From the NCBI RefSeq assembly GCF_000241305.1, contig NZ_BAEH01000036.1, forward strand, positions 1 to 64,000: 64,000 bases of DNA, read 5' to 3'. Position numbers and translations under genes: made by a program. Origin of the DNA: Gordonia effusa NBRC 100432 (GTDB lineage Bacteria; Actinomycetota; Actinomycetes; Mycobacteriales; Mycobacteriaceae). Positions 1 through 64,000 of this stretch are shown here, piece by piece. The notes beneath the pieces are model-generated. The model was not told the DNA's origin. It saw only the letters and a list, made by a program, of their open reading frames with translations, and did no database searches. The first letter of the stretch is position 1; every line of letters begins with the position of its first letter.

Positions 1-147
1 TCGTGGCAGGCCGGTTGGCCGGGTGCGACAGCAACGGCGGATGCTCCCGGAAATCATTTCTCCCTACTCGAATCGGAGTCGGCATCAACCGCCGCCGCGA
101 TCGACACCTGGTTTAGTTCCCTCGAAAGGAAAGTTGAATGCCCGTGA
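1..147 (+). CDS. C-terminal fragment of a probable NRPS/PKS thioesterase domain (5' end outside window)
   Basis: An open frame runs in from the left edge and stops at TGA 145-147; only about 48 residues are visible. They include GNHFSLL followed by an Ala/Ser-rich helix ending in IDTWFSSLE. This resembles the end of an alpha/beta-hydrolase thioesterase domain at the C-terminus of an NRPS or PKS, where the catalytic His sits in a G-x-H-[FY] motif. The family call rests on this short stretch and is tentative. The stop overlaps the ATG of the next gene at 138, so the two are translationally coupled, which makes the next gene a likely tailoring enzyme. An alternative is a stand-alone type II thioesterase. 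Confidence 0.55.
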   Translation, partial: SWQAGWPGATATADAPGNHFSLLESESASTAAAIDTWFSSLERKVECP

Positions 148-1025
148 CACATCCCTTCCGTTTCGGCTTGGGCAAAATCGAAATTCCGTCCCCCGACCTC
201 TGGCAGAAGAAGGTGATCGAGGCAGAGTCGCAGGGCTTCGACATTGTTCTGGTCCCCGATCATCTTGGTCGGACCGCCCCATTTCCCGCTCTGGTGTCCG
301 CAGCTGCGGTCAGCGATTTGCGAATCGGCACTTTTGTGCTGAACTCGGGCTTCTACAACTCCCACCTCCTCGCACGCGACGTGGCGACAACCGATCAATT
401 GAGCAACGGCCGGTTCGAGTTGGGCCTGGGCACGGGATATGTCCACGAGGAGTTCGCGGCTTTGGGCCTCGACCCGGGCAGCCCCAAAGACCGGGTCGAT
501 GCCCTCGAACGGACTCTCACGGAATTGCACGCGATTTTCGACGATCCGGACTCGTTACCGCGTCCGGCGCAGGACCACGTGCCCCTGCTCGTCGCCGGGA
601 ACGGTGACCGGGTTCTACGCATCGCCGCCCAGCACGCCGACATCGTCGGCTTCATCGGAATGCGGTACGACCCGACGGCTTTCGGTGGTTTACGCCCGAT
701 CACGCACGACCAATTCGCCGAACGGATCGCCTACTTCGATGATGTAGCCGGTGCGCGCAATAACTCAATCGAACGCAATCTGCTGATTCAGACGGTGGTT
801 CAGACCACCGATCGCGAGGCGGCATTCGATCACATCTCACAGACCCAGTTGCCGATCCCCCGCGAAGAACTCGAGAACTCGCCGCTATTCCTGATCGGCG
901 AAACGTCAGATATCGTCGACCAGATTCACCGACTGCGCGAGGACTACGGTATCTCCTACATCACGGTGATGGATATCTGCCAAGACGCATTCGTCCCGGT
1001 CCTCGAACGCCTGGGCGGCCTATGA
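138..1025 (+). CDS. LLM-class (luciferase-like) F420/flavin-dependent oxidoreductase
   Basis: This 295-residue protein has the luciferase-like monooxygenase (LLM) TIM-barrel pattern. The N-terminus is FRFGLGKIEIPS, followed by a conserved GFDIVLVPDHLG strand and then LSNGRFELGLGTGYVHEEF, the most diagnostic LLM stretch (about residues 95-115). The C-terminal part FLIGETSDIVDQIHRLREDYGISYITV is the usual G-[ST]-x-[DE]-x-[IV] segment before the last strand. It resembles the actinobacterial TIGR03621-type F420-dependent subgroup; whether it uses F420 or FMN cannot be read from sequence. ATG 138 is preceded by an AAGGAAAG ribosome site and overlaps the upstream thioesterase-like stop. The 3' end overlaps the next gene as ATGA. 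Likely role: oxidative tailoring of the upstream pathway product. Confidence 0.85.
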   Translation: MPVTHPFRFGLGKIEIPSPDLWQKKVIEAESQGFDIVLVPDHLGRTAPFPALVSAAAVSDLRIGTFVLNSGFYNSHLLARDVATTDQLSNGRFELGLGTGYVHEEFAALGLDPGSPKDRVDALERTLTELHAIFDDPDSLPRPAQDHVPLLVAGNGDRVLRIAAQHADIVGFIGMRYDPTAFGGLRPITHDQFAERIAYFDDVAGARNNSIERNLLIQTVVQTTDREAAFDHISQTQLPIPREELENSPLFLIGETSDIVDQIHRLREDYGISYITVMDICQDAFVPVLERLGGL

Positions 1026-1957
1026 CCGACCCGCGGCGCACGGTCATCGCATTACGAGCTGGGGGCTGGCACCCGGGCGCCGCTAAGGGAGCCCGGCCCC
1101 AGGAGCTGACTGACCAACTGATCAGCGACGCGACGATGGTCCTCTGCGCACAAACACCTCCCGCACATCTGGCCATCGATAACCACATGTGGGTGGCGGA
1201 GGGCGACGAACAATGGGTGCAGGGTGAGGTCGGCGCGGTCCAACTGGCGGATCATCTCGCGGGCGCTACTGGAACCACCCTGGTCCCGACAGTTGCCGTC
1301 GCAGATATCGACGCCGCGATACTTACCGACCAACCGACGCCGGGAGCGCTTCCAGTGGATATCCAGGTTCGGGTAGGCAAGCTCGCCGATGATCAGTCGC
1401 CGGTGGCGTCGCCATATCCACCCGCGGTCGACCTGAGCAGTCCGGACTTCCTGGGCCCGATGGCCGCGCGATTCCAGGTCGCCGAACAGTCGGTCGCCGC
1501 TATTCGTGCTGAGGTCGTCGCCCGCGGTTGCCGGCCAAGGCGGCTGTGGGCACTGGCACATATCTCCGCCCCCTATCGATTTGCGGCGGCGATCTGCGAC
1601 CGCATCGCGGTCACGCCGGGCGTTACCGGGACCCGGTCGGAGATTCTGCATGAACTGACGGAACTGACGAGCGCCGCTGGCTCGCGTCCACTGATCTACG
1701 CCGACGTCACGGCGTGCCTCGGCGAAACCGCCGTGGCCGCCCGTGCCCGAATGTCCGATCTCGACGAAAGGGTCGGGGAGCCATTTCGCTGCGATACGGA
1801 AGTGGTTGTCGGTAGTGTCGACGACCTCGCCCGCTGGTGCACGGAAACTATCGCTGCCGGGTTCGACGGCGTGCGGGTGCGGCCCTGCGGCCGTGCCGAC
1901 CTTGCCTACCTAGTGCGTTCGTTCCTTCCATCGTCAGACCGCACTGATCATCGGTAG
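1022..1957 (+). CDS. Diverged luciferase-like monooxygenase-related protein
   Basis: A 311-residue protein starting in the ATGA overlap with the preceding LLM gene. The C-terminal third reads like an LLM end: a strand-helix with YADVTACLGETAVAARARM, then VVVGSVDDLARWCTETIAAGFDGVRVRP, matching the G-S-x-D-x-[VIL] plus AGFDGV pattern before the final barrel helix. The N-terminal half is much less typical, and I do not see the usual G-R-[FL]-x-L-G-[VL]-G-x-G flavin/F420 segment. It may be a degenerate or specialised partner of the upstream enzyme, perhaps in a heterodimer. Family membership is moderately supported; activity is unknown. Confidence 0.55.
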   Translation: MTDPRRTVIALRAGGWHPGAAKGARPQELTDQLISDATMVLCAQTPPAHLAIDNHMWVAEGDEQWVQGEVGAVQLADHLAGATGTTLVPTVAVADIDAAILTDQPTPGALPVDIQVRVGKLADDQSPVASPYPPAVDLSSPDFLGPMAARFQVAEQSVAAIRAEVVARGCRPRRLWALAHISAPYRFAAAICDRIAVTPGVTGTRSEILHELTELTSAAGSRPLIYADVTACLGETAVAARARMSDLDERVGEPFRCDTEVVVGSVDDLARWCTETIAAGFDGVRVRPCGRADLAYLVRSFLPSSDRTDHR

Positions 1958-1961
1958 ACGT

Positions 1962-4592
1962 TCAACCGTGAGGTGCCAACTGTGCGAGTTGGTACCACTC
2001 GCACAGACCAGCTCGTCCTGACACACCGAGCTTGCGATAGACCCTCGTAAGGTGTTGTTCGACGGTGCTCACCGTCACAAACAGTTGTTCAGAGATCTGC
2101 TTATTGGTCAGCCCCATGCCGGCATGGTCGGCGACACGCTGTTCGGCCGAAGAGAGCACCTGTTGTCGCGGCGCCGCACGGGCCCGCTGCCGGCTTATGT
2201 CCTCGGGTACGGAGTCACCGCACGCGGATAACGCGGTCCGAAGCTGGCTATTCACGCCGATCGCAACGGTCGTGTCCTCATCGCGAATTGCTCCGTCAAG
2301 CATCGACAGGGCTCGACTCGCGACCGATGGCAGGTCACCGCCTGGCGACTCGAGCTGCGTGGTCAGCAGGGCCTCCGCGGCGGAAAAATCTCCGATGCGC
2401 ATCAACGCGTCGGCCGCATCGACTCGCCACGGCAGGAAGCCGGCATGGTCGATTCCCAGAATCGCCATGTGTTTTCCGCACCGCACGAATTCGTCATATC
2501 CGGCGTGAAGGTGACCATGGGCGACATACCAGTGACCGCGCGCGTAGAAGTATTCCAGAAGGCTGCGTGTATGACAGCGCCCAGCCGTGGAGCGGGGCAG
2601 GGAGGGCAGCGCATCGTCGAAACCCAATGCGATCGAGGCCCGCACCAAGGTCGACAGCGGCGACCCAAGATGTGTGCCCCAGCACTGTTCATTCATTCCT
2701 GCCAGCGCAGCCGTTGCCTGCTCGTGGGCCCGCTCGGGATGTCCGGCACGGAGTTCGAGCATGCCGGATATCGAAAGCAGAAATGCCCTCAGAGCGATCA
2801 TCCCCCGCTCGGTGACGTCCTCGATGAGTTCGTCGCACCACTCCCGTGCCGCATCATTCCTGCCCGCGTAGACCAGCGTGAGCAGCGCCGACTCGACACT
2901 CATGAACGAGTTGTACGAGATCGGCTGAGACCGCAGGGCCGCCTCCGCACGCGACGCGACTACCGCGGGGTCAACCCCCTGGGTGAGTTCGGTCAATCCC
3001 GCGCACGCACCCCAGGTCGTCTCGTCCGCCGGACGATCTGACAGTGATTTCCGCACGTCGGCGTCGATAACAGTGGTATCGAGCCACGCGAGCACCGCTC
3101 GCGCGTCATCTGAATCATCTAAATCACCGTGTTCCGCAACTCGACGAACCGTGTGCACAAGCGCGTTTACTAGTTCGGCCGATCCGTGCCAGACGACTGC
3201 ATGCGCCAGCATCGACAATCCCGCGTCGTCGAGTCCGCTGGAAGTGACCGTGTCCGCGACCTCGTCCATAGTTCGCAAACCCGCTGCCGGGTTGCGCAGC
3301 AATGTTGCTTGGGCGCGCACCACGACTGCGGCGAATTCCCTCGTCGTCGAGGGCGCCGACTGCTCGGCGAGGGCGGCCAGGGTAGCGGCTTCGGAAAACT
3401 CGTCGGCGGCGAGCGAAGCCTGCGCCGCCTGTAACAAGGTCGAGTACACCCACTGGTCAGAAGTCGTCGGCGACCTGGAGAGGTACCGGGCCACTCGGAC
3501 GGGCGATTCGGCATTTTGATAAAGGAACTCGGCTGCCCGACGGTAGAGCCGGTTACGAACGGTGGCTCCCATTTCCTCGAGGAGAATATCGCGAGCCGAG
3601 CTATGCCGGAACCGACCGGCTTCCAGTAGCCCGGTGTTCTCCAAAGTTTCGAGAAGTTTCGCCGCCGCCGCCGGACTGGCGTCGATCATATGCGCCAGCA
3701 GGTCAATGTCGACCGGCGAATCGATAACAGCAAGACCGCGAGCGAGTTCGACAAACGGCGGACCGCTTCGGTAGATGCATCCCAGTGCGGCCGCGGCGAA
3801 TTCCTCCCCTACGGCTGGGCTGAGGTCTGGCTCACCGCCGAGTGGTTGTTGTGCCTCGGTGTCCTCGATCAAAGCCCGCAACAGCAACGGATTGCCGCCG
3901 CTGTAACGATGCCACAGCGCGGCGTGTTTACGGGCAGCGAGTTCCCCTATCCCCGACTTCGCCACCACTTCGGTTACGGCTTCCACGCTGAGCGGTCGCA
4001 CTCGAACACTCACGAAATGCGGCTGACGGAGTAAACCCACGTCGATCAGCCGGTTGGCGTCACTCGACGTGGGGCGCTCGATCGACGTCGCTACCAGCGC
4101 GACTCGCGCCGTGTTTAGTCGCTTCGCGATGTATAAGATGACATGCCGCGATGCCATGTCGGCTAGATGCAAATCGTCAATGACCAGAGCTATCGGGGTC
4201 TGCACCGCGGCCGACGCGAATGCGGACCAGATCCGGTGCATGCCAGCCGACGAGACATCACAATATCCGGCGTGTTCGCCGGGAGTGCGACGGCGAACAT
4301 CATTGCGGCATTCCTCGATGAGGTCGCGCAGTTGACCGTGTTCAGTCTCTTCCGGCAGGCCCGTGAGCAATTGCTCAATGACCGCGAGAGGAAGGTCGCG
4401 TTCGGAGAGTGACCCGGTTGCCATGAGTACCCTACAGTCCGCCTCGTCGGCGAACTTGGTGAATTGCAGGAGAACCTGCGTCTTGCCAGTGGCGGAGGGA
4501 CCGGTGATCAACGCTGAACCATGGCCACCATCGGCAAGCACCCGTGCGAGAGACGCCAGTGTCTCAATCTGCGTCTGGCGTTCCACAATCAT
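1962..4592 (-). CDS. LAL-type LuxR-family transcriptional regulator (AAA ATPase + HTH)
   Basis: A large ATP-binding LuxR-family regulator of about 876 residues. Near the N-terminus, GPSATGKT is the Walker A and IALVIDDLHLAD the Walker B, followed by a long alpha-helical region. The C-terminal LuxR HTH starts at LSSAEQRVADHAGMGLTNKQ and contains STVEQHLTRVYRKLGV. This is the layout of pathway-specific LAL activators of actinobacterial secondary metabolism. I chose ATG 4592 over the upstream TTG at 4625 because GAGG sits about 8 bases before it. The gene lies between the monooxygenase pair and the divergent ABC importer, so it probably regulates this locus. The HTH end (1962) almost abuts the stop of the convergent gene. 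Confidence 0.88.
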   Translation of the reverse strand: MIVERQTQIETLASLARVLADGGHGSALITGPSATGKTQVLLQFTKFADEADCRVLMATGSLSERDLPLAVIEQLLTGLPEETEHGQLRDLIEECRNDVRRRTPGEHAGYCDVSSAGMHRIWSAFASAAVQTPIALVIDDLHLADMASRHVILYIAKRLNTARVALVATSIERPTSSDANRLIDVGLLRQPHFVSVRVRPLSVEAVTEVVAKSGIGELAARKHAALWHRYSGGNPLLLRALIEDTEAQQPLGGEPDLSPAVGEEFAAAALGCIYRSGPPFVELARGLAVIDSPVDIDLLAHMIDASPAAAAKLLETLENTGLLEAGRFRHSSARDILLEEMGATVRNRLYRRAAEFLYQNAESPVRVARYLSRSPTTSDQWVYSTLLQAAQASLAADEFSEAATLAALAEQSAPSTTREFAAVVVRAQATLLRNPAAGLRTMDEVADTVTSSGLDDAGLSMLAHAVVWHGSAELVNALVHTVRRVAEHGDLDDSDDARAVLAWLDTTVIDADVRKSLSDRPADETTWGACAGLTELTQGVDPAVVASRAEAALRSQPISYNSFMSVESALLTLVYAGRNDAAREWCDELIEDVTERGMIALRAFLLSISGMLELRAGHPERAHEQATAALAGMNEQCWGTHLGSPLSTLVRASIALGFDDALPSLPRSTAGRCHTRSLLEYFYARGHWYVAHGHLHAGYDEFVRCGKHMAILGIDHAGFLPWRVDAADALMRIGDFSAAEALLTTQLESPGGDLPSVASRALSMLDGAIRDEDTTVAIGVNSQLRTALSACGDSVPEDISRQRARAAPRQQVLSSAEQRVADHAGMGLTNKQISEQLFVTVSTVEQHLTRVYRKLGVSGRAGLCEWYQLAQLAPHG

Positions 4593-4903
4593 GTGACTAC
4601 CTCGTTGGACTGTTGCTTCTACCAAATCTGGCCGGAGCTAATGTGAATTGCGTGATCTTTTGCCAGCCTAAGGTCAAAACGGGTTCCCCTCCAGTCGAGG
4701 GCGCGGGGACAGCACGTCGCGGGATCAAATCACGCGGATCGAAACTCCACCGACGCGGTGGACGGAACTGATCAGGCCAGTATCCACCCGCCGCCGACGA
4801 TCGCCGTCGCACCTACCCCCTATCGGATACCCCTAGTTACATAGTGTGGGGTTACCACGTCGGGTACTCAATAATTAGCGTCGACTCCGTGGTGGACCTC
4901 CGT
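4593..4903. promoter_or_regulatory. Divergent regulatory region with repeated TACCCC motifs
   Basis: This gap of about 310 bases separates the leftward LAL regulator from the rightward ABC importer, so it should contain both promoters. Near the importer side it holds TACCCCCTA at 4814-4822, TACCCCTA at 4828-4835 (14 bases apart, start to start), and an oppositely oriented GGGGTTA at 4848-4854. Such clustered short direct and inverted repeats could be an operator for the LAL protein, but no operator consensus for this subgroup is known to me. No convincing -35/-10 pair or small ORF was found. Confidence 0.35.
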
Positions 4904-6541
4904 GTGCGAAAGACCTTGCTGCCGACATTCGGGCACCGTCAGAGCTCACGTGCAATCGTGATTCTTTTCATCGCGGTGACTTGCGTTGCCTGCGGTGCGA
5001 CATCGGCCGGTCGGTCCGACGACAGATCGCTCATGTTCGCCCTTGCGACCAATCCGATCTGCCTCGATCCGCAAGTGAGCACCCAAGACGTAGTGAACAC
5101 CGTCACCCGCGGAATCCTCGATTCCCTCGTCTACGAGAAACCCGATCACACGATAGCTCCCTGGCTGGCCTCCAGCTGGGAGGAGTCGCCGGACCTCACC
5201 AGCTATGTTTTTCACCTGCGGCGTGACGTCATTTTCAGCGACGGTTCGCCCTTCGACGCCACCGTGGTCAAGACGAATTTCGATCGCATCGTCAGCCCCG
5301 CTACCAAATCGCAGTATGCGGCGACTCTGTTGGGACCGTACGTCCGCACCGACGTTGTGGACCGCTACACCGCGCGGGTGGTGTTCGCCTCTCCGTTCGC
5401 CCCGTTTCTAATCTCAGCCGCAACCCCGAACCTCGGCATGTTCTCGACTCCAGCACTGACGAAGAGTTCCGAAACTCTCTGCAGCGGTGAAGGATTCGTG
5501 GGCAGCGGCCCGTTCACACTTGGAAGTTTCTCGCGCGGGTACAAGATTGTGCTGAACCGCAATAGTCGCGCTCGACCCACCGCCCGCGACATCCCGCTTT
5601 CTCGGCTGGATTCGGTGGTGTTCCGCATCCTTCCCGAAGATCGCACTCGGTTGGGCGCGATAGCGAGCGGGCAGGTCGACGGAGCCGACTCAATTCCGAC
5701 CACGCAGATTAAGACTATTGAGCACAGCTCCGAGTTGACCCTTCGTCAAATCGCTCCGCCCGGCATGGCCTATTCGTTATATCTCAACACTTCGAAGTCG
5801 CCGTTCAACGATCCGCGCGTGCGACAGGCATTCGCGCACGCGCTGGCTCTCGACCAGACAGTGAGCGCGGTATACGGCGGGCAGTACCCGCGCGCTCATG
5901 CCGCCTTCAACATTTCCAACATCGATTCCCACCGAACGGATTCAGGCCCAACTGCCGGCATCGCTTTCGACCGGGGAATGGCCGAACGACTACTCGACGA
6001 CGCGGGTTGGAAACGCACCCCCGGCGCTCAAGTCCGCACCCGCGGCGGCACACCGCTGGACATCGTCTGGCCGGCACTTCCCGCTTCTCATATCGGCGAC
6101 AAACGAACCGTGCTCGCATTCGCGATGATTTCCGATCTCGAACGTATCGGTTTTCATGTCGTGCACACGAACACCGATACCGGCATCTATAGCCGCCAGC
6201 TCAACAGCGGCGACTACGACGTGGCGGACCTCAGTTGGTCGGGTACCAATCCCGATGCGTTGCGGCAATTCTTCGGTAGTACCAACGCATTGCCGCGCGG
6301 TCAGAACATCTCGCGGCTGGACGATCCGTCAGTCGATAACGCGCTCGCGACTGCAACCACCTCTGCTGATCCAGACGTACGCAAACGCCAATACGCACTG
6401 GTACAAAAACGCGTCGTGGAGACGGGCGCCGTTGTCCCCGTTTACATCCCGCAACGTGTGATCGCGCTCAAACGATCGGTTGATGTCACTTTCGGGGCCG
6501 ACGGCAGTCCGCGATTCCTCGGCTTCGGGGGTGCCAGATGA
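4904..6541 (+). CDS. ABC importer substrate-binding lipoprotein (peptide/nickel family, SBP_bac_5)
   Basis: Extracellular solute-binding protein of about 545 residues. The N-terminus (MRKTLLPTFGHR when started at GTG 4904) is basic, followed by a hydrophobic stretch AIVILFIAVTCVAC. Its final Cys is a plausible but imperfect lipobox cysteine (CVAC). The mature part has family signatures: LDPQVSTQDVVNTVTRGILDSL, YVFHLRRDVIFSDGSPFDA and FNDPRVRQAFAHALALDQ. An upstream in-frame GTG at 4844 is also possible, but 4904 gives a normal-length signal peptide. The gene overlaps the following permease (ATGA). The family carries di/oligopeptides, nickel or metallophores; beside a thioesterase-ended synthase and monooxygenases, uptake of a peptide or metallophore is possible (inference). 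Confidence 0.88.
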   Translation: MRKTLLPTFGHRQSSRAIVILFIAVTCVACGATSAGRSDDRSLMFALATNPICLDPQVSTQDVVNTVTRGILDSLVYEKPDHTIAPWLASSWEESPDLTSYVFHLRRDVIFSDGSPFDATVVKTNFDRIVSPATKSQYAATLLGPYVRTDVVDRYTARVVFASPFAPFLISAATPNLGMFSTPALTKSSETLCSGEGFVGSGPFTLGSFSRGYKIVLNRNSRARPTARDIPLSRLDSVVFRILPEDRTRLGAIASGQVDGADSIPTTQIKTIEHSSELTLRQIAPPGMAYSLYLNTSKSPFNDPRVRQAFAHALALDQTVSAVYGGQYPRAHAAFNISNIDSHRTDSGPTAGIAFDRGMAERLLDDAGWKRTPGAQVRTRGGTPLDIVWPALPASHIGDKRTVLAFAMISDLERIGFHVVHTNTDTGIYSRQLNSGDYDVADLSWSGTNPDALRQFFGSTNALPRGQNISRLDDPSVDNALATATTSADPDVRKRQYALVQKRVVETGAVVPVYIPQRVIALKRSVDVTFGADGSPRFLGFGGAR

Positions 6542-7527
6542 CGACCACCACGCCCCCGTCCGCGCTACATGCGATGTCCTCCGCGGGTGGTGCGATACTG
6601 CGGGCGGTGGGCACCAGACTACTTGCCGCGTTCAGCGTAATCGCCGGTGCTGCTCTAATAGGTTTCCTTGCGCTGCAACTACTTCCGGGCGATCCTGTGG
6701 ATCGGTTACTCGGCGCGAATACCTCAGCATCGCCCGCGGTACGCGCGAAGATCGTTGAAGCGTATGGATTTGATCAGCCGCTCTACGTGCGTCTGGGAAC
6801 CTACGGATGGCATCTACTCAACGGCGACCTCGGCCAGTCGTATCAACTACAGGAACCGGTCACCGAAGCTATCGGCGCACAGCTGGGACCGACGCTTCAA
6901 CTCACCGCGGCGGCACTGCTCATCGCCGTCGTCTGGGCGTACCTGTCGGCACTGATTTCGATACACAATCCGGGAGGCTGGGCGCGCGGACTTATCGAGG
7001 CATGGGAGGTCACCGTAGCGTCGGCGCCCCCATATTGGATCGGAATATTGTTGGCGTCGGCGTTCTCCTTTCGGTGGCGACTATTCCCTATCGCCGCCGC
7101 CGACGGCGCCGCGGCGCTCGTGTTACCGGCGCTCACCCTCGCCCTCCCCATCTCCGCGGTACTGGCGCAGGTATTCCGAGACGCGTTGTCCGGGGCGATG
7201 AATCTGCCTTTCACAATGACTGCGCGCTCACGCGGACTCACCGAATGGCAGGTGGTCACTCGACATGTCCAGCGCCACGCGATTAATCCAGTGATCACAT
7301 TGGCCGGCTGGGTCACCGGGAGCCTTCTCGGCGGTGCGATCGCGGTTGAGACTGTCTTCGGTCGACCCGGCCTTGGCGCACTCACCCTTCAAGCGGTCAG
7401 TTCCGGAGACGTCCCGGTGGTAATCGGGGTCATTATGTTCTCCGCGGTGGTGTTTGTGGCGATCGCACTTCTCTGCGATGCCGTCTACCCGATCGTCGAC
7501 CCGCGACTGAGGAAGGCCGAACGGTGA
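6538..7527 (+). CDS. ABC importer permease 1 (DppB/OppB type)
   Basis: A 329-residue inner-membrane permease with about six hydrophobic segments. It has the family N-terminal signature LQLLPGDPVDRLLG and the short EAYGFDQPLYVRLGTY segment. The cytoplasmic coupling region LPFTMTARSRGLTEWQVVTRHVQRHA matches the EAA loop (A-R-S-R-G-L) that docks onto the ATPase. It overlaps both neighbours (ATGA at the start, GTGA at the end), so it is in one operon with the binding protein, second permease and ATPase. With the DppC-type partner it should form the transmembrane channel. Confidence 0.92.
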   Translation: MTTTTPPSALHAMSSAGGAILRAVGTRLLAAFSVIAGAALIGFLALQLLPGDPVDRLLGANTSASPAVRAKIVEAYGFDQPLYVRLGTYGWHLLNGDLGQSYQLQEPVTEAIGAQLGPTLQLTAAALLIAVVWAYLSALISIHNPGGWARGLIEAWEVTVASAPPYWIGILLASAFSFRWRLFPIAAADGAAALVLPALTLALPISAVLAQVFRDALSGAMNLPFTMTARSRGLTEWQVVTRHVQRHAINPVITLAGWVTGSLLGGAIAVETVFGRPGLGALTLQAVSSGDVPVVIGVIMFSAVVFVAIALLCDAVYPIVDPRLRKAER

Positions 7528-8414
7528 GTACCGCCGATGTCGACGCGCCACCAGAGGTGATCCACCCTGCCAACCGATGGACGCGGTTGACGGCGGCCGG
7601 ACGCCGGCTTGATCTCACGACGGTTCCGGTGATGGCATCGGTGGCCTTCCTGGGGTTCATCCTGTTATGCGCGGTGTTCCCTCATCTACTGACGTCGCAT
7701 CAGCCCGTCGCGCCCGACATGTCGGCGACATTGCTCGGCCCGGAAGCGGGCCATATCTTTGGAACCGACGAACTCGGGCAGGACGTGTACGCGCGCGTCG
7801 TCTTCGCGGTACGACCCGCCGTGCTTGTGGGAGTGGGTTCGACCGCGATCGCGGTCGTGTGCGGCGCGATACTCGGCATGGTCAGTGCATTGACGAAGCC
7901 CCTGATCGATACGATAACCATGCGACTACTCGACGTATTCGTAGCGCTTCCGTCACTCCTGCTGGCGTTGCTTATCATTGCTGTCTTCGGCACCGGGACC
8001 GGTCAAATCATCGTTGCGGTCGGAGTAGCGTTCATCCCTCCCTATGCCCGAATCGTCCGCGGCGAGACAGTGTCGGTCAGAGACTCGCTGCACATCGAAT
8101 CCGCTGTGGGACTGGGAATCTCGCGATCACGAATCGTGCTGGTACATATTCTTCCCAATGCCGTTCGTCCGATTCTTGTTCTTGCCACCATCGGCTTCGG
8201 AACCTCGTTATTATCCGCCTCGATCCTCAGCTTCCTGGGCCTGGGCGTCCAACCACCGGCGCCGGACTGGGGAACGATGCTCTCGGGCGCGCGCGACTAC
8301 CCGGATCAATGGTGGCTGGTCCTATTCCCCGGTCTCGCGCTGACCTTTACCGTCGTCGCGGTCAACATCGTTGGCCGTACGTTGCGCGAGCGCAACGACA
8401 AGGAGCGTCGATGA
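7524..8414 (+). CDS. ABC importer permease 2 (DppC/OppC type)
   Basis: A 296-residue permease of the DppC class. An N-terminal transmembrane segment is followed by a periplasmic-side motif FGTDELGQDVYARVVFAVRPA (here Gly-Thr-Asp-Glu-x-Gly-[RQ]-Asp), highly diagnostic for the family. The EAA loop region is HIESAVGLGISRSRIVLVHI, and QPPAPDWGTMLSGARDY near the C-terminus is the conserved P-x-W-G-x-M-[LI] segment. Start GTG 7524 lies in the overlap with the DppB-type gene; the stop overlaps the ATG of the ATPase (ATGA at 8411). Confidence 0.92.
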   Translation: MSTADVDAPPEVIHPANRWTRLTAAGRRLDLTTVPVMASVAFLGFILLCAVFPHLLTSHQPVAPDMSATLLGPEAGHIFGTDELGQDVYARVVFAVRPAVLVGVGSTAIAVVCGAILGMVSALTKPLIDTITMRLLDVFVALPSLLLALLIIAVFGTGTGQIIVAVGVAFIPPYARIVRGETVSVRDSLHIESAVGLGISRSRIVLVHILPNAVRPILVLATIGFGTSLLSASILSFLGLGVQPPAPDWGTMLSGARDYPDQWWLVLFPGLALTFTVVAVNIVGRTLRERNDKERR

Positions 8415-10075
8415 GCGCCCAATACGATAGTCCACCAACAGTTTTCAGCCCATACCTGCTGACCGTTCGCAACCTCTCGGTGCGGATTCCGGGCCCCAGA
8501 GGCGATCAGACCGTGGTGCGGGGCCTCGATCTGGACATCGCGCCGGGCGAATGTGTCGCGCTTGTCGGCGAATCCGGTTCCGGCAAGACCGTCACGGCGC
8601 GCGCGTTGAGCGGGCAACTTCCGGCGGACTGGTTGATCACTGCCGACGAATTCAGTTATCTCGGTGAGGATCTCAGGAAATCGACGACCAAGCGCTGGCG
8701 GGAGCTGCGGGGTGGCGAAATCGCCTTGATGGTTCAGAACGCATTGATTTCACTCAACCCCCTCCACCGGATTGGGGCGGAGGTGGCCGAAGCGTTACGG
8801 ATACATCGCACGGTGCCAAGTCGCGAGCGTCCCTCGCGGGTTCTGGAGCTACTCACCGACGTCGGGATCCCAGATCCCGAAGTCCGCGCCAGACAGTATC
8901 CGCACGAACTCTCCGGCGGACTGCGGCAGCGAGCCCTAATCGCATCGGTGGTCGCGGCGGACCCTAAGATACTCCTCGCCGATGAACCGACAACCGCCCT
9001 AGACGCAACTGTGCGTCGCCAGATCGTCGACTTGTTATTGGCACTGAAGTCGACGGGAATGGGGCAACTTTTGATCACCCACGACCTGTCGATGGCGGCG
9101 ATGATCGCCGATCGAGTGGCGGTCATGTATCGCGGCGAACTCGTCGAGTTCGGGCCTGCGGCACAGGTGCTCAGCTCGCCCGCCCACGAGTACACCGCAA
9201 TGCTCGCCGCGGCGGTGCCGTCGGTGACCGAGCCGCGCCGTCGCCTTGGTCCGGCTCATCCGGCGGGAATAAGTCCACGCTCGGCGACACGCGATACGGA
9301 ACTCGTGTTGCGCGCCGCGGACATCGTGAAAGAGTTCCAGCTTTCCCGTACAAAACGCGTCGGCGTTGGCGGAGTCTCCTTCGAGCTGCGCGCGGGGCGC
9401 ACACTCGGGGTTCTGGGCGAATCCGGTTCGGGCAAAACAACATTGGCACGTATCGTGCTTGGACTGACCAAACCTGATTCGGGCAACATATTCATCGGCG
9501 ATCAAAACTGGACAGACGCGAGTGAACGTGAGCGCAGACCGATGCGAACCGAGATTCAGGGAGTTCATCAAGATCCGGTGAGCTCCTTCGATCCGCGAGC
9601 GACAGTCAGGGACGTCCTTCTCGAAGCAATCCGGGCGGAGTCCGGTGATGACGAGCCGCGAGAACGCATGAACGAACTTCTCGACCTCGTCGGCCTCTCG
9701 CCATCAATCGGCGAAAGGCACCCACGGACACTTTCCGGGGGCCAATGCCAGCGCATCGCCATTGCGCGAGCACTCGCTCGCCGTCCGCGCATCCTGGTAT
9801 GCGACGAGCCGACGTCGGCGCTCGATGTCTCCGTGCAGGCTCGCGTCCTCGATCTGCTCAAGGACTTACAGGACGAGTTAGGGATGGCGATGCTGTTCAT
9901 CTCACATGATTTGGGGGTGATTCGGCACGTGAGCGATCGGGTTCTAGTGATGAAGGATGGCGCCGTCGTCGAGGAGGGCGCCGTCGACCCGGTATTCACC
10001 TCTCCTACTCACAGTTACACTCGCGAATTACTCGGATCGGTCTACACGGGCGCCCTGGAGCCGACATATGCGTGA
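8411..10075 (+). CDS. ABC importer ATPase with two fused nucleotide-binding domains (DppD-DppF type)
   Basis: A 554-residue fusion of two ABC ATPase domains, as in the GsiA/YejF arrangement. Domain 1 has Walker A GESGSGKT, signature LSGGLRQRALIA and Walker B ILLADEPTTALD. Domain 2 (from about residue 300) has Walker A GESGSGKT, signature LSGGQCQRIAIARALA and Walker B ILVCDEPTSALD. Each domain is followed by the family-specific extension (the second ends in SPTHSYTRELL). Start ATG 8411 overlaps the DppC-type stop; the open frame continues further upstream but only as a shadow of the permease gene. With the two permeases and the lipoprotein this completes an importer. Confidence 0.93.
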   Translation: MSAQYDSPPTVFSPYLLTVRNLSVRIPGPRGDQTVVRGLDLDIAPGECVALVGESGSGKTVTARALSGQLPADWLITADEFSYLGEDLRKSTTKRWRELRGGEIALMVQNALISLNPLHRIGAEVAEALRIHRTVPSRERPSRVLELLTDVGIPDPEVRARQYPHELSGGLRQRALIASVVAADPKILLADEPTTALDATVRRQIVDLLLALKSTGMGQLLITHDLSMAAMIADRVAVMYRGELVEFGPAAQVLSSPAHEYTAMLAAAVPSVTEPRRRLGPAHPAGISPRSATRDTELVLRAADIVKEFQLSRTKRVGVGGVSFELRAGRTLGVLGESGSGKTTLARIVLGLTKPDSGNIFIGDQNWTDASERERRPMRTEIQGVHQDPVSSFDPRATVRDVLLEAIRAESGDDEPRERMNELLDLVGLSPSIGERHPRTLSGGQCQRIAIARALARRPRILVCDEPTSALDVSVQARVLDLLKDLQDELGMAMLFISHDLGVIRHVSDRVLVMKDGAVVEEGAVDPVFTSPTHSYTRELLGSVYTGALEPTYA

Positions 10076-11966
10076 CGAGCCAAGGACGGACAACCCGCGC
10101 GTGATCGCGGTGGTGGGCGGCGGCCCCAAAGGGGCCTCGGTCCTCGAGCGGATCTGTGCGAATGCCCCGGCCTGCCCCACGCCGATCACCGTTCATATCA
10201 TTGACCCCGACGAGATCGGGTCCGGCCGGGTATGGCGAGACACGCAAAGTCAACTGCTGCAGATGAATTCGCGGGCCGAATCGGTGACAATGTTTACCGA
10301 CGACACCGTCGTCATGGACGGCCCGCCTTGTCCCGGGCCGTCGTTATGGGACTGGATCGCCGAGGTGAAGCAGCAGCGTTACACCTTCGACCTTGATGAG
10401 GATCTGCGTCGCGAGATCGAGGTGTCCACCGAGACGTCGTTCGTCAGCCGTCGTTTACAAGGGGCATATCTGAGATGGTTCTACCGTCGGGTGCGGGATG
10501 CTGCCCCGCCGTCGGTGACCATCATTGAGCACCGCGCGATCGTTGAGTCAGTCACCGAGCTGACGGTTTGTGGCGAAAGAGAAGAACGATACGAGCTGCG
10601 ACTGAATCAGGGCACGACACTGAGAGTGCACGCATTGGCCTTGTGTATAGGCCATAGCGATGTGCTTCCGTCGGAGACCGAAGGTCGGACGGCGGTTTTC
10701 GCCGAGCGTCACAACCTTCGCTACTGGCCTCCCGGATACACCGCGGACCTCGACTTCAGCTCGATTGAGGCCGGAAGCGATGTCGCGATTCGTGGAATGG
10801 GTTTGGCGGCGATCGACGCCGTCACACTGCTAACGGCAGGCCGCGGCGGCACATTCGTTCCAGGTTCCGGGGGCCTGACCTACCGACCCTCCGGTGAAGA
10901 ACCACATCTAATCCTCGGTTCCCGGCGCGGTGTCCCCTATCGGGCGAAGCGAGACTGCCGACCGATAACGCGCCATGAGCCGCCACGGTTCGCACGGGCA
11001 GAAGCGATCATGTCACGTCTTCAGCCCGATGAATCGATCTCGTTCACGCGACACCTGTTGGGACCGATACTCAAGGAAATGTCGTGGGCCTACTACCGCG
11101 AGTTCTACGCGCGTCATCCTGCCCGGGTAACTATGGAGTTCGATCAGTTCTCCAATGCGTTTGCCACCTACGAATGGGACGAGGCTGCACTCGACGAGGT
11201 CATCTCATCTGCGATCGCCCCTGCGGATACCTTCGATGCCCGCATCCTGGAACGACCGATGGCCGGGCGGAGATTCGATTCTCGGGCGGAACTACAGTCT
11301 TGGATAACGGCCTACCTGCGTGCGGACTATTGTCAGGCGGCCAGTAGCGAGTACAGCCCAGAGGCAGCGGCAATGGCGTCGATGTTGGGGATCTTCCGCG
11401 AACTCGGCATCATCGCAGCTTCGGGCAGGCTGGACGGGGAGTCTCAGTTGCGGGGCGTCGACAGATGCTGGTTCAGTTTCTTCAGCTTTTTCGGAAATGG
11501 GCCACCGCGGCATCGGGTAGCCGAATTGTTGGCACTGCAACACGCCGGCATCGTAGAGTTCTGCGGTCCGGATATGACGGTATGCGAGTCCGAACTTGAG
11601 CAACGGTTCGTCATCGGGAGCCCTGCGGTGCCCGGCACCGTCGCAGCCACCACACTGATCGACGCCCGCCTGCCGGAGCCCTCGTTCACTCGATCGGCGA
11701 ATGATTTCATCAACTCACTACGAGCCCAGGGAATGGCCGTCGAAGAAGCGATCGCCCTAGGTGATCGACGCGTGGGCACCGGTCGGATGCACACCACCTC
11801 GCAACCGCCCCGGCTGGTTGATGCTGGCGGTCAGTTGCGCCGCGAGATCTCTGCACTCGGACCGCACACCAGTCAGCGCGCCGCGGGGGCCTTTTCGCGG
11901 CCGCGGTCTAACGCGCCCGGATTCCGCGAGTCCGACGCTGTAGCCCGAGGGCTGATCAGTGGCTGA
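10068..11966 (+). CDS. FAD/NAD(P)-binding protein (PF13454-like), role unknown
   Basis: A 632-residue protein starting at ATG 10068, eight bases inside the ATPase gene. The N-terminus VIAVVGGGPKGASVLERI is a Rossmann dinucleotide-binding motif (G-G-G-P-K-G). It is followed by RVWRDTQSQLLQMNSRA, typical of the large FAD-NAD(P)-binding family PF13454. A second nucleotide-type motif, SDVAIRGMGLAAIDAV, lies near residue 240. Such proteins often sit in natural-product loci, but the reaction is usually undefined. Tight coupling to the importer suggests it acts on the imported ligand (for example by reductive release) or in synthesis of the same compound; both are inference. The last 11 bases overlap the convergent ArsR-like gene. 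Confidence 0.75.
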   Translation: MRDEPRTDNPRVIAVVGGGPKGASVLERICANAPACPTPITVHIIDPDEIGSGRVWRDTQSQLLQMNSRAESVTMFTDDTVVMDGPPCPGPSLWDWIAEVKQQRYTFDLDEDLRREIEVSTETSFVSRRLQGAYLRWFYRRVRDAAPPSVTIIEHRAIVESVTELTVCGEREERYELRLNQGTTLRVHALALCIGHSDVLPSETEGRTAVFAERHNLRYWPPGYTADLDFSSIEAGSDVAIRGMGLAAIDAVTLLTAGRGGTFVPGSGGLTYRPSGEEPHLILGSRRGVPYRAKRDCRPITRHEPPRFARAEAIMSRLQPDESISFTRHLLGPILKEMSWAYYREFYARHPARVTMEFDQFSNAFATYEWDEAALDEVISSAIAPADTFDARILERPMAGRRFDSRAELQSWITAYLRADYCQAASSEYSPEAAAMASMLGIFRELGIIAASGRLDGESQLRGVDRCWFSFFSFFGNGPPRHRVAELLALQHAGIVEFCGPDMTVCESELEQRFVIGSPAVPGTVAATTLIDARLPEPSFTRSANDFINSLRAQGMAVEEAIALGDRRVGTGRMHTTSQPPRLVDAGGQLRREISALGPHTSQRAAGAFSRPRSNAPGFRESDAVARGLISG

Positions 11967-12324
11967 TCTCCACAACTTCGCCGGTCGGCGCCGCAGCGGT
12001 TCGCGCCGAGATCTCCGTTGGCAAGAGAATCGCGTCGAGGAGACCGGGAAATCTGACTTCCAGGTCGTCGCGGCGGATCTCGATTCGCCGTGTACGGCCG
12101 ACGATCGTCGTCGTGGTCAAACCTGCTTCACGAAGCACCCGCCAGTGATGGGAAACTGTCGCAGGCGTCAGGTCGACGGCACCGGCGACGACACTGCAAT
12201 CGATCGGTTCGACTCCCTGGTAGATCGCACGCATCAGCGAAAGACGAACCGGGTCAGCGAGCGCCGCGAGCACGGTGGTCAGATCAAGCGAGTCGACCGT
12301 GGGTTGTGGAACGATTCGCGGCAT
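11956..12324 (-). CDS. ArsR-like winged-helix transcriptional regulator
   Basis: A regulator of about 122 residues. The DNA-binding core is LTTVLAALADPVRLSLMRAI followed by LTPATVSHHWRVLREAGLTT and a beta-wing with GRTRRIEIRRDDL, the ArsR/HTH_20 arrangement. No metal-binding Cys cluster such as ELCVCDL is visible, so it probably senses an organic ligand. ATG 12324 is preceded by GGAGA at proper spacing and is preferred to an upstream in-frame start at 12357. It is divergent from the MFS gene with only a 44-base gap, so it likely represses that exporter and itself. Confidence 0.85.
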   Translation of the reverse strand: MPRIVPQPTVDSLDLTTVLAALADPVRLSLMRAIYQGVEPIDCSVVAGAVDLTPATVSHHWRVLREAGLTTTTIVGRTRRIEIRRDDLEVRFPGLLDAILLPTEISARTAAAPTGEVVEISH

Positions 12325-12368
12325 TTCTTCTCCAGTTTCAGTTGCGCGTGTCTTCAAAGGATTCTACA

Positions 12369-13565
12369 GTGATCGATATGGCGACTATTAGACAAGAATC
12401 GAACAATCTAACTATAGCCCAGCTGCTCACGTTATCCATCGGAACTTTCACTCTCGGCATCGACGGCTTCGTGCTGGCCGGGTTGCTGCCGGACGTCGCA
12501 TCGGACCTACACGTCAGCCAGGCCACCGCGGGCCAGTTGACCACGGTTTTCGCGATCGTGTACGCCGTGGGATCACCGTTGATCGCAACCGTCACCGGTT
12601 CGTGGGACCGCCGCCGGCTCTTGGCAGGCGGCATGGCCATCTTCGTAGTCGGCATGCTCTTTCAGGCGCTCGGCCCGGTATATGTCACCGTTCTGATCGG
12701 ACGAATCCTCGCTGCCATCGGCGCTGCCGCATTCCAAGCGAACGCCTTTGCGGTTGCAGGCCTGCTGAGTTCGGAGAAAGAACGGCCACGATCGTTGGCC
12801 TTCGTCGCTACCGGGACGTCGCTGGCCCTCGTCGTCGGATTGCCCTTCGGAGTACTACTCGGCCAATGGCTCGGCTGGCGAGGAGTGATGTGGGCACTCG
12901 TAGTACTGGCGGTGATATCAGGAGCATTCGTCGCGACCCTACCGGCCGCTCACACTCCGGCCACCAGCCTCCGAACCAGATTGACCGTCCTGGGTCGCGG
13001 CCCCGTCGTCGCACTACTGATCGGCACCTGCCTCTCCTTGATCCCGGCATATCTGGTTCTTTCCTACGCCCCGAACGTGCTGCGCGGATCAGGAACAATC
13101 GTGATCGTCGGCATGCTCGCCTTCGGAGCGGGTCAGGTCGCTGGAACGCGTGTAGTTCCGCGAATCATTACTTCCCGGAGCGCGCTGGTGGCGATGATCG
13201 TCGGCTCGACCGGCGGTTGCGCCGCACTGGTGGTGCTGTCGGTCGCGCAGCACTGGAGCTGGGCCGCCGCGATCGTTTTCGCGGCCGTCGGCTTTTTCGC
13301 GGGTCTATCGATCGTTCCACAGCAGAACCGCTTCTTCTCGATCGCACCCGACGTCGCACCGGTTGCGTTGGGCCTCAACGGTTCCGCAACCTACGCTGGA
13401 TCAGCGATCGGCGCTGCTGCAGGTGGAGCCATTCTCGGAACGGCAAGCGCCACGTGGATTCCTCCGATCGCCGCCGGCGTTGCGCTGATATCGGCGGTCT
13501 ACCTCTATCTCAGCGCCCCGGAAAAGCGAGTCTCCTCCCCGGCAGCACGAGTTTCGGTGGCGTGA
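12369..13565 (+). CDS. MFS drug/metabolite exporter (DHA1 type, Cmx-like)
   Basis: A major facilitator protein of about 398 residues with roughly twelve hydrophobic segments. Signatures are GTFTLGIDGFVLAGLLPDVA in TM1 and GSWDRRRLLAGGM between TM2 and TM3, the D-R-[KR]-x-[LV] loop of the DHA1 group. GTG 12369 is favoured because AAAGGA lies 7 bases upstream; the ATG at 12378 would be too far from that site. It resembles chloramphenicol-type and arabinose-efflux-like exporters of actinobacteria. Divergent ArsR-like control suggests induction by a small toxic molecule. It stops just before a repeat-rich convergent gap. Confidence 0.88.
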   Translation: MIDMATIRQESNNLTIAQLLTLSIGTFTLGIDGFVLAGLLPDVASDLHVSQATAGQLTTVFAIVYAVGSPLIATVTGSWDRRRLLAGGMAIFVVGMLFQALGPVYVTVLIGRILAAIGAAAFQANAFAVAGLLSSEKERPRSLAFVATGTSLALVVGLPFGVLLGQWLGWRGVMWALVVLAVISGAFVATLPAAHTPATSLRTRLTVLGRGPVVALLIGTCLSLIPAYLVLSYAPNVLRGSGTIVIVGMLAFGAGQVAGTRVVPRIITSRSALVAMIVGSTGGCAALVVLSVAQHWSWAAAIVFAAVGFFAGLSIVPQQNRFFSIAPDVAPVALGLNGSATYAGSAIGAAAGGAILGTASATWIPPIAAGVALISAVYLYLSAPEKRVSSPAARVSVA

Positions 13566-13790
13566 GGCATCGAGAAAGATCACTCACCCGTAGCGCTCGA
13601 ATAGATCGTCTCACCAAGGTCTCGATACACGCACGTCTCGCTTCGCTCGGCGAGCGCACTCGACCAACCACGACAACCGCTGGTCGAGTGCCGCGGGCTG
13701 CCAGGCCGAGCCTCCCCAACCGCTGGTCGAGTGCCCAGCGAGGCGCTAGCTAGCCGAGTCGGGTGTATCGAGATCCCCGCACGCTAATCC
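13566..13790. repeat. Intergenic inverted repeat cluster (TGGTCGAGTGC / GTGTATCGAGA family)
   Basis: A 225-base convergent gap between the MFS exporter and the amidase. It contains TCTCGATACAC at 13620-13630 and GCACTCGACCA at 13656-13666, then the complements TGGTCGAGTGC at 13681-13691 and 13724-13734 and GTGTATCGAGA at 13763-13773. Together they form a nested imperfect inverted repeat of about 155 bases that could fold into a large hairpin. The same sequence words recur at 38.3 kb, also in a convergent gap. I see no ORF here. It is probably a dispersed extragenic repeat and might act as a bidirectional terminator. Confidence 0.75.
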
Positions 13791-15200
13791 TCACCCCTGT
13801 ATTCGCGCAAATGGTTGCGCCGCTTCAAGTTCGAAGCACAGCTCCAGCAGTGTCTGCTCCTGCCCCAGATCGGTGCAGTAGTGCAGGCCGATCGGCAAAT
13901 CGTCCGATGACTGAGCCAACGGAAGGCTCACCGCGGGAGTACCGGCGGTATTGTTGATCGGCGTGAACGACACGTAACGCACCAGCCGGTCGAAAATCTC
14001 GTCGAAATCCCCGGCCGGATCCAAGTAGCCGATCTTCGGTGTCGTGTGTGCCAAGGTCGGCGACAAGACGACGTCGAAATTCTCATACACCGCACGGAAT
14101 TTCTTGGTTTGGCGTTTGAGTCCACGCAATGCGAATGGCGTGCGCCAGAAGTTCCGCACGAAGTTGCGAGACAAGCTGCGGGTGAACTGGTCGAGTTGAG
14201 CTCGATCAAACCCTTTGTCTATCAACCGCTTTCCCATGAACTCCAATGAAAATGCCAGCAGAGACCAGTACTCGGTGAAATCCCGGATATAGCTCCGGTC
14301 AACTGGCACCGGAACGAGATCGACCTTATGACCCAACGATTGCAGGAGTTCGATATTCGCATACAGGGCGTCGTTGGTGTCGCGGTCCAACAGCGCACCG
14401 GTCAGCGGCTGAGTGAGGGCCGCGATCCGCAGTCGCCGATCACTGGGCCCTTCAACCAACCCCAACGCCGGCATTTTCTTTGCAGGAGAGAACTTTTGAC
14501 TGTCGGCGAGGAAGTGCGCGGTGTCCCGCACGCTCCGCGACACGATGCCGTTGGAGATGATGTCGATCGGCGCTGCCTCCCCCTCCACGGAGGCGATCAC
14601 CCGACCTCGACTTGGCTTGAACCCGACCAATCCACATGCGGCAGCAGGGATTCGGATCGAACCGCCGCCGTCGTTGGCGTGGGCGATCGGTAGTGCCCCC
14701 GCGGCGACGAGCGCGGCTGACCCACCCGACGAGGCGCCCGCCGAATACTCGGTATTCCACGGATTGCGTGTCGGCTCACGGTCCACGAATTCAGTGGTCG
14801 CGGTTAGGCCAAAGGCCGGAAGTGTTGACGCCCCAACGATATTCATCCCCGACGCCAGCAGTTGGTCGGTAAAAGGCTCATTGACGGTTGCCGGCACGTC
14901 GGGCACCGCCGCCGATCCGTGCATCGTCGGCAACCCCTCGAATAGCGTGTTGTTCTTGATGACTGACGGCACACCCCTCAACGTCCCTGGGGCGAACTTG
15001 TTGGCAGCGGCTCGTGCCAGCGCACGCTCGCGGTCATCGACGACAATCGCATTAATTGCCGGCTCCACTTTGTCGATCCGAGCAAAAGCCGCGGTAGCTG
15101 CGTCGAGCGCGGTGAACTCCCCCGCCGCGATAGCCCGAGCTACCCCCACCCCGTCGAGGTCACCGAGACAATCGTCACCGAATGCGTGAACACGTTTCAT
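13791..15200 (-). CDS. Amidase (amidase signature family)
   Basis: A 469-residue amidase-signature hydrolase. The catalytic Lys is in GVPSVIKNN. The Gly/Ser-rich signature SAGASSGGSAALVAAGALP is followed by HANDGGGSIRIPAAACGLVG, supplying the cis-Ser and nucleophilic Ser of the Ser-cisSer-Lys triad. Members hydrolyse aliphatic, aromatic or peptide amides; the substrate here is not evident. The frame is open further upstream, but MKRVHAFGDD at 15200 is where family similarity begins and it directly follows the neighbouring small gene, 19 bases away, suggesting a two-gene operon. Confidence 0.9.
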   Translation of the reverse strand: MKRVHAFGDDCLGDLDGVGVARAIAAGEFTALDAATAAFARIDKVEPAINAIVVDDRERALARAAANKFAPGTLRGVPSVIKNNTLFEGLPTMHGSAAVPDVPATVNEPFTDQLLASGMNIVGASTLPAFGLTATTEFVDREPTRNPWNTEYSAGASSGGSAALVAAGALPIAHANDGGGSIRIPAAACGLVGFKPSRGRVIASVEGEAAPIDIISNGIVSRSVRDTAHFLADSQKFSPAKKMPALGLVEGPSDRRLRIAALTQPLTGALLDRDTNDALYANIELLQSLGHKVDLVPVPVDRSYIRDFTEYWSLLAFSLEFMGKRLIDKGFDRAQLDQFTRSLSRNFVRNFWRTPFALRGLKRQTKKFRAVYENFDVVLSPTLAHTTPKIGYLDPAGDFDEIFDRLVRYVSFTPINNTAGTPAVSLPLAQSSDDLPIGLHYCTDLGQEQTLLELCFELEAAQPFARIQG

Positions 15201-15219
15201 GCGGATCGACGGTACACGG

Positions 15220-15645
15220 CTATCGAAACCGAAAGGTTGCCTTGCCGCCGAGCCACATCGGCGCCTCATAGGACACCCCGACATGCTGGCCGGGATAAAC
15301 CTGCACCGGCTGATCGATCGGGCCGAGTGTGCCCATGTATCGCGTATGGATGTGGAGGTGGTGAACACCGGGAGCCACTTCGAAAACAGCTTCACCCCAC
15401 TTCCGGCCACGCTCGGCACCGTCGATCGCGATGAGCGGTCCGGTGAAATACAGGAAAAAGCCGAGTGGCATGAACGAAGTGTGGATGTGAATGAACGAAC
15501 CGCCGCCCGGTTGAGGTTGCGGTCCGGCGAACTGCTGCTGGGGATACGGCTGCTGATATCCCTGCGGCGGCGGCGCCTGCGGCGGATATCCCTGCGCCGG
15601 TCCGTATGGCTGCTGGCCCGGCTGCGGTCCCTGTGGATAGTTCAC
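15220..15645 (-). CDS. Small Pro/Gln/Tyr-rich N-terminal protein with conserved C-terminal domain, unknown function
   Basis: A protein of about 141 residues if started at GTG 15645 (preceded by GGTAGG); an earlier GTG at 15708 would add 21 residues. The first ~50 residues are a low-complexity Pro/Gln/Gly/Tyr tract (PQGPQPGQQPYGPAQGYPP), common at the N-termini of mycobacterial-type membrane-associated proteins. The rest has a short hydrophobic stretch (SFMPLGFFLYFTGPLIAI) and a beta-rich part with several His (VHHLHIHTRYMG). No characterised family was recognised. It is directly upstream of the amidase and divergent from the acyl-CoA dehydrogenases. Confidence 0.7.
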   Translation of the reverse strand: MNYPQGPQPGQQPYGPAQGYPPQAPPPQGYQQPYPQQQFAGPQPQPGGGSFIHIHTSFMPLGFFLYFTGPLIAIDGAERGRKWGEAVFEVAPGVHHLHIHTRYMGTLGPIDQPVQVYPGQHVGVSYEAPMWLGGKATFRFR

Positions 15646-15752
15646 GATCGACAACCTACCGTGATAGTCGACGCCAGGCGTTCTCGACGAGGATCCGGCG
15701 TAATTCACCCCAACCCGAGACCCCGCCCCGCACCTGGAGTATCAAGGTAGTC

Positions 15753-16952
15753 ATGCAGCTGACACTCAACGCCGATGAAGCAGCATTCCGCGAGGAACTG
15801 CGTACTTTCTTCACCACCCAGATTCCGCAGGAAATCCGTGATCGCGCAGCGGCCGGTGACCTTCGCTACCCCGACGACATCGTCGAGACCACCCGCATCC
15901 TCAACGCCAACGGCCTCTGCGTGCCACACTGGCCGGTCGAATGGGGCGGCAAAGATTGGACGCCCATCCAGCGTCACATTTGGCAGGAGCAACTGAACCT
16001 GGCGAATGTGCCCGACCCACTGCCGTTCAACGCCAGCATGGTCGGCCCGGTGATCGCCGAATTCGGATCACAGGAGCAGAAGGAGAAATTCCTTCCCGCG
16101 ACGGCGAACCTCGACATCTGGTGGTGCCAGGGATTCTCCGAACCCGAGGCTGGCTCCGACCTCGCCTCGCTAAAGACCAGAGCCGTCCGCGACGGCGACG
16201 AGTACATCGTCAACGGCCAGAAGACCTGGACCACGCTCGGTCAATACGCGGACTGGATCTTCTTGTTGGTCCGCACCAATCCGGATGCCCCCAAACGGCA
16301 AGCGGGTATCAGCTTCCTGCTGGTCGATATGAAAACCCCGGGCGTGGAAGTTCGACCGATCCAATTGATCGACGGAGGCTACGAAGTCAACGAAGTCTTC
16401 TTCAACGACGTTCGGGTACCGGCGGAAAACCTTGTCGGGGAAGAGAATGCCGGCTGGTCCTATGCCAAGTTCCTTCTGGGCAACGAGCGCAGCGGGGTGG
16501 CCCGCGTCGCGGCATCGAAGATTCGCATTTCGCAAGCCAAGCAGTTGGCCGGCGAGACGAAGACGGCGAACGGCACGCTGCTCGACGACCCATTCTTGGC
16601 ATCGCGCATCGCCGAGTTGGAGAACGAATTGCTCGCCCTCGAGCTCACCCAGCTCCGCGTGGTCGCATCGTCAGCTGATGGAAAGCCCAACCCGGCATCG
16701 TCGCTGCTGAAGCTGCGCGGAAGCGAATTGCAGCAGGCCGCAACGGAATTGCTCGCCGACATCGCCGGTCCCGACTCCTTGGCGGTGGCCGCACTCGATG
16801 CCGACGCTCCCAACGGCTCGGCTGACATCGATGCCGCCACCTGGGCCCAACTCACCGTCCCGACCTACCTCAACTACCGCAAGGTCTCGATCTACAGCGG
16901 CTCGTCGGAAGTCCAGCGTCAGATCATCGACAAGGCCGTGCTCGGCCTCTAG
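15753..16952 (+). CDS. Acyl-CoA dehydrogenase (FadE type), subunit 1
   Basis: A 399-residue flavoprotein. It has the N-terminal helical domain and GGKDWTPIQRHIWQEQL, then WWCQGFSEPEAGSDLASLKT (FAD/substrate loop of the acyl-CoA dehydrogenase family), NGQKTWTTLGQYADW and, near the C-terminus, RKVSIYSGSSEVQRQIIDK. ATG 15753 follows AAGGTAG. It is followed 30 bases later by a second, shorter acyl-CoA dehydrogenase. In mycobacteria such adjacent pairs often form alpha2beta2 enzymes for steroid side-chain or unusual acyl-CoA oxidation; pairing here is inference. Reaction: alpha,beta-dehydrogenation of an acyl-CoA. Confidence 0.93.
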   Translation: MQLTLNADEAAFREELRTFFTTQIPQEIRDRAAAGDLRYPDDIVETTRILNANGLCVPHWPVEWGGKDWTPIQRHIWQEQLNLANVPDPLPFNASMVGPVIAEFGSQEQKEKFLPATANLDIWWCQGFSEPEAGSDLASLKTRAVRDGDEYIVNGQKTWTTLGQYADWIFLLVRTNPDAPKRQAGISFLLVDMKTPGVEVRPIQLIDGGYEVNEVFFNDVRVPAENLVGEENAGWSYAKFLLGNERSGVARVAASKIRISQAKQLAGETKTANGTLLDDPFLASRIAELENELLALELTQLRVVASSADGKPNPASSLLKLRGSELQQAATELLADIAGPDSLAVAALDADAPNGSADIDAATWAQLTVPTYLNYRKVSIYSGSSEVQRQIIDKAVLGL

Positions 16953-16982
16953 GCCGCACAATTCGAAAGGTATTGAGTACCA

Positions 16983-18101
16983 ATGGATTTTGAACTCACC
17001 GAAGAGCAGCAGATGCTGCGTGAAGCAGTGCGCGATCTACTCACCAAGGCCTACGACGTCGAGTCGGTCCGCAAGGTCACCGACACCGAATTGGGGTGGA
17101 GCCCGGACGTGTGGAAGCAACTCGCCGAGATGGGCATCCTCGGATTGACCATCGACGAGGAAAACGGCGGGGCCGGTGCCGGCCCGATCGAGGCATCGAT
17201 CGTGCTCGGCGAACTCGGCCGGTCACTAGCTCCCGAACCTTATCTCGACGCCGTCGTCCTTCCCGCATCGATTCTGTCCGCGACCGGCGACGCCGCCGCT
17301 GCCGAACTTCTGCAGGGCCTCGCGTCCGGCGAACTGCTGATCGCCTTGGCACACAACGAACCTGGTGACCGCTGGCCAAGCGCAGCTGTAGCGACCACCG
17401 CGACGGGGGACGGCGACTCAATCACCCTCACCGGTACCAAAGCTCCCGTGCTGCACGGCGATTGCGCCAACAAGTTCATCGTGTCGGCTCGCAGCGGCGA
17501 CGCCATCGGCCTTTATCTCGTCGATGCCGAGGCAACGGGCTTGTCCCGCAGCAACTTCCGGACCCACGACCGCCGACGTGGCGCACAGGTGACCTTCGAC
17601 AACACTCCGGCCGTCAAACTGGCCGGCGACGCGGCATCGATCCTGGCCGACGCGGAGATCACCACGCAGACCGCATTATGCGCCGAAGCCGTCGGCGCGA
17701 TGGAGAAGTCATTGGCTCTCACCGTCGAATACCTCAAGACACGCAAGCAATTCGGCGTGACGCTGTCGACCTTCGAAGCGCTGACGCACCGCGCCGCGGA
17801 TATGTACGTGCTTCTCGAGTTGGCCAGCAGCCTGAGCCTCTACGCGACCGCGCGTCTCGCCGAAGGTAGCTCCGACGCGATCACCGCCTCGCGTGCCAAG
17901 CTGCAGATCTGCCGGTCGGCTCGCACCATCGGGCAGGAAGCCATTCAGATGCACGGCGGCATCGGCATGACCGCCGAGTATCCGGTCGGTCATTACGTGA
18001 GTCGATTGACCGCCATCAGCCACACCCTCGGAGGTGCCGACGAGCACCTGGCAAAGCTGACACAATCGGTGCGGGACTGGGACATGGTGTCACCGGTCTG
18101 A
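16983..18101 (+). CDS. Acyl-CoA dehydrogenase (FadE type), subunit 2
   Basis: A 372-residue acyl-CoA dehydrogenase. It opens with MDFELTEEQQMLREAVRDLL and has GILGLTIDEENGGAGAG in the N-domain, YLKTRKQFGVTLSTFEAL in the C-terminal helical domain and QMHGGIGMTAEYPVGHY, the conserved Q-M-H-G-G-x-G segment that contacts FAD across the dimer. The middle beta domain is short and lacks the clear SEP-x-AGSD loop seen in the upstream partner. This is what one expects if the two form a heteromeric enzyme. A GAAAGG-like ribosome site precedes ATG 16983. Confidence 0.92.
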   Translation: MDFELTEEQQMLREAVRDLLTKAYDVESVRKVTDTELGWSPDVWKQLAEMGILGLTIDEENGGAGAGPIEASIVLGELGRSLAPEPYLDAVVLPASILSATGDAAAAELLQGLASGELLIALAHNEPGDRWPSAAVATTATGDGDSITLTGTKAPVLHGDCANKFIVSARSGDAIGLYLVDAEATGLSRSNFRTHDRRRGAQVTFDNTPAVKLAGDAASILADAEITTQTALCAEAVGAMEKSLALTVEYLKTRKQFGVTLSTFEALTHRAADMYVLLELASSLSLYATARLAEGSSDAITASRAKLQICRSARTIGQEAIQMHGGIGMTAEYPVGHYVSRLTAISHTLGGADEHLAKLTQSVRDWDMVSPV

Positions 18102-18125
18102 TTCGGCGAAGAGGGAGAACTGCAG

Positions 18126-18554
18126 ATGGTCGAGATGCTCCGTGACAACATGGCGTCGAGCGCGTCCTACGGGCTCATCGCGGTGGCGGCGCTCGTCGCC
18201 GCCTTCGGGGCTCTCGATCTGGTTACCCCGGGGAGTCTGCGCAAACTGGTGTGGATCGACCACAACCGAAACGCGGTGATTCTGACCGTCGCCCAGGTGA
18301 TCGCCGTCGCGCAGATCCTCACCGCGTCGATCATGGCGGGTACCGGCCTGGAACTGTGGCGCTCGATCCTGTTTACCCTGGTGTACGTCTTTATCGGGAT
18401 CGCCATGCTGGCCTTCTCGTTCGTCTTGATCGACTGGCTTACACCGGGCAAACTTGGCTCGTTGGTGCTCGAAGGCAATACCCCGACAGTGTGGATCAAC
18501 GCCGCCGTTTTCGTCGGAATCGGAGCCGTGATGGCTGCGGCACTGACCTTCTAA
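18126..18554 (+). CDS. DUF350-like integral membrane protein
   Basis: A 142-residue protein with four hydrophobic segments: YGLIAVAALVAAFGALDLV, AVILTVAQVIAVAQILTASI, SILFTLVYVFIGIAMLAFSF and INAAVFVGIGAVMAAAL. The repeated pattern of a helix followed by LVTPGSLRKLV in the first half and LTPGKLGSLVLEG in the second is the internal duplication typical of DUF350 proteins. Function is unknown. It lies 24 bases after the acyl-CoA dehydrogenase pair and 45 bases before the SRPBCC gene, so it may be co-transcribed. Confidence 0.8.
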   Translation: MVEMLRDNMASSASYGLIAVAALVAAFGALDLVTPGSLRKLVWIDHNRNAVILTVAQVIAVAQILTASIMAGTGLELWRSILFTLVYVFIGIAMLAFSFVLIDWLTPGKLGSLVLEGNTPTVWINAAVFVGIGAVMAAALTF

Positions 18555-18599
18555 TAGGGTGACGGTCGACATCTTGTTTTACCGAGAAGGGATTCGGCC

Positions 18600-19061
18600 A
18601 TGGCAGCGCCACTGATCGAAGCATCCATTGATATCGACGCCAGCCCCGAGCAGGTGTGGGCTGTTGTCTCCGACCTCAAGCGCATGGGCGAGTGGAGCCC
18701 GCAGTGCCTGAAGATGATTATCCGCGGCAACCCGATTTCGCTGGGCACCCGCACGATCAACGTCAATCGCCGTGGCCCGCTGGTGTGGCCGACTACCGCG
18801 AAGGTCGTACGCTTCGAGCCTAATAAGGAATTGGCTTTTCGGATCACCGAGAACCACACGGTGTGGAGCTACACGCTCACCCCGAATGCCGCGGGCGTCA
18901 CGCTCACCGAGCGCCGGGAAGCGAAGAACGGCGAAACCACCACTGTCTCAAGGGTTCTCATCGACCGCATGTTCGGCGGAGCCGACTCTTTCGAGGCCGA
19001 GCTGCACGAGGGTATGAATGAATCCCTCGGCAAGATCAAGCGCGCCGCAGAGGCTGGGTAA
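18600..19061 (+). CDS. SRPBCC (START/Bet v1-like) ligand-binding protein
   Basis: A 153-residue protein beginning IEASIDIDASPEQVWAVVSD, the classic first strand and helix of the polyketide-cyclase/SRPBCC fold. It then has MGEWSPQC and the beta strands WSYTLTPNAAGVTLTERRE. Such proteins form a helix-grip cavity for hydrophobic ligands and are very common in mycolic-acid bacteria. No catalytic residues can be assigned. It lies 4 bases upstream of psd, and the ATG follows a GAGAAGGGA ribosome site. Confidence 0.85.
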   Translation: MAAPLIEASIDIDASPEQVWAVVSDLKRMGEWSPQCLKMIIRGNPISLGTRTINVNRRGPLVWPTTAKVVRFEPNKELAFRITENHTVWSYTLTPNAAGVTLTERREAKNGETTTVSRVLIDRMFGGADSFEAELHEGMNESLGKIKRAAEAG

Positions 19062-19065
19062 CACG

Positions 19066-19812
19066 ATGGCTCGACGCCCTGTACCCGACCCTTCCGGTCC
19101 GCCCGGCGTCGAGCCGCGCCAGCAGTCGACAATCGAGCACCTGCGGTCACTGGCAACACAGACAATTCCGCCCCTGCATCCGGCGGGTATCCCGTTCGTA
19201 GCGGTACCCGCCGCGGTTGCCGTACTGACCCGCCGCAAACGATGGATCTCGCGACCCGCGACGATCTTCGCCGCGGCCAGCGCCGCATTCTTCCGAAACC
19301 CCAGCCGAGTCCCGCCGACGGAATCCGGGGTAGTCGTGGCAGCCGCCGACGGCGAAGTCGCACTCGTCGACGAGGTTGTCCCACTTCCCGAACTCGGTCT
19401 GGGTGACCGGCCCGTCCCCCGGGTTTCGACCTTCCTCTCGGTCTTCGATGTCCACGTGCAGTACGCACCGATCAGCGGGGCCGTCGAGACCGTGACCCGG
19501 ACAGCCGGCAAATTCCTCTCCGCAGACCTCCCAGCGGCCAGCACCGATAACGAGCGGACGTCGATGATCATCCGCACCGACGACGACGTTCGCATTGGCG
19601 TCATCCAGATCGCCGGGCTGATCGCCCGCCGCATCGTCTGCGACGCCGGGCCCGGTGACGCGCTGACAATCGGCACCACCTACGGCCTCATCCGGTTCGG
19701 ATCCCGCGTCGACATCTATCTGCCCGCTGGCTCGGTTCCCCGGGTACAGGTCGGGCAGCGCACCATCGGCGGCGAAACCGTCATCGCGACGCTCCCGCAG
19801 GCCCCGGCGTGA
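19066..19812 (+). CDS. psd: Phosphatidylserine decarboxylase (short actinobacterial type)
   Basis: A 248-residue PSD-like enzyme. It has FFRNPSRVPP, then VVAAADGEVALVDEV and STFLSVFDVHVQYAPISG (F-[LM]-S-x-[FW]-[DN]-V-H), the core motif of the family. Near residue 210, YGLIRFGSRVDIYLP contains the Gly-Ser at which the proenzyme should self-cleave to form the pyruvoyl group. Product: phosphatidylethanolamine. ATG 19066 is chosen over an upstream in-frame start that overlaps the SRPBCC gene. The next gene, pssA, makes its substrate and overlaps its stop. This psd-pssA-AAA order matches what I recall of M. tuberculosis. Confidence 0.93.
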   Translation: MARRPVPDPSGPPGVEPRQQSTIEHLRSLATQTIPPLHPAGIPFVAVPAAVAVLTRRKRWISRPATIFAAASAAFFRNPSRVPPTESGVVVAAADGEVALVDEVVPLPELGLGDRPVPRVSTFLSVFDVHVQYAPISGAVETVTRTAGKFLSADLPAASTDNERTSMIIRTDDDVRIGVIQIAGLIARRIVCDAGPGDALTIGTTYGLIRFGSRVDIYLPAGSVPRVQVGQRTIGGETVIATLPQAPA

Positions 19813-20777
19813 TCTCCGGCCGGCCACGCCAACCGGCGCGGGTCGCACGTCGCCGCCTCGCCGGTATCCGTCCGGGTAGATCATCGCAGCGCGATGGCCG
19901 CAGCAACTTGCAGTCGGGGCTCATTGTCATTCCGTCGGCACTGACCATCCTCGCGATCTGTGCCGGACTGTCGGCGATCCGTTTCGCCGGCGACGACAAG
20001 ATCGACCTCGCGTTGGCACTTGTGGTCGCTGCCGCGCTACTCGACGGCATCGACGGCCGCGTCGCGCGATTGATGGGCGCCACCACCAAGATCGGCGCGG
20101 AGATCGACTCACTCGCCGACGCGATCAACTTCGGCGTGGTACCCGCGCTCATCGTGTACGTCCATTTGATGCCCGGCGAAGATGTCGGTTGGTTGCTGGC
20201 ATTGGTCTATTGCTGCGCGATCGTATTGCGCCTCGCCCGGTTCAACACGATCAACGACGACGAGAACGCCCCCGGCTACACGAAAGACTTCTTCGTCGGT
20301 GTGCCCGCACCCGCGGCGGCCATTATTGCCTTGCTACCGATCGCGGTGGCACAGCAGTTCGGTGATGGCTGGTGGACGTCGGTCGGAGTGGTCGGTGCCT
20401 GGCTCATCTTCTCGGCTTTCCTTGCGGTAAGCCGTATTCCGACGTCGTCGCTGAAGGCGACGAGCCGGATCTCCCGCGCCGCGATCGCTCCGATCATGAT
20501 CGTGATCGCCAGTGCGGCGGCATTGCTGGTCACCTACCCGTATGTGCTGATGGAGATCGCGATCGTGGCGTACCTCGCGCATATCCCGTTCGCGTGGCGT
20601 AACAGGCGGTGGGTCGCCGCCCGCCCCGAACAGTGGGACAGGCACCCACGCGAACGGCGCGCTGAACGCAAGGAATTGGGGCGGGCCCAGCCCAAACGTC
20701 GCAGGCTACCGGTTCGGCGCAAGTCACAGGCACGCCTGGGCCTTCGCCGGCCGACCGGCACCGGGCCGACACCATGA
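19809..20777 (+). CDS. pssA: CDP-diacylglycerol--serine O-phosphatidyltransferase
   Basis: A 322-residue membrane CDP-alcohol phosphatidyltransferase. The catalytic signature is complete: LDGIDGRVARLMGATTKIG followed by AEIDSLADAINFG, i.e. D-G-x2-A-R-x8-G-x3-D-x3-D at about residues 77-100. Several hydrophobic helices follow, and a very basic Arg/Lys-rich C-terminal tail of about 55 residues is probably cytosolic. It makes phosphatidylserine from CDP-diacylglycerol and serine. It starts at GTG 19809 inside the psd stop and ends inside the start of the AAA gene, so the three form a coupled operon. Confidence 0.94.
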   Translation: MISGRPRQPARVARRRLAGIRPGRSSQRDGRSNLQSGLIVIPSALTILAICAGLSAIRFAGDDKIDLALALVVAAALLDGIDGRVARLMGATTKIGAEIDSLADAINFGVVPALIVYVHLMPGEDVGWLLALVYCCAIVLRLARFNTINDDENAPGYTKDFFVGVPAPAAAIIALLPIAVAQQFGDGWWTSVGVVGAWLIFSAFLAVSRIPTSSLKATSRISRAAIAPIMIVIASAAALLVTYPYVLMEIAIVAYLAHIPFAWRNRRWVAARPEQWDRHPRERRAERKELGRAQPKRRRLPVRRKSQARLGLRRPTGTGPTP

Positions 20778-22975
20778 CCGGATCCCAGCTGACCCTGACC
20801 GCGAAACTCAATCCGGCTGCCGTCGAAGCTCGACGCGGCATCGCGCGCGTTCACCCCGAAGTTCTTGCCGCACTAGGGCTTCGGGAATGGGATGCGGTGT
20901 CGATCACCGGAGCCAGGGTGACAGCGACCGTAGTCGCGGCCACTTCGGCAGATTCTCCCACCGGTGCCATCCTGCTCGACGACATCACCCTGTCGAACGC
21001 CGGCGTCAAAGAAGACGCGTTGGTTGTCTTATCGCCGGTCGTCGTTCACGGCGCGACGCGCGTGGTGGTTTCCGGCTCCGCGTTGGCGAGCCAGTCCGTC
21101 GACGAAGCGACCTTGCGGCGTGCGTTACTCGGCAAGGTACTCAGTGTCGGCGACACCACGTCACTGCTTCCCCGCGATCTCGGGCCCGACTTCACCGCGG
21201 GTACCGCTACGCGCAAACTCGCTGCCTCGGTTGGTATTACGTGGACCAATGAGTTACTGACCGTCGTCGAGGTAGAACCACGGGGGCCAGTCAGTGTGCA
21301 GCCCAACACCGCGGTCCTCTGGCCAGCGCGCACCGATACGGCAGTGCCGGCCCCTCAATCACCGAGTACCGCAATAGTTTCCGCTCGCCGTACCCCTCCG
21401 GCGAAAGCCCGTCCGGTAAATGAACTGGTCGGCGTCGACACTCAGATCGCCAAACTCACCGAATGGCTGCGTATTACGCTCGACGAGCCAGAGGTGTTGA
21501 CCGCGCTCGGTGCACAACCGCGACTGGGTGTACTCATTACCGGCCCGGCCGGCGTCGGAAAAGCAACGCTCGTCCGATCGGTCTGCGCCGACCGCACAAT
21601 CGGCATCATCGACGGCCCGACCGCGGGAGCCCTTGAGGCACAAGCACGTACCCGGTTGGTCACCGACACCATCGCGGCACTGTCGGCCTCCGGTGGCGTT
21701 CTGTTGGTCACCGACGTCGATGCGCTACTGCCCTCGGGACCGGAACCAGCGTCAACCCTCATCCTCGACGCATTGCGCAAAGCGATCGCCGAACACCCCA
21801 TCGCGTTGATCTGCACCACCGCGAGTCCGGCCGGACTCGACACACGGTTGCGCGATCCGTCGCTCTGCGATCGCGAATTGATCATCAGCCTCCCCGATGC
21901 GGCAACTCGAGGCCGGCTCCTCGCGGCCATCTTGACCGGCGTGCCAACCGGCGGCGACCTCAAGCTCGACGAAATCGCCTCGCGGACACCCGGTTTCGTG
22001 GCAGCCGATTTGGCCGCGCTAACTCGGGAAGCGGCATTGCGAGCCGCCGGACGAGTGTCGGCCAATGACGGCGCTCCACCGCGGCTGACCGCCGAGGATC
22101 TGTACGGTGCGCTTTCGGTTATCCGGCCGGTGTCGCGAGCCGAGTCGCCCGAAGTCGCATTGGGTTCGATCACACTCGACGACGTCGGGGATATGGAACA
22201 GACTCGTCAATCGCTCACCGAGGCCGTGTTGTGGCCGCTGCGGCATCCGGATACCTTCACCCGACTGGGCGTGCAACCTCCGCGCGGAGTACTCCTCTAT
22301 GGTCCGCCCGGCTGCGGCAAGACTTTCGTCGTACGCGCGCTGGCAGCGTCGGGACAACTCAGCGTCCATACCGTCAAGGGTGCCGAACTGATGGACAAGT
22401 GGGTCGGTTCATCGGAAAAGGCTGTGCGCGATCTGTTTTCGCGTGCACGCGAATCCGCGCCGTCGCTGATCTTCCTCGATGAGGTCGATGCGCTCGCTCC
22501 CCGGCGCGGTCAATCCACCGACTCCGGGGTGAGCGACCGCGTAGTGGCCGCACTGCTTACCGAACTCGACGGCGTCGAGCCGCTGTCCGACGTCGTAGTG
22601 CTCGGCGCGACGAACCGGCCCGACCTGATCGACCCGGCGCTTCTGCGGCCGGGTCGGCTGGAGCGGCTGGTGTTCGTTCCACCACCGGATGCGGACGCGC
22701 GTTACGAAATTCTGAAAACCGCCGGGCGCAATGTGCCGCTCGCCGACGAGATCGACCTACGAACGCTCGCGGACGAACTCGACGGCTACTCCGCCGCGGA
22801 TTGTGCTGCGCTGCTTCGTGAATCGGCCCTGGCGGCTATGCGCCGCGATATCGACGCGGCAACTGTGAACGCCGAGGACTTAACGTCGGCACGCGCGGCG
22901 GTGCGGCCGTCGCTCGATCCGTTACAGGTGGCCGAGTTGGAGGCATACGCGCAACGTCGAGCTACTCAGCGTTGA
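20774..22975 (+). CDS. Cdc48/VCP-like double AAA ATPase
   Basis: A 733-residue tandem AAA+ protein. Residues ~1-190 form a Cdc48-N-like double-psi barrel region (ALGLREWDAVSITG). Domain D1 (~215-440) has a weak Walker A GPAGVGKATLV, with Ala where Thr/Ser is normal, and a Walker B LLVTDVDAL lacking the catalytic Glu. Domain D2 (~470-720) is canonical: GPPGCGKTFVV, LIFLDEVDALAPRRGQ and GATNRPDLIDPALLRPGRLE. D2 should therefore be the working ATPase. Its position after psd and pssA is shared with mycobacteria (Rv0435c-like), suggesting a link to membrane lipid or protein quality control. It overlaps pssA at the start. Confidence 0.93.
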   Translation: MTGSQLTLTAKLNPAAVEARRGIARVHPEVLAALGLREWDAVSITGARVTATVVAATSADSPTGAILLDDITLSNAGVKEDALVVLSPVVVHGATRVVVSGSALASQSVDEATLRRALLGKVLSVGDTTSLLPRDLGPDFTAGTATRKLAASVGITWTNELLTVVEVEPRGPVSVQPNTAVLWPARTDTAVPAPQSPSTAIVSARRTPPAKARPVNELVGVDTQIAKLTEWLRITLDEPEVLTALGAQPRLGVLITGPAGVGKATLVRSVCADRTIGIIDGPTAGALEAQARTRLVTDTIAALSASGGVLLVTDVDALLPSGPEPASTLILDALRKAIAEHPIALICTTASPAGLDTRLRDPSLCDRELIISLPDAATRGRLLAAILTGVPTGGDLKLDEIASRTPGFVAADLAALTREAALRAAGRVSANDGAPPRLTAEDLYGALSVIRPVSRAESPEVALGSITLDDVGDMEQTRQSLTEAVLWPLRHPDTFTRLGVQPPRGVLLYGPPGCGKTFVVRALAASGQLSVHTVKGAELMDKWVGSSEKAVRDLFSRARESAPSLIFLDEVDALAPRRGQSTDSGVSDRVVAALLTELDGVEPLSDVVVLGATNRPDLIDPALLRPGRLERLVFVPPPDADARYEILKTAGRNVPLADEIDLRTLADELDGYSAADCAALLRESALAAMRRDIDAATVNAEDLTSARAAVRPSLDPLQVAELEAYAQRRATQR

Positions 22976-23381
22976 CCTGATAGAAGACCGAATTGGGTCC
23001 ACCAGCGGCCTGCGGCGTGGCGCCAACCTGTGCCCAATAGGTCGTGTCTCCGTCTTTACGCGACAACATCACCACGTGCTGGCCGCCCTCGGTAGTCCGC
23101 GACGATTCGGTGAAACCAGACTCGGTGAGTTTCTTGACCGCGGCGTCGAGCGCGTTGCCGACATCAGATTTGCCCTGCACGGTAATCGACCATCCGTCGG
23201 CGCGGGTTCCATTGGCGGTCAGTACCCGGCCATCGAGAAGCGGAATCTGATCGGCCGGGAAATCGCTCGGCAACGCCACCACATCGAGGCCATCACTGCT
23301 CTTGGTGTCGTCACCGCCGCACCCGCTAAGTAGAAGCAGGCACGAGAGAGCGGCGAGCAGGCACGCGGTCAATTTCCTCAC
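22962..23381 (-). CDS. Small secreted lipoprotein, unknown function
   Basis: A 139-residue lipoprotein. The signal peptide MRKLTACLLAALSCLLLLSGC has a canonical L-L-S-G-C lipobox. The mature part begins GGDDTKSSDGLDVV and forms a compact domain with DGWSITVQGKSDVGNALDAA and a C-terminal strand YWAQVGATPQ. I do not recognise the family; similar small lipoproteins occur in mycobacteria. It sits 24 bases downstream of the glutamate decarboxylase gene on the same strand and overlaps the convergent AAA gene end by 14 bases. Confidence 0.8.
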   Translation of the reverse strand: MRKLTACLLAALSCLLLLSGCGGDDTKSSDGLDVVALPSDFPADQIPLLDGRVLTANGTRADGWSITVQGKSDVGNALDAAVKKLTESGFTESSRTTEGGQHVVMLSRKDGDTTYWAQVGATPQAAGGPNSVFYQVNAE

Positions 23382-23405
23382 GAGGTCAACCGTAACGGTC
23401 GGCCG

Positions 23406-24812
23406 TCAGTGGTGGAACGGGCTGGTCGCGCTTTCCCGCGGCAACGGGGACTCCAGCCGATCCAGGAAGTCGACCTCGGATTTGATGTCGGCCAGCAGGA
23501 CCGTCGCCAGATCTCGGCTCAGTCCCGATCGCACGACTATCCGCTGGACGGTGAGATCGGCCAGGTCGTCGGCCAGCGGGTAGGCCGGTACCAACCAGCC
23601 CCGCATCCGCAGGCGATCGGACAGATCATAGAGATTCCACTTGTCGGTGTACCCCTCGCGCAGTCGCCATGCGAAGACCGGAATGGTGTCGCCTTTGCTG
23701 ATCAGCTCGAAGGGCTTCATCTGCCCGATCTCCCCCGACAGATATTGCGCGACATCGAGTGACCCCTGCTGGACCTGGCGATATCCTTCCCGACCAAGTC
23801 GCAGAAACATGTAGTACTGCAACAGAACCTGCGCCCCGGGTCGGGAGAAATTCAACGCGAACGTCGGCATATCGCCGCCCAGATAGCTGACGTGAAATAT
23901 CAGACTCTCCGGCAACGCCGCACGGTCACGCCACACCACCCATCCGACACCCGGATACACCAGACCGAATTTGTGACCGGAGGTGTTGATGGAAACAACG
24001 CGCTCCACCCGGAAGTCCCACTCCAGATCGGGCTGGCAGAACGGTGCGACCATCGCGCCCGACGCCCCGTCGACATGAATCTTGATGTCCAGGCCGGTAC
24101 TCGCTTCGATGTCATCGAGCTTCGCGGCGATCGCGGCCACCGGCTCGTACATTCCGGTGAACGTCTGACCGAGAATGGCGACTACACCGATCGTGTTCTC
24201 GTCGACATAGTTCTCCAAGTCGTGGCCGTCGAGAACCAGGTGATCGGCGTTCACCGGCACATATCTCGGCTCGACCTCGAAGTAGTTGCAGAATTTCTCC
24301 CAGCACACTTGCACGGCCGTCGACAACACCAAATTCGGCTTCTCGGTGGATAGTCCCTGAGCTTTACGCCGGGACTGCCAGGACCGCTTGAGCGCGAGGC
24401 CGCCGAGCATGCACGCCTCCGACGACCCGACCGTCGACGTTCCAATCGCATCGTCGACGACCGGCGCGTTCCACAGGTCGGCGATCATCCGCCAGCATCG
24501 ATCCTCGATCGCCGCGGTCATCGGATACTCGTCCTTGTCGATCATGTTCTTGTCGACGGTTTCCGCGTACAGCTTTTTCGCTTCGTCATCCATCCAGGTG
24601 CTGACGAAGGTCGCCAAATTCAGTCGGGCGTTGCCATCGAGCATCGCCTCGTCATGCACGATCTGGTAAGCCGTTTCGGGCAGGCTCTGATCCTCCGGCA
24701 AGGCAAAACGCGGCATTTCGGTCGCTTCGCCCGGCCTGGTGAACACGGTGTTGAGTTGAATCGAGTCAGAGAACTCGATGTCACGACGCGGACTTCCGGG
24801 ACGGTGGGCCAT
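23406..24812 (-). CDS. gadB: Glutamate decarboxylase (PLP-dependent)
   Basis: A 468-residue type II PLP decarboxylase. Signatures are IGTSTVGSSEACMLGGLALKR (PLP phosphate region), IKIHVDGASGAMVAPF and INTSGHKFGLVYPGVGW, where the Lys after His (about residue 280) should bind PLP. Product: GABA from glutamate with consumption of a proton, an acid-stress response in bacteria. The start ATG 24812 has a strong GAGGAG site six bases upstream; the frame opens earlier but lacks such a site. Located beside the Mrp antiporter operon, so both neighbours affect cytoplasmic pH, although they are divergently transcribed. Confidence 0.94.
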   Translation of the reverse strand: MAHRPGSPRRDIEFSDSIQLNTVFTRPGEATEMPRFALPEDQSLPETAYQIVHDEAMLDGNARLNLATFVSTWMDDEAKKLYAETVDKNMIDKDEYPMTAAIEDRCWRMIADLWNAPVVDDAIGTSTVGSSEACMLGGLALKRSWQSRRKAQGLSTEKPNLVLSTAVQVCWEKFCNYFEVEPRYVPVNADHLVLDGHDLENYVDENTIGVVAILGQTFTGMYEPVAAIAAKLDDIEASTGLDIKIHVDGASGAMVAPFCQPDLEWDFRVERVVSINTSGHKFGLVYPGVGWVVWRDRAALPESLIFHVSYLGGDMPTFALNFSRPGAQVLLQYYMFLRLGREGYRQVQQGSLDVAQYLSGEIGQMKPFELISKGDTIPVFAWRLREGYTDKWNLYDLSDRLRMRGWLVPAYPLADDLADLTVQRIVVRSGLSRDLATVLLADIKSEVDFLDRLESPLPRESATSPFHH

Positions 24813-24931
24813 GAGTACTCCTCGGGATGGGTAGTCAGCCGTAAAGAGCCACATCGGTAAGATGGATACCTGCGGGACCTAACTTCCCGTGACACCCCGT
24901 CGTCGACAGTGGCCGACTCAACCGTATCGGA

Positions 24932-27808
24932 GTGCCCGTGATTTCAGTGCTGGTCGCGCTATGCGTGTGCGCGCTTCTAGCACCAATGATCATCATGCGA
25001 CTGGGTACGCGCGGGTTCTACGTCCTGGCCCTCGCACCGGCCGCGGCGTTGCTCTGGCTTGTCTTGAACTGGCCGACCGCCGGCTCGCCGTATACCGAAA
25101 CGCTCGAGTGGGTTCCGGGGCTGCACATGTCGATCGTGCTGCGGATGGACACTCTCGCCGCGATCATGTCGATACTCATCCTCGGCATCGGCGCGCTCGT
25201 ATTGTGTTACTGCGCCAACTATTTCGACGAGGTGCGACCGCGCGTCGCGACCTTCGGCGGCGAGATGATCGCTTTTGCCGCCGCGATGTTCGGGCTCGTG
25301 GTCTCCGACAACATGCTGGTGCTGTACGTCTTCTGGGAAGCCACGACGGTGCTGTCCTTCATGCTCGTCGGCTTCTACGCCATGCGCGCGACGTCGCGTC
25401 GCGCGGCTACCCAAGCCCTGCTGGTGACCACCCTGGGCGGACTCGCCATGCTCGGCGGCATCATCATGCTCGGCGAGCGGGCCGGCAGTTATCTGCTGTC
25501 GGACATCCTGGCGAATCCTCCCGCGTCGTCGACGTTGATCGACACCGCGGTTGTCCTGATACTCATTGGCGCACTGAGCAAATCGGCTATCGTCCCGTTC
25601 CACTTCTGGCTGCCCGGCGCGATGGCCGCGCCCACTCCGGTGAGCGCTTACCTGCACGCCGCGGCAATGGTGAAGGCCGGTATCTACCTGGTCGCCCGCC
25701 TGGCGCCGGCATTCGCGACGACGGTCAGTTGGCATGCGGTGGTCATCACCCTGGGCCTGGTCACCATGATCCTGGGTGGCTGGCGGTCCCTGCGCGAACT
25801 CGACCTCAAACTGATCCTGGCTTTCGGCACGGTCTCCCAACTCGGCTTCTTGACCGTGCTGGTCGGTATCGGCGATGCGAATGTCGCGATGGCGGGTTTG
25901 ACCATGCTGGTCGCACACGCGCTGTTCAAGGCATGTCTGTTCATGGTGGTCGGCATCATCGACCACGCCACCGGCACGCGTGATCTTCGACGCCTTGCCC
26001 GGTTGGGTGAGCGACTTCCGGTACTCGCACTGACCGCTGCCATAGCCGCCGCCAGCATGGGCGGGCTGCCGTTCACCATCGGATTCGTCGGCAAGGAAAC
26101 CGCTTTCGGCTCGGTGTGGACCAGTGGGGCGTTATCGGACTGGCAGGACAAGGTCGTCGACTTCACGCTCCTCGCGGGGTCGATTCTCACCTTCGCCTAC
26201 GCGACGCGTTTCCTGTGGGGCGCCTTCGGCCGCAAGGTCCGCAAGTCTCCTACATCGGCGGTACGCGACATGCATCCGCCGAACCGGATGTTCCTATTCG
26301 CTCCAATCCTGTTGGCACTGTTGGGTGTTGTCGCCGGATTCCTCAGCCCACTCCTGGGTGATCTCTTCGAGCCGTACGCGCATTCGCTGCCCACCTACGG
26401 CCACGAGATCGAGCATCTGGCGATGTGGCACGGGTTTGGTCTGCCAGTGGTGTTCTCACTCGTCGCGATCGTCGGCGGCGTGTTGGTCTTCCTCGTCGTG
26501 CGAGCGCAACGTGACCACCTCTTCGTGCATCGCCCGCTGGTCAATGCCGACCGCATCTACGACGCCGTGTTGCGTGGCGCCGACATCGCTTCGCTAACAC
26601 TGACCCGTAACACCCAACGCGGGTCCCTCCCGATTACCGTCGGCGTCATTCTGCTGACCACCATCGCGCTGCCGGTAGCAATGCTCTTCACCGGAAGCCG
26701 AAACACCCTGTCTATCAAGGGTTTCGAGAACGCCGCGCAAATCGTGATCGCCGCTGTCATCGTCACCGCCGGCGTAACGGCCACGCTGCTGCGTAACCGG
26801 TTGGCCGCGGTGATCGTCGTCAGCGTCACCGGTTACGGCTGCGCCGCTCTGTTCGCGCTCTACGGCGCACCCGACCTCGCCCTCACCCAATTCCTGGTGG
26901 AAACACTCACCCTGGTGATCTTTGTGTTGGTGCTGCGAAAGCTGCCCGCGGAACCAGAACCCCGGCATTCCACCGGCTTTCGACCGTTACGTGCGGCGCT
27001 CGCACTGGCTTTCGGCGCGACCCTCGTCGGAATCGGTCTATTCGCCGCCGCGGCCCGCGACACCACGCCGGTTCAAGTCGATCTCCCCGGTGCCGCATAC
27101 ACTTTCGGCCACGGCGCCAACGCGGTGAACGTCATTTTGGTCGATATCCGCGCCTGGGACACCCTCGGCGAAGTATCCGTCCTCATCGTCGCGGCAACCG
27201 GTGTCGCGTCAATGGTGTTCCGCAACAGGCGTTTTGGGGCCGCACCCCGAGTCGCCGACGCAATGGCGATGTCCGACATCGACGACGATCCAATCCCACC
27301 CGATCGCACCACCTGGCTCAAGGGAAGCGACCTGCGCGACCCTCGGCATCGTTCGATGGTGTTGGAAGCCACTACCCGCCTCATCTTCCCGACGATGGTC
27401 GTACTGTCGGTCTACTTCTTCTACGCCGGACACAACGCACCCGGCGGCGGTTTCGCCGGCGGACTCACGATGGGTCTGGCGCTGGTGCTGCGCTATCTCG
27501 CGGGTGGGCGGTATGAACTCGGCGAGGCGTTGCCGGTCGAACCGGGCAAGATCCTGGGCGCGGGCCTGGCCGTCTCGGCGGGCACCGCTATCGCGTCGCT
27601 TCTCGTCGGTGCACCGGCATTGTCGTCGGCGATGGTCAGTTTCTCGCTGCCGGTGCTCGGCGATATCAAGATCGTCACCGCACTGTTCTTCGACCTCGGC
27701 ATATACCTGATCGTGGTCGGCCTGGTTCTCGACATTCTGCGCAGTCTCGGTGCCCGCCTGGACGTCGAGACTCAGCAGATCAGCGGCTCACGGGCGGTGA
27801 GCGCATGA
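24932..27808 (+). CDS. mnhA: Na+/H+ antiporter subunit A fused to subunit B (Mrp/Mnh)
   Basis: A 958-residue multi-spanning protein. The first ~750 residues match MrpA/NuoL: SDNMLVLYVFWEATTVLSFM, LSKSAIVPFHFWLPGAMAAP with the conserved Lys, SAYLHAAAMVKAGIYLVARL and TFGTVSQLGFLTVLVGIG. The last ~180 residues (RLIFPTMVVLSVYFFYAGHN, APGGGFAGGLTMG) are an MrpB domain, so A and B are fused, an arrangement common in actinobacteria. GTG 24932 or GTG 24938 may be the start (GGAG is better spaced for the second). First gene of a mnhAB-C-D-E-F-G operon with overlapping ends. The complex exports Na+ in exchange for H+. Confidence 0.94.
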   Translation: MPVISVLVALCVCALLAPMIIMRLGTRGFYVLALAPAAALLWLVLNWPTAGSPYTETLEWVPGLHMSIVLRMDTLAAIMSILILGIGALVLCYCANYFDEVRPRVATFGGEMIAFAAAMFGLVVSDNMLVLYVFWEATTVLSFMLVGFYAMRATSRRAATQALLVTTLGGLAMLGGIIMLGERAGSYLLSDILANPPASSTLIDTAVVLILIGALSKSAIVPFHFWLPGAMAAPTPVSAYLHAAAMVKAGIYLVARLAPAFATTVSWHAVVITLGLVTMILGGWRSLRELDLKLILAFGTVSQLGFLTVLVGIGDANVAMAGLTMLVAHALFKACLFMVVGIIDHATGTRDLRRLARLGERLPVLALTAAIAAASMGGLPFTIGFVGKETAFGSVWTSGALSDWQDKVVDFTLLAGSILTFAYATRFLWGAFGRKVRKSPTSAVRDMHPPNRMFLFAPILLALLGVVAGFLSPLLGDLFEPYAHSLPTYGHEIEHLAMWHGFGLPVVFSLVAIVGGVLVFLVVRAQRDHLFVHRPLVNADRIYDAVLRGADIASLTLTRNTQRGSLPITVGVILLTTIALPVAMLFTGSRNTLSIKGFENAAQIVIAAVIVTAGVTATLLRNRLAAVIVVSVTGYGCAALFALYGAPDLALTQFLVETLTLVIFVLVLRKLPAEPEPRHSTGFRPLRAALALAFGATLVGIGLFAAAARDTTPVQVDLPGAAYTFGHGANAVNVILVDIRAWDTLGEVSVLIVAATGVASMVFRNRRFGAAPRVADAMAMSDIDDDPIPPDRTTWLKGSDLRDPRHRSMVLEATTRLIFPTMVVLSVYFFYAGHNAPGGGFAGGLTMGLALVLRYLAGGRYELGEALPVEPGKILGAGLAVSAGTAIASLLVGAPALSSAMVSFSLPVLGDIKIVTALFFDLGIYLIVVGLVLDILRSLGARLDVETQQISGSRAVSA

Positions 27809-28395
27809 GCGTCAATCTCGGTCTCCTCGTCGCCGCCGGAATTCTCGGTGCCGCTGGCGCCTACCTGCTGATGGAACGCTCGCTGGTCCGCATGCTGCTC
27901 GGCCTGATCCTCGCGGGCAATGGCATCAATATGCTCATCATCGTCATCACCGGCGGCATGGGTAATCCGCCGATCAAAGGTCAGACCGCCGCCGACCGTT
28001 CCCAGGACGCCGACCCACTCGCGCAGGCGATGGTGCTCACCGCGATCGTGTTGACGATGGGCGTCGCCGCTTTCGTGCTGGCGCTGGTCTACCGGCTCTT
28101 CGTCCTCAATCGAGATGACGACGACGTCGAAGACGACACTGAGGACGTCAAGATTCTGACTAGCTCAATCCACACCGCTCCCGACCGCGACCGCAGTGAC
28201 GATCCGATCACCGGCGCCGATACCGCCGCGGGTGACTACTTCGACGACGACGGAAATCCGCTCACCGCAGAGGAATTCGTGGCCCGCAAGGTCATCGAAA
28301 CCGACCTCATGCCGGAGGAGGTCGCCGACATCGTCGACGAACTCTGCCTCGATGACACGACCGAGTCCGAGTCGGCGGGGGAGGCTCGCGAATGA
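27805..28395 (+). CDS. mnhC: Na+/H+ antiporter subunit C (Mrp/Mnh), with acidic C-terminal extension
   Basis: A NuoK-like subunit. Three hydrophobic helices lie within the first ~110 residues: GLLVAAGILGAAGAYLLMER, LLGLILAGNGINMLIIVITG and AMVLTAIVLTMGVAAFVLAL. The family is usually about 110-125 residues; this one has 196. The extra ~85 residues are hydrophilic and strongly acidic (NRDDDDVEDDTEDVK, later EVADIVDELCLDD) and should lie on one membrane face. Start ATG 27805 overlaps mnhA; the stop overlaps mnhD. Confidence 0.92.
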   Translation: MSVNLGLLVAAGILGAAGAYLLMERSLVRMLLGLILAGNGINMLIIVITGGMGNPPIKGQTAADRSQDADPLAQAMVLTAIVLTMGVAAFVLALVYRLFVLNRDDDDVEDDTEDVKILTSSIHTAPDRDRSDDPITGADTAAGDYFDDDGNPLTAEEFVARKVIETDLMPEEVADIVDELCLDDTTESESAGEARE

Positions 28396-30026
28396 CCCCC
28401 CACAGTTCGTGGATCACCACGCTGATCGTCTTGCCAACCCTGGTACCTCTCGGCGCGGCCGCGTTGACTCTGCTGCAGGGTCGCCACCCCCGCTTCCAGC
28501 GGGCCGTAACCGTCGCCGCGATCACGGTCGCGCTGATCGCATCAAGTCTGATGCTGTATCTGACGAATGAGAACGGCACCTATGCCGTCCACATCGGCGG
28601 CTGGGGCGAGAAGGGATTTCCGAACGGACCGCTGGGTATCACGCTGGTCGTCGATCAGTTGTCGGCGCTGATGCTGGTGGTGTCGACGACGGTGCTGCTG
28701 TTCGTGGTCATCTACGCCATCGGCCAGGGTATCCGCGACGGCACCACGCAGCAGCCGGTGTCGATCTTCCTGCCGACGTACCTGATCCTGTGCGCCGGAG
28801 TCTGTAACGCCTTCCTCGCCGGCGATTTGTTCAACCTATTCGTCTCCTTCGAGGTGCTGCTGGCGGCAAGTTTCGTCCTGCTGACGCTGGGTGCCAGCGG
28901 CGACCGGGTTCGCGCCGGAGCCTCGTACGTGATCGTCTCGATGGTCTCGTCACTGATCTTCCTGGTTGGCATCGCATTCGCCTATGCCACCACCGGCACG
29001 CTGAACCTCGCCGAGATGGCGATCCGACTCGACGACGTTCCGTCGGGAACACGCAATGCCCTCTACGCGGTGCTACTCGTCGCCTTCGGCATCAAGGCAG
29101 CCGTCTTCCCGCTGTCGACGTGGCTACCGGACTCCTACCCCACCGCTCCCGCACCGGTCACCGCGGTGTTCGCCGGCTTGCTGACCAAAGTCGGCGTGTA
29201 CGCGATCATCCGCACGCACACATTGCTGTTCCCCGGCGGATCGATGGACACGATTCTGCTCGTCGCCGGATTGCTGACGATGCTCGTCGGCATCGCGGGT
29301 GCCATCGCACAGTCCGACATCAAACGTCTACTCTCGTTCACCCTGGTCAGCCACATCGGCTATATGATCTTCGGCATCGCGTTATCGTCGGAGTTCGGGT
29401 TGTCCGCGGCGATTTACTATGTGGCACACCACATTCTGGTGCAAACGACACTCTTCTTAGTGGTCGGCCTCATCGAACGCCAAGCCGGATCAGCGTCGCT
29501 GCGCCGCCTCGGTGGCCTGATCGCGAGCCCGCTACTCGCGGTGTTGTATTTGATACCCGGTTTGAATCTCGGTGGTATTCCGCCATTTTCCGGGTTTATC
29601 GGCAAGGTCGCGTTACTGGAGGCGGGCGCACAAGACGGGTCTGTCCTGGCCTGGTTGCTGGTTGCCGGCTCACTGGTGACCAGCCTGTTGACGCTCTATG
29701 TGGTCGCACGTGTGTGGACTAAAGGCTTCTGGCGGCCCCGCGCCGATGCGCCCGAAGGCGAACTCTCGGACGCCGGACCGTCGGCGTTGGTCGATGAAAG
29801 CACCGACTCGGCATTCGCCGAACGCGCCGACGTTGGCCGGATGCCACCGGCGATGGTGTTGCCGACGGTCGCCATGGTCATCGTCGGCCTGGCGATGACC
29901 ATCTGGGCGGGCCCGATCATCGCCTACACCGAACGCGCAGCCCACGACATCACTTCGCGCACCGTCTATCTCGACGCGGTGCTCGGCCCCAATTCGCTCG
30001 ACGGCACCGCGAAAGGGGGCAACTGA
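28392..30026 (+). CDS. mnhD: Na+/H+ antiporter subunit D (Mrp/Mnh)
   Basis: A 544-residue NuoM/N-like antiporter subunit with about 14 hydrophobic helices. Key segments are FLAGDLFNLFVSFEVLLAAS (conserved Glu in the proton path), FGIKAAVFPLSTWLPDSYPT (conserved Lys), PAPVTAVFAGLLTKVGVYAI and SDIKRLLSFTLVSHIGYMIF. A hydrophilic cytoplasmic loop near residues 440-490 is rich in Asp/Glu. It overlaps mnhC at its start, and its last base is the first base of the mnhE ATG region. Confidence 0.94.
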   Translation: MTPHSSWITTLIVLPTLVPLGAAALTLLQGRHPRFQRAVTVAAITVALIASSLMLYLTNENGTYAVHIGGWGEKGFPNGPLGITLVVDQLSALMLVVSTTVLLFVVIYAIGQGIRDGTTQQPVSIFLPTYLILCAGVCNAFLAGDLFNLFVSFEVLLAASFVLLTLGASGDRVRAGASYVIVSMVSSLIFLVGIAFAYATTGTLNLAEMAIRLDDVPSGTRNALYAVLLVAFGIKAAVFPLSTWLPDSYPTAPAPVTAVFAGLLTKVGVYAIIRTHTLLFPGGSMDTILLVAGLLTMLVGIAGAIAQSDIKRLLSFTLVSHIGYMIFGIALSSEFGLSAAIYYVAHHILVQTTLFLVVGLIERQAGSASLRRLGGLIASPLLAVLYLIPGLNLGGIPPFSGFIGKVALLEAGAQDGSVLAWLLVAGSLVTSLLTLYVVARVWTKGFWRPRADAPEGELSDAGPSALVDESTDSAFAERADVGRMPPAMVLPTVAMVIVGLAMTIWAGPIIAYTERAAHDITSRTVYLDAVLGPNSLDGTAKGGN

Positions 30027-30700
30027 TGTCGTTCCGGTCCGCGGTTGTCAACGCGTGGCGGCTTAGTCTGTTGTCCATTTTCTGGGCGGTGGTATCGGCT
30101 CTCGTCTGGGTGCGCGGGCATATTCGGCTGCCGCGCTGGCTCGGTAGCGACAGTCGCGAGGTCGCCGTCCGGTTGTGGACGCTGGCGTGGCTGACTTTCG
30201 TGTGGGTACTGCTGTGGGGTGTGGTGTCGTGGGCGAATGTTATTGCGGGACTTGTCCTCGCGATCGCGGTCGTGACACTTCTGCCACTGCCGCGCGTACC
30301 GGTCGAGGGTCGTATCCATCCGTTGTCGTTGGCAATCTTGGTGATTCGGCTGCTCTACGACTTCGCGGTGTCGAGTTTCCAGGTCGGCTGGATGGCGCTT
30401 CGGCCGGGTAAGCCGCCGCTGGGCGCGGTCGTTCGCGTGCGCGTGGCCATCAAATCCGACATGGTACTGACCCTGGCTATCGACTATCTCAACCTCGTAC
30501 CCGGCACGATGGTGGTGGAACTCGACCACCGACGTCGACTGTTATATGTCCACGTCTTCGACGTAAGCAGTGAACGTCGGGTACGCGCCTTCTACCGACA
30601 GGTCGCCTACACGGAGAAAATGTTCATCAAGGCATTCGAGCGGGACAGCGAATGGCACCCCAGCCCGTATCACGGCATCGACGACGAGGAGCGAGCATGA
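30026..30700 (+). CDS. mnhE: Na+/H+ antiporter subunit E (Mrp/Mnh)
   Basis: A 224-residue MrpE-like protein. The N-terminal part has hydrophobic helices (LTFVWVLLWGVVSWANVIAG, ILVIRLLYDFAVSSFQVGWM). It is followed by the cytosolic alpha/beta domain characteristic of the family, with VRVRVAIKSDMVLTLAIDYL, VPGTMVVELDHRRRLLYVHV and a C-terminal helix with EKMFIKAFE. The extended basic N-terminus (~45 residues) is longer than in Bacillus MrpE. Overlaps mnhD by one base and mnhF by ATGA. Confidence 0.92.
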   Translation: MSFRSAVVNAWRLSLLSIFWAVVSALVWVRGHIRLPRWLGSDSREVAVRLWTLAWLTFVWVLLWGVVSWANVIAGLVLAIAVVTLLPLPRVPVEGRIHPLSLAILVIRLLYDFAVSSFQVGWMALRPGKPPLGAVVRVRVAIKSDMVLTLAIDYLNLVPGTMVVELDHRRRLLYVHVFDVSSERRVRAFYRQVAYTEKMFIKAFERDSEWHPSPYHGIDDEERA

Positions 30701-30972
30701 ACTCGGTGATGCAGACGGCGTGGTCCATCGCGGGCGCGGTGTTGCTGATCTCGGCAGCACTGACCACCTACCGGATCTTGCGCGGCCCAAGCACATTGGA
30801 CCGGCTCGTCGCGGCCGATGTGCTCATCGCATTGACAATGTGCGGCCTCGCGTTGTGGGCCGCGATCAGCAGGGACTCCACCGTCGTCCCGTCCATCGTC
30901 GCGATCGCGCTGGTCAACTTCCTCGGATCATTGGCCGTCGCTCGCTTTCGCGTTCGGGATGATCAGCAATGA
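30697..30972 (+). CDS. mnhF: Na+/H+ antiporter subunit F (Mrp/Mnh)
   Basis: A 91-residue small membrane subunit with three hydrophobic helices. YRILRGPSTLDRLVAADVLI is the conserved MrpF segment (R-G-P-[ST]-x-x-D-R-[LV]). Start ATG 30697 lies in the ATGA overlap with mnhE; the reading frame is open earlier but that part is inside mnhE. The stop overlaps the start of mnhG. Confidence 0.93.
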   Translation: MNSVMQTAWSIAGAVLLISAALTTYRILRGPSTLDRLVAADVLIALTMCGLALWAAISRDSTVVPSIVAIALVNFLGSLAVARFRVRDDQQ

Positions 30973-31307
30973 TCGGCGACATCATCAGCACGACGCTGAT
31001 TCTGCTCGGCGCCCTGGTAGCCCTCACCGCGTCGATCGGGTTGGTGCGCTTCCCAGACACCCTCAGTCGGATGCACGCCGCCACTAAGCCGCAGACTTTC
31101 GGGTTGCTGCTCATCCTGGCCGGAGCGTCAATTCGCTTGGCGGGCAACGTCGATGTCGGCATGCTGATCTTGGCGGGGCTATTCGCGTTGATCACCGCTC
31201 CGGTGGTCGCACACCGGATAGGACGGTTGGTCTACCGCGAACAGCGAGCTCAGGACGGGCTGTCCAATTCAGAACCGGAACCGGAGTCCGAGTCGCCGAA
31301 ACCGTAG
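30969..31307 (+). CDS. mnhG: Na+/H+ antiporter subunit G (Mrp/Mnh)
   Basis: A 112-residue last subunit of the Mrp complex. The N-terminal helix TLILLGALVALTASIGLVRF runs into PDTLSRMHAATKPQTFGLLL, the hallmark MrpG motif (R-[FL]-P-D-x-x-x-R-[LM]-H-A). Two further helices and a short acidic Pro/Glu/Ser tail (EPEPESESPKP) follow. It ends the antiporter operon; the next gene is convergent. Confidence 0.93.
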   Translation: MIGDIISTTLILLGALVALTASIGLVRFPDTLSRMHAATKPQTFGLLLILAGASIRLAGNVDVGMLILAGLFALITAPVVAHRIGRLVYREQRAQDGLSNSEPEPESESPKP

Positions 31308-31383
31308 TCAGTCGCAAACCCGACTCGCGCAGACAATCCCGACACCAAAACGGGGTCGGATCTGTCGCCCAGAGTGGGGTTTA

Positions 31384-32529
31384 CTAACCCAGTTCTGCGA
31401 CAATCGAACTCACGACGTCGCGCATATCGGCACTCCGTGCGTAGGCCTGTCGCTGCCGCTGGTACGACGCGCCCCGGCGAATGATCTCTTCCACACCGGC
31501 GAGTTCGTCGACGCACAACAGTTCCCGCGCGATTGGCGCTAGCCGCTCCAAGATGTCGGCCAAGTCGTCGGTGACCAACCGCTCGTTGCACTGCGCATCC
31601 TGGATGACGATCGCATCGAGCCCGTATCGCGCTGCGCGCCACTTGTTTTCCTGCACCAGCCAGGGTGCCATCTGCGGCAGCGTCGCCGATGGATCAGTGC
31701 GCCGATCTTCGGTTAGCGTCCGATCGAGATAGACGATCAGGCAGTGCGTCAATGCGACAAGGGCGGACAGCTCGCGCGTATTCGACACTCCGTCGCAGAT
31801 CCGCACTTCGATTGTGCCCAAGTGCGGCGATGGCCTTATATCCCAACGGATTTCGTTGAGATGGTCGATAATGCCGGTCGTCTTCTGGTCGGCGACGAAG
31901 GCTTCGAATTCCGACCATTGAGTGAACTGGAAGGGCAAGCCGGCGGTCGGCAACTGCTGGAACATCATCGCGCGATTACTGGCGTAGGCGGTGTCTTGAC
32001 CCGACCACATCGGCGACGACGCCGACAACGCCAGTAGATGCGGGTAGTACTTGAGCAAGGCAGAGACGATCGGTAAAACCTTGTCGCGGTGGGAGATTCC
32101 GACGTGTACGTGTACTCCCCAGATAAGCATCTGACGACCCCACCATTGGGTCCGCTCGATCAGCTCGGCGTATCGATGCCCCTCGGTGAGTAACTGCGTC
32201 GACCACTGCGCGAACGGATGCGTTCCGGCCCCGTACAGGTCAACGCCGAGCCCGTCGGCAACCGAGCGCACCAGCGAGAGCGTATCCCCGACGTCGGCGA
32301 CCGCTTCGGCAACGGTCGTGGAGACACCGCTGACGAGTTCGACGGTGTTGCGTAACAGTTCTTTGTGCAGTTTGCGGGTGATCTCTTCACCGGCACGCTC
32401 TACTACGCCATCAATAAGCGCCGCAGCCGAATTCGACAGGTCACGAGTATCCCTGTCGACCAGCGCGAACTCCCATTCGACACCCAGCGTCGGCGTCGGC
32501 GATCCCACGAACTCGACCGGAATGATCAT
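31384..32529 (-). CDS. Carboxylate-amine ligase, glutamate-cysteine ligase type 2 family (YbdK-like)
   Basis: A 381-residue GCS2-family enzyme. TLGVEWEFALVDRDT supplies the Glu-rich ATP/metal-binding start of the fold. AELIERTQWWGRQMLIWGVH, HVHVGISHRDKVLPIV and IRWDIRPSPHLGTIEVRICD carry conserved His, Glu and Arg residues. Such proteins join an amine to a glutamate gamma-carboxylate using ATP, but the physiological substrate of YbdK-type enzymes is unsettled. It is the last gene of a leftward block DUF3263 - LytR_C - sodC - ligase that mirrors M. tuberculosis Rv0430-Rv0433 as I recall it. Confidence 0.9.
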   Translation of the reverse strand: MIIPVEFVGSPTPTLGVEWEFALVDRDTRDLSNSAAALIDGVVERAGEEITRKLHKELLRNTVELVSGVSTTVAEAVADVGDTLSLVRSVADGLGVDLYGAGTHPFAQWSTQLLTEGHRYAELIERTQWWGRQMLIWGVHVHVGISHRDKVLPIVSALLKYYPHLLALSASSPMWSGQDTAYASNRAMMFQQLPTAGLPFQFTQWSEFEAFVADQKTTGIIDHLNEIRWDIRPSPHLGTIEVRICDGVSNTRELSALVALTHCLIVYLDRTLTEDRRTDPSATLPQMAPWLVQENKWRAARYGLDAIVIQDAQCNERLVTDDLADILERLAPIARELLCVDELAGVEEIIRRGASYQRQRQAYARSADMRDVVSSIVAELG

Positions 32530-32545
32530 GCACAGCTCACGTAGA

Positions 32546-33226
32546 TCACTCTTTGGCCGTGATCACTCCGCACGCGAGCCGAGGGCCCGCGTCGCCGGTC
32601 TTCATTGTCGTCTGATCCGGCGACGGCGCGTACCGCGTCGGGATGTTGCCGAAATTGTCCGGCTTCTCATGAATCACGATGGACTTTCCGACGATCTGGC
32701 TCAACGTCACCGCATCGGTAGTGGTGATCGTGGTGCCGGTGCCGTTCTTAAGTACGTTGAGCGACACCAGATCTCCGCTCGATGGATGGCCGGTATGGCC
32801 GTCAACTTGCAGGTGTCCACCCGCGCTGCTGAACGGTTCGGTCGTCGACGGATCGCATACGCCATTGGAATGAAGGTGCAAGCCGTGGAAGCCCGCGGCG
32901 ACTCCCTTGGTCACCTCGACGGTGACTTTCACCGCGGCACCCTCGGGTGTGAAGATCGCCGTACCTACTTCATTGTTCTTGGCGTCGACCAGTTTCGCGA
33001 CAGCTCCCACCTTCTCCGACGAGCCGCCGGGGACCGTTACCTCGCCGGGAGGCGCCTGGTCGCCGGTGATGACCGAGGGAGTGGTGCCCGGCACGTCGGT
33101 CGGCTCCTCGCCGTTGCTACAAGCCACCAGGCCGACGGCGACAACGCCGGTCGCGCCGACAGCCGCTACCGCCCGTGCCCACGTGCGGGCAGTCCTCGTG
33201 TTCGATGTTGCCGACCGACTATTCAC
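32546..33226 (-). CDS. sodC: Cu/Zn superoxide dismutase, lipoprotein
   Basis: A 226-residue secreted Cu/Zn SOD. The N-terminus ends in the lipobox GLVAC. The mature enzyme has FHGLHLHSNGVCDPST (first Cu-ligand His pair and disulfide Cys), SAGGHLQVDGHTGHPSSGD (bridging His and Zn ligands), SIVIHEKPDNFG (last Cu His) and TGDAGPRLACGVI with the second disulfide Cys. It detoxifies superoxide at the outer face of the membrane. GTG 33226 is preceded by AAGGAG at good spacing. It ends 16 bases before the ligase gene. Confidence 0.95.
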   Translation of the reverse strand: MNSRSATSNTRTARTWARAVAAVGATGVVAVGLVACSNGEEPTDVPGTTPSVITGDQAPPGEVTVPGGSSEKVGAVAKLVDAKNNEVGTAIFTPEGAAVKVTVEVTKGVAAGFHGLHLHSNGVCDPSTTEPFSSAGGHLQVDGHTGHPSSGDLVSLNVLKNGTGTTITTTDAVTLSQIVGKSIVIHEKPDNFGNIPTRYAPSPDQTTMKTGDAGPRLACGVITAKE

Positions 33227-33247
33227 TGCGACTCCTTGCGGGTTGGG

Positions 33248-33745
33248 TTACGAACGCGAAACCATTACGACCGGAATACCACTGGCGCACTGGGTGAAAC
33301 TCGACGGGCGCTCCTCTACACTCGCGCCACCGGGAACGTCCTTGGCGACTTTCTCGGCCTCCGACTTGGTGTTCCCCGCGTCGCCGTCGGTGTCGTAGAA
33401 GACCGTATTCTCCGTGAAACTCGACGTCGAAAGATTGTGCGGCGACGCGAGCGTATATCCCTTTTCTTTCAACGCATCGGTCACTTCACGCGCCAAACCA
33501 CTGACCGACCCCGCGTTGAATACGCATAGTCGCACGTCGGTGGCTGCCGAGGTCGACGAAGGAGGCGTCTGAGAACTAGCCGAAGACGGTGTGCTGGTGG
33601 CAACTTGGTTCAATGCCGTATCCGGATCGTCGCCACTGGTCGCAACTCTGTGCGCGCCCAATCCTATGCAGGCCACGGCGAGAGCAAGTAACAACATGGC
33701 GCCGGCTCGCAGCGGAAGACGGTTCGGTTCGCGATCTGCATTCAT
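33248..33745 (-). CDS. Membrane-anchored LytR C-terminal-domain protein
   Basis: A protein of about 165 residues with one N-terminal transmembrane segment (AGAMLLLALAVACIGLGAH) and a Ser/Thr/Pro-rich linker. The extracytoplasmic domain starts at VRLCVFNAGSVSGLAREVTD, matching the LytR_C fold (hydrophobic strand, N-[GA]-[ST]-x-x-x-G-L-A). Two Cys (VRLCVF and FTQCASG) may form a disulfide. It resembles M. tuberculosis Rv0431 in position and layout. ATG 33745 follows an in-frame GTG at 33748; either could be used. Probably cell-envelope related. Confidence 0.82.
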   Translation of the reverse strand: MNADREPNRLPLRAGAMLLLALAVACIGLGAHRVATSGDDPDTALNQVATSTPSSASSQTPPSSTSAATDVRLCVFNAGSVSGLAREVTDALKEKGYTLASPHNLSTSSFTENTVFYDTDGDAGNTKSEAEKVAKDVPGGASVEERPSSFTQCASGIPVVMVSRS

Positions 33746-33795
33746 CACGGCAACTTTAACTCACGGCACCGAGTGAGCCGGACAACACAATCGGC

Positions 33796-34152
33796 TCAGG
33801 TGATGTCGAATCCAAGGCGGCGGGCCGCACGTGCTTTCTGACGCGAGGCGCGCAACCGCCGCAGGCGCTTGACCAGCATCGGGTCCGCGGCCAACGCTTC
33901 GGGACGATCGACAAGTGCGTTAAGGACCTGGTAGTAGCGTGTCGCCGACAGACTGAAGAGTTCCTTGATGGCGTCTTCCTTGGCGCCCGCGTACTTCCAC
34001 CACTGGCGTTCGAATGCGAGGATGTCGCGTTCCCGACGCGAAAGGCCGTCCGCGCCAACCTCGTGCGGATCGATATGCGACGAAGCGTCGGCACTGGTCG
34101 CATGCTTGCTCGCATCACCTTGATTCTGACTCTGCGCTGCTGCGCCGTCCAT
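33796..34152 (-). CDS. DUF3263 family protein
   Basis: A 118-residue cytosolic protein. After a hydrophilic 35-residue N-terminus comes a conserved block beginning LSRRERDILAFERQWWKYAG and continuing through LFSLSATRYYQVLNALVDRP to LVKRLRRLRASRQKARAARR. This highly conserved actinobacterial DUF3263 domain looks like a helix-turn-helix with a basic tail, so nucleic-acid binding is plausible but unproven. First gene of the leftward DUF3263 - LytR_C - sodC - ligase block; its promoter must lie in the 34.15-34.47 kb gap. Confidence 0.9.
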   Translation of the reverse strand: MDGAAAQSQNQGDASKHATSADASSHIDPHEVGADGLSRRERDILAFERQWWKYAGAKEDAIKELFSLSATRYYQVLNALVDRPEALAADPMLVKRLRRLRASRQKARAARRLGFDIT

Positions 34153-34341
34153 CTCGCTCCCTGAAAGAATCGCTTGGTGAAAATTACTCTCACACTGCTG
34201 CTCACGACCCGCTGACCTGGGAGTTCCTTCGGCGTGTTCGTACCGAAAGGCAAGTCTGGTCCGAGCAGTTCGGGTTAATCACAGCAATGTTGTTCGTTGA
34301 TATCTAACCACGGCGGCCCACTGGGACACGCGATGACTCGC

Positions 34342-34358
34342 CCGGAAAAACTTTCCGG
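34342..34358 (+). other. Short perfect hairpin
   Basis: CCGGAAA at 34342-34348 and TTTCCGG at 34352-34358 form a 7-bp perfect stem with a 3-base loop (AAC). It lies about 50 bases ahead of the terminator-like hairpin and could be part of the same RNA. Confidence 0.4.
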
Positions 34359-34407
34359 TGCCGCGAAGCCGGGCTCGCATCAGATTGAAGAAGACCGCAA
34401 TCGAAAT

Positions 34408-34447
34408 GAAAAAGTGCCTTCATGTGAAAACATGAAGACACTTTTTC
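34408..34447 (+). terminator. Rho-independent terminator-like hairpin directly upstream of the Abi/HEPN gene
   Basis: GAAAAAGTG (34408-34416) pairs with CACTTTTTC (34439-34447). After one mismatched pair, CTTCATGT pairs with ACATGAAG around a GAAA tetraloop at 34426-34429. That is 17 of 18 paired positions with an A-tract before and a T-tract (CTTTTTCTGTCTTT) after, so it could terminate transcription in either direction. Its AT-rich sequence stands out in this G+C-rich chromosome. It lies 27 bases upstream of the GTG start of the next gene, so it could attenuate that gene. Confidence 0.7.
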
Positions 34448-34474
34448 TGTCTTTGACCCTGGGGGGGCCTCTTC

Positions 34475-35332
34475 GTGATCGACGGTACGCGGCGGGTTGC
34501 GTCCACGCAACCAGCGTCATCCGCTCATGACCGGCACAGTCGACTTCTCGACAGGATCAGTGGCGAGCGTGTCGCCCCGTACTCGCGAATCGCCCAGGGG
34601 CACGGCCGGAACACCCTTGCTTACTACCACTGGAACACGCAACTGGCCGCCGCCTATCTCGAGTTGCTGTCGGTCGCTGAGGTGGTCTTCCGCAATACGG
34701 TTAACGAGCAACTGCGGGAGTGGTGCCGCGTGCGTACTGGTGAGGATGTATGGCTGACCTCAAACACCGCCCTCCCATATCCGCTAGATAAGTTGTTCGA
34801 GTCAGTACGGCAGGGTGCGATGAGTCGGGCCCGTGACGCGAAAACTGTGCGGGACTCGACGCCGGGGCACGAGCGCACAGGTTCACCACTGACTGAGGGA
34901 GATTTGCTGTCCCAGGTGACATTCGGTCAGTGGCATGGCCTTTTTCCTTACAAGGAGGGGGCCGCCGCCGACCCAACGACCAACGGATACCGCCTCCGCA
35001 TTTGGGGTGAAGCACTACACACGGCCTTTCCTCCGGATGTGAATCCGGGCGACGTACGTTGGTTGCTCTTTCGTCTTACGTACTTCCGAAATCGAGTTGC
35101 CCACCACGAGTGCATTATTTCTCCGCCTCTGCCACCCGACCGGCGTCATCCTTTGCGTGCACGGCTGAGAGATGTCTTTACCCTGCTCCGATGGATCGAC
35201 CCGGGCATCCACGAGTGGGCGTCTGGTTCCAATCGAGTCAGCGGCCTACTGAATACCGGCGCAGCAACGCTCGAAATACCGAAGCCGTCGAGCGAAGGGA
35301 TGCCTCCTGTGCTACCGCCGACGTCAAAGTAG
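34475..35332 (+). CDS. Abi family protein (Abi_2/AbiD-F-like, HEPN RNase candidate)
   Basis: A 285-residue protein of the abortive-infection Abi type. The N-terminal part [20 protein letters not shown], then [20 protein letters not shown] and [15 protein letters not shown], is the typical actinobacterial Abi_2 start. [14 protein letters not shown] near residue 210 contains R-N-x-x-x-H, the HEPN nuclease motif, which in this superfamily cleaves RNA. GTG 34475 follows a G-rich ribosome site; no other in-frame start fits. It is inserted between the DUF3263 gene and def, which are neighbours in M. tuberculosis as I recall, and is preceded by a terminator-like hairpin. Likely a phage-defence or toxin gene acquired by transfer. 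Confidence 0.8.
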
Positions 35333-35361
35333 TCGGACGCCACAGCGTAATCTTTCTGACC

Positions 35362-35964
35362 ATGGCTATTCTCCCGATCTGCATTGTCGGCGAACCCGTC
35401 CTGCACCGGCCGACCGAACCCGTCACCCTCGACGCGACCGGTAAGCCGTCGGCGTCGGATGTCACGTTGCTCGACGACATGTACGAGACGATGGACAAGG
35501 CGAACGGTGTTGGCTTGGCCGCCAATCAGGTAGGTGTCGGCAAGCGGATGTTTGTCTACGACTGCCCGGCTGGCGATTCGCGGGCGTCTGAGCGCCAGCG
35601 CGGGGAGGTCATCAACCCGGTGTTGGAGACTTCCGAGATCCCCGAGACGATGCCCGATCCCGACGATAACGACGAAGGTTGCCTGTCGGTGCCCGGCGAG
35701 CAATTCCCTACCGGACGCGCCGACTGGGCGCGCGTCACCGGCGTCGACCGCAACGGAGACGAGGTAGTCGTCGAAGGCACCGGATTCTTCGCGCGGATGC
35801 TGCAGCACGAGACCGGCCATCTGGACGGCTTTCTCTACGTCGATGTCCTAGTCGGCCGCAACGCCCGTGCCGCGAAGAAGGCAATCAAAAAGCACGGCTG
35901 GGGACAGCCAGGGCTCACCTGGACTCCGGGTGACGTTTCCGATCCCTTCGGTTGGGATGACTGA
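35362..35964 (+). CDS. def: Peptide deformylase
   Basis: A 200-residue metalloenzyme that removes the N-formyl group from nascent proteins. All three family motifs are present: motif 1 [11 protein letters not shown], motif 2 [10 protein letters not shown] (metal-ligand Cys) and motif 3 [11 protein letters not shown] (H-E-x-x-H metal ligands and catalytic Glu). ATG 35362 is the natural start ([17 protein letters not shown]); the frame is open upstream but overlaps the Abi gene. Its last 8 bases overlap the following gene. With the next gene and xthA it forms the mycobacterial-type block def - Rv0428c-like - xthA. Confidence 0.95.
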
Positions 35965-36586
35965 CCCTTCCGTCCTGTACCTCGGCGACCGCATCGTCGT
36001 CCGGTATCGCGTCGATGATCGACGACTCACCGACGTGACGGGCCTGGTACGCGACACCAACGATCCGTTGATCGTCGAGGGCACCGGCCCCAAGGAGCGC
36101 GGTGAACACATCTCGATCAGACGCACCGATGTGATCTCGGTGCGACTACTGTCCTACGCCACCGTCCGTAATTCAGAGATCCGCGCGGTGGCACAGAAGC
36201 TCGCACGAGCGGTACCTGCTCATGTCGACCTTCATTCGGGGTGGCTTCTGCGCGCGGAAGCGGCTGCGCCGCTTGATAATTCGGCGGTGCCCGTCGACGT
36301 CGAGGCGCGCGCCGACGGCTCCTCGTTGTCGGCGATCTCGCAGTGGTACACCGAGCGTGGACTGCCCCCGATCCTGGCGCTGCCCGAACGATTGATCCCC
36401 GACGCACACCTTGCCGGCACACCCGTCGGCCCACTACTCCACGTGTTGGTGAAGCCCGATGACTCCTCCGACGCGATCGTCGTTGACGCCACCGATCGGC
36501 CGCGCGGCGAGGATTTTAGGTCGTCGGGCTATCGACTGCACCACGTGATGCGCCATCTACAACCCGGCACGTACGGTGATGCGTGA
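35957..36586 (+). CDS. Rv0428c/CG3035-like protein (N-acetyltransferase family), apparently lacking the C-terminal GNAT part
   Basis: A 209-residue protein similar in pattern to the N-terminal half of the mycobacterial/corynebacterial N-acetylglutamate-synthase-like family. An SH3-like start ([20 protein letters not shown]) is followed by [40 protein letters not shown] and [20 protein letters not shown]. Relatives I recall are around 300 residues or more, with a GNAT acetyl-CoA-binding domain after this. Here the protein ends 50-60 residues later and I see no R-x-x-G-x-G/A pyrophosphate loop. It may be a natural short form or a decayed enzyme. It overlaps def and the RNase gene. Confidence 0.6.
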
Positions 36587-37053
36587 TGTCAGCGGATTCC
36601 TCACCTCAAACACGTGCGCGCCGTAAGTCGATCGCGTCGGCGATCGCGGTCGTGATTATCGTCGTCGTGGTTGGCGCGATCTGGTTAGTCACCAATCGCT
36701 CCGAGAGCACCACGTCTTCGTCGACCGTCGGCACCAGTTCGACGAAAGCCACCAGCAGCAAAGTGCCGGCTCGCGTCAGCGCTACCCTGGCGCTCATCGA
36801 CGCCGGCCGCTGGCCCGAAGCGGCGAATGCTCCGGGCACTCAGGGCGGTCGGACCTTCCGAAATAACGAAGGCCGCCTCCCCCGTAAAGCTGCGTCAGGC
36901 AAGGCGATGCGCTACCAAGAATGGGATGTCAACGCCAAGGCACCCAACCGCGGTCGCGACGCGGAACGAATCATCACCGCAGCCGACGGCAGCGCGTGGT
37001 ACAGCCTTGATCATTACCGCACCTTCATTAAGATCCGAGGGCCCAATTCGTGA
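36586..37053 (+). CDS. Membrane-anchored or secreted barnase-like ribonuclease (N1/T1 family)
   Basis: A 155-residue protein with an N-terminal hydrophobic anchor or signal (AIAVVIIVVVVGAIWLV), a Ser/Thr linker, and a C-terminal microbial RNase domain from about residue 65. The domain contains FRNNEGRLPR, YQEWDVN, RGRDAERII and DHYRTFIKI. By hand alignment to barnase, Glu112, Arg124, Arg128 and His143 correspond to barnase Glu73, Arg83, Arg87 and His102, so the active site is intact. A GTG three bases upstream is an alternative start. The next gene encodes a barstar-like inhibitor and overlaps it (GTGA), so toxic RNase and immunity are co-translated. Confidence 0.9.
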   Translation: MSADSSPQTRARRKSIASAIAVVIIVVVVGAIWLVTNRSESTTSSSTVGTSSTKATSSKVPARVSATLALIDAGRWPEAANAPGTQGGRTFRNNEGRLPRKAASGKAMRYQEWDVNAKAPNRGRDAERIITAADGSAWYSLDHYRTFIKIRGPNS

Positions 37054-37514
37054 GTCGCACTGCCACTTTCGCGGAATTCCTGGCGAATGCTCAACGCAGC
37101 GACGATGTCGTCGCGCTGCGTAGCGATAGCAACGCCGCCGCTTTGTCGGTCGCCCCGCGCCACGTCGACGGCGCTGCGATGCCCGGCCTGGCGGGGGTCT
37201 ATTCCGAGTTCGCGCGGGCATGGGAATTCCCCGACTATTTCGGGGCAAACAAGGATGCGTTCGACGACTGCATGCGCGACCTAAGCGGCTCTGAGTTGGT
37301 GACCGAAATCCGAAGTGCGCAAAAGCTTCTGATCGACGAGCCACGTCAGCTCCGCTGGTTTGCCAACTCGCTGGCCTTCTACGCCGAGCACTATCGCCGC
37401 GCGAGTCCCGCCGCCACATTCGCGGTGGTGCTGACCGTGCCCGCGACTGATCTAGCTGCCGTGCGGCGTCGGTGGCAGAACGTCGACGTCACGCCAATCT
37501 TGTTGGGGGAATAG
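37050..37514 (+). CDS. Barstar-like RNase inhibitor (immunity protein)
   Basis: A 154-residue cytosolic protein. The core AWEFPDYFGANKDAFDDCMR matches the barstar signature (F-P-x-[YH]-[YF]-G-x-[NK]-x-[DN]-[AS]-[LF]-x-[DE]-[CDE]), followed by the helix that normally plugs the RNase active site. It begins at GTG 37050 within the stop of the RNase gene. It should neutralise the neighbouring barnase-like enzyme before export or on re-entry. The pair interrupts the def - Rv0428c-like - xthA block. Confidence 0.9.
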   Translation: MSRTATFAEFLANAQRSDDVVALRSDSNAAALSVAPRHVDGAAMPGLAGVYSEFARAWEFPDYFGANKDAFDDCMRDLSGSELVTEIRSAQKLLIDEPRQLRWFANSLAFYAEHYRRASPAATFAVVLTVPATDLAAVRRRWQNVDVTPILLGE

Positions 37515-37518
37515 CGAA

Positions 37519-38313
37519 GTGCGTATTGCGACCTGGAATGTGAATTCGATTCGGGCCCGATCCGAACTCGTCGTCGAGTGGCTGACCAAGAACGATATCG
37601 ACGTCCTTGCGATGCAGGAAACCAAGTGCGACAACGGCGAATTCCCGTCGATGAGCTTCGCGGTAGCCGGATACGATGTCGCCTACGTCGGCAGCGGTGG
37701 TCGCAACGGCGTCGCATTGGCCTCGCGAACGGTCCTCGAAGATATCGAGACGTCCTTCCCCGGGCAGCCAAGGTTTCCCGACGATGCCAAGGGCGAGTTG
37801 GAAGCTCGCGCTATCTCCGCGCGCTGCGGTGGAATTCGAGTCTGGAGCCTGTACGTGCCCAACGGTCGCGCCGTCGACGACCCGCATTACCTCTACAAAC
37901 TCAAATGGCTTACCGCACTTCGGGATATCTCGTCCCTGTGGAAGGTGCATGACCCGGCCGCTCAAATCATGCTGGCCGGCGACTGGAATATCGCACCGAC
38001 CGACAACGACGTGTGGGACCCCGAGTACTTCAAGGGTAAGACACATGTCACCGACGCCGAACGAAATGCATTGCGCGAGTTCACCGATACCGGCTTTGTC
38101 GACTCCGCCGCACCGTTCGCGGGTGACGCGTACACATTTTGGGATTACACCCAGCTACGGTTCGCCCGCAAAGAGGGCATGCGCATCGACTACGCGATGT
38201 GCTCCCCCGCCCTCGACGATCGGATCACCAATGCCTGGGTGGACCGCGATACCCGAAAGCTCAAGGGTGCGAGTGACCACGCCCCGGTAGTGTTCGAGAT
38301 CGGCATTGGTTAG
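37519..38313 (+). CDS. xthA: Exodeoxyribonuclease III (AP endonuclease family)
   Basis: A 264-residue EEP-fold nuclease for base-excision repair. Motifs in order: ATWNVNSIRAR (Asn, metal site), VLAMQETKCD (metal-binding Glu), WSLYVPNGRAVDD (catalytic Tyr), LAGDWNIAPTDNDVWDP (catalytic Asp/Asn), MRIDYAMCSP and GASDHAPVV (Asp-His pair). It starts at GTG 37519, four bases after the barstar stop. M. tuberculosis has xthA adjacent to Rv0428c, so the RNase/barstar pair looks inserted. It ends at the edge of a tandem repeat. Confidence 0.95.
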   Translation: MRIATWNVNSIRARSELVVEWLTKNDIDVLAMQETKCDNGEFPSMSFAVAGYDVAYVGSGGRNGVALASRTVLEDIETSFPGQPRFPDDAKGELEARAISARCGGIRVWSLYVPNGRAVDDPHYLYKLKWLTALRDISSLWKVHDPAAQIMLAGDWNIAPTDNDVWDPEYFKGKTHVTDAERNALREFTDTGFVDSAAPFAGDAYTFWDYTQLRFARKEGMRIDYAMCSPALDDRITNAWVDRDTRKLKGASDHAPVVFEIGIG

Positions 38314-38475
38314 GCCATAACTCGCTGGTCGAGTGGCCCGCGACCCGATAGTCGAGTAAGCCACAACCCGCTGGTCGAGTGCCCGACGACCCGCCGGGCA
38401 AGTAGGCCACAACCCGCTGGTCGAGTGCCCGGCGAGGCGTTAGCCGAGCCGGGTGTATCGAGACCCCGGCGCAAG
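38313..38475. repeat. 23-bp tandem repeat, five units alternating A-B-A-B-A, plus dispersed-repeat tail
   Basis: The core TGGTCGAGTG starts at 38326, 38372 and 38418. Related cores lie exactly midway at 38349 (TAGTCGAGTA) and 38395 (CGGGCAAGTA), giving a strict 23-base period. Odd units carry GGCCACAACCCGC-type leaders and even units CCGACGACCCGC-type leaders, so the higher-order unit is 46 bases. The array ends in GCGAGGCGTTAGCCGAGCC and GTGTATCGAGA (38453-38463), words shared with the 13.6 kb repeat. It fills the convergent gap between xthA and the PhaC-like hydrolase. Confidence 0.8.
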
Positions 38476-38481
38476 CAAACC

Positions 38482-39591
38482 CTACGCTGACCCGCGAGAA
38501 CCGACCGACTCATCGATCGAGCCCAAGAACTCGTCGATGACCGGCCACGTACTCGCGACGGCGTCCGGTCCGGCGAGCAAACCCAGATGCGACGACTCAA
38601 TCGTCTCGAACTCCACCCGCGGTGAACCCGTCAGCAGGCCCACGCCATGATTCGCGGCAGGCCAACTGCACAGAGCGTCGCGGTGACTGCCGAACAATTG
38701 GACCGGCACGTCGATGTCGGCGAAGTTTAGTTCAGCCTCGCCGATGGTGAGTTCGCCGGTCCGCAACCGGTTGCGATAGATGAACTCTTCCCACATCTGC
38801 TCGACGAGCCGACCGGGATACCCCGGAAATGTGCGCTGGAACCGGTTGATGACTTCCATCCGCTCCAGCGTGCGGGTGTTGCGCAGGTTCTGCAGGATGA
38901 ACAGCGGCTTACGCAGTTCGCGCTGCCACGACGTCGCCCGGTAGGCCACCTGAACAACCGGTGCGGGAATGCCGCCCAACAGACGCAGCGGCAGCAGCGG
39001 CGCCTTGCCGCCATTGGGTCGCATCAGCGCGCGGGCCTCCCGGTATCCGGGGAGTGCGTCGTAGTCCAACGGTGTGGCGATCGCGGTGATCGAGCGGATC
39101 GACGTCTCGCCCCGTTGAGCCGCAGCGGCAGCGGTCAGCAACGACAGCGTTCCGCCGAGACTCCAGGCCACCAGATCCACCTGATCGCAGTCGGAGTCAT
39201 CCAGGACTCGGCTAATGGCCTGCGGAATGATATCGAAGACGAAATCTTCGAATCCCATACCCCGATCGCCGTAGCCAATCTCGCCGAAGTCCACCACGTA
39301 GGGTGTGCGGCCGACATCACGCAGGTGTTTGACCAGGGAGAATTCGTCGGAGAGGTCATAGCAACTCGCTGGCGCGGCGATCGGCGGAACCAGCAATACC
39401 GGTGCGCCACCGGTATTCCCGTACCGTCGCAGCACGCGATGCTTCTCGTCGAATAGCACCGTGTGATCAGTTCCAGCGGAACGGCCGATTCCGTCGCCCA
39501 ATGTCAGCGCCCACAGATTGCGGGCGCCGACGCCAAGTGTCGTGATCAGGTCGTCAGAGTCGTTGGTCCGCGACGCGGTTGCTTGTGACAT
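38482..39591 (-). CDS. Alpha/beta hydrolase related to PHA synthase (PhaC-like)
   Basis: A 369-residue hydrolase. VLLVPPIAAPASCYDLSDEF and VKHLRDVGRTPYVVDFGEIG are typical of the PhaC-related alpha/beta fold. The nucleophile elbow is VDLVAWSLGGTLSLL (A-W-S-L-G-G), with Ser where PHA synthases have Cys, so this is more likely an esterase or thioesterase than a polymerase. The catalytic His may be in ESSHLGLLAG near the C-terminus. ATG 39591 follows AGAGAG. It lies 75 bases downstream of the large siderophore-type operon on the same strand and may be co-transcribed, but a functional link is inference. Confidence 0.8.
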   Translation of the reverse strand: MSQATASRTNDSDDLITTLGVGARNLWALTLGDGIGRSAGTDHTVLFDEKHRVLRRYGNTGGAPVLLVPPIAAPASCYDLSDEFSLVKHLRDVGRTPYVVDFGEIGYGDRGMGFEDFVFDIIPQAISRVLDDSDCDQVDLVAWSLGGTLSLLTAAAAAQRGETSIRSITAIATPLDYDALPGYREARALMRPNGGKAPLLPLRLLGGIPAPVVQVAYRATSWQRELRKPLFILQNLRNTRTLERMEVINRFQRTFPGYPGRLVEQMWEEFIYRNRLRTGELTIGEAELNFADIDVPVQLFGSHRDALCSWPAANHGVGLLTGSPRVEFETIESSHLGLLAGPDAVASTWPVIDEFLGSIDESVGSRGSA

Positions 39592-39667
39592 GTGCCGTCT
39601 CTCTAGGTCGATATCGTCGATGCCATTATCGACTGAGACCATGCCGAGTGGCCAATCGGGCCGTCAC

Positions 39668-42600
39668 CTACTCGTCGCGGATGGCTACGAACACCCGCTG
39701 ATCCAGCATTTCGAGCGGATGTTCCTGGCGCGGCAACACGACGGCGGGCGTCAACCCGGCCGCGCGGAATCCGTCAACCCATTCGTCTTCGGTGAGGAAA
39801 ATCCGGTCGGTCCCCGCACGCACGTCGGTGACACCGGCTTGCGGTTGTCCCGCACGGGGCGACATCAGCAGATGCACCGACGTCAACATCTGTGCGTGTG
39901 CGTGGACCGATTCGATCACCACCAACGCGCCGCCCGGATTCAGCCGATCACGCAACTTGGTCAACAGATCGCCGATGTGCAGAGCATTGTGCAGCACATT
40001 GGACCCAATAATGATGTCGTAGCGCTCGGTACCCAGATCCACGTTCATGTCGACAATGCCGAACCGCATCCACGGATAGTCGGCGAAATGCTTCCGGGCC
40101 GAGGCCAGGAAGAAATCCGAGAGGTCAGTGAAGAAGTAGTCGACGGGCAGGCCGACCAGACCCGCGGCTACGTCATTCGTCGTTCCACCGACGCCGGCGC
40201 CAAGTTCCATGATCCGCACCGGCCGACGTTGCTGTTGCAACGTGCCGACCAGGTCGGCGACGGCCGCCCGCGCACCGCGGTTGAGGTAGCTGCTGATCAA
40301 ATTGTCGCGGTACGCCGCATCAGCCGCGGCCGTCCCGCCATCGGCAAAAAGGATCTCCTGCAACTGTTTACGATCCTGGACAAGCTCGGTCAGGTGCTCG
40401 TTTGATCCACCGAGGAAGGCCGCCATTTCCGGTCGATAGCCCAATTCTCGGCACACCTCACCCAGGTCGGCGCGCGACGGCGTCGGAACGGGTGCGACGT
40501 AGCGGTACTGTCGCGTTCGCTCGTCATAGTCGACGATGCCGTTACGCCCCAGTTCAACTAGCCACTGCCGTAACAACCATTGGTGTCGCGGCGCGAATTC
40601 GATGGCTGCCGCGATCTCTTCCTCGGTATGCGCCAGACCGTCAGCGAAGGCGGGGTACAGCGAGCGCATCATCGCGCTGAGACCGAACAAGTTGATATCC
40701 GTTCGGGCCGAACGCATTCGATCACTGTCAAGTGGCCCGTCGATCACTCCCTCCGCGACGGCACCCACCCGGTCGATCAGTTCACCGGCCGGAGAATCAA
40801 CCGGTGCCGCAGAGACGACAACGGACGCTGTTGGTGTATTAGCCTGCGGTACAGCAGCTTTCGCATCTCCGATACTGCCAACGGACGGGCGGTCGCCAAT
40901 CATCCCGATCACATCGTCGAGTGATGCCCCGCTGACCAACTCCGCGACCGGCAACTCAAACCCAAACTCCACCGACACCTGACGCCGTAACTCCAACGCC
41001 TGCAACGAATCCAGCCCCAACGCCACCAACGGCCGCGCAGTATCAATACTCGCCACATCAACCACACCGATCACCTGACCGACCATCGCCAACACCCGAT
41101 CAGCGACATCCACACCACCCGACGAGACCGGCGCGACCACCGCTGATGGCGTCGGCGCGGGTGTCGGTGTCGGCATGGTCGCGGTCGCGGTTACCGACGG
41201 CCGGTCGCCAATCAACCGGATCACATCGTCGAGCGATGCCCCGCTGACCAACTCCGCGACCGGCAACTCAAACCCAAACTCCACCGACACCTGACGCCGT
41301 AACTCCAACGCCTGCAACGAATCCAAGCCCAACGCCACCAACGGCCGCGCAGTATCAATACTCGCCACATCAACCACACCAATCACCTGACCGACCATCG
41401 CCAACACCCGATCAGCGGTGTTAGCGCCGATCGATGGTGGGGCGGGCGCCACTGCCGGGGCTGACGCTGGCGCGGCAATCGGCTCGACTGCCGGCTTCGG
41501 CGCCACCGCATTGCTCGACAGTTTCGAGAGCAGTGGCCCGTACCCGAAACCACTCAGCACCGCGCGCGCACGTTCCCAATCAAACCCAACGACAACGGCG
41601 TTGCTGCCGGTCGGCACCGACTGCGCGACGTCGATCGCATCGTCGGCCGACATCGGCAGGTAACCGATCGCCTCCAGGCCCCGCCGGTCTGATGCGCCAG
41701 CACCGTCATGGGCTGCCCACAGTCCCCACTGCACAGATACGCACGCCACCCCGTCGGCGCGCAATCGGATCGCAAGGGCGTCGAGCATCCGATTGGCCGC
41801 CGCGTAGACCAGCGTCCCGCGACCGCCGATGGTCGCCGCGAAGGACGAACACAGAATTACCTCGGCCCGGTCAGAGAGCGTGACCGAGTTCAGCGCGCTG
41901 ACAAGGCCGCTGACCTTCGCGCCCATCAATCCCTCGACATGCCCCGCTGTTACCTCGGTCAGTTCAATTGACCGGATGCCCATCAGGTCTGCCGCGGCGT
42001 GCACGACGAGATCTACTGGATGGCTAGCCAATTCGCGGCCTAGATCGACCACCGACTCGGCGTCGGTGATGTCACTGGCTATTACAGAGACATCGCAGGT
42101 ACTCGCCTCGCGGATAGCAGCCAACGCCTCGGTGATCGGAGCGGTCTCGCCAGACCGATTCACCAGGGTGATCCGGCGTGTTCCGCGCCGGGCGTGGTAC
42201 TCGCAGTAGGCCAGCCCGACGTCGCCGGTTCCGCCGATGACCAATACATGATCATACGAAGGAACATCGGCCCTGCGTTGGGAAACTTCTGCCGCCACAA
42301 GCCGTTTGGCGTACAGATCTTTGCCGCGCAATGCCAGTTCCGGCTCGGTCGCCGTGTGTAGAGCTGTGACGAGTTTCGCGATCGCAGCCGGGTCGACGTT
42401 GGACGGCAAGTCGATATGGCGGAACGAAATATCCGGGTATTCCGCTCCAGCGCAACGGAATCCGGCCGCGATCGCGGCCTGCGCCAGGTCAGGTGCGGCA
42501 TCCGCGTCGAGAACATTCTCGCCACCGGTGGTGATCAGCCAGTAGTCGCCGACCGCCTCTGGCTTCGACCACCAGTCACGACTAGCGAAGAATTCCGCGG

Positions 42601-44335
42601 TTTGGCCAATCGCGTCACGCACCAAATCTTCGATGCCGCGCTGAGCGGTTGCGGACTGCGGCACCAGGATCACGGCTGTATCGATGGCTCCGTTTTCGCC
42701 CGCCGCCGCGACGTCGATCATCCGGGCTGTCGCGCCGTACGCTTCGGCCTGCTCGATCACCGAGGCGGCAAGATCGGCCTGGTTGCCGGTGTAATCGACG
42801 ATGCCGATGGTGCGCGGCGCGACCGTCTTTCGACGAGACAGTCGGACCCATTCTTCGACGACATGTTGCGCCGATCGCACGGTCCGTGTCGGTACGGCGG
42901 GCGCCACCGGCGCTGGTGCGCTCTGCACAGGCACTACCCGGCGCGGTTGTGTCGCCTTGTCTCCCAACGGCATCCACAACGCCTGACGGTTCATCACCGT
43001 ATTCGGGAAGTCGAGCAGAGGGAGGCCGAGGTCGTCAATGTCCCCGGTGCGCAGCGACGTCAACGAATACTGCAGGTCGCCGACGATGACGCTCGCGAGG
43101 TTGCGAGTGAACACCGACAGGTCCGTCGCCGAACGATTGGAGGTGCCGATGACGGCCTCGGAGCCCGAGCCGACTGCGGTAACTGTCTCGCGTACCGGAA
43201 GCGCGAGAGTCGGGTGCTCGGCCAATTCGATGAAGGTATCAGCACCACGCTCTACGGCCGCGCCGATCGCTTTGTCGAACCGCACGGCATTGCGAAGATT
43301 CCAGAACCAGTACTCGTCGAAGGGAAGCTCAGCGGTGATCGAATCGCCGAGTGTGCCCCCGATACAGTCAATTTCGGTCGGTGTGAACTGATCAGCGGTG
43401 AGTTTAGTTCGCGCGGTATCGAAGATGACGTCTTTGAACTGGCTCACCAGATTTGTATGCGCGGGATACTGGACGCCGATGACTCGACCGAATCGGCCAC
43501 GCGCGGTGAATTGTTCGACGATCTCGGTCACAGTCTGTCGTTCACCCGAAATACCAACCATCCGAGGCGAATTCACCACCGAGATCTGCGCCCAGCCTGA
43601 GTAGCGGGCCAGCAGCGCTTCGGCTTCGTCTCGATCCGCGTCGATCACACCCATCGCATATTTGTCAGAGGCAATCGGCTCGACCACGCGAGCTCGCGTT
43701 CCCACCATCATCACCGCGTCCGGCAACGTCATCGTGCCGGAGACATAAGCGGCCGCAATCTCGCCCTGGCTATGTCCCACAACGACACTCGGCTCCACCC
43801 CAACCGACCGCCACGTTGCCGCCAGCCCGGCCATCTGCATAAACAGAGCTGGTTGTACTACTCGCGCCGGCTCATCGGAATCAACATCATCAGCGATGAC
43901 ATAGTCACGCGGCGATTCGCCGAACGCGTCAACAAACGCGTCGTGGCAAAGGTCAACTTCGGCACGAAACGCGGGCACCCCTTCGTAGAAAAGTTTGCCC
44001 ATTCCCCGACGTTGTCCCCCCTGCCCGGGGAATATCCAAGCGGTCCGCCGCGCGATAGCCGGCTTGTCGTTAGTGACGACGCACGGGTGCGCTTCACCCG
44101 CCGCGATCGCGGTGACAGCGGCGTCCAACGTCGCACGATCAGACACCATTGCCAACGCCCGGTACCTGCGCACGGTACGGGTGCGCAGCAGCATCGTGGC
44201 GATCTCGTCACACGAGACAGACGGTTGTGCACCAAGGTATTCCGCGATCGCCGCACCTTCGGCGCGTAGCAGATCCGGACTTTCGGCGGACAGCAGAACC
44301 GGGACAGAACCGTCGGGCAGTCGATAGGTTGGCAT
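39668..44335 (-). CDS. KS-less polyketide synthase: AT - KR - ACP - ACP - methyltransferase
   Basis: A protein of about 1555 residues. AT at ~98-390: WIFPGQGGQ, VVVGHSQGEIAAAY (Ser ~189), and YPAH at ~290, where malonyl ATs have HAFH and methylmalonyl ATs YASH. KR: VLVIGGTGDVGLAY near 695 and VYAAANRMLDAL with the catalytic Tyr. Two ACPs each carry LGLDSLQALELRRQ (Ser near 1003 and 1107). C-terminal SAM methyltransferase: IMELGAGVGGTTNDVA near 1380. There is no ketosynthase in the protein or elsewhere in the window, recalling the split MbtC (KS) / MbtD (AT-KR-ACP) of mycobactin synthesis. ATG 44335 has GGAG upstream. Last gene of the leftward assembly-line operon. Confidence 0.88.
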   Translation of the reverse strand: MPTYRLPDGSVPVLLSAESPDLLRAEGAAIAEYLGAQPSVSCDEIATMLLRTRTVRRYRALAMVSDRATLDAAVTAIAAGEAHPCVVTNDKPAIARRTAWIFPGQGGQRRGMGKLFYEGVPAFRAEVDLCHDAFVDAFGESPRDYVIADDVDSDEPARVVQPALFMQMAGLAATWRSVGVEPSVVVGHSQGEIAAAYVSGTMTLPDAVMMVGTRARVVEPIASDKYAMGVIDADRDEAEALLARYSGWAQISVVNSPRMVGISGERQTVTEIVEQFTARGRFGRVIGVQYPAHTNLVSQFKDVIFDTARTKLTADQFTPTEIDCIGGTLGDSITAELPFDEYWFWNLRNAVRFDKAIGAAVERGADTFIELAEHPTLALPVRETVTAVGSGSEAVIGTSNRSATDLSVFTRNLASVIVGDLQYSLTSLRTGDIDDLGLPLLDFPNTVMNRQALWMPLGDKATQPRRVVPVQSAPAPVAPAVPTRTVRSAQHVVEEWVRLSRRKTVAPRTIGIVDYTGNQADLAASVIEQAEAYGATARMIDVAAAGENGAIDTAVILVPQSATAQRGIEDLVRDAIGQTAEFFASRDWWSKPEAVGDYWLITTGGENVLDADAAPDLAQAAIAAGFRCAGAEYPDISFRHIDLPSNVDPAAIAKLVTALHTATEPELALRGKDLYAKRLVAAEVSQRRADVPSYDHVLVIGGTGDVGLAYCEYHARRGTRRITLVNRSGETAPITEALAAIREASTCDVSVIASDITDAESVVDLGRELASHPVDLVVHAAADLMGIRSIELTEVTAGHVEGLMGAKVSGLVSALNSVTLSDRAEVILCSSFAATIGGRGTLVYAAANRMLDALAIRLRADGVACVSVQWGLWAAHDGAGASDRRGLEAIGYLPMSADDAIDVAQSVPTGSNAVVVGFDWERARAVLSGFGYGPLLSKLSSNAVAPKPAVEPIAAPASAPAVAPAPPSIGANTADRVLAMVGQVIGVVDVASIDTARPLVALGLDSLQALELRRQVSVEFGFELPVAELVSGASLDDVIRLIGDRPSVTATATMPTPTPAPTPSAVVAPVSSGGVDVADRVLAMVGQVIGVVDVASIDTARPLVALGLDSLQALELRRQVSVEFGFELPVAELVSGASLDDVIGMIGDRPSVGSIGDAKAAVPQANTPTASVVVSAAPVDSPAGELIDRVGAVAEGVIDGPLDSDRMRSARTDINLFGLSAMMRSLYPAFADGLAHTEEEIAAAIEFAPRHQWLLRQWLVELGRNGIVDYDERTRQYRYVAPVPTPSRADLGEVCRELGYRPEMAAFLGGSNEHLTELVQDRKQLQEILFADGGTAAADAAYRDNLISSYLNRGARAAVADLVGTLQQQRRPVRIMELGAGVGGTTNDVAAGLVGLPVDYFFTDLSDFFLASARKHFADYPWMRFGIVDMNVDLGTERYDIIIGSNVLHNALHIGDLLTKLRDRLNPGGALVVIESVHAHAQMLTSVHLLMSPRAGQPQAGVTDVRAGTDRIFLTEDEWVDGFRAAGLTPAVVLPRQEHPLEMLDQRVFVAIRDE
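40891..41105 (-). repeat. 215-bp direct repeat copy 1 (encodes second ACP)
   Basis: Matches 41203-41417 at offset 312 with 6 differences in 215 positions (about 97%). It encodes the second ACP of the KS-less PKS. The near-identity extends to synonymous positions, indicating recent duplication or ongoing gene conversion. Confidence 0.95.
41203..41417 (-). repeat. 215-bp direct repeat copy 2 (encodes first ACP)
   Basis: Partner of the copy at 40891-41105, in the same orientation. In translation order this one comes first. The two are separated by a 97-base Pro/Ala/Thr linker-coding segment that is not duplicated. Confidence 0.95.
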
Positions 44336-44380
44336 GGTCGATCTCCTCAAGCAGAACAGATGGTCTTCTCGGCGCCCGGC

Positions 44381-45136
44381 TTATGTAGGGGCTTGTTCGC
44401 GCGCGTCTTCGGCGAGTAGTTCAACGATGTCCTCGAGGTGCTCGTTGAGATAGAAATGCCCGCCGTCGAAGACGGTCACCTCGACGTCGTCGCTGTGCTG
44501 GCGCCAGCCGTTCAGATCGGCAAGGGCGACGATCGGATCGCTGTCGCCGCCTAGCGCATGAATACGCGTCGCGATCTTCACGTCCAGTGGGCACCGGTAG
44601 GCATCAGCAGCGGCGTGGTCCGCCTTGAGTACCGGCAAGGCCATCCGCATCAACTCACGGCTGGCGAGCACGTCATTGCCGGTGCCTTGCAAGGCGGCCA
44701 TGTGGTCGAGCAATTCCTCATCATCGGTCGGCGACGGTGGTCGAAACTCGTGACGGCACGGCGCGACCGCCGCCGACAGCGTTACCTGCCGGACCGGAAT
44801 ACCGGCGGCTTCGGCGAGCCGAACGAACTCGAAGGACGTCACCGCACCCATGCTGTGGCCGAAAGTCATGATCGGCACGCCGCGGTTATACGACGACGCG
44901 CGAAACTCCGCGAACGCCCCCGCGGCGATGTCGGCCAAATCTTCGAGCGGGGGCTCGGCCAGCCGGTCCTGCCGACCCGGATACTGGAAGATGATGACGT
45001 CGAAATGCGCGCTGAGCGCCTTCGACAGCGATCGATAAGCCGACGCCCCAGCTCCCGCATGCGGGAAAATAAGTAACGGAATACGTGCATCGACGTCCGG
45101 CTTGTGGAACTTCCGGATCCATCCTGGTTTATCCAT
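44381..45136 (-). CDS. Type II thioesterase
   Basis: A 251-residue stand-alone thioesterase of the NRPS/PKS editing type. LLIFPHAGAGASAYRSL is the oxyanion-hole region. MTFGHSMGAVTSFEF holds the nucleophilic Ser (G-H-S-M-G), GGDSDPIV the Asp and FDGGHFYLNEH the catalytic His. Such enzymes hydrolyse stalled or wrongly primed acyl groups from carrier proteins; it might also release the product because no type I thioesterase is visible in this operon. It lies between the last NRPS (27-base gap) and the PKS (45-base gap), all on the minus strand. Confidence 0.93.
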   Translation of the reverse strand: MDKPGWIRKFHKPDVDARIPLLIFPHAGAGASAYRSLSKALSAHFDVIIFQYPGRQDRLAEPPLEDLADIAAGAFAEFRASSYNRGVPIMTFGHSMGAVTSFEFVRLAEAAGIPVRQVTLSAAVAPCRHEFRPPSPTDDEELLDHMAALQGTGNDVLASRELMRMALPVLKADHAAADAYRCPLDVKIATRIHALGGDSDPIVALADLNGWRQHSDDVEVTVFDGGHFYLNEHLEDIVELLAEDAREQAPT

Positions 45137-45163
45137 GTCGAATAACTCCGCTTCGCGATATGA

Positions 45164-48100
45164 CTATGGCTGACATACTTTTTCCCTTTCGATCGCTGCG
45201 CGTGTGGTCGCGAGCAGACTCACACTGCGCTGCCAGAGGTCGACTAGTTCATCGATCTGAGCCAGCGTGAATACCGCGTCGCTCCAGCGCACCGTTGTGG
45301 CCAGCTCCGGCTGCCCGTCATCTGCCGCTTGCACAGCCGCGATGAGGCTCAGCGGGAATCGCAGCGTCATATCCGGCTCCGGCGCAAGGGGAATCACGCG
45401 GTTGAGTTCCACATCAGTCACCATCGTCCAAGGACGTTCGGGACCGCCACTGTGATCGAACCTTCCGAGGTAATTGAACTCCACCTGCGGCTCGGCCGCC
45501 GCGACAATCTGCTGATCACGCGAAATATCGCGCAGCAGACCGTAATCGAGGCCCTGCTCGGGGACCGACGCCAGGTGGCTGACTACCGAATCAACGAGTT
45601 CTGCTATCCGCTTCGGGGACCGCTCGGCTTCCTCGAGGTCGACGGCGAACTCGCCGGCACCCAGCCGCGCTGGATACACGTTGGTGAACCATCCCGCCGT
45701 ACCTGTCGTGTCGGTTCCCAGCGCATTATCGGCACGACCATGACCCACCAGCGCGATGAGCGAACCTTGCCGGTGGTCAGTGTCATGCGCTATTCGCCAT
45801 GACGCCAAAGCCATTGTGAGAGCTGCCAATAGCAGCTCGCGCACACCGTCGGCACGAGTTACTCCGGCCAGCAACGCCGCGCTGTCACTAGGATTAATCG
45901 TGACCTCGGCGAGTCGCAGACTCGACCAGGTGACGCCACCCCGAACCACCGCACCCAGCGCCGGGTCCGGTGTTGCAACCTGAGAGAGCCAATACTCCTT
46001 CTGTGCAACGACTTCCGGTGTGTCCGCGCGCTCGGTCATCAGCTCACACCAACGACGATAGGACGTGATCTCGGTCGGCGGCTCCGGCTGCTCGCCAGCG
46101 ACGATCTGCTCCCACGCCTGCGACAGATCGATCATCAAGACGCCCCACGAAACGACATCGATGGCGAGGTGATGGATCGTGAGGACAAGGAGATCCATGC
46201 TTGGTCCGCCACGTAATAAGTTGGCGCGCACCAACTCTCCGGCCCAGGGATTCATCTGTTCATTTGCGCGGTCAATCACCTTCGCGATTCGGTCCGCATT
46301 CGACGGCCCCGCCGGCTCGAACTCCTCTTCGGCGAGCACCGACGCCGCGAACACCGTTCCGGGTTCGCGCGTGCGCTGCCGAGTTTCGCCGTTCTCGTTA
46401 GTAACCAGGATCGACCGCAGCGTGTCATGACCGTCCAGCACCGCCTGCAGCATGGATTCGACATCCGCACGGGTCGCCCCATCGGCAACCCTCAACAACA
46501 CCGTCTGAGTAAATCGACGATAGTTGTCCTGCTCGAACATCCAGGATGCGTACGGCAGCGGCATAACATCGCCGTACCCGTCGTGATCCTCGTCGGCCAG
46601 TTCACCGAGTCCGAGATCGACCGCGGCGGCGAGGTCGCGGATCGTCGGGTATGAGGCGATCAGGCGCACCGTCACAGCCAAGCCACGCTTCCGAGCTCTC
46701 GTCGCCAGCGAAATCGCGACAATACTATCGAGGCCCAGCTCGAAGAAGTCATCCTCGACGCCCGGTGCTTCTCCGTCGAATACCTCCGATATCAAGTCCA
46801 CCAAAGCTCGCTCGGTATCGGTCGCGGCTACCGCACCGGCGTTTGAGCCGACTGTGGACATCGCTTCCGAAGCGAGCCGATTCAGTTCGCGCACATCGGT
46901 TTTGCCGTTCGAGTTCACCGGCAATTCAGCGAGCACCAGCAGTCGGGCCGGGATCATATATCCCGGTAGCCGCTGCCCGAGCTGAGCACGCAAAAGTGTA
47001 GGACTGAGTTCTGCGCCAACTGTAAACCCGACCAGTCCCGCTCCCCCGCCTCGACGGACCACGGCTACCGCGGCGGCGGTGACGTCCGGCAATTCACGCA
47101 GCGCCGTCTCGACTTCACCGATCTCGATCCGATAGCCGCGGATCTTCACTTGGTCGTCGGATCGGCCGAGATAGGCGATACCGCCGCCCCGCAAGCGGCG
47201 GACCAGGTCTCCGGTGCGATACATCCGCCGGCTCAACGCCCCTGTCCCGTCGGAGGTTTCGCCGACAAATGGGTCGGCCACAAAACGGTCCGCCGTTGTC
47301 CCCGGCCGGCCGACATACCCTCGCGCGACCTGCGGGCCGGCCAAATAGAGTTCACCCACTACGCCAGCGGGCACCTGCCGAAGCCGAGAATCGAGGATAT
47401 AACCCGACATACCGGCAGTGGGCGCACCGATATTCGCCAGCGAAATATCTGAAAACTCCTGCGACACAGTAAGATTAGCGACAAGCGCTTCCACAGTCGC
47501 CTCGGTCGGTCCGTAACAGTTATGTACTGAAACGCCCGGCAATGCTCTCAGTCGAGCCCACAGCGCGGCATCGATCGCCTCGCCGCCGAGCGCCAGGATC
47601 GTCAAACCGCGGTCCACCACACCCGCGAACTCCAACTGCCGGAACATCGACGGGGTGGTGTCGATCATGTCCACACCGAACTTGGCGATACCGTCGACCA
47701 GGCGATGCGTGTCACGCATCGTCTCCTCGGAAAACAGTTGCAGCGCATGGCCGTCGAGTAATCCGATCATCGGCTGCCAGGAGGCGTCGAAGCTCAGCGA
47801 CCACGCATGCGCGATCCGCAGGGGGCGGCCCAGCCGCGCTCGTCCCGGTCGGTACACCCGTTCGCGATGATCGGCGAAATAGCTGACGACCGCACCGTTG
47901 GTATTGACGACGCCCTTCGGCTCACCGGTCGAGCCGGACGTGAAGATGATGTACGCCGCCTGCGCCGGATCGCGCCGTGCCCGCGGCGACTCAACCGGTC
48001 GCGCTGCGATCCGGTCAACAGTCTTTGGGTCATCAAGGTCGATAACAAGCTCGCCCCGCGGTAACCCCGCGACGCCCTCGCCGCTAACGATGCTCGCTAC

Positions 48101-49786
48101 CGGTGCGGCCTGAGCGAAGATCGACTCGATACGGCTGGCGGGCAGCGAAATATCAACGGGCACATACGCCGCACCGGCGGCGAGCACCGCGAAGATGGCG
48201 ACGAGCGAGTCGATGCCGCGCGGCAGACAGATCGCGACGACATCTTCCTCACCGACGGTGTTAAGTTCGCCCGCCAGGCGCACGACGCGCGCGTAAAACT
48301 CCTCGTAGGTCAGCTCCGTGTTGTCGTCGGCGATCGCCAGCGCGTGCGGTGTCGCATGGACCTGACGCTCAAACGCACTGAAGATGGTCGTCTCCGGCTC
48401 GGTAGCCGTCAGCGCAGGAGTAGTCGCGGCACAAGCTAATTGGGCTCTTGTCTCCACCGACACGACATCGATGTCCCCGACCTCCGACGCCGCGCTATCC
48501 GGCAGAACGCGCAAGACGTGGAGAAGGCTCGCCGCCAGGTCGTCGGGAGTGAATGGCAGTGCCGACGCGACAGCCTCGACCGCGATCAGTAACTCGTCGC
48601 CGAGCAGATGAGATACCACCGTCAGCGGATAGTGAGTGAGGTTTTCCCCCATCACCGGAGTAAAGGTGACACCGTCACCGAAGTCTGTTGCTCCCATTGC
48701 CGCTTCCATCGGCGCGTTCTGGAACACAAACATCGCGTCGAACAGAGCACCCTGACCGGCTGCGCGTTGTACCGCCGACAAACTCAGATAGCCGATATCG
48801 CGCATCGCGGTCGATTCACGTTGCAACCGTTGACATTCCGTGACGACCGTGGCCTGTCCGTCAATCGTGAACGCGACCGGAATGGTATTGAGGAATAACC
48901 CGATCATCCGGTCGGCATCGGGCAAGCGCTCCGGCCGACCGGTGACAATCGTTCCGTAGACGACGTCAGAACGATCGACGAGCCGCGAAAGTACCAGCGT
49001 CCAAGCGAACTGAGCAGCCGTGTTGAGTGTGATCGACTGAGCACGGGCCCAATCTCGCAGGCGCGCGGTGTCATTGGTAGACAGTCGGTAGTGAGTGGAC
49101 ACCGGACGAGCTCCGGCAGTCGCTCCGATGCTCGACCCCGAAGCTGCTTCTGCGACCATCAGCGGGGCCGAGATACCCGACAGATAATCCGACCACTGCT
49201 GCCCCACCGCCGCAACGTCGCGGTCGGCTAACCAAGCGATGTAGTCGCGGTAGGGCCGCACCGGCGGGAGCGCCGTCGCGACGCCGCCTGCGAGGTACAG
49301 CGCCTGGAGTTCTGCGAAGAATACGCCCAGCGACCAGCCGTCCATCAGGATGTGGTGCACCGTGACGATCAACCGCCGACGATTCTCACCAACTGTGAGA
49401 AGTGTTGCCCGCAGCGCCGGCCCCCTACGCAGATCGAAGCCCTTGGCCACTTCGGCGGCGGTAGCGTCGTCAACTCCACGCGCGTCGACCGCTCGTTCGG
49501 CCCACGGCAGGGTGATGTCACTCGGCACGATCTGAACCGGCTTGGGAACATCGGTATCCCAGAACACCGCGCGGAGGTTGGGGTGTCGAACAAGTAGTGC
49601 TGTCAGGCTGCGCCGCAACACCTCTGGGTCTACTGGACCATCAATGTCCACCACCAGCGGGATGGTGTAGACATCCCCCTGGGGTACTTCACCGCCGGCA
49701 CGTTCGGTTGCCAACTGCGCCAGCGAAAATAGCCCTTCCTGCAACGGACTAAGCGCCAGCACATCTTCGATCTGACTCACTGCCAC
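45164..49786 (-). CDS. NRPS, C - A - PCP - E
   Basis: A 1540-residue synthetase. The first condensation domain has an intact [10 protein letters not shown] (~145). The A domain has [11 protein letters not shown] (~617), [18 protein letters not shown] and VNSNGKTD with the catalytic Lys. By hand alignment to GrsA the specificity code reads D-A-Q-D-A-G-C-V-E (not matched to a substrate). [17 protein letters not shown] (Ser ~1020). The final domain has [10 protein letters not shown] (~1207) and VEFNYLGRF, marking it as an epimerisation domain, so a D-residue is expected. It ends without a thioesterase. GTG start 49786 overlaps the upstream NRPS stop by 10 bases. Confidence 0.93.
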
Positions 49787-52700
49787 ATCCTCCGCATTAC
49801 TAGGGTCCCTTCCGCGTCATCGTCGAGAACCGCACTGTCGGTGACGATCTGGTCCGGATGTGCCGCGATCTGCCGCAGTGTGTTCAGGAACGCGGCCTCG
49901 ACGATGTCGGCCTCGTCTGGCTCGAAAGCGTCCGCCGCGGCGAGGATGATCGCCTCGACACTGTCACTGGGCAGCAAGGAGTTCGCCGGGAAGATCATCA
50001 GCAGCAGCGAATTATCCGTCGCGCCACCGCCTTCGAAAGTCTCCAGCCGCAATCCCGCGTCGGCGAGTAGTGCGGCGATCTCGTCGCGCCCGGGAGGATA
50101 GGACTCATAGACGAACATCGTGTCGAATAGTTTCCGGATGGTGCCGTTGGCACTTGCCGTTCGCATCGCCGATGTGAGCGGGTACTGCGGGTACTCCATG
50201 AGTTCGGTTCGGCGAGTATGACTTTCGCCGAGGAGCGATCGCCAGCTCGCGTGATCGTCAATAGTGATGACCGCTGGCACTATATTGGTGAAACAGCCGA
50301 TCGCGGTATCCACGCCGTCAAGATCGGCTGGCCGCCCCGATACCGCTTCGCCGAACACGGTCGAAGGTTCGCCGGTGATCAACCGGAGGGTGTTCGCCCA
50401 AGCAACCTGGCAGATGGTGCTAAATGTCGCTCCTGCCGCTCCCGCGATATCGGTAAGAATAGCGACGAGTTCGTCGTCGAGGGTGAACGTGCGGGCCAAG
50501 GGCGCCGATCCGTCGCCCGTACCTCGGTCGGGTGCGACCAGGCAGGCACCCACACCGTTCATCGTTTCCGCCCAAGCCTTTTCGGTCTCTTCGGCACGCT
50601 CTTGCGTGAGTGCGAGGAATTTGCCGTACGTGGCCGGGTCGGCGATCGGGGGTGCGCCAGCCGATGCGTACTCGGCGAAGACCTCTCGCATGAGTAGCTG
50701 ACCGGACCACCCGTCGAGCAGGATGTGGTGCATGGTCAACACCACCAGATGATGGCTCGGTTCCGGCAGCTTCAACACACTAACGCGCGTCAACGGCCCA
50801 CTAGCCAGATCGAATCGTTCAGCGTTGTCGTCTGCGTTGAACTGTTCGAGTCGCGCGTCCACGTCCGCTGTATCGGAAATATCGATAAGCCTCAGCGGAA
50901 CGTCGACGTGATCGGAGACAAGCGCGTGCGGCACACCGGTTTTCGACACCGCGACGCGGACTCGCAGATTTGGGTACCGGTTCACGACGGTGGCGAACGC
51001 GGCTCCCAGCCGCTCGATATCGAGTTGGCCGGAAATCTTGATCAGCGTCTGAGTGTTGTATACATCGCCGGCCCCAGCGGACAGCGCGGTGTAGAACAGG
51101 CCGGCCTGCATCGGCGCGAGCGGATAGACGTCGGTGAATTCGCCAGTTGCCTGTCGCCAGCGACTCAGGTCATCCAGGTCCACTCCTGCGGCGAGGACAT
51201 CCGACGGAGTCAGCCTGCGACGGTCATCGGCGCGCACCGCTTTTACCAAGTCCGCCAACGCATCTCGCCAATACTCGACGAGTGTTCTGACTTCAGCCTC
51301 GGCAATCGCACCGACCGGGAATCGAAACGATGCCCGCAATTGGGCGGCGGCGCCGTCAACGATAGTGACCGTGTTGACGTCGAGTAGCGCGGGCGCCGGT
51401 GCCGTCGGATTGGCATGGCCGCCCAGATAACCGAATTCGGGGGCGGCATCCCACGGATCGGGTTCTCCCGCACCGGCTTTGGCGAAGCGGCCCATGTAGT
51501 TGAAACTAATTTGCGGGGCGGTATGCGATTCGAGCGTTCGTCGGGTCTCCGGGTTGAGCCAACGCAGCAGGCCCCAGGCGATACCGGAATCGCGGACCGC
51601 AATCGACTGCTCCTTGACCAATGCGAGCGAAGACTCGACATCGACCACCCCCGCGCCGTCGGCACCGAGCGCAGCAGGGTACGCCGTCGTGAACCAGCCG
51701 ACCGTATTGGCCAATTGCGCACCCGCGAAGAGGGATTCGGCTCTGCCGTGCCGCTCCATGGTCACGGCAACCCGTCCGGTCGCCTGTCCCTTGCCAGCAC
51801 GGAAGCGGTTGACCGCGACGGTCAACGCGGCCAGTTGCACATCGAGGAAACCCGCTCCGAAAGCAGTGGCAACCGCGGTCATCAGATACTCGGTGTCACC
51901 GGCCGCGATCTCGGCGGTCACCTCTGCGACCGTGTCCACCGTATCCGTCAGCGGATCGAAGGCCCGGGTACCTAGAACGGGGTCGGGAGTAGCGGCGATT
52001 CGGTCCCAGTCGGCCAGTGACTGGGTAATCGCCGGATCGCTCGCCAGACGAGCAACGTTGGTACTCCAGGAACGCATCGAGGTTTCGTCGATCTGCTGGG
52101 CGAGCGGAGACTCCCACGCCTCGCGCAAGTTTTCGGTGATGATGCGCCAGGAGACACCGTCGACGACGAGGTGGTGAATCACCAAAAGCAGACGCCCTAC
52201 ACGTGCGTCATCGGTGTGCACCCAGATCGCGGCGACGGTGCGTCCCACGTCGGGGTCCAGGCGCGCGGCCTGCACCTTGAGTTGGTCGTTAAGCACCTCG
52301 CCCGCGGTGGCGTTCCACTCGTCCGACTCCACCGTGACATCGATGAATTCTATTGTGTCCGAGGATGTATCAGCCGGAATATGGAAGGCGAGTCGCCCGG
52401 CGCTGTCCTCGACCAGCGACGCGCGCAACATCGGGTGACGGGCGATGACGGACTCAACGGCAGCCCGCACACGCGGTCCGTCAGCATCGGGCGGAGTGAC
52501 GACAGCCGTAGCCAACGCGAAACCGGTGCGGTCCACATTCTGCTCAGTCCACATCGTGGCGATGGGGTTGAGTGGCACCCATCCGCTCGGTCCATCCACA
52601 TCCACCAGCGCGGGAGCTTGGTCGACCGTGACGATTCCGGTGGCAGCGGCGATTCCGGCTACCGACCGTGCCGCGAAAAGCGCACTGGTGGTGATCTGCC

Positions 52701-55700
52701 AACCGACCTTTTTCAGTTCCGCGGCAATCCGGATTGCGCTGATCGAGTCGCCGCCCAGTGCGAGAAAGTCGTCTCCGGCGCGTAATGCCGCGGGATCTGC
52801 CAGTCCGAGTACTTTCCCGATCGCTGCCGCGACCGCGCGTTCGGCATCGCCGCGGAGTTCACGACCGTTGCCCGACTCTGCACCGAGTTCTGGCACCGGC
52901 AGGGCTTTGCGATCCAGTTTTCCGTTGGCGGTCAACGGAAGTGCGTCCAACGCCAACAATGCGGTCGGCACCATATAGTCGGGCAACCGAGCGGAGAGAT
53001 GGTCACGGATCGCCGCGTCATCCACGTCGTCGGCACCCGCGGCCGGTACGTAGTAACCGACTAACGCCTCGGCATGGACGGCCACCGCGGCCGCTGCGAT
53101 TCCCGGTGCCTGACGCAGCACTGAACTGATCTCACCGAGTTCAATCCGGTGGCCGCGAACTTTCACCTGATCATCGGCACGACCAAGGTATTCCATCGAC
53201 CCCTGGCCATTCCACCGAGCGATATCGCCGGTGCGGTACATTCGAGCACCGCCCTGGTCGGCGAACGGGCACGCCACGAACGCGGTCGCACTCAAATCCG
53301 GTCGCCGATGGTATCCGTGCGCCAACTGAACGCCGGCTAGGTACAACTCGCCGACAACGCCGGGGGGCACTGGCCGCAGGTGATCGTCGAGCACGTATAC
53401 CGATGAATTCGATTCGGGCACACCGATTAACGCCGGTTCCACGCACTCGCCATAACGCTCGCGCGTACGGATCGAGTCGGTGAAATCCTCGTGCATGATG
53501 TCCATCGCGGCCTCGGTCGGGCCGTACAGTCCCAGCACCGTCCCGCCGAATACGTCGCTCGCCTCGCTGACGAGTTCGGGCGGCACTGCCTCCCCGCCGA
53601 GATAGACATAACGCATCGACGCCAGCAGTGCGGGGTCGGGACCGGAATCGAGCAGTGCCCGAACCACGCTGGGCACCAACGAGATTTGGGTAACTTGGTG
53701 TTCGGCGATGATGCCCGTCAGCGATTCGACGTCGGCCTGCCACCAATCGGCCGGCGGCAGAACGGTTGCCGAGCCGGTGCACAACGCGTTAATCAATTCG
53801 AAGACCGACACGTCGAAGCCGACCGGCGCCTTCTGCAGGATGCGTTCCATCCCGAAGGCGAAGTGTTCGGCCATCCACTGCACGTGGTTCGCCGCGGCGC
53901 GATGTCCGACCATCACACCTTTGGGCCGTCCGGTGGTGCCAGACGTGTAGAGCAGGTATGCGGTGTCGAGTGGATGCACCGGGCGAGATATCTCGTTGTC
54001 GGCCAACGGACTCGAGGACAGCGAGGCGAGTTCGGTCGCTGCTGCGCCGTTCCAGACATCGATGATGTCCCACTGACCGGCGACAGACAGTACTGTCGCC
54101 GAGGCGCACACGATCAGGCGCAACTCGGCATCGTTGACCATGTACTCGACACGATCAGCGGGATAACTTGGGTCGATCGGCACGTACACCGCGCCTACGC
54201 GCAGAATCGCGCTGAATACGATCGGCAGCCATTCGCTACGCTCGGCGAAGAGCCCGACCTTGTCGCCTGGCACCACACCGCGATTGATCAGCAGTCGTGC
54301 AACGGAATTCACCCGGGCATCAAATTCCGCATAGGTGAGTTCGGTACGGCCGAAGACAACGGCCACTCGGTCGGGATACCTGCTCGCCGACGCTCTGATC
54401 ATCGCATCGAGGGTTTCCGGTTCGATGGGTACGAGCGGACCATGTGCGGACTCGTTCAGTCGCTCACGATCATGCTCACTGAGGACCAACAGATCGGTAA
54501 CAAGTTTCTCCGGCGCGGCGGCCGAAAGCATCTGATCGATATAGTCGTGCAACCGAGTGATTGTTGACTCGTTGAAAAGGTCTGTGCGATAGGTTATTTG
54601 GACGTCGACTCGGTCATCGAGCAGAAACACTTCGACCGCGATCGGAAGCAGCGAAGCGCCATGATGTGCTAGCTCCCAGCTTGTCTGCACACCTGGCAGC
54701 TGCGGTCCATCGATCGTCTGCTGCAAGAACAGCACCATCGTGTCGAAGAGCCCAGAGCCCACGTTTCCGGTCACCCGGTTCACCGCGCGCACAATCGCCT
54801 CCTGCGGAAACATCTTGTGTGCGAACGCTTCGGTGGTAACGGCGGCGGTGTGCGCGGTCAGCTCGGCGAAAGTCGACGCCCCCGCACCGGTGAACCGGAG
54901 CGGGAGCATATTACTCAAGTTCCCGATCAAGAGATCGGTCCCGGCTTCTTCGCGGTTGGCGACGGTGGTGCCGACGACGATGTCGGACTGACCTGTGATC
55001 TCACGCAGGGCGAGATAGTACGCAGCTAGAAAGACCTGAAATGGCGTTGCCTGCAGACGATTTGCCAAGTCACGAAGGTTCTTGTCGGCAGCCGGTCCGA
55101 GCAGCCGATCGAGCCGTTCGCCCCGCTCGGTCTCGACAACCGGACGGCGGTCGTAGGGCAGTGGAAGGTCGGCCAGTTCAGCCGCACCTGATTCGCCGAT
55201 GAATCGAGAGGCCCAGAAGTCGATTTCACCAGAATGGTCGGCTGCCTCGAACGCATCTTGCTCGGCCTCGGCGAAATCGGCGACCTGCAGTTCCAGCGGT
55301 TCGACCCTCACCTCGCCAGAGATCGCTTGCGCGTATGCTCGTTCCACGTCCCGCGACAGAGCGGGCAAAGTCATTCCGTCCCAGGCGATATGCTGGATCA
55401 CCAGGATGACGACCAGAGTGTCGTCGGATACCCGGACGAACTGCAGTCTCATCGACGATTCCGCGGTGAGGTCGAATTCCTCATGCGCGGCATCGGCTAC
55501 CAACTGGTCGATCTGCGCGGTCGCCTCAGCCGCAGTCGATCCGGTCAGATCTACGGTGCCGACTCTGGGCGGCAAGTCATCGTGGATCTGCTGAAACGGC
55601 GCTCCACCCTCATCGGTGTGATACGTGGTGCGCAGAACTTCGTGCCGGGCGACCAACGCTTCGAAGGAACGGCGCAGTGCGTCGTCGTCGACCGATCCGC

Positions 55701-55896
55701 GGAAAGTCAGTGCGAGACAAAGGTTGTAGGCGGTACTTCCAGGATTGATCTGCTGGTGTGCCCACACATAACGCTGACCGAAGGACAGCGGTGCGCGGTG
55801 TCGATCGCGGCGACGCGAAACCGCGGGTGCGGTGGCTAATCCCTCGGCGGCAAGCCGCGCCGCCATCGCGCGCTGGAGGTCGTCGAGTGTTCGCAT
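49777..55896 (-). CDS. NRPS, C - A - PCP - E - C
   Basis: A 2039-residue synthetase. C1 motif is [10 protein letters not shown] (~168), retaining the second, catalytic His. A domain: [12 protein letters not shown] (~650), [19 protein letters not shown] and [12 protein letters not shown]; the hand-read code is [26 protein letters not shown] (~1050). E domain: [11 protein letters not shown] (~1243) and [10 protein letters not shown] second condensation domain at the C-terminus has [10 protein letters not shown] (~1725). This C follows E, so a D-accepting (DCL) role is expected. The next protein also begins with a C domain, which is unusual. ATG 55896 immediately follows the TAG of the upstream gene. 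Confidence 0.93.
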
Positions 55897-57585
55897 CTAC
55901 TGTCCCCCACCGAATTTCGCTCCCAGTGCGGCGAGTGTCGACGCGTCCAACCCCGACGCGCTCATCGGTGCGCTCTGCACCGGTGAGTCACTGGCACCGT
56001 CGGCATGCTCAGCACTGCCCGAACCCGAGTCCAGCGCGGTCGCCAATTCATGCACGGCCGGGGAGATAAACACGGTCTGAACATCGATGACATAGCCACG
56101 AGCGGTGAGATCAGTGACCATCTTCAGGGCCGCGATGCTGTCGCCGCCAAGTGAGAAGAAGGTGTCCTCGCGGCCAATCTCGTCGTCGTCGTCAAGCTCC
56201 AGAACATCCCGGATAGACTGTACGACAACGCGTTCCGACTCTGAAACGGGCGGACCCCCCAGACCCGACAGTTGGGTGAGTCCACCGGAATCACCGGAGA
56301 ATAGCGTCACCCCGACGCCGCCGGCGGCGATATTCCCGTCGAGGTCGCCGGCCCATGCACTCGCCCGTTGGCCGATTCCCGCGGCAAACGCGTCAATTTC
56401 GGGACGTCCGGCCAGACGCGGCGGGAATGACACGACAATCGTGGCACCGGAATAGTCAAGTTCGACGTCGATCGCGATATCCACGCCCTCGTCCTGCGCG
56501 CGCTGGCGGACCGATTCACGAGCGGTGATCCCGGCACCGCCAACGGTGGTCCGAGGAGTCTGGCGCACGGAGAGTTGCGCCTGATAGAGGCGCTCGGACG
56601 CCATTGCTTGTCTCGTTTGCTCAATCCGGACCTCGGAATGACCGCGCGCCGCCGAGATCAGTTGCGCGGCATCGGCGATCAATGCGCGCGGCGACTGTAC
56701 GGTGACGCGGCTGCGCAGCGGCAACCGGTTGGCAACCGTGCCGACGAGGCCGGCCGTGGCTTGGTCCACACGCGCGTCATCGACCAACCCGATCACCACG
56801 TCGTCCCCTAGGCCCGCGTCGCGCAAAGCAACGGCCGCAAGTGCGACCGCCACCGCGGCGGCAGCGTCTTCGGTGTTCTCCTGTTCCGGAGAGAGCGCCG
56901 CGATGGTCGCTATCGGGATCGTCACGGTCCGGCGTGCCGGACCTGAACCGGCGGGAACCTCGACAATCGGGACGTGACCTGCCGGCTCACGCAGATGATC
57001 GGTCCAATAGGACCGATCAGGATCCGACGCCGATGTCGCGGCGACCTTCTTTAGTTGTGCCGCGGCATAATCGCGGTACTGGCTGGGCACGCCGACAACG
57101 TCGTCGGCGAAGAGTTCAGCGACGATCAGGTCAAGTGCGGCATCGTCAGCGGCCACCGGATGTACGGCGACAGACAGCACGTCGCGACCGGAAAGGCGGT
57201 GTAACCGGATTCGAATCGGGAGCTCAGATCCCAGATCAAAACCATATGTCGCATCGTCGATCAACGCGCCCAGCAACGCCGATTCGTCTCGGTCGTCTTC
57301 GATGATCTCCAGGACCCTGTCGGGTGCCGCGACTATCCGTTGATACGGCCGCCGGCGATCGTCCGGATATACCCCGCGCAATACCTCGTGACGAGAGACC
57401 AATTGGATCGTGGCTGCCTCCAACGATGCCACATCCAGAGCACCGTCCAGGTCAAGCGCGACAAACAGATTGATCGCGTTGCCGCGACGATGGGCCATCA
57501 GCGCGGCCATTTGCGGCAGCGACAGCGGAAGTGGCCGCTCTGTCGGTTGAGCGGGAGCGTGTTGCTGCTCAGGCGTTTTCGTCAT
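55897..57585 (-). CDS. Free-standing degenerate C domain fused to PCP (no A domain)
   Basis: A 562-residue protein with only two domains. Residues ~15-430 follow a condensation-domain pattern (PLSLPQMAALMAHRRGNAIN at the start). The active-site motif reads VHPVAADDAA at ~142, with Pro at the second His of HHxxxDG and Asp for Gly. The PCP near 481 is intact (FFSLGGDSIAALKM). There is no adenylation domain, so the carrier must be loaded in trans or by the upstream protein. The tail is a Ser/Gly/Ala-rich linker with possible docking function. ATG 57585 overlaps the upstream NRPS by 17 bases. Confidence 0.85.
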   Translation of the reverse strand: MTKTPEQQHAPAQPTERPLPLSLPQMAALMAHRRGNAINLFVALDLDGALDVASLEAATIQLVSRHEVLRGVYPDDRRRPYQRIVAAPDRVLEIIEDDRDESALLGALIDDATYGFDLGSELPIRIRLHRLSGRDVLSVAVHPVAADDAALDLIVAELFADDVVGVPSQYRDYAAAQLKKVAATSASDPDRSYWTDHLREPAGHVPIVEVPAGSGPARRTVTIPIATIAALSPEQENTEDAAAAVAVALAAVALRDAGLGDDVVIGLVDDARVDQATAGLVGTVANRLPLRSRVTVQSPRALIADAAQLISAARGHSEVRIEQTRQAMASERLYQAQLSVRQTPRTTVGGAGITARESVRQRAQDEGVDIAIDVELDYSGATIVVSFPPRLAGRPEIDAFAAGIGQRASAWAGDLDGNIAAGGVGVTLFSGDSGGLTQLSGLGGPPVSESERVVVQSIRDVLELDDDDEIGREDTFFSLGGDSIAALKMVTDLTARGYVIDVQTVFISPAVHELATALDSGSGSAEHADGASDSPVQSAPMSASGLDASTLAALGAKFGGGQ

Positions 57586-60500
57586 TGTGTCCCTCTACTG
57601 AAAAATCGACAAAGTCTCGGGCCGCTTCGGCTAGTTCGGCGAGCCCGTGGTTCGGGTGGTCGGCGAAGGTCTCCAGTGCGCGCTTCACGGTCCGGGCGAA
57701 GACGTCAAGTTCTCCGTGTCGGTAGCCGCTGTCGCCGGCGGTTACCCGAACCTGGAAGCCGCCGTGGGGCGCATCGATGAACTCAAATCGCAAGCCATCG
57801 CCCGGGCCGATGCGCGAAGTCCGCACCTCGCCGAGCAACCCCGGACCGAACTGAACCTGCGACGGCCAGTTCTCTTCTCGCACTTCAACAGTCGCCCAGA
57901 CATTCGGCCGCGACCGCTGCTGCGCAATAGCCTGTGCCGCGAGGACCTCCGCCGGAAGGTCGCCGACGCCATACGCGCCGAGAGCCGCATCTCGGGACTG
58001 TTCGAGCACCATGCGCAAGGTCGGCGAGCCCGAAAGGTCATGGCGCAACACGAGCACGCCGGAGAGCGGTCCGACCATAGTCGCCATCGCCGCATCGGCT
58101 CGACCGGAAACCGATCCGGCGAGCGCGATAGTCGTACCAGCACCGAGCGCGTTGAGCGCGACGGCAACCATCGCCTGGTAGAACATGAACTCGGACGCGC
58201 CGTCGGCGGTAGCGAGCCCGCGCAGTCTGCGTCGCAGACCGGCGTCGATCTCGAAATTCGCCGGATCCGGCGAAATATCCTGTCCTCCAGCGATTTCGGT
58301 ATCCGATAGCAGCAGGGTTGGCTCCGGGATACTCGCCAACATGGCATCGAGTCGGTCCACTTCCGCGGCGAAGATTTCTACGCACTCAGCCTGCCAGTAG
58401 ACGTGATCGGTGTAGTCGAACTCAGCGGCGGCTCGTCCGGGCCGTGGCGCGGCGTCCTCGTGACGCCCATATGCGTGCGCCAGTTCGTCCACGATGACCT
58501 GCAACGACCAGCTATCGGTGATCGAGCGATGCATTGCCAGGGTAAACACCCCGGTAGTTCCATCGGTGAATAGCCTGGCCCGCCAGAGCTTTTCACTTCC
58601 CAGATCGAATCCCCGCCGCTCATCCTCGACGAGGACCGTGGCGAGGTCGTCGGCTTCCACTCGCTCAACCGAGAAATCGATGGGCGCCATGCCCAAAATC
58701 TCATGCCGCGCAACGACCTCAGAGAGCGCATTCGCCACCAGTGCCGAATCGGGCTCAGCATCGAAGGTGACTGTCGCCCGTACCTGAGCATCACCGCCGT
58801 GGGCGGACGCAATGTGTTGCGCGGGAGACGGCGGCACCTGACCGGTACGTGCGTAACTGCGGATCGCAGGTGCACGGCGCGTTGGCAAAGTCTTCGGGGC
58901 GGCCTCAACCAGGGCCGCGAGGCCCGCGACGGTGGGATGTTCAAAAAGGTCGCGGATCGCAGTCGCTACCCCAAACTCCGTTCGCAGCGTATTGACCAAA
59001 CGACTCGCGATCAGCGAATGCCCGCCGAGTTCGAAGAACGAATCGTCGGCGGATACCTCTTCGGCTCCGAGCAATTCAGCGAAGATTTCAGCGATACGGC
59101 GTTCTGCACGCGACTTTGGACGCCTGCGGTCTCTGGTTCCTACCCGCTGGGCTGGCGGCAGAGTCGCCTTGTCGAGTTTGCCCGCGACCGATCGCGGTAT
59201 GTCGGCGAGTACTGCGTAACGCCCTGGAATCATGTAGTCCGGCAAAGTCTTCGCCGCGTAGGCGCGCAGCTCTGCGAGGTCGATTTCGGTATCAGCCGCA
59301 GTGAGGTAGGCGGTGAGCCCGCCCAGGGGGTCGTGGTCGTCGTCGACGACCACGACAGCGTCACGCACCGTTGGGTGACTGTTCAGCGTCGCTGCGATTT
59401 CACCGAGTTCCACTCGATGACCGCGGATCTTTACCTGCTGGTCCGCACGGCCCACGAACTCTATGTCACCCCGGTGACTTCGTCTCGCGAGATCACCGGT
59501 CCGGTATAACCGCCGCCCGGAGCAGAACGGGTCGGCTACGAAATGTTCGGCGGTCATCGTCGGCCGAGAAAGGTATCCGCGGGCCAATTGTGGCCCGCCG
59601 AGATAGATCTCGCCGACCACGTTGTCGGCGACGAGTTGCAGACGCTCATCGAGGATATAGGCGGTGACGTTGCGATTGGGCTGCCCGATCGGCACGATCT
59701 GGCTTCCCTGAATATCGCGGATCGAGTAGTGGGTCGCCGACACCACCGCTTCGGTTGGTCCGTAATAGTTGCGCAGATCAGCCTCGTAGACTGCCGCGAA
59801 CCGATCGGCGACATCGCCGGGCAGGGCTTCACCGCCTACCGGAACATGGGTCAAATCACGCCACTCACGCGATTCGGGAAGCGCCAACAGTGCGCGTAGC
59901 AGCGACGGAACCACATGAAGTACGGATATGCGATGACGCGTAATGACTTCTGCCAGATAGGACATGTCGCGGATCCGCTCCGCATCGGGAACCACTAGTG
60001 TCGCACCATGATTCAGAGTGACGAATAGGTCAAGCATCGATGCGTCGAAGCTGACCGACGATATCTGCAGTACCCGTGCGGCGGCTGTCAGATCCCACTG
60101 AGCGCCGAATCCCGTGATGTGGTCGCAGATCGCGGCGTGCGAAACCGGCACGCCTTTGGGTGTGCCCGTCGAACCCGAGGTGTACATGACGTAGGCCAGA
60201 TTGTCCGCCATGAGCGGTCGCACTCGTTCGGCGTCGGTGACCCGATCCACCGATTCGGTGCGGGCCTGCGCTTGGGCGTCGGCCAGCGCCGCCGCGTCGA
60301 TGACAATCCGCGGCTTCGCATCCGCGATCAGATGTTCGATACGTCCTTCTGGATATGCCGGATCGATCGGCAGGTAAGCGGCACCAGATTTGAGCACCGC
60401 GAGCATGGCAACTACGAATTCAGCCGACCCGGACAGCCGGAGCCCGACTAAGTCTTCGGTTCCAATTCCGCGAGCGATTAAGTTGCGCGCCAATTGATTT

Positions 60501-61999
60501 GACTGAGCATCGAGGTCACGGTAGGTGAGCCCACATTCGTTGACGGCAACGTCGGAGACGATCGCCAACGAATCAGATTCAGCTCGCGCGGAGACCAGAT
60601 CTACCAAGGTGCCGGCTGCGGGGCGAGCTTGTACGCCGGTGGATCGCGCAATGATGTTGGCTCGCTCCGCGTCGCCCAACATATCGAGTTCGGCGACCGC
60701 GCACGATGGTTCGCGTGACGCCGACTCCACTAGCCGCCGAAAATGGCGAAGCACCTGCTCGACCATCGCGTCGTCGAGATGGCCCGTCTGCGCGTCGAGC
60801 ACCAAGGCCGCGCCGTCGACGCCGACATCGACGCTCAACTGTATCGGTACACCGACAAGGGTGGGGCCGGCATGTCGCAGTGAAGCCCGGTTACCGTCGA
60901 GGGCAAGGACACCAGATCGATCGACCATGGAGAAGCCCAGGCGCACAACCTGTTCCATGCCATCGCGATATCGGCTACGAGTAGGATTCAGCGCGCGGAC
61001 AACATCGTCGATACCCACCGCGCGGTGGGTATCGGCGTCGGACAGCGCCGCATCGACTCGCGTCACAAGCTCGGCGAACGACTCACCGGGATCGACACCT
61101 GCGCGCAGTAGCATCGTATTGGCATAGCAACCAATGGAATTCGCGCTACCGGCGTCGCGTGTCGAGGTTCCCACCGCGATCGCGAAATCTGCCGCGCCGG
61201 TATACCGCTGAATGAGCACCGCATATACGGACAGCAACACAGCTTGAAGTGGAAAGCCACCCGAGGCAGCGAACTGATTGGCCGTTTCGATCTCGGCGCC
61301 AGCATCCACTCGAATGCGGACCGCCTCGCGCGATGGCGTGGACCGTATACCGCCGGACAGGTCAACGGGTTCGGGCAGTGGCTGAAATTGCCTGCGCCAG
61401 AACGTGACATCGGTCGACGCACTCGAGTCAGGGGTGGACTGCGGCGAGATCGCGGGGAGCTTCGCCGAGTGGTCGGTATAGAGCGCACTGATGTCACTGG
61501 CAACCACCGACAACGACTCGTCGTCAAACGCGATTGCGTGCGCCGAAAGAGCAATAATCGCGTCATCCCCGTTGCGATGAATCAGGGTGATTCGCAACGG
61601 TGCTTCAATCCGCAGGTCGAACGGCCGCATGGCGTCACGCCGCAGCAGTACCTCCGCCCGACGGCGGGCCGCTCCGGGCGAGAGGTCGGCCAGATCAACG
61701 GTGTCCCACCGCGGTGCGACCCCGCTGATAACCCGCGAGGGTTCGCCGTCGGCGGCCTCGGCAAATGTACTGCGCAGCACGTCGTGGCGAATCGCCAACG
61801 CGTCGAACGCGCGGCGTAGCCGGTCGGCATCGACCGGACCTGCCAATTCGTAGACCGCGCGGAAGTTGTGCACCGCCGACCCAGGCTCGCACAGATACCG
61901 GAACCATGCCCGGCGTTGCGCCGCGGTCAGCGGATATCGCGGTGCTACATCGGGTGATTGGACCTCCGGCGCTTTCCTACCGGCCACCGACGCCGTCAT
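57569..61999 (-). CDS. NRPS, C* - A - PCP - C* with both condensation domains degenerate
   Basis: A 1476-residue synthetase and the first NRPS of the operon. C1 reads SAHAIAFDDES (~158) where HHxxxDG is expected: the second His is Ala and Gly is Asp. A domain: MYTSGSTGTPKG (~610), FDASMLD, YYGPTEAVVSAT and SVAGKLDKATLP; the hand-read code is D-A-L-H-P-G-Y-V-S. PCP: FFELGGHSLIASRL (~996). The C-terminal condensation-like domain reads MHRSITDSWS (~1161), with Arg at the catalytic His. Both C domains should therefore be impaired for classical condensation. ATG 61999 overlaps the formyltransferase stop (ATGA). Confidence 0.9.
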   Translation of the reverse strand: MTASVAGRKAPEVQSPDVAPRYPLTAAQRRAWFRYLCEPGSAVHNFRAVYELAGPVDADRLRRAFDALAIRHDVLRSTFAEAADGEPSRVISGVAPRWDTVDLADLSPGAARRRAEVLLRRDAMRPFDLRIEAPLRITLIHRNGDDAIIALSAHAIAFDDESLSVVASDISALYTDHSAKLPAISPQSTPDSSASTDVTFWRRQFQPLPEPVDLSGGIRSTPSREAVRIRVDAGAEIETANQFAASGGFPLQAVLLSVYAVLIQRYTGAADFAIAVGTSTRDAGSANSIGCYANTMLLRAGVDPGESFAELVTRVDAALSDADTHRAVGIDDVVRALNPTRSRYRDGMEQVVRLGFSMVDRSGVLALDGNRASLRHAGPTLVGVPIQLSVDVGVDGAALVLDAQTGHLDDAMVEQVLRHFRRLVESASREPSCAVAELDMLGDAERANIIARSTGVQARPAAGTLVDLVSARAESDSLAIVSDVAVNECGLTYRDLDAQSNQLARNLIARGIGTEDLVGLRLSGSAEFVVAMLAVLKSGAAYLPIDPAYPEGRIEHLIADAKPRIVIDAAALADAQAQARTESVDRVTDAERVRPLMADNLAYVMYTSGSTGTPKGVPVSHAAICDHITGFGAQWDLTAAARVLQISSVSFDASMLDLFVTLNHGATLVVPDAERIRDMSYLAEVITRHRISVLHVVPSLLRALLALPESREWRDLTHVPVGGEALPGDVADRFAAVYEADLRNYYGPTEAVVSATHYSIRDIQGSQIVPIGQPNRNVTAYILDERLQLVADNVVGEIYLGGPQLARGYLSRPTMTAEHFVADPFCSGRRLYRTGDLARRSHRGDIEFVGRADQQVKIRGHRVELGEIAATLNSHPTVRDAVVVVDDDHDPLGGLTAYLTAADTEIDLAELRAYAAKTLPDYMIPGRYAVLADIPRSVAGKLDKATLPPAQRVGTRDRRRPKSRAERRIAEIFAELLGAEEVSADDSFFELGGHSLIASRLVNTLRTEFGVATAIRDLFEHPTVAGLAALVEAAPKTLPTRRAPAIRSYARTGQVPPSPAQHIASAHGGDAQVRATVTFDAEPDSALVANALSEVVARHEILGMAPIDFSVERVEADDLATVLVEDERRGFDLGSEKLWRARLFTDGTTGVFTLAMHRSITDSWSLQVIVDELAHAYGRHEDAAPRPGRAAAEFDYTDHVYWQAECVEIFAAEVDRLDAMLASIPEPTLLLSDTEIAGGQDISPDPANFEIDAGLRRRLRGLATADGASEFMFYQAMVAVALNALGAGTTIALAGSVSGRADAAMATMVGPLSGVLVLRHDLSGSPTLRMVLEQSRDAALGAYGVGDLPAEVLAAQAIAQQRSRPNVWATVEVREENWPSQVQFGPGLLGEVRTSRIGPGDGLRFEFIDAPHGGFQVRVTAGDSGYRHGELDVFARTVKRALETFADHPNHGLAELAEAARDFVDFSVEGHNDENA

Positions 62000-62943
62000 G
62001 AAAGTTGGGGGGTATCACACAGATACCCGCCGCGCCGGAAGAAGTCGGCGCCCTCGTGTTCTGTGCCGTCAGCGGTACGGATGCGGTTGACGACGAGCGC
62101 ATAGTTGTTGCCACGCTTGGGATCCGGTCCGCAAACGACCGCACCGCCACCTTCTTGGACGATGACGCGACCCGCGGTTCCGCCGTAACGTGCCGTGGAA
62201 ATTGCCGCCGCGAGGATTTCGATCTTCTCGCCGCGATAGAAGGAGTACGCGCGCGGGTACGGCTCGGACAGGGCACGCACGAATCGCTCAAGGTCCTCTG
62301 CGGTATCGGTCCAGTCGACAAGACTGTCTCGTTCCGAACGCTTATGGAAGTAGGTTCGTGCGGCCTTATCTTGCGGTCGCCACTGTGGTTCACCCGACTC
62401 AACCGCCGCCAGCGCCTCTTCCACCGCCCCAGGGATGAGATCCATTCCGGCGTAAACCAATTCGGTTCCAGTGATTCCGGGCGGTATGGGTAGTCGCTTC
62501 TGTACCAGGATGTCTCCGGTGTCGAGTTGTTCATCCATCCGGTGCACGGTGAGCCCAAATTCCTCCGCGCCGCTGATGAGTGCCCACAGCACCGGCGAGA
62601 AGCCGGTGAATTTCGGCAGCAACGAGTCGTGCAGGTTCAGGGTGCCGTGTGGTGGAAGGTCGTAGAGTTCCTTGGGCATCCAGGTGTACCAGCTATTGAC
62701 CACGATAAGGTCCGGCTCGGCGCGCTTGACGATATCGATCGTCTCGGCGTCGGCGCGCTCGGTCAGATGGACCGGAATGTCGTTGGCGCGCGCGAGATCC
62801 TCGACCGAATCAGCCCAGCTTCCCTTGTACGCATCGTCGCTCGCCGGGTGGGTCACGGCGAGCACTACGTCGTGGCTGGACGCGATTAGTGCGGCGAGGG
62901 TGCGTTGGCCCCACGTTTGGAAGCCGAATGACACGATGCGCAT
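61996..62943 (-). CDS. N-formyltransferase (probable N5-hydroxyornithine formyltransferase)
   Basis: A 315-residue enzyme of the methionyl-tRNA formyltransferase fold. LNLHDSLLPKFTGFSPVLWA carries the Asn/His and the S-L-L-P loop, and VHRMDEQLDTGDILVQ carries the catalytic Asp. The C-terminal OB-like domain is short. Genes of this type beside hydroxamate NRPS genes (the coelichelin, rhodochelin and exochelin systems) formylate N5-hydroxyornithine using 10-formyl-tetrahydrofolate. Directly downstream of an ornithine/lysine N-hydroxylase, that role is likely. A housekeeping fmt is unlikely given the operon context. Start ATG 62943 follows AAGG and lies 5 bases past the hydroxylase stop. Confidence 0.88.
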   Translation of the reverse strand: MRIVSFGFQTWGQRTLAALIASSHDVVLAVTHPASDDAYKGSWADSVEDLARANDIPVHLTERADAETIDIVKRAEPDLIVVNSWYTWMPKELYDLPPHGTLNLHDSLLPKFTGFSPVLWALISGAEEFGLTVHRMDEQLDTGDILVQKRLPIPPGITGTELVYAGMDLIPGAVEEALAAVESGEPQWRPQDKAARTYFHKRSERDSLVDWTDTAEDLERFVRALSEPYPRAYSFYRGEKIEILAAAISTARYGGTAGRVIVQEGGGAVVCGPDPKRGNNYALVVNRIRTADGTEHEGADFFRRGGYLCDTPQLS

Positions 62944-62948
62944 ATGAT

Positions 62949-64000
62949 CTAAACCTTCTGGTTGGGAGTTGGACGTATGTCGGCACCAGCACGCGTGGCA
63001 CTTAGTGCGGCGGCATTCGACAGGACTCGATCGGATAGTTCGCCGAGGCAGCTCAGATTCGGAAAACCGGGCCCTTGAGCGAGACCGGCAAGACTGGGCA
63101 AATGAAGTCTCGCCGCTAGCCCGTCGATCGCGAGGTCGTGTCCGATTGATGTCTCGATGCGGTCCTGGGTGATCGGACCGCCGACAGCTAGTTCGATGAA
63201 ATCGGTTGCCTCAGCGTCGAATAGATCGAAGAACCACAGCGGCTGGCCACCGGTGGCATCGACCACCAAGTCGTAGCCGTGCACCTGGTCGGGGCGGAAT
63301 TCGTTACGCAGGGTCAGCGCTACACCATCCCCTTCGGGCAGCACACGTATTACCCTGCCTTGCAAGTGATGCACCCGATCGTCATTGAGTAACGATTCTT
63401 GTACGCGAACCGAGAACACCCCGCGATCGGTGCGCCGCACCACATCTCGCCGTTCGGCCAGACTCAGGGCGCGCCACTTGATCGGGTCGCTATAGAGCGA
63501 ATTCTCGAAGAAGCTCTCGCCACGCGTGTATATCGTGGCGCCCGGCGAGATGACCGACACGGTAAGCACGTCATGCCGAACCAGTTCGTCGAGTGCGGAC
63601 CCGGCGGTTTCGCCGCCACCGATCACCGCGGCCCGCGAGGATACCGGCAGTTCCCGACGACCGGCACGGCGCCAGAATTCGGCGACGCTCAACACCCGGG
63701 GATGCTCGGCGAGTGCACGGGTGGACTGTCCGGGCCCGGTGAGCATCAGCCGTTCTGCCTCGACGGTCGACACATTGCCATCGGCCCCGACGACGGTGAC
63801 CGACCAGCGAAAGCCGCCGCGATCGTCGGTCGATGTGCAACCGATCGCAGTAGCGCGACCGCGGATCAGATCCAGGTCAGCCTTTTTCGCCACCCATTGC
63901 AGGTACTTCGCCCACAGGTTGTGTTCCGGGCTAGGCCGGCCACGATCGACCCACTCGGCGTAGGTTCCGCGTTCGACCAGAAAGGTAGTCCAACTGAACG
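62949..64000 (-). CDS. L-ornithine/L-lysine N-monooxygenase (MbtG/PvdA-like), 5' end outside window
   Basis: The frame stays open from the stop at 62949 to the window edge, so the gene is truncated at its N-terminus. The edge codons read FSWTTFLVERGTYAEWVD, then SPEHNLWAKYLQWVA, strongly reminiscent of MbtG and other flavin N-hydroxylases. Further on, AAVIGGGETAGSALDEL is the NADPH-binding Rossmann motif and IYTRGESFFENSLYSDP the conserved substrate-domain segment; DLVVDATGG lies near the second FAD contact. An internal GTG at 63893 is not the true start. It hydroxylates the side-chain amine that the adjacent formyltransferase would then formylate to a hydroxamate. Confidence 0.9.
   Translation of the reverse strand, partial: FSWTTFLVERGTYAEWVDRGRPSPEHNLWAKYLQWVAKKADLDLIRGRATAIGCTSTDDRGGFRWSVTVVGADGNVSTVEAERLMLTGPGQSTRALAEHPRVLSVAEFWRRAGRRELPVSSRAAVIGGGETAGSALDELVRHDVLTVSVISPGATIYTRGESFFENSLYSDPIKWRALSLAERRDVVRRTDRGVFSVRVQESLLNDDRVHHLQGRVIRVLPEGDGVALTLRNEFRPDQVHGYDLVVDATGGQPLWFFDLFDAEATDFIELAVGGPITQDRIETSIGHDLAIDGLAARLHLPSLAGLAQGPGFPNLSCLGELSDRVLSNAAALSATRAGADIRPTPNQKV

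Follow-up and report, generated by a model that had tools for sequence, protein, structure and literature searches.

The window, 64,000 nucleotides of a Gordonia effusa NBRC 100432 contig, carries at its right-hand end eight minus-strand ORFs from an N-hydroxylase to a polyketide synthase (PKS), all confirmed in an ORF check (Table 1). Consecutive genes are spaced by 5, -4, -17, 0, -10, 27 and 30 bases, in agreement with an earlier note on this DNA, which had described a leftward run of eight genes with overlaps and gaps of at most 45 bases. Pfam searches confirmed its formyltransferase, four NRPS proteins, thioesterase and AT-KR-ACP-ACP-methyltransferase protein. The domain orders of the NRPS proteins are C-A-T-C, C-T, C-A-T-E-C and C-A-T-E; C domains that have lost the second histidine of the HHxxxDG motif are written C*. 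The alpha/beta hydrolase next to the PKS is probably cluster-associated. A 75% identical protein is encoded beside the Gordonia asplenii cluster, and none was found in the other 12 stretches searched.

Table 1. Genes and domains of the siderophore locus within the window.
Feature	Position	Strand	Match
L-lysine N6-monooxygenase, NbtG-like, 441 aa	62949..64000, on to contig position 64274	-	4d7e, PF13434
Formyltransferase, 315 aa	61996..62943	-	PF00551 + PF02911
NRPS C*-A-T-C*, 1476 aa; A code DALHVVYVSK; T serine present	57569..61999	-	
C*-T didomain, 562 aa; T serine present	55897..57585	-	
NRPS C-A-T-E-C, 2039 aa; A code DVFSVLLMDK, read by eye, no substrate assignable from this code	49777..55896	-	
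NRPS C-A-T-E, 1540 aa, NbtE-like; A code DAQDLLCVEK	45164..49786	-	
Type II thioesterase, 251 aa	44381..45136	-	PF00975
PKS AT-KR-ACP-ACP-MT, 1560 aa, NbtC with C-terminal methyltransferase	39668..44350	-	NF037941, Pfam
Tandem ACPs, 94% protein identity between the two	40883..41428	-	
C-methyltransferase domain	39677..40753	-	PF08242
Alpha/beta hydrolase, 25 bases downstream of PKS	38482..39642	-	PF12697

The operon is truncated by the window end and continues on the same contig to about 74.4 kb. Extension past position 64000, as proposed in the earlier note, added a KS, a stand-alone AT (two ATs at the locus in all), a T-Cy-A-T NRPS, an ABC exporter and a salicylate synthase. A divergent aryl-AMP ligase gene and an IdeR-like box lie beside the operon, and a siderophore-interacting protein is encoded next door to the cluster. 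Two-thirds of the cluster, its downstream part, lie in the window; the product is most likely an iron-scavenging compound of the known nocobactin/amamistatin family. The suggestion that missing genes lie past the right edge was correct for the KS and the salicylate synthase, among others. A family search of the whole genome for MbtH gave two matches, both on another contig (C38). No thioesterase domain was found in the NRPS proteins or the T-Cy-A-T protein; PF00975 matched the separate 251 aa protein only. The PKS had been likened to MbtD as a split enzyme, which holds, and described as KS-less, which was dropped on finding the KS gene in the operon some 1.4 kb upstream of the hydroxylase. The PKS scores 1367.5 bits with the NCBI curated NbtC equivalog model NF037941 (cut-off 1150) and 695 bits with the MbtD model, below the cut-off of 1150. 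Its tandem ACPs differ at 20 of 240 nucleotides over 80 codons. Strong matches to the C-methyltransferase domain occur in four of 59 genomes of the genus, this one included.

The salicylate synthase matches TIGR03494 with 483.6 bits (cut-off 325.15). The AMP ligase was identified via Pfam and gene position; its inferred specificity is for salicylate. Between both genes, the IdeR-like box deviates at 2 of 19 positions, a level reached in 0 of 200 shuffles. No such box was found at up to four mismatches in the scanned stretches of two other Gordonia genomes, G010 and G016. The Cy domain of the T-Cy-A-T protein carries the DxxxxDxxS motif. The A codes of this predicted oxazoline-forming protein and of C-A-T-E-C were read by eye from motif strings, with a spacing and a final K presumed to be those of GrsA PheA. 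The pocket residues of the oxazoline A domain equal those of Nocardia jejuensis, and differ from those of N. altamirensis in three of the positions read. A non-methylated oxazoline has been postulated for N. jejuensis in the available part of PMC7413640. N. altamirensis is a methyloxazole maker.

A hydroxamate siderophore assembly line with hydroxylase and formyltransferase was correctly recognized in the earlier note. It had proposed N5-formyl-N5-hydroxyornithine chemistry, as in the coelichelin, rhodochelin and exochelin pathways, which also combine a hydroxylase with a formyltransferase. Where these pathways use an ornithine N5-hydroxylase, the N-hydroxylase here matches a single PDB sequence up to an E value of 1e-10, that of the L-lysine monooxygenase 4d7e (733.6 bits). 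The locus also holds salicylate synthase, Cy, KS and NbtC genes. A hydroxyornithine siderophore is thus highly improbable, and this reading was dropped because of the match to 4d7e. For the same reason, lysine instead of ornithine chemistry is expected from the sequence, with N6-formyl-N6-hydroxylysine in place of hydroxyornithine. NCBIfam matches of formyltransferase type are all below their cut-offs; we infer a TerH-like role for this enzyme.

The gene content suggests, with a probability of about 0.85, a Gordonia nocobactin-type siderophore pathway in family and product class. The salicylate synthase, aryl-AMP ligase and T-Cy-A-T set, the lysine N-hydroxylase with the N-formyl transferase, and the NbtE-like C-A-T-E protein are all present, and matching gene sets were seen in Nocardia and Gordonia loci. 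The A code of C-A-T-E for the terminal lysine is identical to that of N. altamirensis, an amamistatin producer according to the available part of PMC8978914. NbtD as a single C-A-T-C-T protein is absent; C*-A-T-C*, C*-T and C-A-T-E-C stand in its place. Elsewhere in the genome no NbtD-like score was found, the next best C-A-T match reaching 466 bits, against some 790 bits for the classical NbtDs of congeners when the C, A and T scores are added up. We take this as a variant trait and not as a defining one, since Nocardia subfamilies II, VI, VIII and IX likewise depart from the one-protein NbtD (PMC7413640, available part).

Salicylate would be loaded and then cyclized with serine to an oxazoline. 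The central lysine would be N6-hydroxylated, N6-formylated and probably epimerized. The KS and the AT-KR-ACP-ACP-MT protein would make a 2,2-dimethyl-3-hydroxy fatty acid, to which the carboxyl group of this lysine would be joined as an ester. C-A-T-E would add the second, D-configured lysine, yielding an N-hydroxy caprolactam. The predicted product therefore comprises salicyl-oxazoline, N-formyl-N-hydroxylysine, 2,2-dimethyl-3-hydroxy fatty acid and cyclic N-hydroxylysine. The two E domains of the earlier note are present, both with HHxxxDxxSW, which we take to be the E-type motif. Brasilibactin is reported to contain D,D lysines (PMC7413640, available part), which fits an E domain acting at the central lysine. 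Four A domains stand against three expected residues, and the A and T motifs of C-A-T-E-C are intact; its A domain might add a further residue, giving a siderophore longer than nocobactin. This is improbable, as the standard core was seen by MS in Nocardia strains that also have this additional module (PMC7413640, available part).

The second histidine of HHxxxDG is missing in the three C-type domains beside the hydroxylase and the formyltransferase. The site reads HA in the first and HR in the C-terminal C* of the 1476 aa protein, and HP in the C-T protein. Both C domains of C-A-T-E-C keep the second histidine, the first with QHxxxDG and the last with HHxxxDG. Among domains of the dead type it is lost in 11/11 readable first C domains, 5/5 C-terminal domains and 9/9 C-T domains, whereas classical NbtDs retain it in 6/6 first and 5/5 second C domains. 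Set aside before counting were partial loci that repeat fuller ones (G. asplenii, N. gamkensis), the first C domain of Antrihabitans (RR, on an ORF opposite in strand to its neighbours) and the unlabelled tail of an N. brasiliensis protein; N. wallacei and N. jejuensis each had a second fragment that was likewise left out. First C domains of the dead type group in a single clade (support 91/99), so their histidine was probably lost once. Several Nocardia relatives stop after the T domain and lack the C-terminal C*. C-type domains occur in 59/59 genomes of the genus, which made the C-terminal C* useless for counting there. Adjacency to a formyltransferase is not peculiar to the dead type, as the classical NbtD of N. 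gamkensis directly adjoins its formyltransferase.

Of the proteins placed between oxazoline and last lysine, C-A-T-E-C alone has C domains with the catalytic histidine, which makes it the most likely bond maker. It would form the amide and ester bonds, and C*-A-T-C* with C*-T would serve as a platform on which lysine is loaded and then tailored by the adjoining hydroxylase and formyltransferase. This division of labour, read from the histidine pattern, is proposed tentatively, at somewhat below even odds. What the C-T didomain and the additional C-A-T-E-C module do is left open in the available part of PMC7413640; the pattern of lost and kept histidines offers a testable proposal, assigning bond formation to C-A-T-E-C and loading or tailoring to the C-T didomain. 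Alternatively, C*-A-T-C* and C*-T may be a condensing split NbtD, with C-A-T-E-C as an extra or skipped module of the same pathway. In the available part of PMC7413640 the C-T didomain is regarded as probably standing in functionally for the C-T that NbtD would otherwise supply, the A and T motifs of C*-A-T-C* are intact with an NbtD-like A pocket, and C domains without the second histidine are sometimes still active (PMC11546977, available part). However, every readable relative of the three domains lacks this histidine. The three C* domains also reach a mean of only 0.10 to 0.26 of self-score against relatives, whereas this cluster's own three intact C domains reach 0.40, 0.56 and 0.64; a low value alone is not diagnostic, since the first C domain of classical NbtD, with its histidine intact, gives 0.21 against the same query. 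A condensing split NbtD is less likely than not.

A more specific form of the platform proposal, drawn by analogy, is unlikely. The X domain of glycopeptide NRPSs recruits P450s. Similarly, the disabled C domains of a non-condensing platform might recruit the flavin N-hydroxylase and the formyltransferase to carrier-bound lysine, C-A-T-E-C having taken over the bonds of NbtD and giving the central lysine its D configuration. If true, recruitment via catalytically dead C domains would extend to siderophore N-hydroxylation. Against the X-domain motif HRxxxDD, the three C* sites read HR, HP and HA. The best match of the C-T protein is the X domain 4tx2 (1.2e-17). Membership in the X domains is not claimed, because in controls the N. 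transvalensis relative of the C-T protein and the C-terminal C* matched the canonical 5u89 best, and the first C* matched Txo2 6p1j.

The earlier note knew of no described siderophore locus with both parts in this order, but the available part of PMC7413640 describes nocobactin-like subfamilies that have a formyltransferase, a discrete C-T, C-A-T-E-C and a C-methylating NbtC. The cluster is closest to such published subfamilies of Nocardia. Subfamilies II, VI, VIII and IX share the formyltransferase, C-T, C-A-T-E-C, T-Cy-A-T and in-operon transporter genes; subfamily VIII also shares the C-methylating NbtC, the predicted non-methylated oxazoline and the gem-dimethyl acid (PMC7413640, available part). 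C-T, C-A-T-E-C, NbtC with methyltransferase and formyltransferase agree with subfamily VIII as matched to that description only. Subfamily VIII is without a SagB-type dehydrogenase; a Pfam scan confined to the cluster and its flanking genes gave no match to one. The Gordonia host, the stand-alone AT, the tandem ACPs and the salicylate synthase in the same operon differ from the Nocardia subfamilies, with N. rhamnosiphila of subfamily VIII compared by description only (PMC7413640, available part). The amamistatin/formobactin clusters of N. altamirensis and N. gamkensis share the AT-KR-ACP-MT PKS, formyltransferase, lysine hydroxylase and NbtE A code. They differ in one ACP, another oxazoline/oxazole A pocket and an NbtD whose C domains are intact and which replaces the three proteins (in N. 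altamirensis it is only partly in the locus); no stand-alone AT was found in their mapped stretches.

G. asplenii, G010 and G016 share the stand-alone AT, tandem ACPs, methyltransferase and C*-A-T-C* beside formyltransferase and hydroxylase, but keep a classical NbtD; C-T and C-A-T-E-C were not found in their clusters. Stand-alone AT and tandem ACPs are common to all four C-methylating Gordonia clusters found. Disabled C domains of the platform type are kept in both Nocardia and Gordonia. The 58 other Gordonia genomes gave no close match to C-T or C-A-T-E-C: at E 1e-30 and 1e-60 there was nothing beyond matches of 31 to 36% identity, with part of the first-look candidates scored, and C-A-T-E-C searched in all 59 genomes by its last C domain only. 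Both proteins are Nocardia-like. In 200 genomes of the order, the C-A-T-E-C A domain found only its own copy above 50% identity at E up to 1e-100. In a plasmid collection, the 2039 aa NRPS matched distant NRPSs at 32.7 to 34.3% identity (best 10 of 2780 records), and two records had their best place at 60 to 80% identity.

The nocobactin-type family is already known; the literature searches made turned up neither the host nor the exact gene set, nor some of the parts. A search at record level found no report devoted to such a cluster in Gordonia, and the sole mention of Gordonia in the available part of PMC7413640 concerns mycolic acids. The cluster would place formylated, gem-dimethylated nocobactin chemistry in Gordonia.

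Mycobactin synthesis (MbtA-MbtK) uses salicylate, Cy and a split KS and AT-KR-ACP logic, all shared by the present cluster, which differs in a formyltransferase instead of long-chain acylation, a C-methyltransferase and an MbtD model score under cut-off. NbtE is nearer to the N. gamkensis protein (56%) than to its N. brasiliensis or N. cyriacigeorgica counterparts.

The siderophore family is known. The polyketide synthase (PKS) passes the curated model of NbtC, the nocobactin PKS (1367.5 bits, cut-off 1150), and fails the MbtD model (695 bits, cut-off 1150). Sections of PMC7413640 already describe Nocardia subfamilies with a formyltransferase, a discrete C-T didomain, a C-A-T-E-C protein and a C-methylating NbtC; according to these sections, their MS-detected products retain the standard core. 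Neither the Gordonia form nor its gene set or disabled-domain pattern was found in the open-access literature searched; they may have been reported elsewhere. Section 9 of PMC7413640 names VI and VIII as the C-methylating subfamilies. This conflicts with two mapped loci: the 1041 aa PKS of N. brasiliensis, a member of VI, has no methyltransferase (MT) domain, and the PKS of N. gamkensis, a member of VII, has one. Subfamilies VII and VIII fit better with the mapped loci and with section 10 of the same paper.

Eight tightly spaced minus-strand genes, from a hydroxylase to an AT-KR-ACP-ACP-MT PKS, had been claimed in the earlier note; their order and spacing were borne out by open reading frames, Pfam domains and measured gaps. 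The operon extends upstream past the window on the same 158,645-base contig of the 4.7-Mb genome. A congener genome, G060, shows no difference from the named G. asplenii locus over 4071 nt, which places the host in Gordonia. Intergenic gaps do not exceed 30 bases along the entire operon, including the part beyond the window. At E values up to 1e-10, the hydroxylase has a single PDB match, the L-lysine monooxygenase 4d7e.

Features of the siderophore locus past the window edge, in contig positions
Feature	Position	Orientation or context	Remark
Lysine N-hydroxylase	to 64274	minus	past window edge
Stand-alone AT	64271-65653	operon	
KS	65640-66965	operon	
T-Cy-A-T NRPS	66962-70450	operon	
ABC exporter genes	70475-73187	operon	
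Salicylate synthase	73073-74404	operon	passes TIGR03494
AMP ligase	74567-76219	divergent from operon	
Siderophore-interacting protein	77029-77799	further on past AMP ligase	

A 19-base IdeR/DtxR-like box (consensus from general knowledge) occurs at 74468 with two mismatches; 200 shuffles yielded none such. Inside the 64-kb window no box was found at up to three mismatches. In G. asplenii and G. hankookensis, boxes with three or four mismatches lie in the interval separating the AMP ligase gene from that of salicylate synthase; the N. transvalensis stretches have such boxes at several positions. None was found at up to four mismatches in the scanned stretches of two congener genomes, G010 and G016. 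The genes of the AMP ligase and the siderophore-interacting protein flank one for a Myco_19_kDa family lipoprotein (contig 76320-77000, plus strand). Just outside the operon, at window 36583-37514 (+), adjacent genes of the ribonuclease (PF00545) and barstar families are likely a barnase/barstar-type toxin-immunity pair.

The first C domain of the C*-A-T(-C*) proteins, where C* denotes a C-type domain without the catalytic second His, has lost this residue of HHxxxD in 11 of 11 readable proteins, a count that leaves out Antrihabitans. It is likewise gone from their C-terminal C domains (5/5) and from the C-T didomains (9/9). Classical NbtD, which is C-A-T-C-T in one protein, retains it in all six first and all five second C domains, as does C-A-T-E-C in 4/4 first (QH) and 6/6 last ones. 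Dead-type first C domains cluster together in a single clade (91/99), so the residue was probably lost once, long ago, and its absence has been retained since. A formyltransferase gene adjoins all 11 dead-type proteins; this adjacency alone is no proof of a tailoring role, because the classical NbtD of N. gamkensis adjoins one too. The A and T motifs of the G. effusa C*-A-T-C* are intact. The C-type domains of its C*-A-T-C* and C*-T reach mean fractions of self-score of 0.20, 0.10 and 0.26, its intact C domains 0.40, 0.56 and 0.64; the measure alone proves nothing, because the first C domain of classical NbtD also gives 0.21 against this C* query. No NbtD-like protein was found elsewhere in the genome, the next best match having 38% identity and 466 bits; classical NbtDs of congeners reach about 790 bits when their C, A and T scores are added up.

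According to passages of PMC11546977, the X domain resembles C domains, bears HRxxxDD and serves in recruitment; they also caution that losing the second His does not always kill C-domain activity. The best match of the G. effusa C-T protein is X domain 4tx2. The first and C-terminal C* domains of the G. effusa C*-A-T-C* protein and the N. transvalensis C-T match other C domains better, as does the control, an intact NbtD C-T. For the disabled C domains, the X domain may serve as a functional analogy only.

Gene content, domain order and kept or lost residues are observed directly, and a mechanism may be extrapolated from them. Labour would be split between a lysine-tailoring platform and C-A-T-E-C (A-domain code DVFSVLLMDK) as the bond-former. 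The oxazoline would derive from serine, its A domain pocket being as in N. jejuensis and unlike N. altamirensis. The last module, whose A code is common to G. effusa and N. altamirensis, is predicted to load lysine. Two E domains would render both lysines D-configured, and the MT would perform gem-dimethylation. No thioesterase domain for product release was found by Pfam in the NRPS proteins of the cluster.

Four Gordonia clusters (G. effusa, G010, G016, G. asplenii) have in common the AT-KR-ACP-ACP-MT PKS, a stand-alone AT and a C*-A-T-C* adjoining formyltransferase and hydroxylase. The four mapped Nocardia MT-type PKSs (N. transvalensis, N. wallacei, N. gamkensis, N. altamirensis) carry a single ACP; further MT-type loci from the search fell outside this mapping. 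In protein sequence, the two ACPs in tandem share 94% identity in G. effusa (window 40883-41428) and 95% in G. asplenii, both well above between-species likeness. This suggests recent homogenisation, by duplication or gene conversion within the gene, limited to these two, because the pairs of G010 (82%) and G016 (79%) are no closer than between species. The catalytic Ser, His and Arg are all present in the stand-alone ATs, which form one clade (99/100). Their substrate may differ from that of the PKS ATs, as hinted by the change of YPAH to YPGH (G. effusa), HPGH (G016) or HAGH (G010, G. asplenii). In the trees, the KSs of the four Gordonia clusters belong with those of the non-methylating Nocardia type (98/98) and fall outside the KS clade associated with the MT-type PKS (100/100), and the PKS ATs group with the MT type (100/100). 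Gordonia therefore seems to combine a KS and a methylating PKS that stem from different lineages. The first N. vermiculata PKS, itself without MT, falls in both MT-type clades.

The MT domain has a strong match in 4/59 Gordonia genomes including G. effusa, a fifth match having only 35% identity; the lysine hydroxylase occurs in 18 of the 59. At the thresholds used, neither the C-T didomain nor the last C domain of C-A-T-E-C has a match above 31 to 36% identity in the other 58. The G. effusa C-T stands beside N. cyriacigeorgica within a clade of Nocardia and Antrihabitans, and its C-A-T-E-C is 55 to 61% identical to copies in Nocardia and relatives. On the simplest reading of the sequences, both would have been acquired from a Nocardia-like donor.

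N. altamirensis makes amamistatins, as shown in PMC8978914. The PKS of its locus is of the same type as in G. effusa, but has one ACP instead of two. Beside its formyltransferase, a 371 aa ORF (L009, 14424-15539, minus) weakly matches the A domain of C*-A-T-C* (42 bits). A single locus of N. transvalensis carries two NbtC-type PKSs, of which one has an MT domain and the other lacks it, along with two KS genes and five NRPS A domains; it looks like two neighbouring nocobactin pathways. Elsewhere in the G. effusa genome, contigs C38, C91 and C14 carry more large NRPS genes, one of them an open frame of 7896 aa on C91; both MbtH genes lie on C38.
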